Source of the DNA: Cenococcum geophilum 1.58
Taxonomy: Eukaryota > Ascomycota > Dothideomycetes > Gloniales > Gloniaceae
Assembly (NCBI GenBank): GCA_001692895.1
Contig: KV748211.1
Coordinates: 558,001-622,000, forward strand
Direction: 5' to 3'
DNA: 64,000 nt
Position numbers and translations under genes: made by a program
Shown: positions 1 through 64,000 of the stretch, in pieces
How the letters are laid out: every line of letters starts with the position of its first letter
How positions within the stretch are numbered: the stretch's first letter is position 1
The notes under the pieces: generated by a model
Seen by the model: the letters and a program-made list of their open reading frames with translations, nothing else
What the model was told of the DNA's origin: nothing
The model's database searches: none

Positions 1-2461
1 CATCGAACGATGTGCACGTTTTCTACCAACCAACCCCAAAAATTCCAGCCTGTTCGTGATGCATTGGTAGGGATGTGTCAAGATGCTCTTCAATCGGCTC
101 AAGCAGCACATTCGCCTCCAGTGAACATCACAACACCGATCCCAGATAGGCCAGCTTTGACCAATAGCTCATCCCAAAGCAGTATCATTCTCACACCTAG
201 TAGCTCAACACCTCGTTCAGTCATTCACCAACAACCCACTAGCATGTCCTCAGGCTCTTCAATCCTGCATCGTAACATTTCTGTGCCTCAAACACCTTCT
301 GTATCACCAACACAGTTATTACAGGGTGACACCGACGCTTACCAAAATACTCTTCGAAGCTGCCGGGACCAGCCCGAGGCAAAATTGATCGTATGTGGCA
401 TGCACAGGCGCAACTCTGGAGGTGTATACGAAGACTTTGAAGGAACTTTCGTAGTTCCTCAGGACACTGAGGTCAATGACATACCTGAATTTATTCGCAC
501 CCAAAGTAAGTCAAGCAAACAGCTAGTGGAAAGCTCAACTACTAAATCTGTAACTGTAAGACGTCGGTTTCTTGAAGGAGTACACTATTGGGCCTTGTGA
601 ATATAGGGCGGACATTGCTTTTCTTGGCGAAAGCTCTGTTATCAGCAAGACTCGTTCTGACTATGAAACATCAACTATTGAAGTGGTTGCTGGAGCGCCA
701 TCGTTCAACGTTTCCAGAGGTTTGAGAATCAACAGAAAGCAACGATTTGCCGAATTTTTCAGCAAGCTCTACCCCGATACCTCTAATCCGAGCCTTGAAG
801 GCGGAGAGTCCTCTTTGCGTCGTCCTACCAACAATACTATTCGATTTGGTCCAAACCGCAATTCGCGGTGCTTGCGTATTTCTTTTATGAGGACTGTTCG
901 AATCCCGCAAGATGGGAAAGATCACAAGCTTCCACCAGGCCTTGGCAAATTTCCCCTTTTCAGCGTAAAGGACTTCGAAAGAAAACTCCCCAGAGAAATG
1001 ATCTCCAAAGGGGGTATATTCTTTCCAATGTATCGTATGTCAACCCTCTGAACACCCAACCTGTTGAAAGGCACTGGAATTAATCAGACCCCCACAGAAC
1101 GAGAGGCGATGTGGGTCATGTTTGACTGTCCAAAAGATCAACATTATGTCATCCGACCGTTTGTTGGTGGTGTTAACGGCATATCAGGAGAACCAATGAT
1201 TGGAGATATGCTCTCACTGATGCGGCGCTTCAACAGAGTCACGCAGGAACAAGATTATGTTGTTGTACCTGAACAGCCGTGGTTAGATGGAATTGCGATC
1301 TCTCCGGGCAAAGTTGCCCAATTTGTAGCAACTGCCGTCAAAGGTACTGACGACAGTGGAGGCAGATTCGACAGGTCTCGAGCACCACAAGCACCAATGT
1401 CTCAGTCCTTTGGGCCGAGATCGATCGAGTATGAAGTGACTAAGAGAGATGTAGTGGGTGGCTTTCAGCTTCAAATCATTCCCCAATACAATACGACTCG
1501 AATGTCATTCTCGAACGAGCAGGATGTTTGCTTTATTGGCGAGACTTCAGAGTCTGCACAACCAATACGCCACGTAAACGCAAGCAAGTACGACGTGTTA
1601 AAGAATTCAATCGATCTTGGGCTTGAGGTGGGAACTAAGGTATATGTCAAGGACGTCGGAGAAACTCGAAAGGCACCTAGAACGAAGGTTGTTCGGGACA
1701 TGTGGGATGAGATTGCAGAAGCACAACTCTACGCCCAGGAAATCAAGATAGAAATACACTATCTAGAAACGCAGAGACCACCCGTTCCTCAGAGCGAAGT
1801 CATTGTTACTGAAGTCGGCGGACAGGAAATTGAACTTGAGGTAAATTCGTCCTTATTTCTTCTAAACGGACTAACAAGAAGACAGATAGAAGGTAACTCA
1901 ACCTCTATGGCTTTGCGTGACCTACTTTACAGAAGCTTTCCTGTTACAAAGGACGACTCGTATGGTATTCTCATAGCCGGAGCCGTAAGTAATCAGCCAG
2001 CAGCTATGATAGAAGCTGGCACTGTGTTCGACTTTCTTCTCCTTAAGCGATTCATTTCTGAAGACGCAGCGGAAATGACCGTGAACAATAAGAAGTGTTA
2101 TCAAGCAACATGGGTACGTACCTCTTTGTAACGCAAGAAAATTAGCTGAAGTGTACCCCAGGGGCCACGTAGACTTACGACATCCTGGGAACACCTTTAT
2201 TGGATCAAGCTACCGGGTGCACGCAATAAGAATGGCGGCTTTCCTCTTTTCGGCGAACAGATCCTATATATGGATCGTGAGCGTTTGTTTCCCATGGAAC
2301 ATCACATTATCCCTGCCAAGAATTTGAACAAAAACTTCATTACAGTAATTCGCAAATACGACGAACGACCGTTAGCAGATCTCCGTGCGCTTATGGGCCT
2401 GGAACAATACAGCTCGACTTTGGGGCCAATCAAAATGTTGTGGATTTGGCAGGAAACAAGC

Positions 2462-2796
2462 TACCAGATATTTGTAAAAACGCTTACTGGCAGGACGATT
2501 ACACTCGAAGTCGAGGCCAGCTGCAGCATTGGTACCATTAAGGCCAAAATCCAAGATAAGGAAGAAATCCCGCCCGATCAGCAACGGCTTATATTTAAGG
2601 GTAGGCAACTCGAGGACGGTATGACTCTCTTCCTATTACTTGTGAAAACTAGCTAATGGTTCCTAAGAGAGATATATCATTCAATATGACATTCAAAGGG
2701 TAACTTATAATGCACTTGTTCTCACGTATAGCCTGTCCGCTAAGACATATTTCTTAGGAAGCCACTCTTCACCTGGTTCTCCGTCTTAGAGGGGGA
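2462..2796 (+). other. Ubiquitin unit spread over three exons
   Basis: The first exon reads [20 protein letters not shown] and continues through [17 protein letters not shown]. The second exon (2,668-2,699) supplies the YDIQR region, and the third (from 2,758) gives ATLHLVLRLRGG, the canonical ubiquitin C terminus ending near 2,796. Compared with canonical ubiquitin the copy has several substitutions (for example YDIQR for YNIQK, and Cys-Ser after EVEAS), and it continues straight into QPPVSVRLSDGKTF, so the GG is not followed by a stop. This is a divergent domain within a longer protein rather than a polyubiquitin gene. Donor GT 2,619 / acceptor AG 2,667 and donor GT 2,700 / acceptor AG 2,757 were chosen because they restore the ubiquitin frame. 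Confidence 0.8.
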
Positions 2797-3514
2797 CAAC
2801 CTCCAGTGTCAGTGCGCCTATCCGATGGAAAGACATTTGATGTCGCTATCGGAACCAACTTCACAGTATCCTGGTTAAAAGAGGAAATTCGCGCAAAAGC
2901 TGCCATTGCTGTCGATGAACAGGTCCTCATATGGAATAACACTATCCTTAAAGATGGCAAGAATGCACTAGTAAATTTTGACGCTCGAAGTTAACGCAGC
3001 ACAGGTCGTTTACCCAAGAACATTTTCGAACATACTGTCTACGTGGACCTTCGAGCCATCTCACCACTATCCCTTGCTGCCGGCGGAAACATCACGCAGT
3101 CCATAGCAGAAGATCACAATGACCCAAGAATGTGGGACGTTTCTTGCGCCAAGCTCCTCAACATCCAGATCATTAACGCCGCCCACTTTGAAGATGTCAC
3201 CGGGTTGTTGACACCTGCTACCCCTGTGGATGCCAGAATGTACCGTGATCTAAAAATGCCTTATTTCGAGATCTATAATGAGAGTCCGTCGAGCGTGGGC
3301 GTTGGAAATACAACCTGGCGTAGCGTGACAGCCGCTCTGGGTTCTGCGCAGGATAGCAATGTGTTGACGTATGATCCTAATAATCCACCAAGGTGCTCCA
3401 AATACAACGTGGACTGCTCTAACCTAGCCGATCAATTGTAAGTTATACCCTCTGGCTTATCTTATTCCACTCTTTATAGAGTTTATTCTCTGCCTGTTAT
3501 GAAAGTACCAAGCT

Positions 3515-3775
3515 AAGCACCTCAAATCCAGCGCCCGCCCCTGCCAACACCTTTTCTGCGACTCTTGCTGGGCAGAATACCGGAACAGACGCAACACCTC
3601 GACATGTCCGGATTGTTCGCGGCGAATTGACAGAATGATCCGGATCTTTAGTCCTGAAGTCCCGGTAAGAGCTAGTATGGATCATGATTCCGCTAAGAAT
3701 CCAGTTGTGTTGTTGCAGGATTTGGGCGGGGCGGAGCTGCCGAGGTTTAGGAGTATTCAGGAGGCTAAGGAATAA
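3515..3775 (+). other. C-terminal RING-type zinc-binding exon
   Basis: The frame reads PCQHLFCDSCWAEYRN, then CPDC and a polar tail to a TAA at 3,773-3,775. The C-x-H-x2-C-x2-C spacing followed by C-x2-C is the second half of a RING (E3 ubiquitin ligase-type) finger. The first Cys pair should lie near 3,495-3,510, but there TGCCTGTTATGA gives a stop in this frame and the neighbouring frame does not connect, so a small deletion or unresolved splice is likely. This end fits the ubiquitin-linked architecture upstream. Confidence 0.65.
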
Positions 3776-3979
3776 GTGGGTGGAGTAGGGCTTGGTGCTC
3801 GTGAGAGATAAGGGGTGGATTTGTATTGGAAACAATTGGGGATTTGATGGTTTAGTGAGTTGCTGAACTATATCTCGTGTTTACTATATTAGTGACCTAT
3901 GTTTTATATTTCGGCAAATGACAGCTATGTCCCCTAAAATATTAATTCCGACCCGTATGTCATCTATATTAATTTTTAG
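3776..3979. other. Intergenic, no gene seen
   Basis: No coding frame or RNA gene is recognisable. A GT...AG pair at 3,955-3,979 would make a 25-bp intron, too short to trust. Confidence 0.5.
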
Positions 3980-4437
3980 GACCGCCATGCCACCCTAAAC
4001 CTCTACGTGTTATCACATGTTACTGATGGTGACGCAACCAACAATGTCCAACGGGAACTATCTGTCCTCTCTACGTTGGCAGGAGAAGCTTCAGAACGGC
4101 TGGGTATTATGGACAGCGTCCCCAGGAAGCCTCAGCCCGTGGTATAAACCGTAAAAGAAGCTGACTGGCTCTATTACGAAGGATCTTTTACGGCACACGC
4201 ACTCCATAACGTTCTCGAAAAGACCCAAACGGAGATAGCGCAGAGGAGTGAAGAGCTAGAATACCTAGGCTTCTATAACTTGTACCCTTGCAATGTTACA
4301 TTTAACATAACTAATGGCTGAAATCTGCCTTAGGCGACATCACCGTCCTCATACGACAGAAATGGGCCATTATGAAGGAGCATATCCGGGACGTAAAGTC
4401 GTGGAAAAAACTCCTCTCTAACATGGTGGTCATAATC
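3980..4437 (+). pseudogene. Gene fragment of unknown function split by the copia element
   Basis: A frame from about 3,980 to 4,281 has coherent, low-bias protein sequence (for example ELSVLSTLAGEASERLGIMD and EIAQRSEELEYLGF) broken by one TAA, at the position VV*TVKEADWLYYE, that would be CAA before a C-to-T change. Reading resumes in another frame at about 4,333 (GDITVLIRQKWAIMKEHIRD, then SWKKLLSNMV). A GT-AG pair at 4,282-4,333 could be an intron but does not join the frames cleanly, so an indel is possible. The frame stops at the TSD of the copia element and continues after it (9,766-about 9,820: LKLETFKKEDFTNRLGIYL). I do not recognise the family. It is helix-rich and hydrophilic, with no obvious motif. 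Confidence 0.5.
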
Positions 4438-4697
4438 TGTCGACCTGAATCGAAGTTCCTTACTACCATCGTAATACTGTCTGACGACCTAGATCGTCTA
4501 GACGAACTATGTCTCAGTTGTCTCGTATCTTGAGCTCGTATGTCTCATCGAACGTCTCATTACCTGTTTCTCTTAACTATGACCTACTACATGACGACGT
4601 CGTCGTTATTATATTTGGACCTACCTGATATATAAAAGAGAGCTTCTAGAGCCCTCTTTAATAAACAGAGTTCTCATTCCTGATCGTCCGTTCAACA
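4438..4697 (+). repeat. 5' LTR of copia element
   Basis: It begins TGTCGACC and ends TTCAACA. It is the less mutated copy: it keeps CA, TG and CG dinucleotides that are TA in the 3' copy (for example TCTCAGTTG here against TCTTAGTTA there). It contains a TATATAAAAGAGAG stretch (about 4,629-4,642) that is a plausible promoter TATA region. Confidence 0.93.
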
Positions 4698-4999
4698 GTT
4701 ATAAGCCCGGGCCGTTTACTGCATTATCTTTAATTCCAAAGCCTTTATTCCCATTAATTTAATTATTATCTTAATTATAGACAACTACCCACAATAACTT
4801 CTCAACAAGAAACCCCTCCCGTTATTATATCATCCGTTATCCTTACAAGCCTAAACAACTGGGACGAATAAATTAAGGTTATTAAGTTAAAAGCAAATAA
4901 CAATCGTCTCTAGAAGTATATTGACCCATTAACACCTAAGACCGATCTGCTATAGCTTAAAGAACCTATTTATGCCTCACCCAAGGATACTAATAGCTG

Positions 5000-7900
5000 G
5001 GGGAAGATGAAGCTTGCGGACCTAGATAAGGAGGAGAAAAAGGAGCTCCGTATACTTAAAGCCGACTATAGGGACAATATAAAGCTATACAGAAAACAGC
5101 TGTTAGCTCTTAATATATTACGCAGCCACATCCTAAGCTCTATCTTACATACCTACCTTATCTACACGTTTAAATGTACCACCACCTATAACGTCTTAGT
5201 ATTTCTTAAGAAGAGAATTACTCCAACTAACTACGCCTAAAAGCTTTAAATAGCCACTTAATATATAAGGCTTAAGAAGGCGCCTCGGAACTAGAACTTT
5301 AAGGTCTAGTTATAAGAGTAGGAGAAGGTATACACTAAGTGTAAGGAGTAAGCTCTACCTAAGGTAGATAGTAATCGTTTAGTAAAAGATTTTATATATA
5401 TAGTTAAATTAATTACACTAAGCTAGTTAGAATATTGGAAGAATAAGCTTAATAAGCATAAGTAGGAGAAGAAGACGCTTTCTACCTTTTTTAAACTGGT
5501 TAAAATATACTAAAACTACCGTTGTACAAACCTTGCCTAGAAGGGCAAAACCCCATAAGGAGGATCCTTTAGAGTTACCTTTAAAGACAAGTCACCAAAT
5601 TTAAAGCCTAAATTAAAACCTTAATCGTTAGCAGATAAGCAGAAGAAGGAAAGGCGACTACCGCTAGAGTGCCTATACGGAAAACGTTACTATTTTAATA
5701 AGTACTGGTATATTATGGAGTTAATTTCTTACCCATTATAGTTTAAACCAAGTAACGAAATTTAGAAGAAGGTAGATAAGAAGATTGCTAATATAATACC
5801 TAAAATTAAGGCTTATATTAAGCAAATCAAAAAGGATAATTAAGCTAATAAGAAGGACAATCGAGCTAATAAAAAGCTAAAAGATAGCAACTAGTAGAGC
5901 TCTTAAGAGCCCTATAGAAACTTTACAGTTTATTATATAGGATCCAACAACACAGCTTCTAATTACGAGCTTCGCGATAGTATAATTCTTAACTCAGAAA
6001 CTAGCCTATACGTCTTTAACGATAGAGCTAGGTTTATCAGCAATATTAAGCCTATATTAGAACGCGTCTACACAGGCTCGTATATAGAAGAAATCGTAGG
6101 CTATAGTATAGCTGCAGTTACAATTAATAACCTAAAGGGGAAGAGATAGATACAGCTCTTAGAAGCAGCCTTTATACTAGGCTTCTATACTAACTTAATA
6201 TATCTTAATAAGCTTAATAATAAGGAAGTCTATTAAAACAATAAAGAGAATACTTTCTTCTATGGCGACGATAAGACGTACACCTACTATAGCCGCCACT
6301 ATGGTTAAAACACTATTAAATATAATAAGCCAAAAAGTGACTTACCTAAGGCTTTATTTGCGACTTAATTAAAGCCAATAAAGCATTTATTAAAGCCTCT
6401 ACTAAATTAGGCAGAAGGCCATATATAGCACTAGTGATTGGGCTATATAGGAAAAGACATAATTAAGTAACTACCTTAGTTAGTAACGGGCGCGATTATA
6501 AAAGGCCCAATAACGGTAAAATATAAATTATATAGAGTAAGTAAAGCTTATAAGGTAGTATCTAGAAGACCTCTAACTTAGTTACTAGTTCCTTTCTATA
6601 AAATCTACCTTAATTTAATACCCGGAATAGTCGCATTTAATAGTAATAAGTACGCGGTATACTTCCTTAATAACGCGACACGAATAAATAAGGTAAAGAC
6701 GATGGCTAAAAAGTCATCCCTTACCTAAATTGTTATTAAATATTATAATATTATCGAACGACAATATGGCTTTAAGGTAGCCATTATCTACATAGATAAA
6801 GAGACGTCTCTTATAGGCGAATTTAAGGAATAGGCAGCTAAATGAGGAATTAGTTTTAAAAGATTAGCACCTAATACTTAATTACAAAACGGTCCAGCAG
6901 AACGATCTAGGGGGGTAATTATATAGAAGGCTTAGTGTATAAAAATTAAGGCCTATCTACTAGAAGAGCTATATCCTAAAGTCTATAAAGCAGCTACCTA
7001 TCTACTTAATTAAACGCCTAGTAGAAGACTTAGGTGGTAAATACCTTTTAAAAGAATCCAGTTAGCTATAGGTATATTACCACTAAAGCTAAATATAGGC
7101 CACCTACGAGTCTACGGCTATAGGGCCTACCCTTTTAAATATAATATTCTACGCCTAAATAAGCTCGCGCTAAGGGCCCATATAGGATATCTGGTAGGGT
7201 ATAATTTAATAAATATATTCCAAATCTATATTCCTAGTTAGAAAAAGGTTATTAAAACAAAAGATATAAAGTTTAATAAGCGGTTACTCTATAATAACTT
7301 ATGGCTAGATCTAGCGAATATACTCCAAGTTAGAACTAACCAAATATTAGAAATTATTAATGTCTATTAAATATAGGATCTCTAAGACGAATTAGAATCG
7401 TCGTTTAACAAAAGCAATAAGACTTAAGACGAGATTCAAGTTAATACTAAAGGGAGATAATAGGTAAAATCTAGTGGAAATAAGGAAGAGCCTAATATTA
7501 AGAGTAGTAAGCAATAAGATTTAAGCTCTAAAGATAACTTAGCTCTAAGGCTTCCTACCCTAGACGAGATACTAGAACCTAACTCACTAGAGCCTCTACC
7601 ACCGTCCTTAAACACCTTAGCAAAGAAGCCGCACTATATTATAGTTCCGACTAATAAAGCTAAGCTAAAAAAGAAGATTAATGGCGATATAGGAAAGTAA
7701 AACGTGGTTAAAGGAAAGAGACTTAAAGGACGATTAAAGATCTATATAGGCTTTCTTACTAACGTTACTAACTAGAGCCTTTTAGCTTAAAGATCAGCCT
7801 TTAATATAGGGCTCACATTTTATAAAAAGCTGACCTGTAATTAGTTCCTACCGCCGCCTAGGAATTAAAAGGAGCTTTAAAGATATTAATATAAGGAAGA

Positions 7901-9480
7901 GTTCGCGGCTACTGCCTAAAAGGAATATTTTAAGTCGTTAACAAGACAATTTATACTAAAACAGTGCCTGTTATCTAGGTATTTATATATAAAACTAATA
8001 TTAACAGATATATAATGAGGTTTAAAGCTCGTCTTTACGTATAAGGTAATTTATTAAAGTTAGTATATAAGGACACCTATGCCGCAACTTTAGTAGCAAG
8101 ATCGTTCAGAGCCTTAATGGCTATTATCGCAATATTTAACCTGGACTGCTAGTAAGGCGACGCTATTAATACATTTATAAACAGTGTAATTAACAAGATT
8201 ATATACGTTAAGTATCTAAATGGATTTTTAATTAAGGGTAAGTGCCTACTTCTCTAAAGAGCCCTCTATAGATTAAGGCGATTACCTTTACTATAGCACA
8301 GTGACTTAATAGCAACGCTAAAAAAGGAAGGCTTAAAGCTAGTAGCGGAGGAGCCTTGCCTATATTATAACGATTAGCTAATAATCTTCTTCTACGTTAA
8401 CAATATTATAGCTACATTTAGGAAGAAAGATCTACTTAAGCTTTAAACCTTTAAGGAGCACCTTATAAGAAAGTATAAGATAAAGGACCTAGGTAACCTT
8501 ACTTAGTTCTTAGGAATTTAAATTATCTATAATAGAAAGAATAGGAAGCTCTAGCTTAGCTAGAATTCCTATATTAATAAAATTACAATAAGCTTTAAAG
8601 TTAAAGATTATCGTAAGATATATACACTAATAGGTATTAAGGAACTCAAGCCTAATCTAGAGTAAGCCTCTAAGTAGGATACCTAGGCCTATTAGAGGAA
8701 AGTCGGATCTATACTCTATATAGCCAATATTACTTATTTAGATATAGCGAGAATAGCAAGTAAGCTATTAGAATTTTTATAAAATCCGTTACTAATTTAT
8801 AACGCAGCTACTATAAGGGTAATTACCTACCTTAATTAAACCAAGACTCTTATAATTAAGTACTTAAAGGAGAATGTAATAAACCAGATCTTCGCAAAGG
8901 TAAATAATACGTTATTTAGTAATAATCTAGTAAGCAGAAAGAGTATAAAAGACTATTTATTTACCTTATTTAGGGGACTAATTAACTAGCAATCTACAAA
9001 GTAAAAGTTAGTAATAAAATTAAGCACAAAAGCAGAGCTTTTAGCCCTATCGCATGCAGCTACTAAATTAATTTAGTAGCAGCAATTCTTTAAAAAAAAT
9101 TAGATTTAACCCTAATAAGAAGCAAACGATATATTGCGACAACCTATAAACTATTTAACTACTAACTAAAAGCAACGCGGAGCTTAACACTAAGCTTTAA
9201 CATATTAATATCTATTACTACTAGCTCCGCCAGGAAGTTTATAAAGAAAGCATTAATATTAAATAGGTGCCTACTGCGGATATAATAGTAGATGGCCTAA
9301 TAAAGGCTCTGCCTTATTAAAAGCATAAGGCGTTTATTTAGCAATTAAACCTCGTTAATATTAAGGATCTAATTTAATTTAATTTAAATAATATTTAGGC
9401 AAGGTAAATATATAAAGGATTTCCTTTAACTTAACACTAAATTGCTATTATAACTTTTTAGTATTTCAACAGCAGCCTAG
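5000..9480 (+). pseudogene. Copia gag-pol polyprotein remnant
   Basis: Reading through RIP stops, the order is: gag-like region with a short open frame at 5,007-5,240; a protease-like segment near 5,965-6,040; an integrase zinc region and core about 6,380-7,300, including YRVSKAYKVVSR and LIPGIVAFNSNKYAVYFLNN; reverse transcriptase about 7,900-8,560 with NINRYIMRFKARLYV and then FFYVNNII at 8,387-8,410; and RNase H about 9,010-9,340 with LSTKAELLALSHAATKLI and the C-terminal PTADIIVDGL. Integrase before reverse transcriptase is diagnostic of Ty1/copia. The catalytic YVDD is YVNN (TAC GTT AAC AAT, 8,393-8,404), as expected from G-to-A changes in both Asp codons. Many Gln codons are TAG and Trp codons are stops. 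Confidence 0.88.
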
Positions 9481-9505
9481 AAGGCTCTGTATAGTTAGGG
9501 GGGTA

Positions 9506-9765
9506 TATTAACCTAAATTAAAGTTCCTTACTACTATTGTAATACTATCTAACGACCTAGATCGTCTATATAAACTATATCTTAGTTATCTCGTATCTTA
9601 AGCTTATATATCTTATTAAACGTCTTATTACCTATTTCTCTTAACTATAACCTACTACATAACGACGTTATTATTATTATATTTAGACTTACCTAATATA
9701 TAAAAGAGAGCTTCTAAAGCCCTCTTTAATAAACAGAGTTCTTATTCCTAATCGTCCATTTAATA
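9506..9765 (+). repeat. 3' LTR of copia element
   Basis: It begins TATTAACC and ends TTTAATA, the RIP-changed equivalents of TGTCGACC and TTCAACA. It has exactly the same length (260 bp) as the 5' copy, and differences are almost all transitions. Confidence 0.92.
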
Positions 9766-9770
9766 TAATC

Positions 9771-10584
9771 CTTAAATTAGAAACGTTTAAGAAAGAAGAC
9801 TTTACTAATCGACTAGGTATATACCTTTGAATTGCAGACTTAGTTACACTGTAGTTAAACAAATTCATTATACAATAAAGGGGCAGAAGCTTAACGGATA
9901 GAGTTTTTAAAGACTAGCTCTAGCATCGCTTCTTTAGCAATCCTGTAGTGCGCCATAGATACAGAATACATAAAGACTAATATATTTGATAGTTATATAG
10001 TTTTAATTAAAAGGCAGTTTTATAAAAAGCTTATAGCTTATTAGGTAGGGATCTTATAACTATATATTAGCTCAACCAGTTAAGGATCTATTCGGTAACG
10101 TTATTCTTTACGCTACTACTAGGAACGTACTTTTTAGAGCCGAAAACCCAGTTTCTTTAAAGGAATACTAAAAGTAGAATATAAATAAAACATATAAATA
10201 ACTAACTTTACCCACATACGGTACTGTGCAGTACTATAACTTACGTAACTATCTATAACGTATGTTATAAGGTTTTAGCCAATACCTAGTTTTGACCAAA
10301 CTAGCGTACCGCCTAGTATTGACTATCTAGCTAATCCTCGGTCAGCCGAGAAATCACGTATTTAGCTAGCCACCTAGGTTAGATTTAAGGATCTCCACAG
10401 CGCCACTAGCGCCGAGCTGTAGAGAGACGCCACCCGCTAATTAAGCCGCTGATCGACGCCGACCATAGGGTAATTAGGGCCATTAGGGCCCTATATATAT
10501 ATAAAAAAGGCCCTCCCTACCTAATCCTTAATCGCGGCAGCACGTCTGCTATTATACCTACTATATAAAATAGCGCTAACTAAC
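9771..10584. other. RIP-affected region without a recognised gene
   Basis: The first approximately 50 bp continue the gene fragment cut by the copia element. The rest shows no recognisable frame. Around 10,470-10,505 there is a GGGCC-rich stretch (ATTAGGGCCATTAGGGCCC) next to a TATATATATATAAAA tract, which could be the promoter of the recombinase gene that follows. Confidence 0.35.
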
Positions 10585-10589
10585 TACGT

Positions 10590-13150
10590 AGAGATTAATA
10601 TCGCTAATACCGAATTACGCGCTAACACGCAGTACGTCCTTGCCCTTACGCATACTACAAGGCCTAAAAACATATCTTTAACGTATAATCCAAAGCAGAA
10701 GAAGTTTAAGGTAATACCCCCCTTTTTAAAAGCATCGCGGCCTATAACTGGCGCGTTATTTGGCTTAAGGCCTTCTATAAACAAAAGTAGTACTATAATA
10801 GCGATACTATTACGGAGAATAAGCTACTTCTTTTCCTTATTAAGGAGGTTGCAAGCCAGCCCTTAAAAGGAAAAAGCCGTAAAGTCGATATTAACGTACC
10901 CTAAGAGGAGGCGCGGCTCTTATAGCGGTTAGTTTACGGCTATATTACTACTTTAACGGACCTCTATTCGATACAGAAAGCTATAAGAATAAATAGCCAC
11001 CCGTTTTTACGGAAGGATAGCGTTAAAAAGTACTTAAAGACGCTATAGTAGAGGGACGCGCAGCGTAAGAAAGAGCAGTTCGCCAATAAGGGCAGAGATA
11101 CCCTTCTTAACGGCTATACTAAGGACGAGTTCTAAAGCATCTACCATAAGCTCTAGGCTAGGGGCGCTGCCTTATCCCTAGAGTGCTACTTTTACACACT
11201 TATTAATATTCTACTAGGCTACTATATACTTACCTACAGTGGTAATAGACACTTTACTAAGATCTTAAATCTATTTACCTTTAAGTTTAAGGGTAAAGGC
11301 CCTACACGCTATATGCCCTTAATATTTACTATCTACGTAGGTAATTAGAACTAGTATAGCCGCTTTAAGATTATTAGGGCCCTATAGAATAAAAAGCTGC
11401 CTATTTATATGCTTAGCGGGCTAGCCTTCTATCTCTTATACTACTAAAATCTTAATATAAAGCCGTTTCCGGACTTTAGTAGGCGCTTAGTATAGTATAA
11501 TATACGCCTAATTAAGAGCGGTAAGGACTGTAAGGTAGCCCTCTTATATAGCTTATAGTAAGATTAGGTTATAAAGGCCTTTTAGTATATTAGCGTCTTC
11601 TTAAAGAAGAAAACCTATATTAGGTAAGCGCTAGCGCTAACATAGTAGAGCTAAAGGGGGTTAGTAAGGACTAGATTTAGCGCGCTAGAAGGTAAAACTA
11701 AAAGTAAATAAAAGGGTATTACTTAAACTCTCTTCTATAAGAGTTTATAAGATTAATAGTAAAACGCCCCTTATAGATAGGCTGCTTTAAAATCCGCTAT
11801 ATAGATATTACGCCGCCTAATATACTACTATTAATAAGATAGCCTAAACTAGATAAATAGAAGGGCCGTTTTAGCCTATAGCTATATTAGATTAATAAAC
11901 TTGCCGCTATAGGGGTTATAAACCTTCTCTTTTACCTCCATAAGGTTATTTTTATAGGATTTAGTAACCCTTTATAAGATATTCCTAAGCTATCTAGTAT
12001 AGAGCTACCCTGTTTTTTAGTATAAGGCGTATAAGGCCTTTACGTAAGATCTAAAGCCCTACCTATAGGAAGAGAAGGGGATCCTAAATTAGCTGTTAAT
12101 TCTCTACTAGGCTATATTACTTCTTACTAACTAATTAAAGGCTCTATACGCTAAATATAAGCAGATAGCTAGTAAGGTTAAGGGCTTATTAGACTATTTA
12201 GATAAGTCCTAGTAGGCCTAGTCTTTATAGCTTTAATTACTAACGTCTAAAGGCTTTACATTTCGACTAAAAGCCCCTTTAGCTATAGCTGCGGCTATAA
12301 CTACGGCATAGCCTTAGGGCCGGTTTACTAACCCCCTATATCTACCTATAAAAGCAGCCCCTCTAGCTCTATCTATTATAGAATTTAGCAAATATACGTC
12401 CGCCTAGGTAAGCGCTATAGGCTCTCCTTCCTGTATAGCTTTGCTACCGCTACTATTACTACCACTACCGCTGCCGCCGCTACCGCTATAGCCGCTACCG
12501 CAGCTATAATTAGAGCCGTAGTCCTAGCTAGAGCCTAGGTTTAGGTCTCTATTTATATACTATATAAGCCGCGCGGTAAACTCTATACAGGCTCTTTAGT
12601 ATAAGTAGACTAAAGGGCTAGGAGGTAATCCTTTTATAGCAGCACTAGATTTTAAATAGGGTAGTAAATAGCGGGCCAGCTAGTAAAAGGAGGTTTAATA
12701 GTACTCTCTATAGCTTAAGGTTATTAAGGAGATTAAGCAGGTTATATAGGTCTAGAAGGTTAGCGAGGAAGTGGCTATATAGTAGGTTAATCTACAGTAG
12801 GGGCAGATATAGTGCTTACTAAATTAGCTTTATAAACGGCTTTAAGCGGGTAAAAAAGCTTTAAAATAGTTATATATATATAACTTCTAATAAGATACTA
12901 AGAGGTCCTCTATCGAAACCTTTATCTATAGCCCCCTAGGGGCTTATTTTAGTGCCGTATAAGTTTAATAAGGTGCTTTAGGGTGCTTATACGATAGTAG
13001 CGCGTAACTTAAAACGCGAATATCTTTATTAACCTATAGCTAATTCTTACCATTCTAGTATAAGTAGAAAGCGCTTAGTAGGCTTTACGTATAGCGCTTA
13101 ATAGGTATTAAGAGAGCAGTATTACTAGCGATTAAAAATCGACTGTAGAT
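10590..13150 (+). pseudogene. Crypton-type tyrosine recombinase remnant (NDC10_II / GCR1_C-like)
   Basis: Translating through RIP stops gives a protein with the family's characteristic phrases in order: LTYNPKQKKFK near 10,675; an N-terminal helical region to about 11,100; a core about 11,180-11,800 (GYYILTYSGNRHFTKILNLF, then LSGLAFYLLYY, then KPFPDFSRR); KKTYIR near 11,605-11,630 at the position of the family's K-T-H-x-G-R box, so the active-site His looks changed to Tyr; and TPPNILLLI...DKWKGRF then INKLAAIGVINLLFYL near 11,810-11,930. A Ser/Ala-rich low-complexity stretch sits near 12,440-12,540 and a basic C-terminal region near 12,690-13,140. Cryptons are fungal DNA transposons moved by a tyrosine recombinase and have no TIRs; I therefore cannot set element ends. 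It is dead through dozens of stops. Placement in the family is from memory of its conserved phrases. Confidence 0.75.
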
Positions 13151-15565
13151 ATAGGGTAATATCTATAGTCGCTAAACGCACGGGCCTCCTCGCCCGCGTA
13201 ATCGTGACTTAGCCGCTGATTTTGCTATATAAATGTAACTATGGATATACTATTGCTATTTTAAGTAAGCTTAGGCCCCTAAAACTCAGGAACCCCCTAA
13301 ACTCGGCAACCTAGCTAAAATTTAACCACTGATTTATTAACCTATCTTCTTTATAGCGAGTCGATAAATATGGACTAAAATAAGTAGAACTTATAAATAG
13401 CTACCGTAGATTTTAAATCTAGTGTTTATAAGTATATATAAAAAGCTATACTTATATAAGGTATCCCTTTATTAATTTAAGCAATTAATTAAAGAGTAAG
13501 CTACTAAGGCAATTTATGCACTAATATAAATAGTAAATAAATCCTATATTAGAGGCCTTACTTATTAATTATATGCTAAGATATGGCTTATAAAGATTTA
13601 TTCTCTTATATACGTAATTATAAGAAAATAGTAATATAAATCTTTAATTAAAATAGCAATATTAGTCCCTGTAGTAAAATATATATAATTAGCTATCTTA
13701 AATATACTTTTTATATAATTTTTTTTACTTAGCTAATAGAAAGTATATAAATTAATAGGGTATAATTAAAGTAAATTTAAAACCTTATAAACTTTATAAA
13801 AGTTATATAAAGAAAGACTAATATATAGGTGGAAAATACCTAAAATATAAATAAATTTAAAGTTATAGAAAGTGTATATATAAATTTAATTATTATAGGG
13901 GATGCCTATAAAGAGAAGGCTTTTATATAGTTACTAAATAACTATAAATAGGTATCTATTATAGAGATGATATAAGGGGACTTTGTAGATAAAGGACTAT
14001 AAAAACACAATTATAGAATAGAATAGATTAGTAAGAGGGACGAATCTTTAAAGAGGTAAGGCCTTTAGGGTTATAGAGACTATATACTATAGGTACGTGC
14101 CTTTAATACGTAACCGGTAACTATATAAAGAGTATTTAGGGGTTGTCCTAAGGGCAATTTAAGGTAACTGCAATAATATCCCTTATATTGCCCCCCCTTT
14201 TTATAGTTAGCGCCTAATCGCCATTACTTTATAGTAGAGGGAGATTATAAGGGCTTATCCCAGAAGAGGTTTAAAGAAATATTAAAGAGATATTAGTATA
14301 CCACTATATATTATCTATCTATCTAACCCCTATTTTAAACTCCTAAAAAACCTTAATAAGGAAAAAATATAAGTAGAGAAAAGTTATAAGGATTACTAGA
14401 AACCCCTTAAAAGCCTATTAAAAGCCTACTAGTAACTACTTAGGCTAACTTAAGGATTTTTATATAACTTTATATTTAAGCCTTTATACTAGTCTATAAT
14501 TAATTATAAGTATTATAGGTAATATATTCTTAATATAGTTCTATAAAACCATTTAGTATATAGCTTACTATTGTCTTTAACTATTAAGTAATCTATAATC
14601 TATAATCTGTAATAGTTTTTTATAATCCTCTATATTATTCTTATATTATTCTTATATTTACCTTTAGGTTATTAAATATAATTAAGGTATTAATTAGTTA
14701 ATTAAGGAGACTTATCTCCTAAGATCTAGTGTATATACTTTTAAATCTAGTAGTTCTATACTTTATATTTAGTATAGCTCTACTACCTAGTAAATAGAAC
14801 GGATACTTTATAATAACGCCTATAGCTATTATACCGTTATTAAGAACGTTTATAACGTTATTATTTTAATACTATAGTATTATTTAGGTATAATTTAACT
14901 TATACCTTGATTAACTAACGGATATAAAAACCCTAATTTAGGTTAGCGTTATTAGTAAATGACATAAAAACCTTAATTAGGTTAGCGCCTTTTATAAATA
15001 ATATAAAAACCTTAATTAGTTATAGCGGTTTAAACTAGGGGGAGAATGGCACTTTATAACTAGTGTATTTAAACATTATATTAATGCTATAAGAAAAGTA
15101 TTCTTACTATATATCTTTTAATACTTAAAGCAAATAAGGGCGGTTAGCTAAAAAAGCTTTATACTGTAAAAGAGAAAAGGGAAGTAGCTAATATAGCAAG
15201 TTAAGAATCTTGCCGTTAAAAACATTAGGCCTAATAGGTTAGTAGTTATACTAAATTCTAAATTTAACTAGACACTGTTTCTATCCTCTAATAAGCTAGG
15301 CCGAAGGGGGGTAAATAAATTATAGCGCCTAACTAGGAGATTTAAGTAAAAGGCTTTAGTAATATAAGTAATAAGGAGTAGGAAGAGCGTTTAAACGTAG
15401 TTATTTACTTAAACCTTTTTTTAACTATTTAATTTTGTAAGTGGGTAGGCCGGTAAGGCCCTTTATAAGTTATTCTAATTTTAATAAATTCCTATTCCTT
15501 ATTTTCTAGCGTTTCGCTTCCTTGCTTATATATTATAATTAATACTAAATTTATAAACCTATCTA
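13151..15565. other. Very AT-rich degraded region, no gene recognised
   Basis: It is dense in TA and contains long A/T tracts (for example near 13,690-13,760). A weak plus-strand frame near 13,890-14,300 has residue stretches that look coding, but I cannot place it. It contains the approximately 40-bp tandem repeat listed separately. Confidence 0.4.
14921..15020 (+). repeat. Three imperfect ~40-bp tandem repeats
   Basis: The unit contains ATAAAAACC followed by TAATTAGGTTAGCG. Units start with ATAAAAACC at 14,924 and 14,964 and ATAAAAAC at 15,003. Copies differ by small changes. Confidence 0.7.
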
Positions 15566-15870
15566 TGGGTATATTAGTAAACCTTTTAAATCTTCTAAAT
15601 AGGTCTATCTAGATTTAATTTGCTTGGCGCCTAATTTACTTAGTTTAATTTAAATTGGAGCTAGTTTAGAGGGCTCCACTAGGATTTAGTTTGCGATTTA
15701 ATAAGTAATTATATATATAAAGTCTTGGCATAGTGTTATAGCCTAGGTTTAGTAGAGATTATCTAAATCTTATCCAAAAAGGTCCTAAACAGGGTCCTTT
15801 TACATACCCCTACCGCCTATATATAGATCTCGCGATATATAAAGTCGCCAGTATAGTAGGAGAGGTAGTA

Positions 15871-15918
15871 GTAGAGGTTTTAGTAGAGGTTTTAGTAGAG
15901 GTTTTAGTGTAGGTTTTA
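15871..15918 (+). repeat. 12-bp tandem repeat x4
   Basis: The unit GTAGAGGTTTTA occurs at 15,871, 15,883 and 15,895, with a variant GTGTAGGTTTTA at 15,907. It lies between the 3' end of the hAT transposase and the left TIR. Confidence 0.85.
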
Positions 15919-15949
15919 AAGGTAGTTAGGAAGAATTAAGCCGTCGCCT

Positions 15950-18290
15950 ATATATATATATTAGTGTCTTATATATTGCTTAAACGCCTCCATATCTATA
16001 TACCTACTTTAGCAACTTAAATCTATAACTTTATTTATATTCTATTACTTTAAGCATATAGCGGCTCCAATTACGTCGGCTTTAAGTCGTGCTCTATTTG
16101 GCCGCACTATATAACTAGTAGTACTAAAGACTCGTTCTAGGTTATCGCTTATTACTAGTATACTAAATAAATTAATTGCAAAGCGTAAAAGGCGTAGATA
16201 TTCTAATTAGAGGCTTTACCAATACTAAATTAGATTATTAACTTTCTTCTTACAATTTAGAAACCTCCTTATCTAAGCTTTATACTTATCTTCTACCTTA
16301 ACGTCTTTTAGTTTGTCGCTAAGCCCTACTGCTTACGTCACTACCGCTTAATGGGTAGTTTATTAGCTTCTTAATATATTATAAGGTTTTTATATAAAGC
16401 CTATACCTAGTTAACGCGCTCTTTCGCGGCATTAATCTATACGATATTTATAGCCCACTTCTATTTAATATACTTCCATTTATATCGCGGATATAGAATA
16501 ATTAAGGCGACGTATGCAGCAGATTCGTTAGTAAGCTTATAATACTTATTAAGCTTCTCCTAGCTAAGTTAAATACTACTATAAAAATAAGACCCGCTAT
16601 TCTATTTATATTACTAAGTAAGTAAAGCTAGTTTGTTAATTAAATACTCTATAGAGGGCAGGACCTCCTATAGAGAGCTATTCCTTCCTAAAATCCTTTT
16701 AGTTAGTAGGAAGTAGTAAATAGATTAACCAAATTAGCTTACTATACTACGCCTTATCTTTTAGCGGCGCTAAGATCTATACATGTTCTATTAGGACCTG
16801 CTAATCCTTATTACTTAAAGCGTTGTTAATAATTAAGGGCTTCTTCTTGCCCTTTTTAGGGTAAGGCTTTATGCCGTTCCTAGTAACTTAATTATAGTAG
16901 GCCTCCTAATCTCGTGCTTCCTTTTTAATAAAGGCATTAATTGCATTATGGAGGTAGATCGCGCGCTTAATTATTTTAAATATAGAGTTCTACCTTATAT
17001 TAACGTTAAGTATAAGCTTCTAGCTTATTTACGTAGCTATACTATCTAAAGTAAATAGTATAGTGGTTCCGTAAAGACATTAAAACTCCTTAAATTACTA
17101 CTAGAGCTATAAGGACTCTATAATATATACAATAATATTATAAAGCTTTTTAATAGGGCCTTACTTCCTCTAAAGCTCTAATTGGCTAATCTTATCCTTT
17201 ATATCTTCAACTTTTACCTCTAAAGCGTTTAGATCCTTTCTATATAGTATAGATTTAGCCACTAAGTTAAGAATATAGCTGGTATATTAAAGGCAACGCT
17301 GCTTTTAGTTAAAGCTAAGCTTCTTACTTAGGGCCTATATATAGGTGTTGTTGTTCAATATATTGTCTAATATAAAGTGTCTAACTTTGTTACTAATATC
17401 AAACTCAGCAAGGATTACGGCTACGCCGTTAGTAATATTAACGCCAGTATATTAGCTAGCAAGCTTTAGTATACTAAGAAGGAAGCTTTTATACCCCCTT
17501 TATTATTAATAAAATTAATAACAATACCGTAAAGACTTAAAAGGCTATAAGACGTCTATATATCTAATAAGACGTATATTTTATTAAACGCGCTCTTAAA
17601 AAGCTTTATTACTACGCCTTTATATTACTTAAAGTCCCTAATAATCTAATCGCGTAGTGTATTTCAAGTAGAAAGAATACTTTAGGCGTTATTATTAAGG
17701 TATAAGATAAGCTCCTAGAAGTATATACTCTTAACTTAATTAAATACAATACTGTCTTAAATAATCTACTGGGTAAGGAGCTTTTAGAATTACATCTTAT
17801 TTAAAGCTTAACGCTATAAGTTAATTACGGCCTGTTTTTCTAGAGTTCTGTTTAGTATTATAATAACTAAATTGCCTTAATCTAGAGGCTTAATTAGCCC
17901 ATCTTTACCAATAAAATGTTTCCTTTAAAGGTATTCGGAAGCTCTACTAGTTAATGCATTACTCTAACAGTAATTGGTACCGTATTTTATATTATACTTT
18001 TAGTAGTAAAGCTTATATATTATATAGATCTTTTCTATTTCTATTTAGTGGACTTTATAGCAACGTTTTTAAATATGCGATTATTCGTCTCTTTTTAAGA
18101 TAGGGGGTATATTAAAGCTGGGAAATGTAGCCTAAATAAGGCCTTCGTACTTATCTTTATCAAATAATATATCTTTAGTAATATCGCATTTAAAGGCGCG
18201 GCTATTAAGTTTAGCGGTATTCTAGAGCTCGGTAGGTACCTCTAATTAACTAAAAGAAATAAAAGGTTTAGTAGAAACAGAATTAGTTTC
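15950..18290 (-). pseudogene. hAT transposase remnant
   Basis: Minus-strand reading gives, from N to C terminus: a segment with KCDITKDILFDKDKYEGLIQ near 18,130-18,200; the RNase H-like core around SLYGIVINFINN near 17,500-17,560 and a C-terminal part ILNLVAKSILYRKDL near 17,240-17,290; and the hAT C-terminal dimerisation region at about 16,060-16,210 with FAINLFSILVISDNLERVFS followed by YIVRPNRARLKADVIGAAI. The D/E-E-R-V-F-S and R-x-R-L-x-x-x-x-I signatures are typical of the hAT_C domain. Numerous TAG/TAA codons interrupt it. It lies inside the TIR-bounded element, so it is its own transposase. Confidence 0.88.
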
Positions 18291-18680
18291 CATTTAATAA
18301 GATTAAGTAGTAGTAGTAGGATATTAAAGGCTTACGCAGACGTATAATTCTTAAATTTTACTAGGCTTAGCAGGTAAATATAACTATATAATGCCCAAAT
18401 ACGGTTTAGTAAATAGGTGGAAAATGCTAGTTTTATAGGGTTCCTTACCAAAAAGGTCATAGCTAAAGCATTTGGCGAGTATACCCTAAAGTATCCTATA
18501 AGCATATCTACGAAATATCTATACTAGAATTAATTAATTCAAATCAATCCGCCAAAACACTAGACTTAATTGATTTAATATTTATAAAGGGTTAATTTAG
18601 TGTAGAATTAAATTGCTTTATAATTAATTTAATTTAAATTTAATTTAATAGGTTAATTTACTAATATGCCTGCCTATCTA

Positions 18681-19191
18681 GTCTAATATACCTCTTATTA
18701 CTAAAAGTAGATATATAGATAAGCTACTACTACTAAATATTAGATCCTTAAGTATCTATACTAAAGTCTTAACACTATTACCGCCACTAAATTAATCTAC
18801 CTAGGTGCAATATCTAAGCTAGTTATAGTTAGTAACTATATATATATAACCCTTTTAATACCTAATAATACCGCTATATTAGTAGAGAAGGATAATAAGG
18901 TAGTAGATATGGATAGAGTAGCACAACAGCAGCTAATAGCGTTAACTTACTCTCTATCTTTAGTGTATAAATATTTTTAGTTATAACTAGCTAAAAGCGC
19001 GGAGCTTACCCTATTATTAGGGAAGGAAGATAGCACTAAAAATATAGACTAGGTTAGAGAAATAGGCGATATAAGTAAAATAGTTAAGGTATTAATAAGC
19101 GGAAGCTAGTATAGAGCCTTTAATAATAATAGTAGCAATAATAATAATAGTGGTAATAGCGATAATAGCAATTGTATATAACCTACATTAC
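18681..19191 (+). pseudogene. Unidentified coding remnant with Asn/Ser-rich tail
   Basis: From about 18,850 a plus-strand frame reads NNTAILVEKDNKVVDMDRVA, then LAKSAELTLLLGKEDSTKNI, then GDISKIVKVLISGS, and ends in a run of Asn/Ser codons (about 19,110-19,175; AATAATAATAGTAGC type). The family is not recognised. It may be the tail of a gene into which the LTR at 19,192 inserted. Only two or three stops occur over approximately 300 bp, fewer than in neighbouring elements. Confidence 0.4.
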
Positions 19192-19218
19192 TATTATAAA
19201 AGAGTACGACCTCTCTCA
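19192..19218 (-). repeat. Short half of an LTR split by the giant element
   Basis: GAGTACGACCTCTCTCA matches the start of the LTRs at 33,634, 39,063 and 44,470 (GAGGGTACGACCACTCTCAG). The continuation (CAGATAGGAAGTCAC) is found only at 52,433. The two parts together make an LTR of about 251 bp, close to the 243-247 bp of the relatives. Confidence 0.75.
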
Positions 19219-19244
19219 CGTTAGGAAAAAAGTTACCAGCATTT
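19219..19244 (+). repeat. Left terminal inverted repeat of the giant element
   Basis: 26 bp starting CGTTAGGAAAAAAG. It differs from the right TIR at two positions (T/C at 4, G/T at 14). Confidence 0.85.
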
Positions 19245-19395
19245 AATTTTACTTTTTTGCCATTTTAGCATTTTCTAGCATTTCTAGCATTTCCTAGCAT
19301 TTAGCTGCCAAATGCGGCATTTAGAATTAAGTATTAGCATTTAGCTGCCAAATACGGCATTTATAATTAAGCATTAGCATTTAGCTACTAAGTGC
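19235..19395 (+). repeat. Subterminal GCATTT repeats, left
   Basis: At least nine GCATTT or AAATGC motifs, including two near-identical tandem units of about 57 bp built around AGCATTTAGCTGCCAAAT and GCGGCATTTAGAATTAAG. Subterminal repeats of this sort serve as transposase binding sites in CACTA/EnSpm-like elements; that role here is an inference. Confidence 0.75.
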
Positions 19396-19599
19396 TAACT
19401 ATAAGATTACTAAGCGTATATAAAAGTATAATTTTTATAATTTTAATATTTTATATACACTTTATTAATATTACTAAGTATATAAAAAAGTATATATTTT
19501 ATATTTTATATATATTTTATTAATATTAGTAAGCATAGGGGGCAGGGCGGTATTATAAAAAACTTTACTAGTATCTTAAATTAGGTTTATGCTAATTAA

Positions 19600-22500
19600 G
19601 CAATTTTAGTATTTAGCCGTATTTAGTTATATTTTGCGGCTATATACTACACCGCTAATAATAATACTATAATTTATAGCTAAACGCTGCCTTAATAATA
19701 AAAGTGCTATAAGCTGCAGCTTAATGCTCTCTTAGAAATAATAATACTAAAAATATTTTAGTTAACTAAGTTTACTATATACGCTACGCTACTACCTATA
19801 AGTTACTAGAAGATATATCCCTTAGCCTATATATACGCCACTATATAATTATAATAGGTTTTGCCATATAGCGGCTATATATAGTATTTAGAATTATCTA
19901 TAGTTACATTATACTCTTATAATCGTTACTAGTATTAGATAGTCTTAGTGTCTTCCTTTTTACCTTAGCCTGCTTTTAAGCTTAAATCGGCCTTCTCCTT
20001 ATATACTAACTTATGTAGTAATAATATAAATTTAGTTAACTTTAATATCCTCTACTTAATACTTAACTTTTAATTAGCTATAATAGTATTATAGTAAACG
20101 GGCTTAGTCTATCCTTGTTAATCTATCTAAGTAAATAGTTGCTTTACCTTTAAGAGCTTATAGCTTAGCTTAACTATAATAGTATAATTTACGCGCTATA
20201 GGTTAATAGATAGCCTAATTAATATAAAGGTACAAAGTAGGATCCACTTAGAGTTATTAGTGTTAAAGGTTTACCTAGCCTTAGCCTTCTTAATATTAGA
20301 TATACTAGCTATATAGCAGAGCATTTTATCTTTACTATATTCTTTATATAGCCTATTAAACTAATAAGCTAGTATAAGAGGTAAGTAAGTAGTAATAATA
20401 ATCTTACACGCTAAACTATCCGTTTATTTTTTAATATAAACGTAATTATAGATTTTTTTTAGCTTAAAAGAACTTTATATTCTGTTAAAAATAGCGGTTA
20501 AGTATATTAGTAAACTCCTTACTAAGCGGGTTAGTAGTCCACTTAGTAATAATTGGGTTCTTAAGTGTGCAACTTTAAGTTTTTAGGCGTTTGTTATTGG
20601 ACTTATTAGACTTATTAGACTTAATTATAATAGGGGCATACTAGTCCTAGTATTGGATAACCTAGGCTACGCTTACTACCGTTTTCGCGTTAGTGTATAA
20701 CTTGGCTTAGGTAAGTTTTAGTATCTTAGGTTTAGTATTTAAATTACTACTATCTTTCTCTTATATAGCTGGAAGTTCCTTATATTAGCGCCTCTACTTT
20801 ATCCTTACTTAGTCCTCTATGGCTGTAATTATAGCCGCCTTAGTATTATTAGGGTCGGCCTATAATATAACTAATTTAAAATAGCTGTTCTTTAGGATAA
20901 GCTTTTACTAGTTAAACTAAAGTGTTAACTCCCCTCCATATATCTAAAACGTTAGAATAACTATACGGAAAAATGCAGCTAGTTCGCCGAATTTCCTATC
21001 TATTATTACTCTAACTAGGTTAGTCTTCGTATCCTTATAGAGATAGTTAAATTTCTTCTTCTTTAGCTAGATGTTTTTTCTTTAAGCTTAAGCAGTACTT
21101 TAAACTCCGTTCCTTTAGCTTATTAGCTTCTTTCTACTCTGGCCCTTTTAATCCTACTATAATAAACCGCATTAGTTACATTAGGTTTCCGTTATTAGGC
21201 GTACTAAATACACCCTATATATTAGGGCTGCGATTATATATAATGCGGTACTCCTTAATTATATCCTTAATAAACAATATTAAGACTCTACCGGTCGCGT
21301 CTAAGTGGTATTCGTCCTAGAGGATACGCCTAACCTATATTACACTTTTTAATTTCTAATATATTCTAGGGGATTGGTTATTTAGGTATTTCTATATACT
21401 AGTTTATATAGTAATAAACCCGCGTATTAGTTATGTGGTAATACAATTTCGCGTAGTAATTAGAAGGAATTAGGTTAAGTATTTTAGCACTAATAGTTCC
21501 GTTATATTAGGGGTAGGGCTATAATTATTCTTAAACCTAGCTTTACTTTATAGGTGTAATAAAAGAGCCTTACTAACTAGATATATATCGTTATTATTTT
21601 CCCATTATTCCTTATTAGTCTACTTAAAAGCCTTACGGATTTGCGGCTATTTATCCTTTTTTAGTTTACTAAATATTTTAACTTTATTATAGCTAGGGGC
21701 GAGAATTGTAATCTAGGGTGGGTTATGGCGCTTTATAATCGCGCCGTTTTATAATATTATACTCGCGTTTTTTAGAAATCTTAGTAGGCCCGGGGTTAGC
21801 GTAAGGACGACTAAGTAGCCTTACTATAGGTCTATAAGGTATAGCTTCTTAAAGTTGTCTTTATAGTAGTATATAATTGGCTGCTTTGCTACTTATAGGT
21901 ATTTTATATCCAGCAGATATATCTTAGGTAAGTAGTAGGTTATATTTCTAGTAGCTTAGGCCTCTTAAATATCTATTACGTTCTAATAATAAAAATAGTT
22001 TATTAGCTATTAAGTGATTATTTATATAGTCTTGCCCGCGCTAGGTTCGTCTGTATAGATACCGCCTCCTTTAATTATCCTCTTTTATTTAAATACCTAA
22101 GCTATATATACTACTTAATATAGGCTAAATTTAAAGCCTAATATAAGGCCCTAATTAGGGAGTTCGATTAGGGCGGTCTCGGAAAGTACTTTTAATAAAA
22201 TAAGTAGGAAATACTCTAGAGTGAGTAGAAAATCCACATCTATTACGTACGCTAGTATACTATCTAAGTTATCCTTCCCGGGCTTATAGAGCTGGGCTAA
22301 GAAAGTTTGCTAGTTAAGTTCTTCCTCTACGTCTATATTTTAGTTGTTATTATTAACTAAATCCTTATCTCAGTCTCTACTCTCTATATCCTTAGAGTTA
22401 GTGTAATATAGGAACTAATTATTATATCTATTAGCACGTTACGGCAATTTACTATCCTTTATAGTAATATTTTAAGGGATATTAATGGTTAGTAATATAG

Positions 22501-24060
22501 TAGTAGGGTTGTTTATTATATTATTAGGCTAGTATATACCTTTAGGTTTGGTAATAGATTATAGCAATTTACTATTATTTGCGGCAATTTCTCTAATACC
22601 GCTATTACTCGCTAATATAGGCTTATAGGTAGATAGGTTACGTCTTCCCTTTACTAATTACCTTCTACGCATAACTGGCTTATTATTGCTGTTTTTTATA
22701 AAGATGCCTACCGCTAATTCTACTTAAGGGCGTTTCCTACTTCTATTTAGGTTGGCTTTATAACTATTTAACTTCCTAAGCGTAGCTAGCTTACTTTTAT
22801 TATCCTCTGCTAGAGTACTTATTACTAATTTTAGTTAAGGCCACTTATTATATCTACCCGATTTAGTTTTATTATTATTTAATTTCTTATATCTAATAGG
22901 CTTGCCCTTACTATTTTTATTAGAGCTATATACTACTAATCCTAAATAACTCCGCTTCTTACCTTCTCCTAGTTTACTCTTACCGCTAGCCTTATATAGC
23001 GTTAGGACTTACTAGCTATCTTTTACGCTATATCTATTACGTTTAGGCGCTTTAGATTCGATAGCTAGCGGTATATTATTAGTGGCAGCGACTTAGGAGT
23101 TTAAGCTAGGAGGCGAGAGTAATGCTATAAATACGGCCTCCTTTGTGCTATTTCTTGCTATTTTGCTAAGAGCTATAATAAGTATGCCCTCTAACTATAT
23201 TATAAGGTTTTTATATCTTTATAGCAATATATAGATATTCTTTTTAGGCAGACCGTTAATATTAAGCTCTATATAGGCTTGCAGTTCCTCCTATAGCTTA
23301 CCTAGAGCTATATATAGGTTTCCGCTTATTAGATATAAGACTTAAACTACCCTAACTATTAACTTACCTATTAAGCCTATAGATTAGATTTTAATCTTAA
23401 TATCTTTTATATTAATTACGTTGCTTGCCGCTAGGGTTACTAGCTAAGGTAAAGGGATACTATATAGTAGGGTTATAGTAACGTCTATAGGCTATATCGC
23501 ATATAACAGCTAAGGTAGCGTCGTCTTATCTTATACTTTAGTCTTTAGAGGTAACGTATATTTATATAGAGCATACCCACTCTTAGAGGTACTTAGTGCC
23601 CTCCTTGCGCGATTAAAATAAGTACTTCCTATAATTTTTAGGATTACCTACAGTTTCTAATCTAGTAGAGTATTAGTAAATTGTGGGAGTTACTTATAAA
23701 ACTCCTTAACGTGCCCTTTTTTTATTATTATAGAGTTACTGCAATATATTACGTACTTAGGCTTAACTTTAATTATAATATCTTTAATATTCTTTTTTAG
23801 TCTATTATAGTTTTTAATGCTTATTTTAAAGCCTTAAGTAATATCCGTATCTTTAGTTAGCTTTAGGTTCGCTTTATACTACGCGTTTAGCTTTACCTAT
23901 AATTGCGTTATTATTAAATCACTTATTTAGTTAGGTATGCGTAATATTACGGTATATATTAAGTAGAAGGTAACTATTAAAGTAAAAGGGCTTTATACAG
24001 TAGCTAGCTAGCACTATACTAGTATAACTCTAGTATTAGACGTAGTTAGAGGTTAGTTAT
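19600..24060 (-). pseudogene. SNF2-like helicase/ATPase remnant of the giant element
   Basis: On the minus strand a long stop-riddled frame runs from about 24,060 leftward. At 22,028-22,070 it reads GGIYTDEPSAGKTI, a Walker A motif preceded by the G-G-I-x-A/T-D-E sequence typical of the SNF2/SF2 nucleotide-binding start. Downstream, at about 21,303-21,335, RRIL*DEYHLDATG fits a DExH box (motif II). Further along, residues remain coherent (for example KLKERSLKYCLSLKKKH near 21,050-21,110). The N-terminal region (about 22,600-24,060) has coherent blocks such as LGKLQEELQAYIELNINGL but no domain I can name. Exact ends are uncertain. SNF2-family ATPases remodel DNA-protein contacts; a role in transposition or chromatin access is inference. 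It is divergently arranged with the UPF1-like gene. Confidence 0.55.
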
Positions 24061-24380
24061 AAGAGACGAAAGGTAGGATAAGTAAAGTTAATTAAGAAGA
24101 AATAAAGAAGTAAATCTTGTAATTACCTGCACGTGCCCGCATAAAGATAAAATTAGCTATAGTTTGCTACTACTAGTTAGGGTAAATACGGCTAAACTTA
24201 ATACTATATAGTTAAATAAGGGTATAATTATATAACTTATAGGGACTACCCTACCTAGCCTATTTAGGGCTAGGTGGCAGTTTAATACTACTAAACTCTT
24301 ATAGTTTTTAATATAAGTAATTTATTAAGTGCCTATAAAGGGGTAACTAGTTATTATAGTATAATAGAATATAAGAGGTT

Positions 24381-24704
24381 ATAGGCGTTACTATATTTCT
24401 TATTATTATATAGAGTCGGTATATATGCGCGCCGCTAGAGTTAAAGGGCTGGCCTATATCTATACGTATGGGCTTTATTACTGTAAAGTGTTTGCTATAT
24501 AATAGGTAGTATTTTTAGTAACTAGTAATATATTACACTTATTATAGGCGTTACTATATTTCTTATTGTTATATAAAGTTGGTAGATATACGCGCTACTA
24601 AAGTTAAAGGGCTAGCCTACATCTATATATGCGGACTCTATCGCTATAAAGTGCTTAATATATAATAGGTAGTACTTCTAATAGACAGCAACATATTATA
24701 CTTA
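24381..24704 (+). repeat. 162-bp tandem duplication
   Basis: Two copies, starting ATAGGCGTTACTATATTTCT at 24,381 and 24,543. Differences between copies are mainly transitions, consistent with RIP after duplication. Confidence 0.88.
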
Positions 24705-24897
24705 CTTTATAATCGTTAGTGTTATTATTATATTATATAGTACTTAAGGGCCTACTAGATAAGTCTATCTAAAATAATAATTATTTAGTATATAGGATTT
24801 ATGTCTATATATAAACATCTAGTGCTTATTTAATATATATCTACTATAAAAGGTAGTAGGAGGTTTTATATCTTATATTATAAGTTTATATAATTAA

Positions 24898-24945
24898 TAG
24901 CATTTTGCGGTATTTTGCGGCATTTTAGGGCATTTTAGAATAATA
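24898..24945 (+). repeat. Internal GCATTTT/GCGGTATTTT motif cluster
   Basis: AGCATTTTGCGGTATTTTGC followed by GGCATTTTAGGGCATTTTAG, the same word as in the subterminal repeats at both ends of the giant element. Either a binding-site cluster or a relic of another element end. Confidence 0.6.
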
Positions 24946-25439
24946 GATATATTGTATATACTAGCATCTAGCTACTTAGCAATATTAACTTATCTTACTA
25001 TTTATCTATTTAGTATTCTACTATAGTATTTATTATATTAAAGTCTCTTAAATTTAATATCTTTATTTTAGATCTATTTAGAACTATATATAGTTTTATA
25101 ATATTCTACTTCCCGCCTAGTACTCTAGTAAGAGATTATTTAGTTAATAATACCTTTTCTCTTACTAATTAAGGGAGGAAATGACTTATACTTTCTAGTA
25201 GTAGTAGGCTATACTTATTAGTAATATTTTAAATAGATTACGGTGTTTAAGTTTTTGTTTACCTATAACGTAATTAGCCTGCCTATAGTAAAGTGCTTTT
25301 ACTTTACTACTTACTTCTCTTTTTTTTTAACCCTTTTATACATTTATATACTCGTATTATAAACTATAAGAGTTTAATAGTGCTAGACTATTGCCTAGCC
25401 TATATTAAAAGATAGGCTAGGTAAGATAGTCCCTATAAC

Positions 25440-28400
25440 TTATACTATACCGCGTCTTCCTCTATAAGTTGGTCTTATTATTATAGATTTACCCTTATAC
25501 GCGTTTAACCTATAGAGTATATAACTATATACTTTGCCACTAAGGCCTTACTTATACAATTTTATTAGGGCGCGCCTTATTTCCTTACCTTTACTAGTTA
25601 ACCTAACTTTACTAACTACCTACCCTTACTCCTACCCTATTAGTATCTACCTTTATAACTGGTACCTTTATAGATTTATTTAAGCTATAGAGCCTTATAA
25701 TATAGTAAGTTAGCTACTTTATCTTTAGCCTTAGCTATATAATAAAGAATCTATATTTACTAATACGTTTATATAAACCACTGCTTAGTATAGCCTACTA
25801 CTAAAATAGACCTACCTACTAATTATTTTATAACTTATAATGTTAACTACATCTATAACTATAAAAAGTTTACTAAGGGCGTTATAGTTTTTAAGATTGC
25901 CTTAACTATAGTAGTTATAGGCTCTGGTGTCTTATAAGGTAATAGTAAGGGCCCTACGCTTAATAAGTCTCTTCTTCTAAAGCTTGGCAGTCTATACCTC
26001 TTAGCTAATAACGCTCTAAAATACTATCTTTATCTATTCACCAGCTATATATACGCTAATTATTCACTTGGGAAAGCTTCTTAACTTTATTATAGCTATA
26101 ATAAGGCTAGTTATCTTAAAGCTAACTACCCTAACCCTATATATAATAATTATAGGGAAGCCGGTTATTTTAAGAGTAACTGTCCGAGTATAATATATAA
26201 CTAATATAGTGCTATAGGCTATAAAAAGCGAGACTATCCCTAGCTATTAAGTAAGAAGAAGCGGACTTGCCTAAACTATAGCTCCCTAAATTATTAAACT
26301 ATCTTCTATAGTTAGGTATATAAGAACTATAGAGTTATAGGGTATAATATTAATAATTATATAAGTAGACCTACTTTAATTCGGGTAATAAATGCCGTAA
26401 CCGCTCTGGGCAAGGTAGATATACTAAGTACTACCGCTTTAAGTATAGCTACTACCTCTTTATTGCCTAAACCTCTTAATATAGCCAGCTTCTATCTAGT
26501 AGTAGATAGCCTAGTAGATAATCTAGACACCTATATAGAGGATAGCAATTCTATAATAGCCAAACCTTTAGATATACTCCAGCTTCTAAATAATAACTAC
26601 TTTATAGTTTAGTTTGTTATACAAATTATTAAAGAGTATATTACAGCATATAGCATTATATTTTAGGTGTCCTATAAGACTAGTAAAATGCCTACTTATT
26701 ATTTATATAAGATAGCGTCTGTCCAATTTATAGATGTTAATATCGCCAGCGACGTTAAAGTTAATACTACTAATGCTACTTCTCTAGTTACTTAATAACT
26801 GTTATATCTAACTACGCTTAAGTATCTTACTTATATTCTCCCGTAAGATGCTATAACCCTATAACTTTACTATATTAGGTTTGTTATCGCCTCTAATAAA
26901 CTTATATTAGGTACGCGCACGTTACTTAGTAAGTACTTATTTATTAATAGGGACTTCGGCCTATTTACGCCGTAAATCTATAAAGCTTAGGATATACTAT
27001 TAAATAGTCCTATAGTTATTATCTACTTCTTTACACCAGGCACTAAATAGCTTAATAGTTATATTGTAAGCCTAAACGCAAGCCTATAATAGTAGAGTGT
27101 TAATAATCCTTTAGGTCGCTAGTGGAAGAACTATAATATAAATATTTAGCTTAGTATGTAGCTCTTAGTAGAAGACTAACTATTATATAAAATCCCCGTA
27201 AGGTATTAGTTTAATAGCGTTCTTAAGTATTTTACGGTCTAGTTTTATACCGTAGTTATAAGCCTTAAGGCCGTTAATTAAAACCCCAAGGTACTTATTA
27301 TTATTTATCTTATTACCTTCCTAGGTAGTGTAGACTAAGTCTACTATGCTGCTATCTAGATGGTTAATAGTCTTACCCTTTATACTAAATTTATTATTAA
27401 TATCTTATTTCTAGATAAAGATGTAAATAGCTAGGCCAGCTAGAAAGGAGTTATTATTAATACTACTTCCTTCAGCTTCGGCTATAACTACTATACTTTT
27501 ATCTTTTAACTATAGGTAGGTTATAAGTTTATACTAAACCCCGTATTTGCTCTAAAGTATATCCTAAGCAGCGACGACTTTATAATAGTTAGTAACCTAA
27601 GTAAGGCCCTAATTACGGTATAGGGCATTAAATATCTTATAACTAAGCGTGTCCCTAATGTTAGAATCTCCTAAAAGATTAATACTTTACGCTACCTGTA
27701 GTAAGGAGGCAACAGTTTCTATATTAAGCGCTAAATTACGCTATCTAATAAATTTATAGATCTTCCGCGTATTAATTACTTTAACTATAATATTACTAAG
27801 TATAGGAAGAACTTGGTTAATAATGCCCTTAAGGCTGTCTTACCGCTATTTAATAAAGAGTAAATGGGTACCTGTACTACACTTAAATATATAATAGGCG
27901 GTATTTTACTAATATAATGCCCCAGTGGTGTTAGGAAATTAACCTTTTTAACTATTTTAGTATAATACTAGTATTAACTTAGGTTGCCCTAGTAGGATCC
28001 TACTAGAATCTAGGTCCTATCGCCACTTAATTACTAACTAGATATACTAGCTAAGGCGATTAATAATGCGCTTATAGAGGACTATAAGGCACTAATTACG
28101 TAAGGCCGTCCCGCTAAATTTCCTATCGTCCTTTGCCGCTATATGCGCTTAACGGAAACCAAGGTCTATAAGCGGGATACCGTTATATAGCAAACAGCGG
28201 TAGGTATTAATACTTATCCTAAGTATTTTAAAGAATAGGATAACTATGCTATAATTAATAAGGACGCGTTTATACTAAATATAGCATTCCTGCTCTACTA
28301 TACGTTTAAGGCTAGTAATGCCACCGGCTTTAATAAGCAGTTATAGGTTATAGATTTATCTAAAGGTTAGTAGTTATTACGCCTTATAGGTGTCTTAGAC

Positions 28401-29880
28401 AGCGATAGAAACCTATATCTTATTATAGACCCTAATATAACTAAATACGCCAAATTCCGCTAATACTTATACTAATTTGCGCTTGGTAATAATATAACAC
28501 AAAATAATAAAATTGGATTAATACTTGCGGTTAACGTAGTTATTATAAACCTAGCTAAGAAGGCTAATATTATTCTTATAATACCTAATATAGTCTTGCA
28601 GACTTATATATATTTTATTAGCGCTATATATATAGTTTTCTATAACAAGGCTAGGAAGGCGTCTAAGTTAGGTAGTCTTGCTAGGTTCGCTTAGAGTAAA
28701 CTATATTTAATTTAGGGAGATCTATAAATCTAGGCTAGCAACCTAGTGCCTTAAGTTCTCTTTAGTAATATATACTAACTAAAACCAATTCTTAGTCCTA
28801 ATTTTAATAATCTATTCCACTATTAGAAATCTATCTCCCTTTATACGCGTCTCCTCGCGGCTAGTACGGATATGGTGTAGTTCTCACTATAATATTAATT
28901 TATTAAAGATATTGCATATCTTATAAATGCCGTTCTACCGTATAGCTAGCTTTAGATAAGCCTAATAGTTAAGGACTAAAAGCAGTTAAAGCTAGTAGTA
29001 AGCTTTTTTAAGGATATACTGCGCTGCGACTACCCTATTGCCTTCCTTGCTGTTAATAGTACTATATAGGTAAACGAGCTTAGCCAATTAACGTATAACC
29101 TGGTCTACGCTTAACGCGTATTCTAAGTAGCTATAGCGCTAATAGACTTTAGATTTAAGCTATTAGAGGTTAGCCTTACCGTTTTATATATAGTCTAACT
29201 TGCTATTTACTCCGCAGCGCTGTATACGCTTAAAGAATAGTATTATGCCTAGTAAGATAGCAGTAAGTAGCGGGAATTTGCACTAGTAGTTAGCGAGATT
29301 AAGGTCTTTACTGTTAACGGCATCTAAGGCAGCTAGGTAGAGTTATTAGTATATAATATAACAGTCGCTAGCCAGCTAAAATTTATCTAGAATATGGCGA
29401 GGAACCTTTTTATAATTACTAGACTATAAGCGGGCCTTATTATTATTGGTAGTCCCTAAGTAGTTTATAATTATTATACCGGCGATAAAACCTTTATAAA
29501 TACTGTATATTATAAAATTAAGAAGTGGTATAAGGATAATAAGGTATTTATTAACCTTAAGAATTCTAAGCAGAAAAAGCACTTCTAGCAACTTATTGCC
29601 TCGTTTAATGTTAATAAAACTATATAGTATATTTACCGCTAGCATATAGCTAATTATACGCCCATTTTATATAGTATAAACGTTGACTTTAATATTACTA
29701 TCCCTAACTTTACGGGTATAGTAAATATTAGCGGTATTAGTAATTATACTAAAGCGCAGAATAAGGCCAATAGAGAGGGCGCTAATAATAATAGCTAGGG
29801 CGGTGCCGGTAATAATAATAAGGATAATAATAGTGGAGAGGATGTTAGTGGTGTTAAAATATAAGGAGGGTAGTAAGGAT
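25440..29880 (+). pseudogene. CCHC-knuckle plus UPF1-like SF1 helicase remnant
   Basis: A single plus-strand frame runs about 4.4 kb if TAG/TAA are read as Gln/Trp. The N-terminal part has degenerate zinc knuckles (about 26,150-26,320: GYFKSNCPSII, then CLNYSSLNYQTIFYSQ), with several Cys now Tyr. The C-terminal third matches superfamily 1 UPF1/NAM7-type helicases: IVFYNKARKA near 28,633-28,661 (from a D-E-A-G box, D/E to N/K), LYLIQGDLQIQAS near 28,710-28,740, QFSLQYQFIKDIAYLI near 28,880-28,930, VFTVNGIQGSQVELLVYNIT near 29,307-29,366, and NLFIITRLQAGLIIIGSPQ near 29,407-29,460. The tail is Asn/Gly-rich (about 29,755-29,860). I did not find a clear Walker A. The family role is nucleic-acid unwinding; a role in this element is unknown. 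Confidence 0.72.
29424..29645 (-). other. Antisense open frame inside the UPF1-like remnant, not a gene
   Basis: A 73-codon minus-strand frame is open only because RIP removed CA/TG and left TA-rich codons; its residues are Ile/Leu/Asn-rich and it lies antisense to conserved helicase motif VI. Confidence 0.6.
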
Positions 29881-30599
29881 AGATATTATAGACTTTACTA
29901 GTAGCGAGACCCTTAAATAGGGATACTAGATAGAAGTTAAGAGCGGTAGTAGCTATAGGCCTTTAATATTTATAATTTTACTGCAGTACTAGGTAAAATA
30001 CGGCATATTATAACATTATATATTACAGCTATATAAGATAAACTCTTAATAATTATAATCTCTAAAATAGATAAGCGTATTATAGTAAAGATAGCCTAAT
30101 TTATAAAGCCTAGTGATCCTAGTTTCTATCACTTATAGGCTAGTAGTTAATTAATACTAATCCATAATCCAGATTTTAAGGGGTTATTTAGTTATAATTT
30201 ATCGCTTTTAAATTTAAACTAAAAGTCTAGTAAAAAGAACGCGTTCCTTCCCAATTTAATATACATCTATAGCTCTACGGGTTATATAGATATATGTAAT
30301 TTAAAGCCTTTAGATTTAATCTAGAGTTTAAATAAGAAGCTTTAAGCTTTTGATTTAAACTAACGCTAAGACCTTAGTTTAGATTCTATATATAGTAAAG
30401 TTACTAACTTTTTAGTAACTTTTAGCATGTTTTTTAGAACATCAAAAATTTATAGCTAAAGTTAAGTTAAACTAGAATATAACTAAACGGTTGCCTTAGA
30501 ATTAGATTAGAGCTTTAAATTAACTCTATTTTAAAGGCCTTATTTTAATCTAAATTTATAACTAAATGTTCCCTAAGTACTTAATTAGTTAGATTATAG

Positions 30600-32250
30600 T
30601 CTAGATATCTTATTAGCAACTACAACTATTATTAATTACTCTCCGTATAGTATAGGCCGCCTTTATTTTTATTAAACTATAATAACCTTAAATAGGATCT
30701 AATCCTTTTCTTACTATAGCTACTACTAAGGCAACGTAACCTAACGCCCTCTCCTACTTATATTAGGTATGCTATTCCTAGTATTAGTATACCGTTACCA
30801 TATTTTAAGAAACCTATCGCTAATACTATAGGCCCTTAAAATAATACCTGTTTTACTATACTAGCTACTAGCTAGCAAAATATAGAATAAATATAATGTT
30901 TATATAGTTACCCTTAATAAAAGAGCCTATAGTAAAGGCAATTCGCTATACTATATCTAGATAACCTAAAATTATATATATAGGTAATAATCTTAGGGCT
31001 TCCTAGTGTGATGGGAGGTCTTACTATAAGGCAAACTTAATTAAAGTCACTATCTCTATATAGATTAGATTAACTATAATTAATTAATACCTTCTAGCCC
31101 GCCTAGTAAAATATATTACGCTAAAAATATGGCTAGATAAACGTTAGTAATATATTACAATTATAACGGATACCTATATACTATCTCTATAGATAGCCGT
31201 AAATATAACCTAGCCTACCCTATAATAAACTGCCCTTAATAAAGTAGCCCTTAAGGCCCTATTATTTCGAATAGGTATAGTCTATATAGGCGGCCTATAT
31301 CCACTCCTTATTATAATCTACCCCGGCCTCTAAAAACATCTTAACTAGTAGCTAATATTTAACTATACGTAGGTCTTAAGGCGTATTAGACAGTAACATT
31401 AGACTTAAGGCTACGTCTATACTTAGAACTAAGTTTATACCATCTAGTTTCCGCCTATAAAGTAGTATAATAAGTTATTTAAGATTATAGCCGCAGTTCT
31501 GCGTATAGTTAAGCTAGGATAAACTCTACGAGTTTACGGTAGCTGTATACCCCCTTTCCGCATCTTCTATATAGTTAATACTAGGCCGTCCTAGCACCTT
31601 TATCTTCTTATATATATTTAACTATATACAGGCTAGTATATTCTATATAGCCTTATATACCTATAGCGCTAGTGCCTTTTCGCATTTTATTACCTAATAG
31701 ATAACTTTCTAGATCGCCTGCTTGCGTAGTAAATTATTTAGTTATTTGCGAAATAAAACGTATAGGATGCCGTCCTTAATAATAACCTACTTAAAAGTCC
31801 GCTTAATAATATTAAGTCTCTCTATAGTAATGCCTAAGCCAGTAATAAGCTATATATCTTTTTATAGGTCTATAGCGCTTACAGAGTTATACTACACCGT
31901 ATTTACGGCATACCGTTATTATATATTACGTCCCATTGTAAAAAAAACAGTCTAGTATCCTAAGTAGGGAATAGTAGTATTTAAAATCCTATACTTAGTA
32001 TAACAGAGAGGCGGCGCGATATTAGTAATAAGTAGAGTCTCCTAGCCTAATATAACGCGATCTAGTGTAAATTAGCGTAAACTATAATGGGTTATACTAT
32101 CTAGCGCGTTAATATCTACGGACATTGCTATGCTCTTACTATACTCCTTCTATCTTAACTAGCTTATAATATAGTATAAGCTATAAATACTACTTTAAAT
32201 ATATAGTTCTACACAGATATTATTTTCGGCTCCCTTTTAACTAAACTATA
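30600..32250 (-). pseudogene. Unidentified minus-strand coding remnant
   Basis: Minus-strand reading from about 32,250 to 30,600 gives blocks with normal protein composition, for example LVEFILAQLYAELRL near 31,495-31,545, YYTTLQAETRWYKLSSKYRR near 31,420-31,480, and GRLYRLYLFEIIGP near 31,260-31,300. It faces the plus-strand Plavaka gene and is probably native to the giant element. I do not recognise it. Stops are mostly TAG, as elsewhere. Confidence 0.4.
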
Positions 32251-32339
32251 GCAAATTATAGCTTAATACGGCAATTTATAAATAAGCTCTATTTAGCGGT
32301 AATATAGAAAGTATAGGACCAAAGTAAAAAGCATAGGCA

Positions 32340-33633
32340 GTCTAACCTGTTATAAATAATATTGTTTAAGATAACAGAAACGGAAAAAGGGTAGATATAA
32401 GGGCGTTAATATTAAAGAGATAAATAATAATATACTCTTACGCTATTAAAGCTTAGAGGAATATTAGATAGCCTATTATAGGGCCGAGCTAGAGTAATAT
32501 AATAAGTAGTCACTTACATAATATATGGACGACGATATACTATTATGCTATTAAACCTTAGAAGGGCATTATATAACTAATTATAAGGCCGAATTAGAGT
32601 AAGGTAATAAGTGGCCACCTATATAAGCTTTAGGCAATAATATTATTAATAAACTAAATAATAGGGCTGCGGATATGCACTATAATAATAATTCCGTAAT
32701 ATTTAATAGGGTATATAACCTAGCGATAGTTAAGACCGATTGGTAAACTTTAACTAGAATATCTATAAACGTCTTTTAGACTAAAATATTTAAAGAGGCC
32801 ACTAGCCGCGCTATAGAAAAGCCTTTGGGACGGAACTAAGGAAATCCGCAAACTGTAGATAATACTGCAGTAGTATACAATATTATACCGCGTATTAAGC
32901 GTACTAGCAGTGCACTAGATAAGACACCTCCCCTATTTTATCTATTTAGTAGTAAGGTAGAATATATATAGGTTTTATAGTAGGTAAGCTACAGGACTTC
33001 TAGCCGCGCTATTAATGAGTAGTTTAACGATATTAGGCTTTAGGGAATGTTTACTAACTATTTTTCTTACTAGAGTGCTAACAATATTAAAGCAAAACTA
33101 CTTTTAAAATAGATATAATCTAAGAGTAATTAACCGTAGTAGATTAAAATAATTATAACCGTAGGGGACTAGTAGCTGCTAGTATATTACCAAAATGCTC
33201 TAAAGATTGTGTCCTTTTTTATTAGTTACGGCCCTTTTTAAGAAGATATAACTTTCTCGCTAGTAAGATAGTACTTATTAGTAGGAATAAGAATATATAA
33301 TGGGCTTGATACGGCAAACTAGTGGTAAAAGACGTAAGAGTAGCTACCGCTTAGCGTAACTATAGTGCTAATTATATTAGCTAGCAATAAGACCTAACTA
33401 ATACAATACGCTAGCGGCAAGAAAGTATAGCTGCTTTATATTTTAATTAGAAATATTAAACTGCGTATTTAATAATCCGTAAATTAACTAGCCCTATTAC
33501 TACTTATATACCTCCTAGTCTATATACCTAGCAACTAAATAATATAACTAGCAGTGCAATATAAGACCCTCACGGCTATCCTTAAATGTATACTTTAGCG
33601 ATAACCCTACTACTAGTATAGTTATACTAATAA
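32340..33633 (+). pseudogene. Plavaka-type transposase remnant, part 1
   Basis: The frame before the tandem LTR insertion contains LVYYQNALKIVSFFISYGPF (about 33,180-33,240), VRQYLLVGIRIYNGLDTA (about 33,260-33,312) and VTIVPIILASNKTQLTQYAS (about 33,355-33,415), followed by IRNIKLRIQQSVNQLALLLL. These match the conserved block of fungal Plavaka transposases (family pattern: I-L-A-S-D-K-T-x-L then I-G-N-I). The catalytic-type Asp in ASDKT is Asn here, a G-to-A change. Plavaka is a fungal superfamily related to CACTA/EnSpm. The frame is cut at 33,633 by an LTR element with the 4-bp TSD ATAA and continues at 44,713. Confidence 0.75.
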
Positions 33634-33880
33634 TGTGGGAGGGTACGACCACTCTTAGATAGGAAAGTCACAGTGCCGTCTGTCTGTCTGTCGGTCGGTC
33701 GGTCGGTCGGTCGGTCGGTCGGTCGTCAGTCGTAATCAATTAGTAGGAAAGCAGTNAGTAAGAAGAAAGGAAAGAATGTATTCCGGTAGGTCGTGNTGGC
33801 CAAGAAGGAGGGAAGCCGAAGGCTCTATAAATACAAGAAAATGCCAAGGTACTAGGCGTAAGCCATTTTACCCCACTATA
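33634..33880 (-). repeat. LTR1 (3' LTR of the tandem, minus orientation)
   Basis: 247 bp. It contains a GTCT/GTCG tetranucleotide microsatellite at about 33,678-33,725, one unit longer than in LTR3. Two ambiguous bases (N) occur at 33,756 and 33,796. Confidence 0.9.
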
Positions 33881-34073
33881 TACCTCCCCCACTAAGAACG
33901 TTGTCCCCTAACGTTCTATATAATAGAAGAATAGCCCAAAGAAAGCATAGCGAAAGCAGAATAGAAAAAGGAAAGCACATCCCTAAAAGAACGCAGATAA
34001 CCTTGTCCTTAGCTCCTATAGAACTGTTCTACGGCGTCCTTCTATTATCTATAGCTAAGATCCGACCTAGTAA

Positions 34074-34730
34074 CTAGGAGTAACTAGGACAGCAGTAAAT
34101 CAGAAATAATAGCGACAGTAGCAATAGCAGTAATAGCAGTAACAACAGTAATAGTAGTAGTAGTAACGGTAATAGAAATAGCAATAAAAGCAGGTATCTA
34201 GCGCAGTAAAATAAAACAGGACGGTTAGCGGTAGAATGGTCAGTAATAAAACAGTTAGTAGAAGAACTCGGTCCGTATAGCAAGCAATAGGACATCTGGC
34301 AGTAGAACTTTTAATAAAAGAATACTTAGTAACGGCAGACGGTCGATAGCAGTTGGTTAGTAGCAGTCGGTTAAAATAGTAGTAGTAGAATAATTGGAAC
34401 AGTGGAACGGAACAGTTAAACAGCAGTAGTAGAATAGCTAGTCGGAACAGCAGTAGCAGTAACAGTAGTAGTAGAACAGTTGGTCGGCGGCGGTCGGTCG
34501 GAGTAGCGCTTAGTGGAAATAGTAGAACGGAATAGGTCGGTTAGAATAGTTAGGCGTTATAGCAGATCTAGTAGATCTAGTAGTAAAATAGATCTAGTAA
34601 TAGTACAGATCTAGAACGGTAGAGACAGCAGTTGGTTAAGATAGTAAGAATGAAATAGCTAGACGGAATAGCGGCAGCAGCGGCAGCGGTAGTAGGGCAG
34701 TTAATTAAGACGGTAGAGGCTATAACCCAA
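34074..34730 (+). repeat. AGT/AGC trinucleotide-rich low-complexity tract, copy 1
   Basis: Dense runs of AGTAGC, AGTAAC and AGAACAGT units. On the minus strand this gives a spurious poly-Leu frame. The matching tract in copy 2 is at about 39,530-40,130. Confidence 0.8.
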
Positions 34731-34789
34731 CTCGATTATTCGGCTGGCTGTTTGATATTAAGACTCTGTATCTAGCTCTGTATCAATCT

Positions 34790-36010
34790 ACATTATACAC
34801 GGCTCTCAATTAAGGCTCTATCCGTGGCGTTGCATTAGGCCCTATATCGTTAAGCTTTACGTCCGTATAGCTCTGCAGCTAACTATGCGTCTAACTGTGC
34901 GTCAGTAGCTCTGTATTGCATATTCTGCGTCTATAGTTCTAAAACGTCGACTAGTAATGCTTCCGACGATCTATTAACTATATACTGTTTTCCTATATAG
35001 GCCTAGTGTCTATGTGCGTGCCTATATGCCTGCTTTAATTGCCGGACGAAGACTGTCTAATTGGTTAGCGACAACGTGCTGTAACTAATTGTTCGGTTAT
35101 TTAATTAAAGTAGAAAGTCGGCCTAGTTAAAAGCTCTAATTATCCTAATTTAAATGCAGAGATGGTGTTTAGCTAATCGAGATCTAACAAGACCCTGGCT
35201 TAACTTAAGGTGTCTTCTACTATGCGTATAACTGGGGCTTTACATCCGTAGATAGCTAATTAAGGCTTCTATATAGACGTCTAATTAGTTAAGGTTCCGC
35301 ATCTGCCGTTTAATTAAGGCTTCGTATCTATAGGCGTCCAGTTAAGCTGCCGTACTGTTATCCAATTAAGGCTCTATACCTATATACTCTATATCTATAG
35401 ACTCCGTATAAAACTCCGTGTAAAGCTCCGTATCTATATCTATAGGAAAGATCGTTCTAATATAAATCCGTAGGCGTTAAGACGTGCGGCAATTAATTAA
35501 CTAAGGGGTTAAAGGGAGAGGCTCTCGCAGAGGCTCTAAGACGTTAATTAGCCGTGTTTCTAATGTTCTATTAGCCGTATACTGGTTTCCTAATTAGGCC
35601 TACTCTACTACCTACGCTAATATCTAGTATCTTTTACTAGCGGTTAAAGATGTTTAGTTGGCTGGCGACAGGTAACTGATTTAATTTAGCTGCGACAGGG
35701 TATAATCGTCTAACGTTTAAATAGGGTATTAGGTCGGCCCGGTCGAAGACTCTAATTTAACAACTTAACTATAGAGGTAGCGTTTAACTAATTTAATTCA
35801 GTGACGGCAACGTGCTAATATTAAGGCTCTGGCTTAATTTAACTCTTTAACCAGTTATGGCTTTTATACGGTCGCTTAACTAATCAAGGCTTCTATACAG
35901 TTATTTAATTAAGACTTTACGTCTAGCTCTGCGTCTAGCTCTATATTATATAATCAGCTCTATATCCGTGTAATTAATTAAGGCTCCTAGTGCCGTTCTC
36001 ATTATACAGC
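34790..36010. repeat. Degenerate AATTAAGGCT motif array, copy 1
   Basis: About ten dispersed copies of (T)AATTAAGGCT(C/T) with intervals of roughly 40-200 bp (for example near 34,808, 35,260, 35,320, 35,365 and 35,970), interspersed with CTCCGTAT and TCTATATC words. No coding frame is present. The same array is in copy 2 (about 40,205-41,400). Confidence 0.6.
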
Positions 36011-36299
36011 TAGCGCATCGTTAAATTCTAGGGGCAGTATAGAGTTCTGCCGGCTTTACTACTAAATGGACCAATTAGGATTTTCCGTCCCTGGGATAGA
36101 AAATCGCTATTAGCTCGGCGATAGGCGGTAAGCTAAACTAACATCTTTACGGCAGGTCGTCTTAACGCGTTATAATTAAGAAAGTAAATAAGAACGGAGC
36201 TTTAGGAAATATAGTAAATAAGTAGATAAATAGAAATCTTTTATACGGCCGTTACCTACGTCCCCTCCCCTACCTTAGAACTTAACTGTCCCCTAGTTA

Positions 36300-38733
36300 A
36301 ACATTCTATACCTACTATAGAGTTTGCTTTAAGCGTCTACCTCTAATAACCGTCTCTAATAACTGTCTCTAAGGGTTAGGTAATTCTAATAGTAGTCCTC
36401 CCTAGCTTTAGCTGCCTTCTCTATAGGCCGTAACCTAATCTATATATAGTCTTCTAGTCGTATATTACTCTTCTATGGCTTAATAGCTGTCCTAGTTGCG
36501 CGGCTGTCTTTAAGGGTTAGGCGATTTTAATAGTAGTCCCTTTAGTTTATACTTTTTTTGTTACTAATCTCTAGTACTGCTCTATCATAGAAGGCCCGTT
36601 ACTGCGTCTATTCTTTTCTTAGTCTCTCTAGGTCCGTTCCCTAATACGTACAGAGCCAGTTCTTAATACCCTCTAGCCGTCCTTTATTGCCGAGCTAAGG
36701 TAGTTTAGGTCTAGGTCGGTTACGTATTCTAGCTACTAGTCTTCCTTAATTAGATAGATGTATAAGTCCTTACTAAATAAGATCCTTTAAGCCTTAATAC
36801 TCGTACTTAGTAAAACGGTAACTTCCTCCGCATCTAAAATAGGTCTATTAGCCTAGGCCAGATCGCGTGCTATCCTGCTAACCCTATACGTCCTACTACT
36901 GTCGTCTAAAGGCAGTAGAATCTTATGGATATTAAAAGTCTTACGGAGCAAAGGGAGCTTGGGTGCTATTCTGCTAGTCTTTATATCCTAGTACTAGGCT
37001 ATATCCTTATACTAGGCCTTAAGCTATAGCCTGGTTTAATAGCGTTATAAGCTTCTTTAGGTCTATTTGTATTTAATTAAGGAACGGCATTGATTGTATA
37101 GCTACTGCAGGCTCCGTCTTGCTTAGCCTTAGGCTCTTTAGCTAGCTTTCTATTTCACCAATTTCTTAATCTATAGTAGGGGGTAACTACTGCCGCGTTA
37201 GGGCTCCTCCGTATATACCTAGTCTACCTAGGTCCTAATATCTTCCTTCCCTTTAGCGGCCGAGCTCCTTAAATTCTGGGCTCGTTTCCTGATTGGCTTA
37301 ACGGGCATCGGCTGTCTTACTTGGCTGGAAGATTGTAGGTGGTTAAATAGTAGTATCTTTGCTTATGGCTGGCTGCTAATTATAGAACTGCTTAACCAGC
37401 TAACAAAGGCTCTACTTCTTAGGGTCCATTTTTAACAGATAATCTGCGCCCTTATATAAACTAAGCCTATTCTCTACGGCTCTCTATAGCTGATAAAAGT
37501 TAAAGAATTCTCGTCTATCTGGATTAGCTCCCGTTTTAGCTATAGCATATCTTTAATACTTAAGCGAAAGTCCTTTTATAAATAAGTATCCTCGCTAACC
37601 GTTCTCTAGGTTACCTGCTTTAGTAGCCTTTTAAGAAATTAATATAAACTGTCTACAGTACTCGCGTATACTGTTTGACGGATTGTCCCTATACTGCTAT
37701 ATATAGGCTTTTAAGAATTCTACCGTTTCTATTTATCGAAATTGGTTACTTCCTTAGTATTCTGCCCTAAGCTTTCTTATAAGCTCCGTCTAGCCACTAG
37801 CTATAAATTTAGGCAAGCTTTAGATCCACATCCCTATCTAGTAATTACAGTACTCTAGAAGGCCCTAGTGCTTCTCCTCACTTATTGCGTAGTATTGGAC
37901 GCATAGCCGTTTATACTGCTTAATAAACTGTAATATATTCTGTCCTGCGAAGTAGGGAGTTCTAATAGTTCCTAGGGCTGGCATAGGCTAAACCATAATA
38001 TAGATCTTGTCTCGAGCCGTCAACTACTGGTTATAGGATAGTGTATCTAGAGCTTCCTTAGGAGCTTGCAGGTAATCCTTACGGCTCCTATCCTTTATCT
38101 GCTAAGAGTTATTAATCCTAGGTGTTATAAGTAAACGCTATAGTAAGTCTGCTTGCATTGCTACCTAAGGTAATAGTGTCCTAGATAGCTGTCCTGGTGT
38201 TAGTTTATACTTAGCAAAAGAAGTATAGGCTTTGGTTCCTTCTAGCTACTTCTTAACGCCTAGAGGCCGGTCTTCCTAGAAGAGTATAAAATCGCTATCT
38301 TTTACTACTACCGGGTCTTAATACGTCTATCTATTTTAGCCTACCGTTGCTCCGCACAGTAGGGTGCTGCTAAGCCTTACACTTCCACCTGTATCTACTT
38401 CTTTATAGAACGCCTTTAGAGCTGCCGTAGATATAATCTAGATAACTTAAAAGAAGATAAAGCTAAGCTAGAATAGGAAGCTTTTAAGGGCAGATCTAAT
38501 CTCGTGTACTTATAACCTTAGCTAGTATTCTCTCTTCTATTCCTAAAGGGCAGCGCTAACTTCCTCTGCCGCTAGATACCTTAGATCTCGTTTCCATCTA
38601 ATTAATTAGCTCTTAGCTTATTGTCTCTATATCTTTAATAAAGCTTTAGCCATGCTCGTGCGCGGGTAGTAGAAATATCAGGTAATTCCAACCGGTTAAA
38701 GTCGTCTAATTAGCTCGCCTGTTCGCTAGACAT
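36300..38733 (-). pseudogene. Gag-like polyprotein remnant, tandem copy 1
   Basis: The minus-strand frame starts at an ATG (38,731-38,733, reading MSSEQAS) and continues with heavy interruption by TAG/TAA. Blocks include a conserved gag segment (PLGVKKWLKRTEAY-like near 38,230-38,270) and a SEDTYLK block near 37,585-37,605. From memory these match the gag of a fungal LTR retroelement family. No zinc knuckle, protease or RT is visible downstream. The 2.3 kb between its end and LTR1 are non-coding repeats. Confidence 0.6.
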
Positions 38734-39062
38734 CCTTACTTATAATTTCTATAACACTCTTTTACCTCCTATTGCCACTCTTTAGCCTATACATCAAGTC
38801 TAATGTCTATCTTTTCCGCTGTCTTTCTGTTTAGGGACTACCTGGTTCCCCTTACTATCCGATACTGCCTAGTTCTCTACTTCTGCTATCTTATTAGTCT
38901 AGCTAGCGGTTCTTTTATAGCTAATTATTCTTTTACAGCTAGCGGTTCTTCTATAGCTATAATATATTCCTGCGTATCTCCTATATATATAGTTGTGTAT
39001 AAAATACCAGACTTCTAATCTAAAGAGCTTGCCGTCGTCCCTATGTGGAATGCCATAAAATA

Positions 39063-39305
39063 TATAGGAGGGTACGACCACTCTCAGATAGGAAAGTCAC
39101 AGTGCCGTCTATTTGTCTGTCGGTCAGTCAGTCGGTCGGTTGGTCGGTCGTCAGTTGTAATCAATTAGTAGGAAAGCAGTCAGTAAGAAGAAAGGAAAGA
39201 ATATATTCCGGTAGGTTGTGGTGGCCAAGAAGGAGGGAAGCCGAAGGCTTTATAAATATAAGAAAATGCCAAGGTACTAGGCGTGAGCCATTTTACCCCA
39301 CTATA
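39063..39305 (-). repeat. LTR2 (shared middle LTR)
   Basis: 243 bp starting TATAGGAGGG where LTR1 and LTR3 have TGTGGGAGGG. It is the most RIP-altered of the three; its microsatellite is degenerate (GTCAGTCAGTCGGTCGGTTG). It serves as the LTR of both internal regions. Confidence 0.9.
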
Positions 39306-41699
39306 TACCTCCCCTACTAAGAACGTTGTCCCCTAACGTTCTATACAATAGAAGAATAGCCTAAAGAAAGCATAGCGAAAGTAGAATAGAAAAAGGAAAG
39401 CATATCCCTAAAAGAACGCAGATAACCTCGTCCTTAGCTTCTATAGAACTGTTCTATAGCGTCCTTCTATTATCTATAGCTAAGATCTGACCTAGTAACT
39501 AGGAGTAACTAGAACAGCAGTAAATCAGAAATAATAGCGACAGTAGCAATAGCAGTAATAGTAGTAGTAGTAACGGCAATAGAAATAGTAATAAAAGTAG
39601 GTATTTAGCGTAGTAAAATAAAACAGGACGGTTAGCGGTAGAACGGTTAGTAATAAAATAGTTAGTAGAAGAACTTGGTCTGTATAGCAAGCAATAGGAT
39701 ATCTAGTAGTAGAACTTTTAATAGAAGAACACTTAGTAACGGCAGACGGTCGATAGCAGTCGGTTAGTAGCAGTTGGTTAAAATAGCAGTAGTAGAATAA
39801 TTAGAACAGTGGAACGGAATAGTTAAACAGTAGCAGCAGAATAGCTAGTCGGAACAGTAGTAGCAGTAATAGTAGTAGTAGAACAGTCGGTCGGCGGCGG
39901 TTAGTTAAAGTAGCGCTTAGTGGAAATAGTAGAACGGAACAGGTCGGTTAGAATAGTTGGGCGTTATAGTAGATCTAGCAGATCTAGCAGTAAAATAGAT
40001 CTAGTAACGGTACAGATCTAGAACGGTAGAGATAGTAGTTAATTAAGACAGCAAGAATGAAATAGCTGGACGGAATAGCGGTAGCAGCGGCAGCAGTAGT
40101 AGGGCAGTTAATTAAGACGGCAGAGGCTATAACCCGACTCGATCGTTCGGCTGGCCGTTTAATATTAAGACTCTGTATCTAGCTCTGCATCGATCTACAT
40201 CGTATACAGCTCTTAATTAAGGCTCTATCCGTGGCGTTGCATTAGGCCCTATATCGTTAAGCTTTACGTCCGCATAGCTCTGCAGCTGACTGTGCGTCTA
40301 ACTATGCGTCAGTAGCTCTGTATTGCATATTCTGCGTCTATGGTTTTAAAACATCAACTAATAATACTTCCGACGATCTACTAACTGTATACTGTTTTCC
40401 TATATAGGCCTAGTGTCTATATGCGTGCCTATATGCCTACTTTAATTGCCGGACAAAGACTATCTAATTAGTTGGCAACAACGTACTGCAACTAATCGTT
40501 TGGTTATTTAATTAAAGTAGAAAGTCGGCCTAGTCGAAAGCTCTAATTGTCCTAATTTAAATGCGGAGACGGCGTTCAGCTAATTAAGATCCAACAAGGC
40601 CCTGGCTTAACTCAAGGTGTCTTCTACTATGCGTACAACTAAGGCTTTATATCCGTAGACAGCTAATTAAGGCTTCTGTATAGACGTCCAATTAGTTAAG
40701 GTTCCGCATCTACCGTTTAATTAAGGCTTTGCATCTATAGGCGTCCAGTTAAGCTGCCGTACTATTATCTAATTAAGGCTCTGCACTTGTATGCTCTATA
40801 TCTATAAACTCCGTATAAAACTTTATATAAAGCTCCGTATCTATATCTATAGGAAAGATCGTTCTAATATAAATCTATAGGCGTTAAGACGTGCGGCAAT
40901 TAATTAACTAAGGGGTTAAAGGAAGAGGCTCTCGCAGAGGCTCTAAGACGTTAATTAGCCGTATTTCTGATGTTCTATTAGCCGTATACTAGTTTCCTAA
41001 TTAGGCCTGCTCTACTACCTACGCTAATATCTAGTATCTTTTACTGGCGGTTAAAGATATTTAGTTAGCTGGCGACGGGTAACTGATTTAATTTGGCTGC
41101 GATAGTGTATAATCGTCTAACGTTTAAATAGGGTATTAGGTCGGCCCGGTCGAAGACTCTAATTTAACAACTTAACTATAGAGGCAGCGTTTGACTAATT
41201 TAATTCAGTAACGGCAACGTGCTAACATTGAGGCTCTGGCTTAATTCGACTCTTTAACTAGTTATAGCTTCTATACGGTCGCTTAACTAATTAAGGCTTC
41301 TATGCAGTTATTTAATTAAGACTTTACGTCTAGCTCTACATCTAGCTCTATATTATACAATCGGCTCTATATCTATGCAATTAATTAAGGCTCCTAGTGC
41401 CGTTTTTATTATATAGCTGGCGCATCGTTAAATTCTAGGGGCGGTATAGAGTTCTGCCGGCTTTACTACTAAATAGACCAATTAGGATTTTCCGTCCCCG
41501 GGATAGAAAATTGCTATTAGCTCGGCAATAGGCGGTAAGCTGAACTAATATCTTTACGGCAGGTTGTCTTAACACGTCGCGATTAAGAAAGTAAATAAGA
41601 ACGGAGCTTTAGGAAATATAGTAAATAAGCAGATAAATAGAAATCTTTTATACGGCCGTTACCTACGTCCCCTCCCCCACCTTAGAACTTAACTATCCC

Positions 41700-44140
41700 C
41701 TAGTTAAATATTCTACACCTACTATAGAGTCTACTTTAAGCGTCCGCCTCTAATGACCGTCTCTAATAACCGTCTCTAAGGGTCGGGCGATTTTGATAGT
41801 AGTCCTCCCTAGCTTTAGCTGCCTTCTCTATAGGCCGTAACCTAATCTGCATATAGTCTTCTAGTCATATATTACTCTCCTATGGCTTAATAGCTGTCCT
41901 GGTTACGCGGCTGTCTTTAAGGGTTAGGCGATTCTAATAGTAGTCCCCCTAGTTCGTGCTTTTTTTGTTACTAATCTCTAGTACTACTCCGTTATAGAAG
42001 GCCCGTTACTATGTCTATTCTTTTCTTAGTCTCTCTAAGTCCGTTCCCTAATACATATAGAGCTAGTTCTTAATACCCTCTAGCCGTCCTTTATTGCTAA
42101 GCCAAGGTAGTTTAGGTCTAGGTCGGTTGCGTATCCCAGCTACTAGTCTTCCTTAATTAGATAGATATACAAGTCCTTACTAAATAAGATCCTTTAAGCC
42201 TTAATACTCATACTTAGTAAAACGGTAACTTCCTCCGCATCTAAAACAGGTCTATTGGCCTGGGCTAGATCGCGTGCCATCCTGCTAACCCTATACGTCC
42301 CACTACTATCATCCAAAGGCAGTAGAATCTTGCAGATATTGAAAGTCTTACAGAGTAAAGGGAGCTCGGGTGCTGTTCTGCTAGTCTTTATATCCTAGTA
42401 CTAGGCTATATCCTTATACTAGGCCTTAAGCTGCAGCCTGGTTTAATAGCGTTATAAGCTTCTTTAGGTCTATCCGTATTTAATTAAGGAACGGCATTAA
42501 TCGTATAGCTACTGCAGGCTCCGTCTTACTTAGCCTTAGGCTCTTTAGCTAGCTTTCCATTTCACCAATTTCTTAATCTATGGTAGGGGGTAACCGCTAC
42601 CGCGTTAGGGCTCCTCTATGTATACCTGGTCTACCTAGGTCCTAACGTCTTCCTTCCCTTTAGCGGCCGAGCTCCTTAAGTTCTGGGCCCGTTTCCTAAT
42701 TGGCTTAACAGGCATCGGCTGTCTTACTTGGCTAGAAGATCGTAGGTGGTTATATAGCAGCATCTTTGCTTATGGCTGGCTGCTAATTACAGAACTGCTT
42801 AACCAGCTAACGAAGGCTCTGCTCCTTAGGGTCCATTTTTAATAGATAATCTGCGCCCTTATATAAACTAAGCCTATTCTCTACGGCTCTCTATAGCTGA
42901 TAAAAGTTAAAGAATTCTCGTCTATCTGGATCAGCTTCCGTTTTAGCCATAGCATATCTTTAATACTTAAGCGGAAGTCCTTTTATAAATAAGTATCCTC
43001 GCTAACCGTTCTCTAGGTTACCTACTTTAGTAGCCTTTTAAGAGATTAATGCGAACTGTTTATAGTACTCGCGTATGCTGTTTAACGGATTGTCCCTATA
43101 CTGCTGTATATAGGCTTCTAAGAATTCTACCGTTTCCATTTGTCGAAATTGGTCACTTCCTTAGTATTCTGCCCTAAGCTTTCTTACAAGCTCCGTCCAG
43201 CCACTAGCTGTAAATTTAGGCAAGCTTTGGATCTACATCCCTATCTAGTAATTGCAGTACTCTAGAAGGCCCTGGTGCTTCTCCTTACTTATTGCGTGGT
43301 ATCGGACGCATAGCCGTTTATACTACTTAATAAACTGTAATACGTTCTGTCCTACAAAGTAGGGAGTTCCAATAGTTCCTGGGGCTGGCATAGGCTAAAC
43401 CATAATATAGATCTTGTCTTAAGCCGTCGACTGCTAGTTATAGGATAGTACATCTAGAGCTTCCTTAGGAGCTTATAGGTGATCCTTACGGCTCCTATCC
43501 TTTATCTACTAAGAGTCATTAATCCTAGGTGTTATAAGTAAACGCTATAGTAAGTCTGCTTGCATTACTACCTAAGGTAATAGTGTCCTAGATAGCTGTC
43601 CTGGTGTTGGTTTATACTCAGCAAAAGAAGTATAGGCTTCGGTTCTTTTTAGCTACTTCTTAACGCCTAGAGGCCGGTCTTCCTAGAAGAGCACAGAATC
43701 GCCATCTTTCACTACTGCTGGGTCTTAATACGTCCATCTATTTTGGCCTGCCGTTGCTCCGCATAGTAGGGTGCTGCTAAGCCTTATACTTCCGCCTATA
43801 TCTACTTCTTTATAGAACGCCTTTAGAGCTGCCGCAGATACAATCCGGATGACTTAAAAGAAGATAAAGCTAAGCCAGAATAGGAAGCTTTTAAGGGCAG
43901 ATCTAATCTCGTGTACTTATAACCTTAGCTAGTATTCTCTCTTCTGTTCCTAAAGGGCAGCGCTAACTTCCTCTACCGCTAGATACCTTAGATCTCGTTT
44001 CTATCTAATTAATTAGCTCTTAGCTTGTTGTCTCTATATCTTTAATAAAGCTCTAGCCATGCTCGTGCGCGGGTAGTAGAAATATTGGGTAATTCCAACC
44101 GGTTGAAGTCGTCTAATTAGCTCGCCTGTTCGCTAGACGT
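41700..44140 (-). pseudogene. Gag-like polyprotein remnant, tandem copy 2
   Basis: Homologous to the copy-1 gag frame. The start codon is ACG here (44,138-44,140) where copy 1 has ATG. Clear blocks: PLGVKKWLKRTEAYTSFAEY near 43,610-43,675, LSRTLLPQVVMQADLL with TAG for Gln near 43,545-43,595, and MARDLAQANRPVLDAEEVTV near 42,220-42,285. Interrupted many times by TAG and TAA. This copy keeps more of the original bases than copy 1 in this region. Confidence 0.65.
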
Positions 44141-44469
44141 CCTTGCTTATAATTTCCGTAACACTCTTTTGCCTCCTATTGCTACTCTTTAGCCTATGTA
44201 TTGAGTCTAATGTCTATCTTTTCTGCTATCTTTCTGTTTAGGGACTACCTGGTTCCCCTCGCTGTCCGATACTGCCTAGTTCTCTACTTCTGCTGTCTCG
44301 TTGGTCTAGCTAGCGGTTCTTTTATAGCTAGTTATTCTTCTACAGCTAGCGGTTCTTCTATAGCTGTAGTATATTCCTGCGTATCTCCTATATATATAGT
44401 TGTGTGTAAAATACCAGACTTCTAATCCAAAGAGCTTGCCGTCATCCCCACGTGGAATGCCATAAAATA

Positions 44470-44712
44470 TGTGGGAGGGTACGACCACTCTCAGATAGGA
44501 AAGTCACAGTGCCGTCTGTCTGTCTGTCGGTCGGTCGGTCGGTCGGTCGGTCGGTCGTCAGTCGTAATCAATCAGTAGGAAAGCAGTCAGTAAGAAGAAA
44601 GGAAAGAATGTATTCCGGTAGGTCGTGNTGGCCAAGAAGGAGGGAAGCCGAAGGCTCTATAAATACAAGAAAATGCCAAGGTACTAGGCGTAAGCCATTT
44701 TACCCCACCACA
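44470..44712 (-). repeat. LTR3 (5' LTR of the tandem, minus orientation)
   Basis: 243 bp, TGTGGGAGGG to CCCCACCACA, nearly identical to LTR1 apart from a shorter microsatellite and a few transitions. One N at 44,628. It retains the inverted TGTGG/CCACA ends best. Confidence 0.92.
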
Positions 44713-47000
44713 ATAATACCTACAGCATTAAAGAAAGCTAGTAAAGAAGGAGTATATCTCCTATATACGGATAGCTAGGATTAATACTACTTTTTACTTT
44801 TAGCTATATTTATAGCTGATTATAAAGTACAGGTCACGCTTATAGGTATTAAAAGTAGCTGTAAATATTTAACTTATTATATATATATAAATAAACGATA
44901 TAATCTAACGACTACTATCTAGCGACTGTAGCCGTTTTATATATACTAATTAACAAAAGACTAAATACAAATGTAGTAGGAAGGTTGCGATACTAATAAG
45001 AAGAATAACTTAAATTATATTTAACCGTTCCGCAACTTTATATAGGGCTATAATTTATCTAATATTTACAAGATAATGGCGCCTAAATTCCTATACTAGG
45101 TACTTAAAGGCCTTACTAGTAAATATCTTATATACTAGATTAAGGGGCTTATATAAAGCGAAATATAGGCTAGAAAATATCGGGGCCTTAACATTCCGCG
45201 CATAAATAGTTATGGCTAAAAGATATTAAATATTAATATACTTATTACCACCCGCTTTGAATAGGTGGAACGATTTACTAATATAATAGTATGGGATAGC
45301 TAGGTAAATATCGGCCAATAAATAGAAAAGATATATAAATCTCTATTATAATAATTAGTCCCTACTATAGCACCCTTACTAAAATAGAATAAAGGCGCTA
45401 TACTATTTATCCGGGCGTTTATAGACTTTATTATACTATTTTAATATATATTATACGATAAATCAACCATCTAGTACCTAGTAGCAGCTATTTATAGAAT
45501 AGATAAGATAAAGGATATATTCCTTCCGTTTTAACTAAGTAAAATAGAACTACTACACTTTAATAATCCTAAGCTATATACTATTACCTACTATCTAAAG
45601 AGTATTTAGCAACTAAAAGTAATTAGAGGTATAAATATAGAGTATTTGGAGCAAGTATATAAGCTATAAAAGGTATTTTACCGTAGGACTAATAAACGGA
45701 ACAATTATAAAGAGTAGATACTACGATATAATACTATATATCTTAACACTATGCTTTAAAACGAACTTAAGCTATAGGTATTAACTAATATAATTAATAT
45801 AGTAAACCTAATAAGTGTAATATAGACAATATAACTAGGCCCTGCAGTTAATATATACGCATATCGCTCGTATATATCCCTTGCATTGATAGTGTACTTA
45901 GAGATGTGGCCCGTGCACGCGATCGAAGAACATCAACTTTCTTACGTCAAAAGGTTTCCACGAACCAAATTTGGGTATAGATTATGTCGCATACCTCTTT
46001 GCAAGACAGGGCTGTGTTAGCAGAAGCACGTAGATCGACTCAACACTAAAGAATGAAACTCTATATATAACATAGTACGAAAATTAACATGTTTATAGCG
46101 TTATCTACCGGTCTTAGTTATCTGGCAGAACGATCGACCGCCTGCGTATGTAGCTTCCTGATTGGTGCGCACGGAGCACAGCTCTAAGGACGCGTTTATC
46201 AATGCAAGGGATAGAACTTTGACGACTATATAACTTAGACACTTTAAGATTAAAGAATTAATATATCTATTTAGCGTATGGTTAAGGAGGTATAGCGCCG
46301 GATAGAGATTACTAACCTTATATTTAAACTAGCCCCCTTTATAAGGGAATGCCGTAAGTAGATTAATAGAATTTAGTAAATAAACTAAAACGTTAACTAA
46401 CTAAAGCCCGATAATAATTGGGTATTAAAAATGCCTTTAAGCATCTATTACAGCGTTATATACTATATTCGCTTTGGGAAAGACGCTACTAATACTAATA
46501 AGCTTAATAAGGTATTTACTTAATATACCCTATTATAAGCTAATACTAAAGCCCCCTACTATAATGCTATAATAGTGCGAGAATATAAGCGGGTAAATAA
46601 TAGCCTCTATAGCAATAAAGTAGGGAGGCTTTATCTGCTACTTATAATCCAGAATACTAGGCAATTAGATAGTAAGGGCAAATACTTAAAATACGCTAGT
46701 GCGTTAGTAGAGACCCTCTAAGTTTATAATAGTAGTAAAATTAACGCAAGAACTAGAATACTTAGAGTATAAAGTATAAAGCTATTTAATAGTAGGACAA
46801 AACGTACGCTGGATGCCCTCTAGATATATAACATTAACTATATCGTAAGGCCTATCTTACTTATACTAATAGATATTGACATTATAGACTGTTTCTTTAT
46901 AAATAACTATGGCAATTAGGATATATATAATATTATATATAATAAAGATTTTAAGTAAATAAATAGGGTATAGGTTAATATATATATAAGGAAATAGGCT
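44713..47000 (+). pseudogene. Plavaka-type transposase remnant, part 2
   Basis: The transposase frame resumes right after the TSD and continues through RIP stops: a region with HAYRYQKQLQIFNLL (about 44,835-44,880), a block near 45,070-45,190, LPPALNRWNDLLIQQY (about 45,245-45,292) and the tail KRVNNSLYSNKVGRLYLLLI near 46,590-46,650 with DCFFINNYGNQDIYNII near 46,890-46,940. These agree in order with the C-terminal half of Plavaka transposases. A 335-bp MITE (45,877-46,211) interrupts it. Confidence 0.65.
45877..46211. mobile_element. 335-bp MITE (TA target site, Tc1/mariner-like)
   Basis: The ends TCCCTTGCATTGATA (45,877-45,891) and TATCAATGCAAGGGA (46,197-46,211) are perfect inverted repeats. 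The inverted similarity extends imperfectly to about 45 bp (CTTAGAGATGTG against CTTAGAGCTGTG, then CCGTGC on both). TA flanks both sides (45,875-45,876; 46,212-46,213). The interior is GC-normal, keeps CA and TG dinucleotides and has no coding frame, so it arrived after the surrounding RIP or escaped it. The Plavaka frame resumes on the other side. Confidence 0.9.
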
Positions 47001-47049
47001 TATACTAGGCGGTAAATAAATATAACTTAGCTAAAATAGTAGTAAGTTA

Positions 47050-49303
47050 TAACTAGCAGCGCCAGATTATAATAAAGGGGTAGATTACTGTAACTATAAT
47101 AAACTAAAATATAATACTATTATATATTACCCTCTACGCGCTAGCTACCCTTTATATCCTATATACTGTACTATCTACCTTAAGAGTAGGTAAATATCGC
47201 GAAGAATTAGGCTTCTATGCGGTATAGAAAAAATATTACGTAAAGTAGAACCCTATACTATAGCAAGGCAATTTAATTGCCCCGTTATAAAGCCTAATAA
47301 ACAGTTAGGCCGCCCTCCTAACTTATTATTATAAGTTTATTAAAGCTCCTTTTTATATACTTAGTAAAAAATACCTAATTTATATTATAAAAGTTAACTA
47401 GGTCGTTATTTAAAGTATATTAGATATAAGACTCTAGACTATCTAGTATCTTTTAGGAAAGTAAGGTGTATGCAAAAGCTAAATAGTTTTACTAAACTAA
47501 TATACTTATCCTTTACCTATCTCATAGAAAAGTAAATAAAGACGCTATAAGTTAAGTAGTAGCTCCTAAGATAATCTAGATCTTAAAGGGGATAATATTA
47601 GGCTCTATACCGTAACTATCTCTATTAAAAGGTAAGGCTGTTATTAATGTGCTATAGTACGACCTATTATTATTAATTTTAATAACGTTATCCTAACGGA
47701 TAGTCCTATTCTTGTTAGACGAAAGCCTATAAACCCTAAGCAACCGCAAGATATCTAAAACCTATACTTAAAAGAAACGTATATATTACTTAAATAAACA
47801 ACCGCTATAGGATGACTTTAGATAATATATAAAGTAGCTACTTAGCCTAGTTAATATAAAGATATACGGTATCGCTTAGATATGTCTTATTATATAAGTA
47901 ATAACAGGCTCTATGCCTAAAGAGCTCTATCTTTCTCCTTAGCTAGAACTAAATATAAGCGGTCTAAATATACTAATAAAGCAGATATAGAAAGAGGTAA
48001 TTACTATTATAGAGTATTAAGTATGCTACTAGGGCTAGTAGTATATAAGGTTCGTAGTCCTTAAATTTAATAGTACTATACTAACCAATTTTCTAGCTAT
48101 ATAACTAGCTTAGCGTATTTTAGTATTATATAATAAATATAGTACGCAATACCGTTGCTAGGAGCTATTACTGCCTTAAACTAGATACTAAGGCTATAGT
48201 AAAGGAAGTAGCGGAACTACTTAAGGATAACCGCTTTATGCTTAGTAGCCTAATTAGTACTCTGCCTTTTACTATACCTAACTAACTAAGGCTAGGATAG
48301 AGAAACAAGATTTAGGGCGCTAATTATTACACGTTATATTAAGCGCGTATTCTTTAATACTAGGCTAAGGTTACTTGCCCTTAATAAAAATAGTACTAAT
48401 CTCTTCTCGCCTATTATAGCTAATATAATATAGCTTATATACGTAGCAATTTAATATACTTTTAAGGACTATAGAAGCGGAATATAAGTTATTTATAAGT
48501 TTAAAGCCAACGCTATAATTATAGGTAAATCTATAGGAAGCCTTTTACTATACTTACTAAAGCGTATTATATATAGTTGGGAGTAACTATAGAATACCTA
48601 GAAGAGCTACTAACTTAAGTATAATAAAAGGTTATGTAGGCTACTTCTATAATAAGTTAATAAAATACGGAATATAACTAGAGATAAGATACTATAGACT
48701 TAGTAGGCAATTAGTAATCTATTTAAGGATATTATAAAAGATCTAGAGGAACTAGATCCTAAGTATAATAATAGGTTTACTTAATAACCGCATACTATAA
48801 GTATAAACACATAATATTATATTAATCGCATCGCAACGTTATATCATAATACTTGCTATATACTATAGTACTTTACCACCATTTCCTCTATTATAATATT
48901 GCGCTATTTTAATTATTATATGCGGGCTAATAAAGATAATATAATAGGATAACGGTAGCCTAGTATATTTATTATAAAGAATAAACCCTAAAACCATATA
49001 CAAGGTCTCCTTTTCGCAGTATACTAATAAGATAATTTTAATGCTATATAACTATAATATTAACGCTATTTAAGCGCGCATTAAATAAATTTAAGGTAAT
49101 AATAAACAGAAAACAGGAATTAATTACTATATCTTATAGTATACTTTCGCCAGCGAGTTTAAGGTTATAGATATTACGGATAGTGCTATACTAGAGGATA
49201 TAAAGGCCCGCCTATAAAGTAGAGATAGACTAGTAATACTAGAATTTGCTAATAAAGAGGATAAAAGTAAAGAAGGTAGCGGAATAAATAGGGAAAATAA
49301 TAG
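47050..49303 (+). pseudogene. Unidentified gene of the giant element, part 1
   Basis: Plus-strand coding composition with TAG/TAA interruptions. Recognisable blocks: FNCPVIKPNKQLGRPPN near 47,270-47,320; LDTKAIVKEVAELLKDNRFM near 48,180-48,240; and FASEFKVIDITDSAILEDIK near 49,145-49,205. The C-terminal part is acidic and Lys/Ser/Asn-rich (NKEDKSKEGSGINRENNS). The family is not recognised; the size (over 2 kb) suggests a large protein. It is cut at 49,303 by a 2.2-kb LTR element and continues at 51,507. Confidence 0.45.
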
Positions 49304-49514
49304 TGTCGGTATCACCCGGGGGGTACTGCAATTGCAATAAGTAGTTCTGGTTCTTGGTTTTTATTCGTGTCTTATTATCGTCTACCAAAAGAGAAAGAAA
49401 GGTCGGGCTATCTATCGGGCCGTAGGCAGTCAGGTGACCTACGCTACGCCATGCGGTCCCTGCCCCATAACGCTTTACGCATAATACGATTTACAACCTC
49501 TACTTATACAGATA
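49304..49514 (+). repeat. 5' LTR of the 2.2-kb element
   Basis: 211 bp, highly similar to the 3' LTR (222 bp). The length difference comes from small insertions such as GGGGTAGTAAA in the 3' copy. Confidence 0.9.
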
Positions 49515-49604
49515 CTGGCGACCATTTACAAAAGGAAAGAAGGTAAGAAGTATAAAGGAAAAGTATATAGGTCAACAGGTCGCACAGGGCCAGTAATCGC
49601 GCGA

Positions 49605-49735
49605 ATGTCTCGGGTATTGCGAAATATTACGGATATTGCAGACGTTGCGGATATCGTTACGGATATTGGCGGATATCGCTACGGATATTGCGGATATTGC
49701 GGATTATCGTGAACATTCGGATATTGCGGGGAGAC
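49605..49735 (+). repeat. GGATATTGC-type short tandem repeats
   Basis: About ten degenerate copies of (A)CGGATATTGC / CGGATATCG within the 2.2-kb LTR element. Confidence 0.8.
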
Positions 49736-49974
49736 AGGTAAGCGCGTGCAGGGTGTTACTGAGGTGGTCCAAGTATCTAGGTTGTTCCTCCTCCCCCTGG
49801 GTCTGGTTGCTGTTGTCGGGTAAAATTGCAATAGGGTATGCTGTTGTCGGCCCAGGTTGCCGAGGGTCGTACTGCTGCTGCTGGGCAGGCTGCTGAAAAT
49901 TATACTGTTGCTAGTTAGGTTGCTAGGGTATAGATGCAACAGGTGGTTAAGGCGTCACAGGGGTATTCCGTAGA

Positions 49975-50395
49975 GGGAGCTATAACGTTTGTAGAGGGAA
50001 CGTAACGTTTGCAGAGGGAGCCGTAACATTTGTAGGCGGGGCCGTGACGTTTATAGGCGGAGCCGTGACCGTTTATGGGCGGAGCTTGCGCGGACGGAGC
50101 TTGCGCGGACGGGGCTTGCGTAGGCGGAGCTTATGCGGACAGGAGCTTGCGCGGGCGGAGCTTGTGTGGACGGAGCTTGCGCGGACGGAGCTTGTGCAGG
50201 CGGAGCTTGTGCAGGCGGAGCTTGTGCGGACGGGCTTGCGTAGACGGAGCTTGCGCGGACGAGGCTTGTGGGGGCGGAGCTTGCGCGGACAGAGCTTGCG
50301 CGGGCGGAGCTGTGGGTGGACGGAAGCTTGCGCGGACGGGAGCTTGTGTAGGCGGAGCTTGTGCAGCCGAGCCGTAACGTTTGGTAGGCGGAGCT
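49975..50395 (+). repeat. 15-bp GC-rich minisatellite (GGAGCTTGCGCGGAC)
   Basis: About 20 variant units, flanked by longer units containing GAGCCGTAACGTTTGTAGGC. Because 15 is a multiple of three, several frames stay open on both strands (Ser-Leu-Arg-Gly-Arg, Ala-Glu-Leu-Val-Gln and Gln-Ala-Pro-type repeats). No start context or conserved domain supports translation. Confidence 0.85.
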
Positions 50396-50532
50396 ATAAC
50401 GTTTATAGGCAAGGGGAGCTCGGCGAGGAAGGTTATTTAAGACAGCTGAAGCTGGGGTGGCAGACGACATCAGAGTTAATGGACGTAATTAAGACGGCGG
50501 TTAATGACATATAAATTAAAAGGCCTTCAGTA

Positions 50533-50727
50533 CTAAATGAATAGTCTAATTTCTTCATCTGACCATTCCGTACGGCCCTCACTCTGAGCGACGTCGTACA
50601 GTGCTTGTGGTACTGACTTGCTCTTTATAATTAAAGACCCATACTCTATTACGTCGGAGTAGTTGTTTAAGTCCCTTAAGTTCAGACCTGTCGGCGTCTT
50701 TAAATGTCTGCACCGTAAAATTATCAA
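50533..50727 (-). CDS. Small hypothetical frame (64 aa) in the 2.2-kb LTR element
   Basis: Minus strand, ATG start, residues of normal composition (NLRDLNNYSDVIEYGSLI, EGRTEWSDEEIRLFI). It lies between the minisatellite and the 101-bp repeat, in a region without RIP. It could be the tail of a gag or of a captured gene, read antisense to the LTR orientation inferred from the primer-binding site. No known domain was recognised. Confidence 0.35.
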   Translation of the reverse strand: MIILRCRHLKTPTGLNLRDLNNYSDVIEYGSLIIKSKSVPQALYDVAQSEGRTEWSDEEIRLFI

Positions 50728-50986
50728 AGTCCTCTTGGTAAATTCCCATAAGCTCTTATCCTTAAAGGTTATACTTGGTATAACTCTTTATATTTAAAGT
50801 CAATATAGTTAGTGATATCCTTCCGCAGTGGTCTCCGTGGTTAGGGTTATTCCGTTGGCCCAAGTTTAGACGTTGGGTTCCTGTGTTGGACATAACGGGT
50901 GTAGATTGTAGTAGAGGTAGGGGGTGCTGCTGAAGCTGCTGGGTTGTAGGGTGTACTGGCGCTCAGTAAAGAGGTCGTACTGGGTA

Positions 50987-51185
50987 TTAATTTGCGTAAT
51001 GGACGCGAACCGGGACGAAGCCTTGGGTAGGAGCCAGTTCTTTAAGTTCCCAGGGGCCTTGGTAGGAAGGGTTCTCCCTGTCAGTGGTAAATTTGCGTGA
51101 TGGACGCGAACCCAAAACAAGCCTTGGTAGGAGTCGGTTCTTTGAGTTCCCAGGGCCTTGGTAGGAAGGGTTCTCCTTAGCAAAC
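50987..51185 (+). repeat. 101-bp tandem duplication
   Basis: Two units starting near AATTTGCGTAATGGACGCGA (50,988) and AATTTGCGTGATGGACGCGA (51,089), each followed by GCCTTGG...GGAAGGGTTCTCC. A partial third similarity (GCCTTGGTAGGAGCGATCG) follows at about 51,203. Confidence 0.85.
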
Positions 51186-51279
51186 GCGACGTGATCGACG
51201 GGCCTTGGTAGGAGCGATCGCGTGTGTCTCCTCTCTTCGTAATAAACACCGGATTCTGATCTGTGATATCACTGATCAG

Positions 51280-51501
51280 TGTGGGTATCACCCGGGGGTA
51301 CTGCAATTGCAATAAGTAGTTCTGGTTCTTTGGGTTTTATTCGTGTCTTATTGTCGTCTACCAAAAGAGAAAAGAAAGGGGTAGTAAAGGTCGGGCTATC
51401 TATCGGGCCGTAGGCAGTCAGGTGACCTACGCTACGCCATGCGGTCCCTGCCGCATACGCTTTACGCGTAATACGATTTACAACCTCTACTTATACAGAC
51501 A
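51280..51501 (+). repeat. 3' LTR of the 2.2-kb element
   Basis: 222 bp, TGTGGGTATCACCC to ACAGACA, followed by the TSD AATAG. Confidence 0.9.
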
Positions 51502-51506
51502 AATAG

Positions 51507-51732
51507 TAATAAAAAGGATAAGAGTAAAGAAGGCAGTGGGATAAATAGGGAAAATAATAGCAAAAATAAAGACAATTAGGGGTTTAATGGTGTAGTACTA
51601 CTATTATAGCGGGACTTATATAAATATTAAACTTAAAATAGCAGGTTAACTAAAGGGCGTTATTAGGCGTATTAAGGTTATATTATACTACTATTAGGTT
51701 AAAATATATTCTTTATATAGTGTGTACTAGGC
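51507..51732 (+). pseudogene. Unidentified gene of the giant element, part 2
   Basis: The frame interrupted by the LTR element continues with NKKDKSKEGSGINRENNS, a second copy of the sequence just left of the insertion. Removing the insertion and one TSD places the two copies 54 bp (18 codons) apart, an in-frame tandem repeat in the original gene. Beyond about 51,600 (FNGVVLLLQRDLYKY) the frame enters a 27-bp minisatellite. Confidence 0.45.
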
Positions 51733-51867
51733 GCGTAGAATAAGTAAAGAATATTAACTGTATAGAATAAGTAAAGGGTACTAACTGCGTAGACTAAGTA
51801 AAGTATACTAATTACGCGGAATGGGTAAATACTACTAACTACGTAAACTAAGTAAATACTATTAAGT
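51733..51867 (+). repeat. 27-bp minisatellite x5
   Basis: Units begin at 51,733, 51,760, 51,787, 51,814 and 51,841, with a consensus near GCGTAGAATAAGTAAA followed by TACTAACT. Confidence 0.8.
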
Positions 51868-52004
51868 ACGCGGGAAGAGCAACGCTTATCTATTATTTAA
51901 AGTAAGTCAGATATATAGAATGCGTAAGGGGGGTATTATATATTAATTATATATTAAGTATAGAGAGAGCTTAATAGAATAAAGGCACTACTTATTTGGG
52001 TAGC

Positions 52005-52335
52005 TATAAATACATAATTAGCTACACCACGTTATTAGATATAGTAGTATATTTACACCGCGTTATTAAATACGGTAGTATACTATATTATATTATTAGA
52101 TATAGCAGTATGCTATACCGTATTATTAAATACGGTAGAATACTATACCGCGTTATTAGATTCGGTAGTATACTTATACCGCATTACTAGATACGGCAGT
52201 ATGCTATACTACGTTATTAGATACAGCAGTATGCTATACTACGTTATTAGATACGGCAGTATACTATATCGCGTTATTAGATGCGGCAGTATGCTGCACC
52301 GCGTTATTAGATATGGCAGTATGCTGTACCTAAGT
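52005..52335 (+). repeat. 30-bp minisatellite, about 11 units
   Basis: Unit core CGTTATTAGATACGGCAGTA + TGCTATACTA. The 30-bp period keeps a frame open (Y-V-I-R-Y-G-S-M-L-Y), which explains two spurious reading frames here. It sits just inside the right end of the giant element. Confidence 0.88.
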
Positions 52336-52364
52336 CAATACTATACGCTATATATTATAGTGCG

Positions 52365-52412
52365 TAGATTGCGCATTTGGCCGCTAAATGCCGCCAAATG
52401 CTGTAAAAATGC
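52365..52412 (-). repeat. Subterminal GCATTT repeats, right
   Basis: GCGCATTTGGCCGCTAAATG, then CCGCCAAATGC and AAAAATGC. These mirror the AGCATTT...AAATGCGGCATTT words inside the left end. Confidence 0.75.
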
Positions 52413-52432
52413 TGGTAAATTTTTTCCTGACG
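52407..52432 (-). repeat. Right terminal inverted repeat of the giant element
   Basis: Its reverse complement starts CGTCAGGAAAAAATTTACCA; 24 of 26 bases match the left TIR. Confidence 0.85.
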
Positions 52433-52658
52433 CAGATAGGAAGTCACGGTGTAGTTAGTTAGCTGGTAAAAAAGCAATTGGTAAGAAGAAAAGAAAAGAG
52501 TATATTAAAGGAAAACTATAGGTCTATTTTTTCCTAAGTAAGTTATTAAGGACTTTAGGGCTTTAAACTAATCTATATAACTTATAAAAGGCCTAGGCTT
52601 ACCTAAAGCTATACCTAATCTAGATATTAAATCTAGGGGGCTAAATTACACTACTATA
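52433..52658 (-). repeat. Long half of the LTR split by the giant element
   Basis: It starts CAGATAGGAAGTCACGGTG as in LTR1-3 and ends ACTATA followed by TACCTCCCCTACCTAAG, equivalent to the LTR1/internal junction. With 19,192-19,218 it forms one approximately 251-bp LTR of a related but diverged family. Its partner LTR is not in the window. Confidence 0.75.
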
Positions 52659-53169
52659 TACCTCCCCTACCTAAGTTATTATCCCTTAACAACTTCTAAA
52701 ACTCCTTACTCCTTATACTTCCCTATCTTTAAAATAACGGCGTAGTAGGTAACCGTATACGCTCCTTACCCTTACTATAAACCTAAGATAGTAAATAAGG
52801 AGACTCTATTCTGGTTAAATGAGACCGCTCTTATCCGCCTGTTTAAGCAGTATAAGAGGTATTAGACTAATAGTTTTTTTATATCTTTCTATCTACTTAA
52901 TTCTATCCTATAACTCTTTAGGTAACTTTATATAACTTTAGCCTTCTGTAATAATAGAGGGTACCTTACTTAGGTTTATTGTAATAGTTAAAGGATTAAT
53001 TCTATTACTAATGTAGTAGAAGTATAAGCGGCTATTAAAGCGCTCTATTTTAGTTATGTATATAAGATAGAACACATCCTTATAGTTTTTAATAGCTCTA
53101 AAACGGTAGAAATATATCTATTTCCTAACTTCATTCCCATTACTATTAAAAAGGAGGTTATAATCTTAA
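52659..53169 (-). pseudogene. Internal end of the outer LTR element / C-terminal part of a minus-strand remnant
   Basis: Next to the LTR is a minus-strand purine tract (rev. comp. of CCTCCCCTACCTAAG). Minus-strand reading beyond it has coherent blocks such as FYRFRAIKNYKDVFYLIYIT near 53,030-53,100. The sequence continues at 62,094 when the gypsy element is removed. Whether it belongs to the LTR element or to a separate gene is unclear. Confidence 0.35.
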
Positions 53170-53588
53170 TGTTATGGACGCTTTAAGTACAATATTACAA
53201 CTACTTGGAGAAGAGTCGGAAGAAGCTAGTTAGTTAATTTAGGCACGGTCTAGGATGGAGCCGATAGAGCTATGTAATAAGGAATAGTAACTAAGGTTAT
53301 ATAATATTGTACGTAGTGTACGCAGTATATAAAGGGAACGTATATATAATACGTATAATACGTACCTTATATATAAAGGGGATTTCTTAGGAGTATGGTT
53401 GTGTATTTAAAGGACTATAGTCCCTACCTAGATAGTTCTCTCCTTTGTAGTAAATCTTAGAATATAATTAGAGTTAATCTGTTAGGCAACCACTCCACTA
53501 GTTATTATTACATTGTTAACTATTCTATACCTATATACCTAGCCTATTAACAAGTTCACCGTAGTACCTATTATAAGGCTTCGTTATA
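53170..53588 (+). repeat. 5' LTR of gypsy element
   Basis: Starts TGTTATGGACGC, ends TTCGTTATA. Differences from the 3' LTR are transitions in both directions of mutation (each copy keeps some C or G that the other lost). Confidence 0.93.
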
Positions 53589-53739
53589 TATTTACTACTA
53601 AGGTTATAGTAAAAGAAGTTAAATAATATGCCACTAAAAGCACTAGCTATAATGCCGTTAACGGCAGCAACTATATTAAGATTAGGTAACGATACTAGTA
53701 TAGTAGAAGACACTGACTTTTAGTTAGTTATCGTTAGAT

Positions 53740-56500
53740 AACTATAGGAAATAGTTAATTAATTAACGGACAATAATAAGATACTTAAAGAAAGGATTAG
53801 TGGGATCGGAGCAGCTAAGGTTAAGTTACCCTTAATTAAGCGATTTTTAGAAGAAAAGTTGAAACTTAAGGAATTCCTTACGTAAATGCACTTTAAGGTT
53901 ATATAAGAAGGAGTTAAACTAGGAACGCCTATAGATTAAGTCACTTATATAGGATTATTCTTAACGGGAAGAGCACTTAAGTGGTTTAAATCTTACCTTA
54001 TGGAAATACAAGAATATGGGATAATAACTACTAATTAAGAAGTCCGATATATGTTCTTAAGTTAAAATAGGTTCGCGGAACGGTTAATATAGATATTTAG
54101 AGACCCAGAGGCAACTATAATAGTAGAAAGAAAGCTTTAAAACCTAGTATAGAGAACTTCAGCAATTGAGTATATAACGCAGTTTTAAATATTGGTAATA
54201 TAGGTTAAATAAAACGATAAGGCGCTTATAGCACAGTATAAATAGGGACTTAAGGTAAAAGTCTAGGACGTAATTATTCTGATAGAAGATGCGGACACTC
54301 TTAGGAATTTAATTAATTAAGTAATTAAAATTAATAATAGGATTTACTAAAGAGAGTAGACTAAGAAGGGTTAGGATAGAGTTCTATAGTTATATAAGGT
54401 ATAGGGCACATAACGATAAAGTTAAAGTTAAAAACTATAGTATAGCGTAGAGCTAATAGACCTAAGTAGTACTAAACAATCTAGAAAATGGAATAAGAAA
54501 TTATGGAAACCTAGAGGATAAGGATTAAGTGATTAAAGGTCTAAGGAGTAGAGGCTAAACTAGGAATTATAATAGTAGAAGACGTTTAGGCGGACTCTAT
54601 AGTAAGAAAAATGGGTTAAAGAAGGAGCTTACATAAATTGCGAAAAATAGGGTTATTACGTTAAAGACTATAAGAGTAGTTAGAATTACTACGTAGTAAA
54701 AGGAATAAGACTAGTAGACGATATATATATATAAAGGGATAATAATATGCTATAAGGAACAAAGGAATGTTTAATTAAAAGTTTTACGTTTTGTTACAAT
54801 AATGTATACTAAATTTATAAAGACGCTAAGTATAGCGTAAGCTATTAGCTATAAAAGCCAAAAACTGTAGAATATAGAGGAACTAATAAACTAGATTATA
54901 GATCGGATTTTAAAGACGATAAACTTAATATAGGCGAAACATTTTATGATAATAAGGTAATAAGAGTAGCTTACTAGAAGTATATAGACTTTAGAGATGT
55001 TATATAAGAGGTAAAGAATAATTCTACTATAGAATAAGGAATATTAGTTGGGATTAAGACCTCACTAGATATGATATCTATCGCTTCGCGAGATATAGGA
55101 GAAGTAGGATAGTAAACCACTTCGGTACTTAATAAAGGTAAAAGGCCAAAGGCTTAAGATTCTTAAGATAAGATAAGGTAAGCTTAAAGACCTATAACAG
55201 ACGATAACTAATAGAGTAGAGTAACGGCTTAGTTTAGTAATATATAAATAAGCTTAGGACAAAGTTTCTAAAGAATATAAGACTCTTAAGATAAGATAAG
55301 TGAGATTTAAGACTCTTAAAATAAGATGAAAACACTAGTAAAGCCTAGTTAGACTAAGGCTAGAGCGAAGCTTAAGATAGAAGTAAGCTTAGGATTAAGA
55401 ATCCTATAAAACTAAGATTTTTAGAAATAAATAAGGACTACTAAAGAAATTGCGAATAGAATCTAGCAATAGGATCGAAATGTTAATACTAAGATTAAGA
55501 AGTAAGAAGACTTTAAGGATCTAAGCGCGAGACGTAAACTAAAAGAAACTATAGAAGAATTCCGGTAGAGAATTATCGCATAGCAAGAATAGAAACTAGA
55601 TAAGAGATTTAGTATATTAGGACGTATAAGGGACAGAGCACTAGTATAAAGAATTACTAATAGGCCTAGAGTAGGCATACTAAAAGCTAAGTAGCTTATT
55701 AAACTGGAAAACAAAGAGGATTTAGGGATCCCTACTAGGTTTAAAGAATAATATATAAAAGGCTATTATAATATAGTAATAAGAAGATACTTTCTTACGG
55801 ATAAGCCGTATATACTCTAATAGCTATATTAAAAGTAGTATAGATAGCGATACAATAATAAGTAGGAAGATTTCTATATGTAGTTGGATAAGCGAGTTAT
55901 CTAGAACTACCCTATTATAGAGAAGGCCATAACTTATATTAAAGGAGCCTTAATTATAACATTAAAGGATCTAGAGGAATAATTGGAGGATTAAAGGAGC
56001 GAAAGATGTATCTTAGTACTTGTGAATAAAGTCACAACGTTTAGATTAACACGGTAAAGGTTTAAACTTAAAAATAAAGACGAATTAAGAGTTAACCCGA
56101 AGCACTTAGTATACTATACGCTATTATGGATTATATGCGTAGATAATATATATAAAATATATAAGAATCTAAAAGAAAAGAATTGGAAATACCCTATAAG
56201 GATATATTGGGCGCCAGATAAGCAATAGTATAGAAATACTAAGTATATATATAGCTGGCATCTAGTAGAAATCTAAGAAGAAGAAGATTTAATACTTTAA
56301 CCAGGAAGATTTCTTACGGAAAAATGCTTAGACGGATAATAGTGGTGGGAATACCTAGAGAATATATGTCTATAGTATATTAAAATAAAAAGCAAACTAG
56401 GTATTAGTTAAAGGATAAGCTAAATACAGCAGGATTAAATAGCTAATAGTTAGGAAAAGTGGAGGCCTATAGAACTAGAGGGAGCTAGTAGTAGACCCTT
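53740..56500 (+). pseudogene. Gypsy gag remnant with zinc knuckle
   Basis: The gag core is readable at about 53,865-54,360: LFLTGRALKWFKSYL near 53,960-54,005 and NRFAEQLIQIFRDPEATIVV near 54,066-54,125, with TAG for Gln. A degenerate CCHC knuckle, YINCEK*GYYVKDY, lies near 54,633-54,675; Cys and His positions are partly Tyr. Between 55,000 and 56,500 the frame is poorly resolved and has repeated acidic/Lys-rich stretches. Gag would package the element RNA. Confidence 0.7.
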
Positions 56501-58919
56501 AGACCCTTAAAGGAATTTAAGGACAATACTTAAATTTATAAGTTAAATAGTAAGATTAACAGTTTAAAGCGCTAATAGATAGTAGAGTAATAAGGAACCA
56601 TATCTTACTAATAGTAGTTAAGAGAATGGGATTACTATATAAATAGAAGGTACAACCTTACCTATTAGTTACAATTTTAGGAGATCTAATAACCTATAGA
56701 GGAGGGATTATTAATCTTAAAATAGGACCTATTTAGCTAACCATTAAAGGAAGATAAATTAAGATGTCTTTTAATATCCTACTATTAGGACGGGATAAGG
56801 CAGTATTAGGTATGCCTTAGTTATAGGAATACAATCTAAAGATTAATTAGATTACAGGCTAAGTCGATATTAGAGAAACTTAACGCTGTAAAATGCGATA
56901 GCAAACTAAGTTAGTATAGTACTAAGTTAGTATAGTACTAAGTTGGAGCGATATATAAAGAGACTAAGCGAGGCTTAAGTTATATACTAAAAAGATACCA
57001 TAAGTATGGCAAGAAACTATGGTTACTAAAAAGTAAAAAGCTGGTAGAATATAGTATGGGATTATAAAATAGAGTTAGAACTAGGAATAAGTTTAAGGTT
57101 CTTTTTAACCTATAAGCTTACTTAAGAGGAGGTAAGCGCACTTAAAGAGTTTGTCTAAGAGAACTTATAAAAGGGATATATTAGACTATTATAGTCATTA
57201 GTAGGATATCTAGTACTATTTATACTAAAGAAGAACGGAAAACTTAGGCTATGTATTAACTATAAATAGTTAAATAGCATTACTCGGAAGAATAGGTATC
57301 CTTTACCCTTAATTAGCGAAATCTAGGATTGGATAGGTAATGTGTAAATCTTTATAAAGATAGATCTGAGATAGGCGTACCATTAGATTAGAATTAAGAA
57401 AGGCGATAAATAAAAGGCAGCTTTTAGGTTAAGAGAAGGGCTATATAAACTATTAGTTATATAATTCGGATTAATAAATACACCCGTAATATTTTAGAAA
57501 AGAATTAATAGTGTATTAGGAGAACACCTTAATGAGTTTATTATGGTATACCTTAACAATATTATTATCTACTTAATAACTAAGGAAGAATACGGGGAAT
57601 ATGTTAAATGGGTTTTAGGGAGACTATAGGAAGAATAGATATAAGTAGTAATTGAGAAATACGAGTTCTTTATAAGAAAGACCGATTTTATTAGATTTAT
57701 TATTAAACTAGGTTATATTAGTATAGACTTAAAGAAGATTAAAGCTATAGTGAGTTAGTAAGAACTAGAGAATGTAATATAGTTAAGGTTATTTTTAGGG
57801 TTTTGCAACTACTATAGAAGGTTTATAGTATAATAGTTAAAGAATATTAAACCATTTACTAGGCTTATAAAGAAAGAGGAACTATAGGTATAGGGAGACG
57901 AATAAAGGAAGTTATTTAAAGAACTTAAGAAGTTGTTTACCCAGGAGCTAATCCTTAAGATTTATTAACTAGGACTAGATATGGTTGTAAAAACGGACGT
58001 ATTAGACTATATATTAGGAGTATGCTTGCTATAAAAGTATAAGGATGTATAACACCTAGTAGTATACTATAGTAAAAAGATAACACCACTAGAGTTAAAC
58101 TATAATGTCTATAATAAAGAGTTGTTAGGTATAGTTGCAGTACTAAAGGAATAGAGAGCATTCTTATAAGGCGTAGAGAAACTATTTATAGTTAAGACGG
58201 ATTATAAGAACCTAATGGGGTTCCTAATAATAAAAGAACTTAACTAAAGATAAGTTAGATAGGCAGAGATACTTACAGAATACTATTTTAAGATTTAGTA
58301 TACTAAAGGAACTAAGAATATAAGGGTAGACGCACTTAGCAGAAAAGCTAAACTGTAAAACAATAAGAAGCTATTAGGAGTAATGCTACGCAGAGATAAA
58401 GACGGGTTAATTAGATATAACTACCCTAAACTAGTAGCAACTTAAGAGGATAACGAACTAGGAAGAGTCTATAAGACACTAGAGAGCTTTTAGGTATAAA
58501 GAATCTTTAAAGTATAGCTAGAGGAACAGTTGGAATATCTAGAAGAAGAGATACTATATAAGCATAGAGAGGTGAAGTATATCCTAAGAAGCATAGCAGA
58601 GTATTTTATAGAAAATTTCTATAAGGGAATAACTTAAGGACATAATGGAGCAATAGGCTTAGTCTTAAGACTTTAAAAGGAATATATTATTAATAGAATC
58701 TAGAATATTGTAAGAAAAGTAATAAAAGAGTGTTTAGATTGTTAAAGGAATAAACTAATAAGGTATAAGCCGTATAAAGGGCTATAACCTATTAAAATAC
58801 TAAAGAGACTATAGGAGGTTATATTATAGGACTTTATTATTAAGTTACTAAAGTTAAGAGACCCTATTACCGGATAAGATCACGATATAATCTTAGTAAT
58901 AGTAGATAAGTTAACTAAG

Positions 58920-59992
58920 AGTCGTCTCCCCCTTCGCTCCTCCGTCGTCGTCGCTATGGCGCCGCTGACTATACAGCCCCTAAAGACACGTCACCGGACG
59001 CCAAATACCGGACACATCACAACCTCTACTACAACCTGTCTACAGCCATCACGCTGCAGACGACCTCCACCATCACCTGTCTACAGCCATCGCTCTGCAG
59101 ACGACCTCTACCATCACCTGTCTACAGCCATCGCGCTGCAGACGACCTCTACCACAACCTGTCTACAGCCGTCAAGCTGCAGACGACCTCTACCACAACC
59201 TGTCTACAGCCATCGCGCTGCAGACGACCTCCACAACCTGTCTACAGCCGTCACGCTGCAGACGACCTCTATCACTACCGCCACCACTACCACCACCACT
59301 ACCGCTACAATATACCACACAACACCGCACTATAGGCGTACTGCAGATGCGCAGATAGGGTAGCTACAGCAGGGGGGGAAGAGGGCCGGCCCGTGTTACT
59401 TTAGCACGTAAAATATAAGGTGTATAGGCGAATTGGTGTTTATACCCTATACAAGACAACCTTGTGAAAATTTTTCCTACTAGGGTGGGTTTATATAGCA
59501 AGGTTCGCCCTTATAAAATACTATTAGTAGCCTACTTTTGGGGAGAGTAGCTATTAATTACTAATTCCCTACCTATTCTTAAGCAAGGAGAAGAAATGGG
59601 TTACATTACCGAAAAAAGTCGTATAGGAATAACTGGTAGTTATCTCCAAGCTGGCAAACTATATAAAGCCCTTTGTTTTTATATGCAAAACTATTACTAA
59701 ATCTATCTTTTAGAGCGCTTTTTCTACTCTAGGAACGGCGGAATACGGCAGAAATAGATAAAAGAGCTAGGATTTCTTTATTTCCTTGGTGCAAACTAAA
59801 TATTAGAGAGCAAAATACCAGGACGAAACTCCCCTAGCATTTAAAACGGGCCAGAGTGTCTACTTAGTTACTAGTACATGTTAAGCTGCCCTAAGGGATT
59901 CATGTATATAGGACTATAGCGCCATAGCCTAGAGGCTGTATGCGCAGTATTGTACGTAGTATAATACAATGGATATAAAAAAAATTAAAAAA
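58920..59992 (+). mobile_element. 1,073-bp A-tailed retroposon-like insertion with 12-bp TSD
   Basis: AAGTTAACTAAG occurs at 58,908-58,919 and 59,993-60,004, and the gypsy integrase frame continues perfectly (VDKLTK | WGYF) when the insert and one copy are removed. The insert ends in an A-rich tail (ATATAAAAAAAATTAAAAAA). A longer TSD plus A tail points to target-primed reverse transcription by LINE machinery (SINE, 5'-truncated LINE or retrocopy). The 5' end is GC-rich (CCCCCTTCGCTCCTCCGTCG) and has a 41-bp minisatellite; the 3' half is not coding. The insert keeps CA/TG dinucleotides, unlike its host element. I did not find convincing pol III boxes. Confidence 0.82.
59016..59265 (+). repeat. 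41-bp minisatellite x6 in the A-tailed insertion
   Basis: Unit starts CAGACGACCTC at 59,057, 59,098, 59,139, 59,180, 59,221 and (after a 38-bp unit) 59,259, with CTGTCTACAGCCATCGCGCT inside. The period is not a multiple of three, so the long frame over it cycles through three repeat translations and is not evidence of a protein. Confidence 0.9.
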
Positions 59993-61674
59993 AAGTTAAC
60001 TAAGTGGGGCTACTTTATAGCATGTATAGAAGAAATCTTAGTAGAGGATGTTATTAAAATCTATATTAAAGAAGTATTTATAAGATATGGAGTACTAAGC
60101 AAAATTATATCGGATAGAGATTTAAGATTTGTAACAGTATTCTAGGAGGTATTTTTAGCGGAGTAAAGAGTTTAAGTAGTAACTTCTACTGTATACTACC
60201 CGCAGATAGACAGTTAAATAGAAAGACTGAATTAGACGCTAGAGCAGTATTTAAGGCATTATATTAACTATATATAGAATAATTGGGTATTGTTATTACT
60301 AGTTATATAGTTTATATATAATGCAACACTATAGGAAGGAATAGGTATATTACTATTTAAGGCAAATTATGGATATAAGTTAAGAATATTATTATCACTT
60401 TAATAAGCGAAGAAGATAAGTAGTATAGCTAAAGAAAGAATAAAGACGTTAATAAATCTTTATATAGACCTTATAGAATTAGTAAAGAAAGTATAAAAAA
60501 GAATAAAAAAGTACTATAATGCTGAGAGATCTAAGGGACTAGATCTTAAGGAGGGAGATAAAGTATAGCTACTATATAAAAATTTTAAGAATTAACAATT
60601 AAGTAAGAAGTTGGACTACGTTAGACTAGGACCCTTTAAAATTATATAGAGGATTTTACTAGTTACGTTTAAGTTAAACCTACTAGCTAAAATAAAGATC
60701 TACCCTATATAGTATATTATAATGCTAGAGCTAGTATATAGGAATATTAAGCTACTAGTTTACAAAGTAGATACGTATAGAGGACAAGAAGAAGATAAAT
60801 GGTAAGTTTTAAAGATTATTAGTTATAAGGACATTAACGATAAAATATAGTACGAAGTTAAGTGGATAGGCTATAATAAGACTACTTAGGAACTATTAGA
60901 GAATCTAAAGAACGCTATAGAAAAGGTATAGGAGTATTAGAAGAGATTAGGTTAGGCAGTATTAATAAAGAAGGATTGCTAAAGAATGAGTTACCTAAGG
61001 GGGACCTAAGAAGAGCAGTTGCCGAGCTACTTAGATCTATTTCCTTTTTGGTTAGAAGAGAATCTGTTTTTTTATTGCTAAGTTTCTATAAACCTTATTT
61101 TATAAGTTTCTACTCCTTAAAACGGACCTTTTTATAAACTTTTTTAAGACGGAGTAACTGAGCAGACGCCGCGATATAGGCCTTAAGAGCCTTCTGCTCT
61201 ATATTATAAGAATATTCTAGCTTAGTAAGAGCCTAAGACAGTTTACTATTTAGCTACGTAGTAGTAGATTAAATATAAGACCCTAAGATAAATTAATTAG
61301 GGAACTAGACGACTATTAAGAGTAATAGGTTATATATATTTAGCATTAAAGATAGAGCGAACGTTATAGGATAAACAAATATTCACTTTAGTGCACTCTA
61401 AGCAAGAGGACGGTTATCGCGAAAATAGGTTTGCTAATATAATATAAACTAACCCTTCTTTTAAACAATAAGAATATAGAGACGGTATAATCTTACTAAG
61501 AGATAATATTGCAGTAATAGTGCGAGTATAACGTTACGCCTATAAAGAGGAAGGAGCTTTAGGTATAATAAGCAATAATATTAACCAAATTAATTAGACG
61601 GACATTATACCTTTAGTAAATAACTTAGAGATATTTAGGATCTTTAAGGATAAAGATAAAGAGGAGGGAGATAG

Positions 61675-62093
61675 TGTTATAGACGCTTTAAGTATAATAT
61701 TACGACTACTTAGAGAAGAGTTAGAAGAAGCTAGTTAGTTAATTTAGGTATGGTCTAGGATAGAGCCGATAGAGCTATATAATAAGGAATAGTAATTAAG
61801 GTTATATAACGTTATACGTAGTATATATAGTATATAAAGGGAATGTATATATAATATGTATAATACGTACCTTACGTATAAAGGGGATTTCTTAGGAGTA
61901 TAGTTGTGTATTTAAAGGACCATAGTCCCTACCTAGATAGTTCTCTCCTTTATAGTGAATCTTAGAATATAATTAGAGTTAATCTGTTAGGCAACCACTC
62001 CACTAGTTGTTATTACGTTGTTAACTATTCTATACCTATATACCTAGCCTATTAATAAGTTTACCATAGTACCTGCTACAAGGCTTTATTACA
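61675..62093 (+). repeat. 3' LTR of gypsy element
   Basis: Starts TGTTATAGACGC, ends TTTATTACA, 419 bp, followed by the TSD CTTAA. Confidence 0.93.
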
Positions 62094-62960
62094 CTTAAAT
62101 TACCGCTAAAGAATCCTATTATCGTCTACCTAAAAGGGCGTTAGATAAGGCGCTAGCAGCTATAAGTTTAACTATAGTAGGGAAGCGGTATATGATTACG
62201 CTATAAAGATTAGTATATTTAGATAGTATATGGGGTAGCGCTTTTAAGTCTTAGTAAGCCTTTACTAGCCCTACCTAGGTTCCTCCTTCTATAACGTTAA
62301 GGTTATTATAATTGTCTTAAATACTAACAAACTATAGTAGTATTATTCGTTAGGTCCTAGTTAAAGGTCTACTTACTCTATAAGGAAAGTAAGGCATAGT
62401 TATACGTATATTTCCTTTTTTATATAGCTAAGCTACCTAGTTAGTTTATATATTTCTCTACGTCCTTAGCAGTCTAGTTATAGTTTAAGATTTTATATAC
62501 GAATCCGTCGCCCTTAGTTAATCCTTACGCTTTAAAATCTGCCTATTATAATTTTAAGTAATAATATATACTAGGTAGAATAATTATATATTTATTCTTA
62601 GTCTTATTATTTAGAGAAACGCTCCCTTAGATTATATTAGCTCTATATTTACTTTTTAGAAGTAAGGGAATATTAATATTAATATGGCGGAAAGCTATAG
62701 AGTCTCCTTTAATCGCGAATTTTTTATAATAAGGGTAGAAAATAAGTTGCCACTAGCTATTAGACTAAAGAGTATAATAAAGACAATAATACTAAGGATC
62801 TTGTTTTATTAGCTGTTAGTAGAGACTATAGACAAACCTTTACCGCATATATAACCTTACCAAAAGGTAGCGCCACACTCTAAAACTTACGCATACCCAT
62901 CTTACCATTAAAAACAATCGATTTTCTAACTTTTAAGACCTAATTCCTACTACCTAGGGA
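62094..62960 (-). pseudogene. Unidentified remnant with possible 2OG-Fe(II) dioxygenase-type motifs
   Basis: Minus-strand reading gives KGDSIAFRHININI near 62,672-62,712, YRANIIQGSVSLNN near 62,600-62,650, GFVYKILNYN near 62,465-62,510, then in a second frame RITMPYFPYRVSRPLTRT near 62,345-62,405, VIEGGT*VGLVKA near 62,270-62,310 and YSVIIYRFPTIVKLIAASAL near 62,160-62,225. If RIP changes are allowed for, FRHI-N would be H-x-D and PYFPYR would be PHFPHG, followed by R-x-x-L; H-x-D...H...R is the iron/2-oxoglutarate signature. I recall this as a repeated fungal protein family but cannot name it with confidence. It is split by the gypsy element and seems to continue at 53,169 leftward. Confidence 0.35.
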
Positions 62961-63339
62961 GCTAGAGGTGGATTTATTTGTCGTTTTACCCCCTTTTCCT
63001 AACAGAAAAATTTCTTTAAGGGTGGCCCTAGCTTATAAGCGAGGCACGAATAGAAATACTAAAACTACTATTACTACGGAAGTCGCTAATATAGCCAATT
63101 GCACCTGCCTAATTAGGCAGTTTGGCTTACCGCTAACCAGCAAAATAACTTCTGCAGCTTTAACCCCGCTATTATACTAATAAACGCCACCAGAGCCCTA
63201 TTATCTATATAAAAATAGCCTATAAGTAACTCTAAAGCTTTTAAATCCCTATATTAATTATGGTCTTCTACTAGCTCATAATTAGGGCGTAATCCCTAGC
63301 TATAAAGGCTATAGGAGCTATAATAGAGCATATCCAAAA
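62961..63339. other. Region between the minus-strand remnant and the Tc1-like gene
   Basis: It holds a 70-codon plus-strand open frame (62,968-63,180) of unclear origin, without recognisable domain. It may include the left end of the Tc1-like element, but no TIR could be identified because the other end is outside the window. Confidence 0.35.
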
Positions 63340-63344
63340 TATTA

Positions 63345-64000
63345 CTTAAATTAAATGACACGCTCTTAATCGCGGCTGGAATCCTACTACAAATCCTCTT
63401 GTTCTTAACGGCTATATTATTAACGCTCCTCGGGCTAGTAGAAAGCTTAAAGTTACCTATAAATTTAAGCAGTAAATCCTTAAAAAAGTTACCTACAATT
63501 AATACGGTAGAGAAAAGTTTTACGCCTATATTACTGCTGAATATAGCTATTTAGCCTAAACCGTATAGCGAGTTCTATAACGTCATGGATATAGAAAGAC
63601 AAAGCTACATGGATATAGAAAGACAAAGCTAACTAAAAAGCCCTATCTCTTACCCGCGATAAAGGAAGCTCGTCTTTAGTTCGCTCTCCGGTATTAAAAT
63701 TAGACAATTAACGATTAGAAAAACGTTATCTAGACTAATAAAATAGGCGTTATTCTACACTATAGGAAAGGTGGATATTAGCTCTGGCGCTTAGCTAAGG
63801 AACGTGTTAAGAAGTCGTCTATTTATCCTTAATTTATAAAGGCTACCAAATTTATATTCTAGGGCGGTTTCTTATATAACTGGAAAGGTCTATACTATAT
63901 CTGGAGGCCTAAAACAGCAAATAAGAAGAAGGCGTTAAAGCTAGAACTTAAGATAATAAATAAGGCAATAGAGCTAGAGCTTTAAGAGGCGTAGGAGCTT
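63345..64000 (+). pseudogene. Tc1/mariner-type transposase remnant, runs off the right edge
   Basis: The plus-strand frame has the N-terminal helix-turn-helix region (LNRGWNPTTNPLVLNGYI, then NAPRASRKLKVTYKF near 63,427-63,470 and YGREKFYAYITAEYSYLA near 63,500-63,555), RHGYRKTKL near 63,580-63,607, and the start of the DDE domain: KKPYLLPAIKEARL near 63,636-63,680, NVI*TNKIGVILHYRKGGY near 63,722-63,780, and GGFLYNWKGLYYIWRPKTAN near 63,863-63,922. The first catalytic Asp (T-D-E-T in relatives) is Asn (AAT at 63,737-63,739). Gln/Trp codons are TAG. The gene continues beyond 64,000. Confidence 0.8.
63584..63631 (+). repeat. In-frame 24-bp tandem duplication in the Tc1-like gene
   Basis: CATGGATATAGAAAGACAAA + GCTA is repeated exactly (63,584-63,607 and 63,608-63,631), duplicating eight codons (HGYRKTKL) at the linker between the DNA-binding and DDE domains. 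Confidence 0.92.

Follow-up and report, generated by a model that had tools for sequence, protein, structure and literature searches.

Many eukaryotic cut-and-paste transposons carry little besides a transposase and one helper protein. The hallmark of Starship elements is a tyrosine-recombinase captain (DUF3435), and Helitrons, which encode a Rep/helicase protein, to our knowledge have neither terminal inverted repeats (TIRs) nor a target-site duplication. Plavaka elements are described with a 2-bp duplication and with ends of the form TGT..ACA (PlavakaA) or CATCA..TGATG (PlavakaB), and Zisupton elements with an 8-bp duplication (Kojima 2025, PMC12730594). According to the same source, TET/JBP genes are carried by 11 fungal DNA transposon lineages, including Plavaka; its main text contains neither "SNF2" nor "ATPase", and "helicase" appears there once, for Helitron.

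The window analyzed here is a stretch of 64,000 nucleotides from Cenococcum geophilum 1.58 (contig KV748211.1, positions 558,001 to 622,000), and all coordinates below refer to it. It holds an element at 19219-52432, bounded by 26-bp TIRs (left, 19219-19244, plus strand; right, 52407-52432, minus strand) that pair at 24/26 positions and read CGTTAGG at the left end and CCTGACG at the right. These are the same ends, and the same 33.2-kb unit, that an earlier sequence-only reading had proposed. A scan of the window with the inner 21-bp core of the TIR (20 specified bases, up to three mismatches) returned the two ends only, and not one of 100 shuffled controls contained two matches.

The element is inserted in an LTR. 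At the junctions with the element the left flank terminates in CTCTCTCA and the right flank opens with CAGATAGG, and in the junction alignment the interrupted LTR rejoins with its CA doubled (19217-19218 and 52433-52434). With one CA dropped, the rejoined flanks align over the junction with three related LTR copies within the element (identity 32/36 with the 44.5-kb copy and 45/57 with the 39.1-kb copy), which bears out the claim that the target LTR is restored when the element is removed. Two of the three copies have a single CA at the junction position and the third has TA, which reads as a RIP-type change; because the copies hold CA once, or this TA, the target-site duplication is 2 bp (CA).

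The element has both features of the Plavaka superfamily, the PF18759 domain and a target-site duplication of 2 or 3 bp, here the 2-bp CA. Its ends, CGTTAGG..CCTGACG, are neither the TGT..ACA of PlavakaA nor the CATCA..TGATG of PlavakaB, and judged on their letters they match neither described Plavaka lineage. The CAC..GTG ends and 3-bp duplication of CACTA/EnSpm are absent as well, and the subterminal repeat arrays that the element has in common with that group are a likeness in organization only. KDZ (Zisupton) does not fit, as the duplication is 2 bp, not 8 bp, and KDZ is absent among the Pfam matches. Pfam scanning of the element, where RIP lowers sensitivity, gave no match to the Starship captain (DUF3435). 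The TIRs and the duplication do not fit a Helitron, and no Helitron family appears in the Pfam scans.

The Plavaka-like transposase of the sequence-only reading was recovered by PF18759 on the window itself (E = 7.8e-13). The domain falls into two collinear parts on the plus strand, one on either side of a nested LTR element: the first at 33164-33520 (PF18759 positions 40-163; 48.8 bits, cut-off 26.3) and the second at 44737-45129 (positions 198-321), which alone gives 24.3 bits, below the Pfam cut-off of 26.3. A protein search for transposase relatives gave none at E 0.01 or better among 7,991 scored candidates. The nested element that splits the domain is a tandem with three LTRs (33634-44712, plus strand, 11.1 kb), lying within the Plavaka gene with ATAA on both sides. 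Pfam scans of its second inner part (39325-44468, the three plus-strand frames) gave no family, so the label retrotransposon rests on the LTRs and the flanking ATAA. A second nested insert of 2.26 kb (49302-51559) has direct terminal repeats of 84% identity and a GC content of 0.50. With the 11.1-kb and 2.3-kb inserts both nested within, the original length was therefore ~19.9 kb by the boundaries of the present analysis; the nested insertions proposed before are borne out, with the earlier figure of 19.6 kb shifted slightly.

One of the two genes that had previously been listed without a name is now marked by a DUF6532 (PF20149) match at 48284-48514 on the plus strand (E = 5.7e-6); the coding signal around it, at ~46.2-48.9 kb, is weak and spread over several frames. 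We also noticed that all or most of 30.9-32.1 kb and 46.2-48.9 kb is without domain assignment. The genes of the element are wrecked by RIP-type mutation, and Pfam scans of long frames missed both helicases described below, with shorter pieces recovering AAA_12. Several matches in AT-rich read-through frames altered by RIP were rejected as noise, namely an amino-acid transporter (E = 7.5e-4), PFV_capsid (0.0034), NTF-like (0.0091), DUF2115 (0.011), DraIII (0.039), YoeB_toxin (0.1) and PH_10 (0.12); an E-value around 1e-3 therefore carries little meaning in this element. The RIP indices (1.40 and 1.28 in the flanks, 0.85 to 1.51 in the element's own segments) do not distinguish the element from its surroundings.

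It could be argued that the mobilizer is some unrecognized gene of the element and that the Plavaka gene is itself cargo, as the ends differ from those of PlavakaA and PlavakaB and the two stretches just named are wholly or mostly without assignment. We regard this as very improbable, given that the 2-bp duplication and the subterminal repeats suit the CMCT group (CACTA/Mirage/Chapaev/Transib), and that Pfam scanning of the element, at the sensitivity RIP allows, picked up neither a further transposase domain nor one of the tyrosine recombinase or Rep type. Transposases of the CMCT group are marked by C(2)C and H(3-4)H motifs between the second D and the last E, a stretch that has to be read here through a RIP-mutated and interrupted gene.

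Two helicase genes, both killed by RIP, lie divergently in the left part of the element, and each aligns over its full length with one intact protein from other sequence collections, in agreement with the SNF2-like and CCHC/UPF1-like genes reported earlier. The SNF2-family ATPase gene (19968-23911, minus strand) matches residues 1-1328 of the protein P0002, with 84 stops in the aligned frames and two frame breaks. The CCHC zinc-knuckle/UPF1-like SF1 helicase gene (25806-29867, plus strand) matches residues 1-1354 of P0001, likewise with 84 stops, in a single frame along the entire gene. RIP-type changes account for 478/539 differences (89%) between the SNF2 gene and P0002, with a residual of 61/1314, and for 526/572 (92%) between the SF1 gene and P0001, with a residual of 46/1354; the RIP load and the non-RIP divergence are thus alike in both genes.

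On the window itself PF13087 (AAA_12) matches at E = 7.6e-9, and the SNF2 domain match is not significant (E = 0.83), so that the SNF2 call rests on the intact relative. P0002 scores 27.2 bits for SNF2-rel_dom (cut-off 24.9) and 27.3 bits for Helicase_C (cut-off 23.5), and a pattern search finds its helicase motifs I, II, V and VI, which by prediction makes it a member of the SNF2 family of ATPases. P0001 scores 71.6 bits for AAA_12 (cut-off 27) and 22.1 bits for AAA_11, under the cut-off of 27; SF1 motifs I, Ia, II, IV, V and VI are present by pattern, with an irregular motif III, and the protein is predicted on these grounds to be a UPF1-like SF1 helicase.

Intact relatives of both helicases, with motor motifs, form clusters of 13 and 12 sequences. 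P0001 and P0002 come from different sources and from short contigs, the longest being 7.3 kb and 5.0 kb, respectively. Viral contigs gave no match to either protein, GTDB genome contigs gave none to P0001, and the pattern of the TIRs was found in neither collection; these blanks carry little weight because the collections are viral and prokaryotic. That close, intact-looking versions exist elsewhere suggests that both helicases belong to the way of life of such elements.

Large transposons commonly capture cargo. TET/JBP genes are found on 11 fungal DNA transposon lineages, Plavaka included (PMC12730594). The two helicases might be passengers that a single copy picked up and that contribute neither to transposition nor to survival of the element. 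We consider this quite unlikely. The best solved relatives reach just 50 bits, for UPF1, and 19 bits, for an SNF2 remodeller, and both proteins are so far from any solved host helicase that recent capture from the host is unlikely; the clusters of intact relatives with motor motifs, and the end motif in the shared upstream region of the two genes, as described below, also speak against it.

Subterminal GCATTT repeats, reported before as mirrored, are indeed found in an array at each end, with nine copies on the plus strand and one on the minus strand at 19239-19382 (left array, plus) and three on the minus strand and one on the plus strand at 52373-52412 (right array, minus). Within 200 bp this makes 10 copies on the left and four on the right, against a highest count of three per 200 bp in 200 Markov-1 controls. 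A new observation here is a third GCATTT cluster between the divergent helicase genes (24900-24935, plus strand, three copies). Three copies on one strand within 40 bp occur in 0/200 Markov-1 and 0/200 Markov-2 controls, and such triplets are confined to the two ends and the helicase intergenic region. The exact 9-mer GCGGCATTT likewise has one copy at each of these three places and no other in the window. Both the three-in-40 criterion and the 9-mer were picked post hoc, once the cluster had been noticed, and by the per-200-bp count the internal cluster reaches three, a level that controls also attain. By analogy with CACTA/En-Spm, the third cluster may link the helicase genes with the ends by way of a single DNA-binding regulator that serves the whole element.

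The same intergenic region contains an inverted repeat, with arms at 24231-24319 (plus) and 25349-25444 (minus). The whole region as one palindrome was rejected because Markov-2 controls attain its score (82.5 bits, control maximum 86.8, n = 100), and the two arms alone are retained, as a lead.

These data bear on the possibility of chance nesting, that is, of a Plavaka element and another element with helicase genes, one inserted in the other, with the outer TIRs belonging to just one of them. Nested elements abound in the region, both helicases and the transposase have been seen together at this locus alone, the intergenic inverted repeat (24231-25444) could represent the insertion of a small element, and the RIP composite index of segments at 44.7-49.3 kb (1.14 and 1.18) is lower than that of the helicases (1.48 and 1.38). 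However, around the Plavaka gene or the helicase pair no second TIR pair stands above AT-rich noise among the longest 25 of 177 and of 84 inverted repeats, the end motif recurs between the helicase genes (by a post hoc cluster criterion), and the 2-bp duplication suits a Plavaka-type transposase. We therefore hold chance nesting to be unlikely, at perhaps one chance in a handful. The TIRs, the 2-bp duplication, the similar RIP load of the helicases and the third GCATTT cluster support a single TIR element; its unity rests on one locus, with one copy seen.

Our preferred reading, which we consider reasonably probable with its whole mechanism included, is one RIP-inactivated cut-and-paste transposon of the CMCT group with a Plavaka-type transposase, ~19.9 kb long before the two insertions. 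The transposase would make its cuts at the TIRs. A DNA-binding protein of the element's own, for which the DUF6532 and CCHC proteins are candidates, would bind GCATTT at the ends, and the same putative binder would occupy the divergent promoter region shared by the helicases, so coupling their expression to end recognition, in analogy with TNPA of En/Spm on subterminal repeats. The SNF2 and SF1 proteins would be standing parts of the element acting in trans; most likely, the SNF2 protein would open the silenced chromatin of element copies, and the SF1 protein, with its zinc knuckle, would unwind DNA or RNA-DNA hybrids around excision or repair. More tentatively, and with the odds against it, the locus may represent a giant fungal element family with two dedicated motor ATPases as standing components, forming a multi-component eukaryotic transposition and anti-silencing module in which one regulator would serve the ends and the helicase promoter through the same motif, and the SNF2 and SF1 proteins would allow opening, excision and repair of a silenced 20-kb element.

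If the two motor ATPases are fixed parts, this would be a tractable case of a large silenced transposon opening its own chromatin and moving ~20 kb. Helicases would then join TET/JBP as fungal transposon proteins that may counter silencing, and whether GCATTT connects the ends with the promoter region of the helicases can be tested directly.

The combination of a transposase with SNF2 and SF1 proteins was not found in the literature searched; neither size nor a helicase alone is new, because large multi-gene relatives from this clade and helicase-bearing DNA transposons are already published. AcademH and KolobokH, in fungi, are also DNA transposons with a helicase gene, but they belong to other superfamilies with Helicase_C/DEAD-type helicases, and an SF1/UPF1-like partner goes unmentioned in the description consulted (PMC10799480). 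Many of the genes in the Amoebidium Plavaka giant repeats are instead tyrosine recombinases, and "helicase", "SNF2" and "terminal inverted" are absent from the main text of that report (PMC11244446). Enlarged En/Spm families of the red alga Chondrus crispus (16-20 kb, 4-5 ORFs) share the broad clade, the size and the possession of several genes (cited in PMC6431247). The 20.5-kb soybean CACTA/En-Spm element Tgmt* resembles the present one in its size of ~20 kb, short TIRs and asymmetric subterminal arrays whose motif has GC-rich and AT-rich parts, but as described it has CACTA ends, a 3-bp duplication, a TNPA/TNP1-type binding protein and no helicase, a word that does not occur in its report (PMC2613891). 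Plavaka DNA transposons share PF18759, the 2-bp duplication and, in some families, an extra gene; their described cargo is TET/JBP, whereas the cargo here is two helicases (PMC12730594).

The terminal inverted repeats at 19219-19244 and 52407-52432 agree at 24 of 26 bases, as the sequence-only reading had claimed, and the sole matches to their 21-bp core in the 64 kb, with up to three mismatches allowed, are the two element ends; two such matches occurred in 0 of 100 shuffles. When the flanks are joined minus one CA, the junction aligns with three LTR copies inside the element (identity 32/36 and 45/57 for two of the three), which bears out the idea that the target LTR closes once the element is removed. 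At the junction point, two of the three inner LTRs carry a single CA and the third carries TA, and therefore the insertion produced the expected 2-bp target-site duplication, CA, read here from the joined flanks against related LTRs within the window. The mirrored subterminal GCATTT repeats were also recovered: the left end has 10 copies in 200 bp and the right end 4, against at most 3 per 200 bp in 200 Markov-1 controls. A tandemly repeated stretch (52007-52365) lies just inside the right end. The window is AT-rich (GC 0.28-0.46 across 4-64 kb in 2-kb steps), and the TpA/ApT RIP index is high across the element's own segments (1.47-1.79). The RIP pattern, together with the gene families, points to a fungal host.

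Two later insertions were located. The Plavaka gene is interrupted at 33634-44712 by a tandem LTR element that has three LTRs and is bordered by ATAA; the second inner part of this LTR element gave no Pfam domain in the three plus frames scanned. The other insertion, 2.26 kb long (49302-51559), has direct terminal repeats and is GC-rich (0.50); its RIP index (0.65) is below that of the rest, and it contains a 15-bp tandem array (50067-50338) open in several frames. Without both, the element would be about 19.9 kb long, so the shorter pre-nesting length stands, at this value and not at the 19.6 kb first proposed. Because the target and nested LTRs are related, this LTR family was probably active both before and after the element's arrival.

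Pfam scans of 41 partly overlapping read-through segments confirmed the Plavaka-like transposase (33164-33520, E 7.8e-13; continuation at 44737-45129, E 2.2e-5) and placed AAA_12 at 28833-29456 (E 7.6e-9) and DUF6532 at 48284-48514 (E 5.7e-6). No further family scored better than E 1e-3 in these segments, and chance hits around 1e-3 occur in such sequence. At 30900-32150, between the SF1 and Plavaka genes, the minus strand shows weak signs of coding; this stretch has no Pfam match and is possibly the other unassigned gene of the sequence-only reading.

The protein searches each covered 5.8 billion sequences, of which about 8,000 candidates, those with the most words in common with the query, were scored, and for each helicase a single relative passed: P0001 (1355 aa, cluster of 13 sequences) for the SF1 helicase and P0002 (1328 aa, cluster of 12) for the SNF2 ATPase. 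P0001 has SF1 domains and C-x2-C-x4-H-x4-C knuckles (six by pattern, five by Pfam), which together with AAA_12 agrees with the CCHC/UPF1-like helicase proposed earlier. The proposed SNF2-like ATPase is recovered through P0002, which has SNF2 and Helicase_C domains, the direct Pfam match on the window being non-significant (E 0.83). The SF1 gene (25806-29867, plus strand) aligns to P0001 in a single frame with 782/1354 residues identical; of the 572 differences, 526 disappear once T-to-C and A-to-G changes are permitted, whereas none of five other classes removes more than 19, and 82 of 84 stops are explained by the T-to-C and A-to-G changes. The SNF2 gene (23911 down to 19968) aligns to P0002 in three pieces, whose overlaps are a few residues long, with 775/1314 identical, 478 of 539 differences explained by the same changes (any other class at most 16) and 81 of 84 stops. 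Judged from these alignments, the difference pattern of both genes is the RIP signature, and since the differences are of this type the resemblance of the original genes to P0001 and P0002 would have reached about 95-97%, as an upper bound. The nearest solved relatives are UPF1/NAM7 for P0001 (best 6.7e-13) and distant SNF2 remodellers for P0002 (best 0.0024). In profile libraries, P0001 was closest to the defence protein MkoA (2.3e-16) and the IGHMBP2 helicase family (9.9e-14, 50.7 bits versus a cut-off of 348.9), and P0002 to HmaA (2.9e-7) and DrmD (7.6e-7); these are remote matches to the motor domains. Recent capture of a host helicase thus seems unlikely, given how distant the solved relatives and profile matches are.

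Whether the helicases belong to one unit with the transposase was weighed on several lines. In favour are the ends and the target-site duplication, and the similarity of the two helicase genes in RIP load and residual divergence; in addition, two inverted-repeat scans, judged on the 25 longest of 177 and of 84 repeats, show no conspicuous second pair of terminal inverted repeats. Counted against it are the single element copy seen in the 64-kb window, the location of P0001 and P0002 on separate short contigs, and the failure of the protein search to find a transposase relative. RIP indices also count against it: with 0.85 to 1.51 in element segments and flank values of 1.40 and 1.28, they neither separate the element from its flanks nor stay equal along it. 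A further observation in favour is that 40-bp stretches with at least three GCATTT on the same strand are confined to three places: the left end, the right end and 24900-24935, in the interval between the helicase genes, which are transcribed divergently. Such a cluster appeared in 0/200 Markov-1 and 0/200 Markov-2 controls, and each of the three places has one of the window's three exact copies of the 9-mer GCGGCATTT; both this 9-mer and the 40-bp rule were picked after viewing the sequence. The internal cluster has three copies, a per-200-bp count within the control range, and at one mismatch the 9-mer gives 16 matches versus 7.3 expected, many outside the three clusters. The same intergenic region contains a 163-bp unit repeated twice head-to-tail (24379-24704, 81%) and inverted-repeat arms (24231-24319 and 25349-25444, parts 91% and 79% complementary), which lie upstream of the divergent helicase starts at distances of about 320 and 360 bp; the arms may belong to a promoter module common to both genes or to a small inserted element.

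In En/Spm, transposition requires TNPA in addition to the transposase; TNPA binds subterminal repeats and is also able to block transcription (available text of PMC2613891). By analogy, one element protein may bind GCATTT at both ends and in the helicase promoter region, so that the supply of helicases would be coupled to recognition of the ends. The SNF2 protein is predicted to open silenced copies, and the zinc-knuckle SF1 protein to unwind DNA or RNA-DNA hybrids during excision or repair.

Elsewhere, the left part of the window is without RIP signature and includes an ORF (2150-2656) with a ubiquitin domain at its end (PF00240, E 2.1e-20); ORFs 560-1051, 1052-2131 and 2995-3441 have no Pfam match at E 0.01. 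Direct-repeat pairs at 4443-4695/9511-9763 (about 5.1 kb apart) and 53167-53586/61672-62091 (about 8.5 kb apart) are possibly LTR pairs, and 41-bp tandem repeats at 59019-59279 leave several frames open.

The transposase domain and the 2-bp duplication make the element Plavaka-type, although its ends match neither Plavaka lineage in the available text of PMC12730594. In the literature listings searched, which cover few subscription papers, an SNF2 and SF1 pair in a Plavaka-type element did not appear. The element's size and multi-gene content already have precedents in the available portions of PMC11244446, PMC6431247 and PMC2613891, and DNA transposons with a helicase already exist, according to the portion available of PMC10799480.
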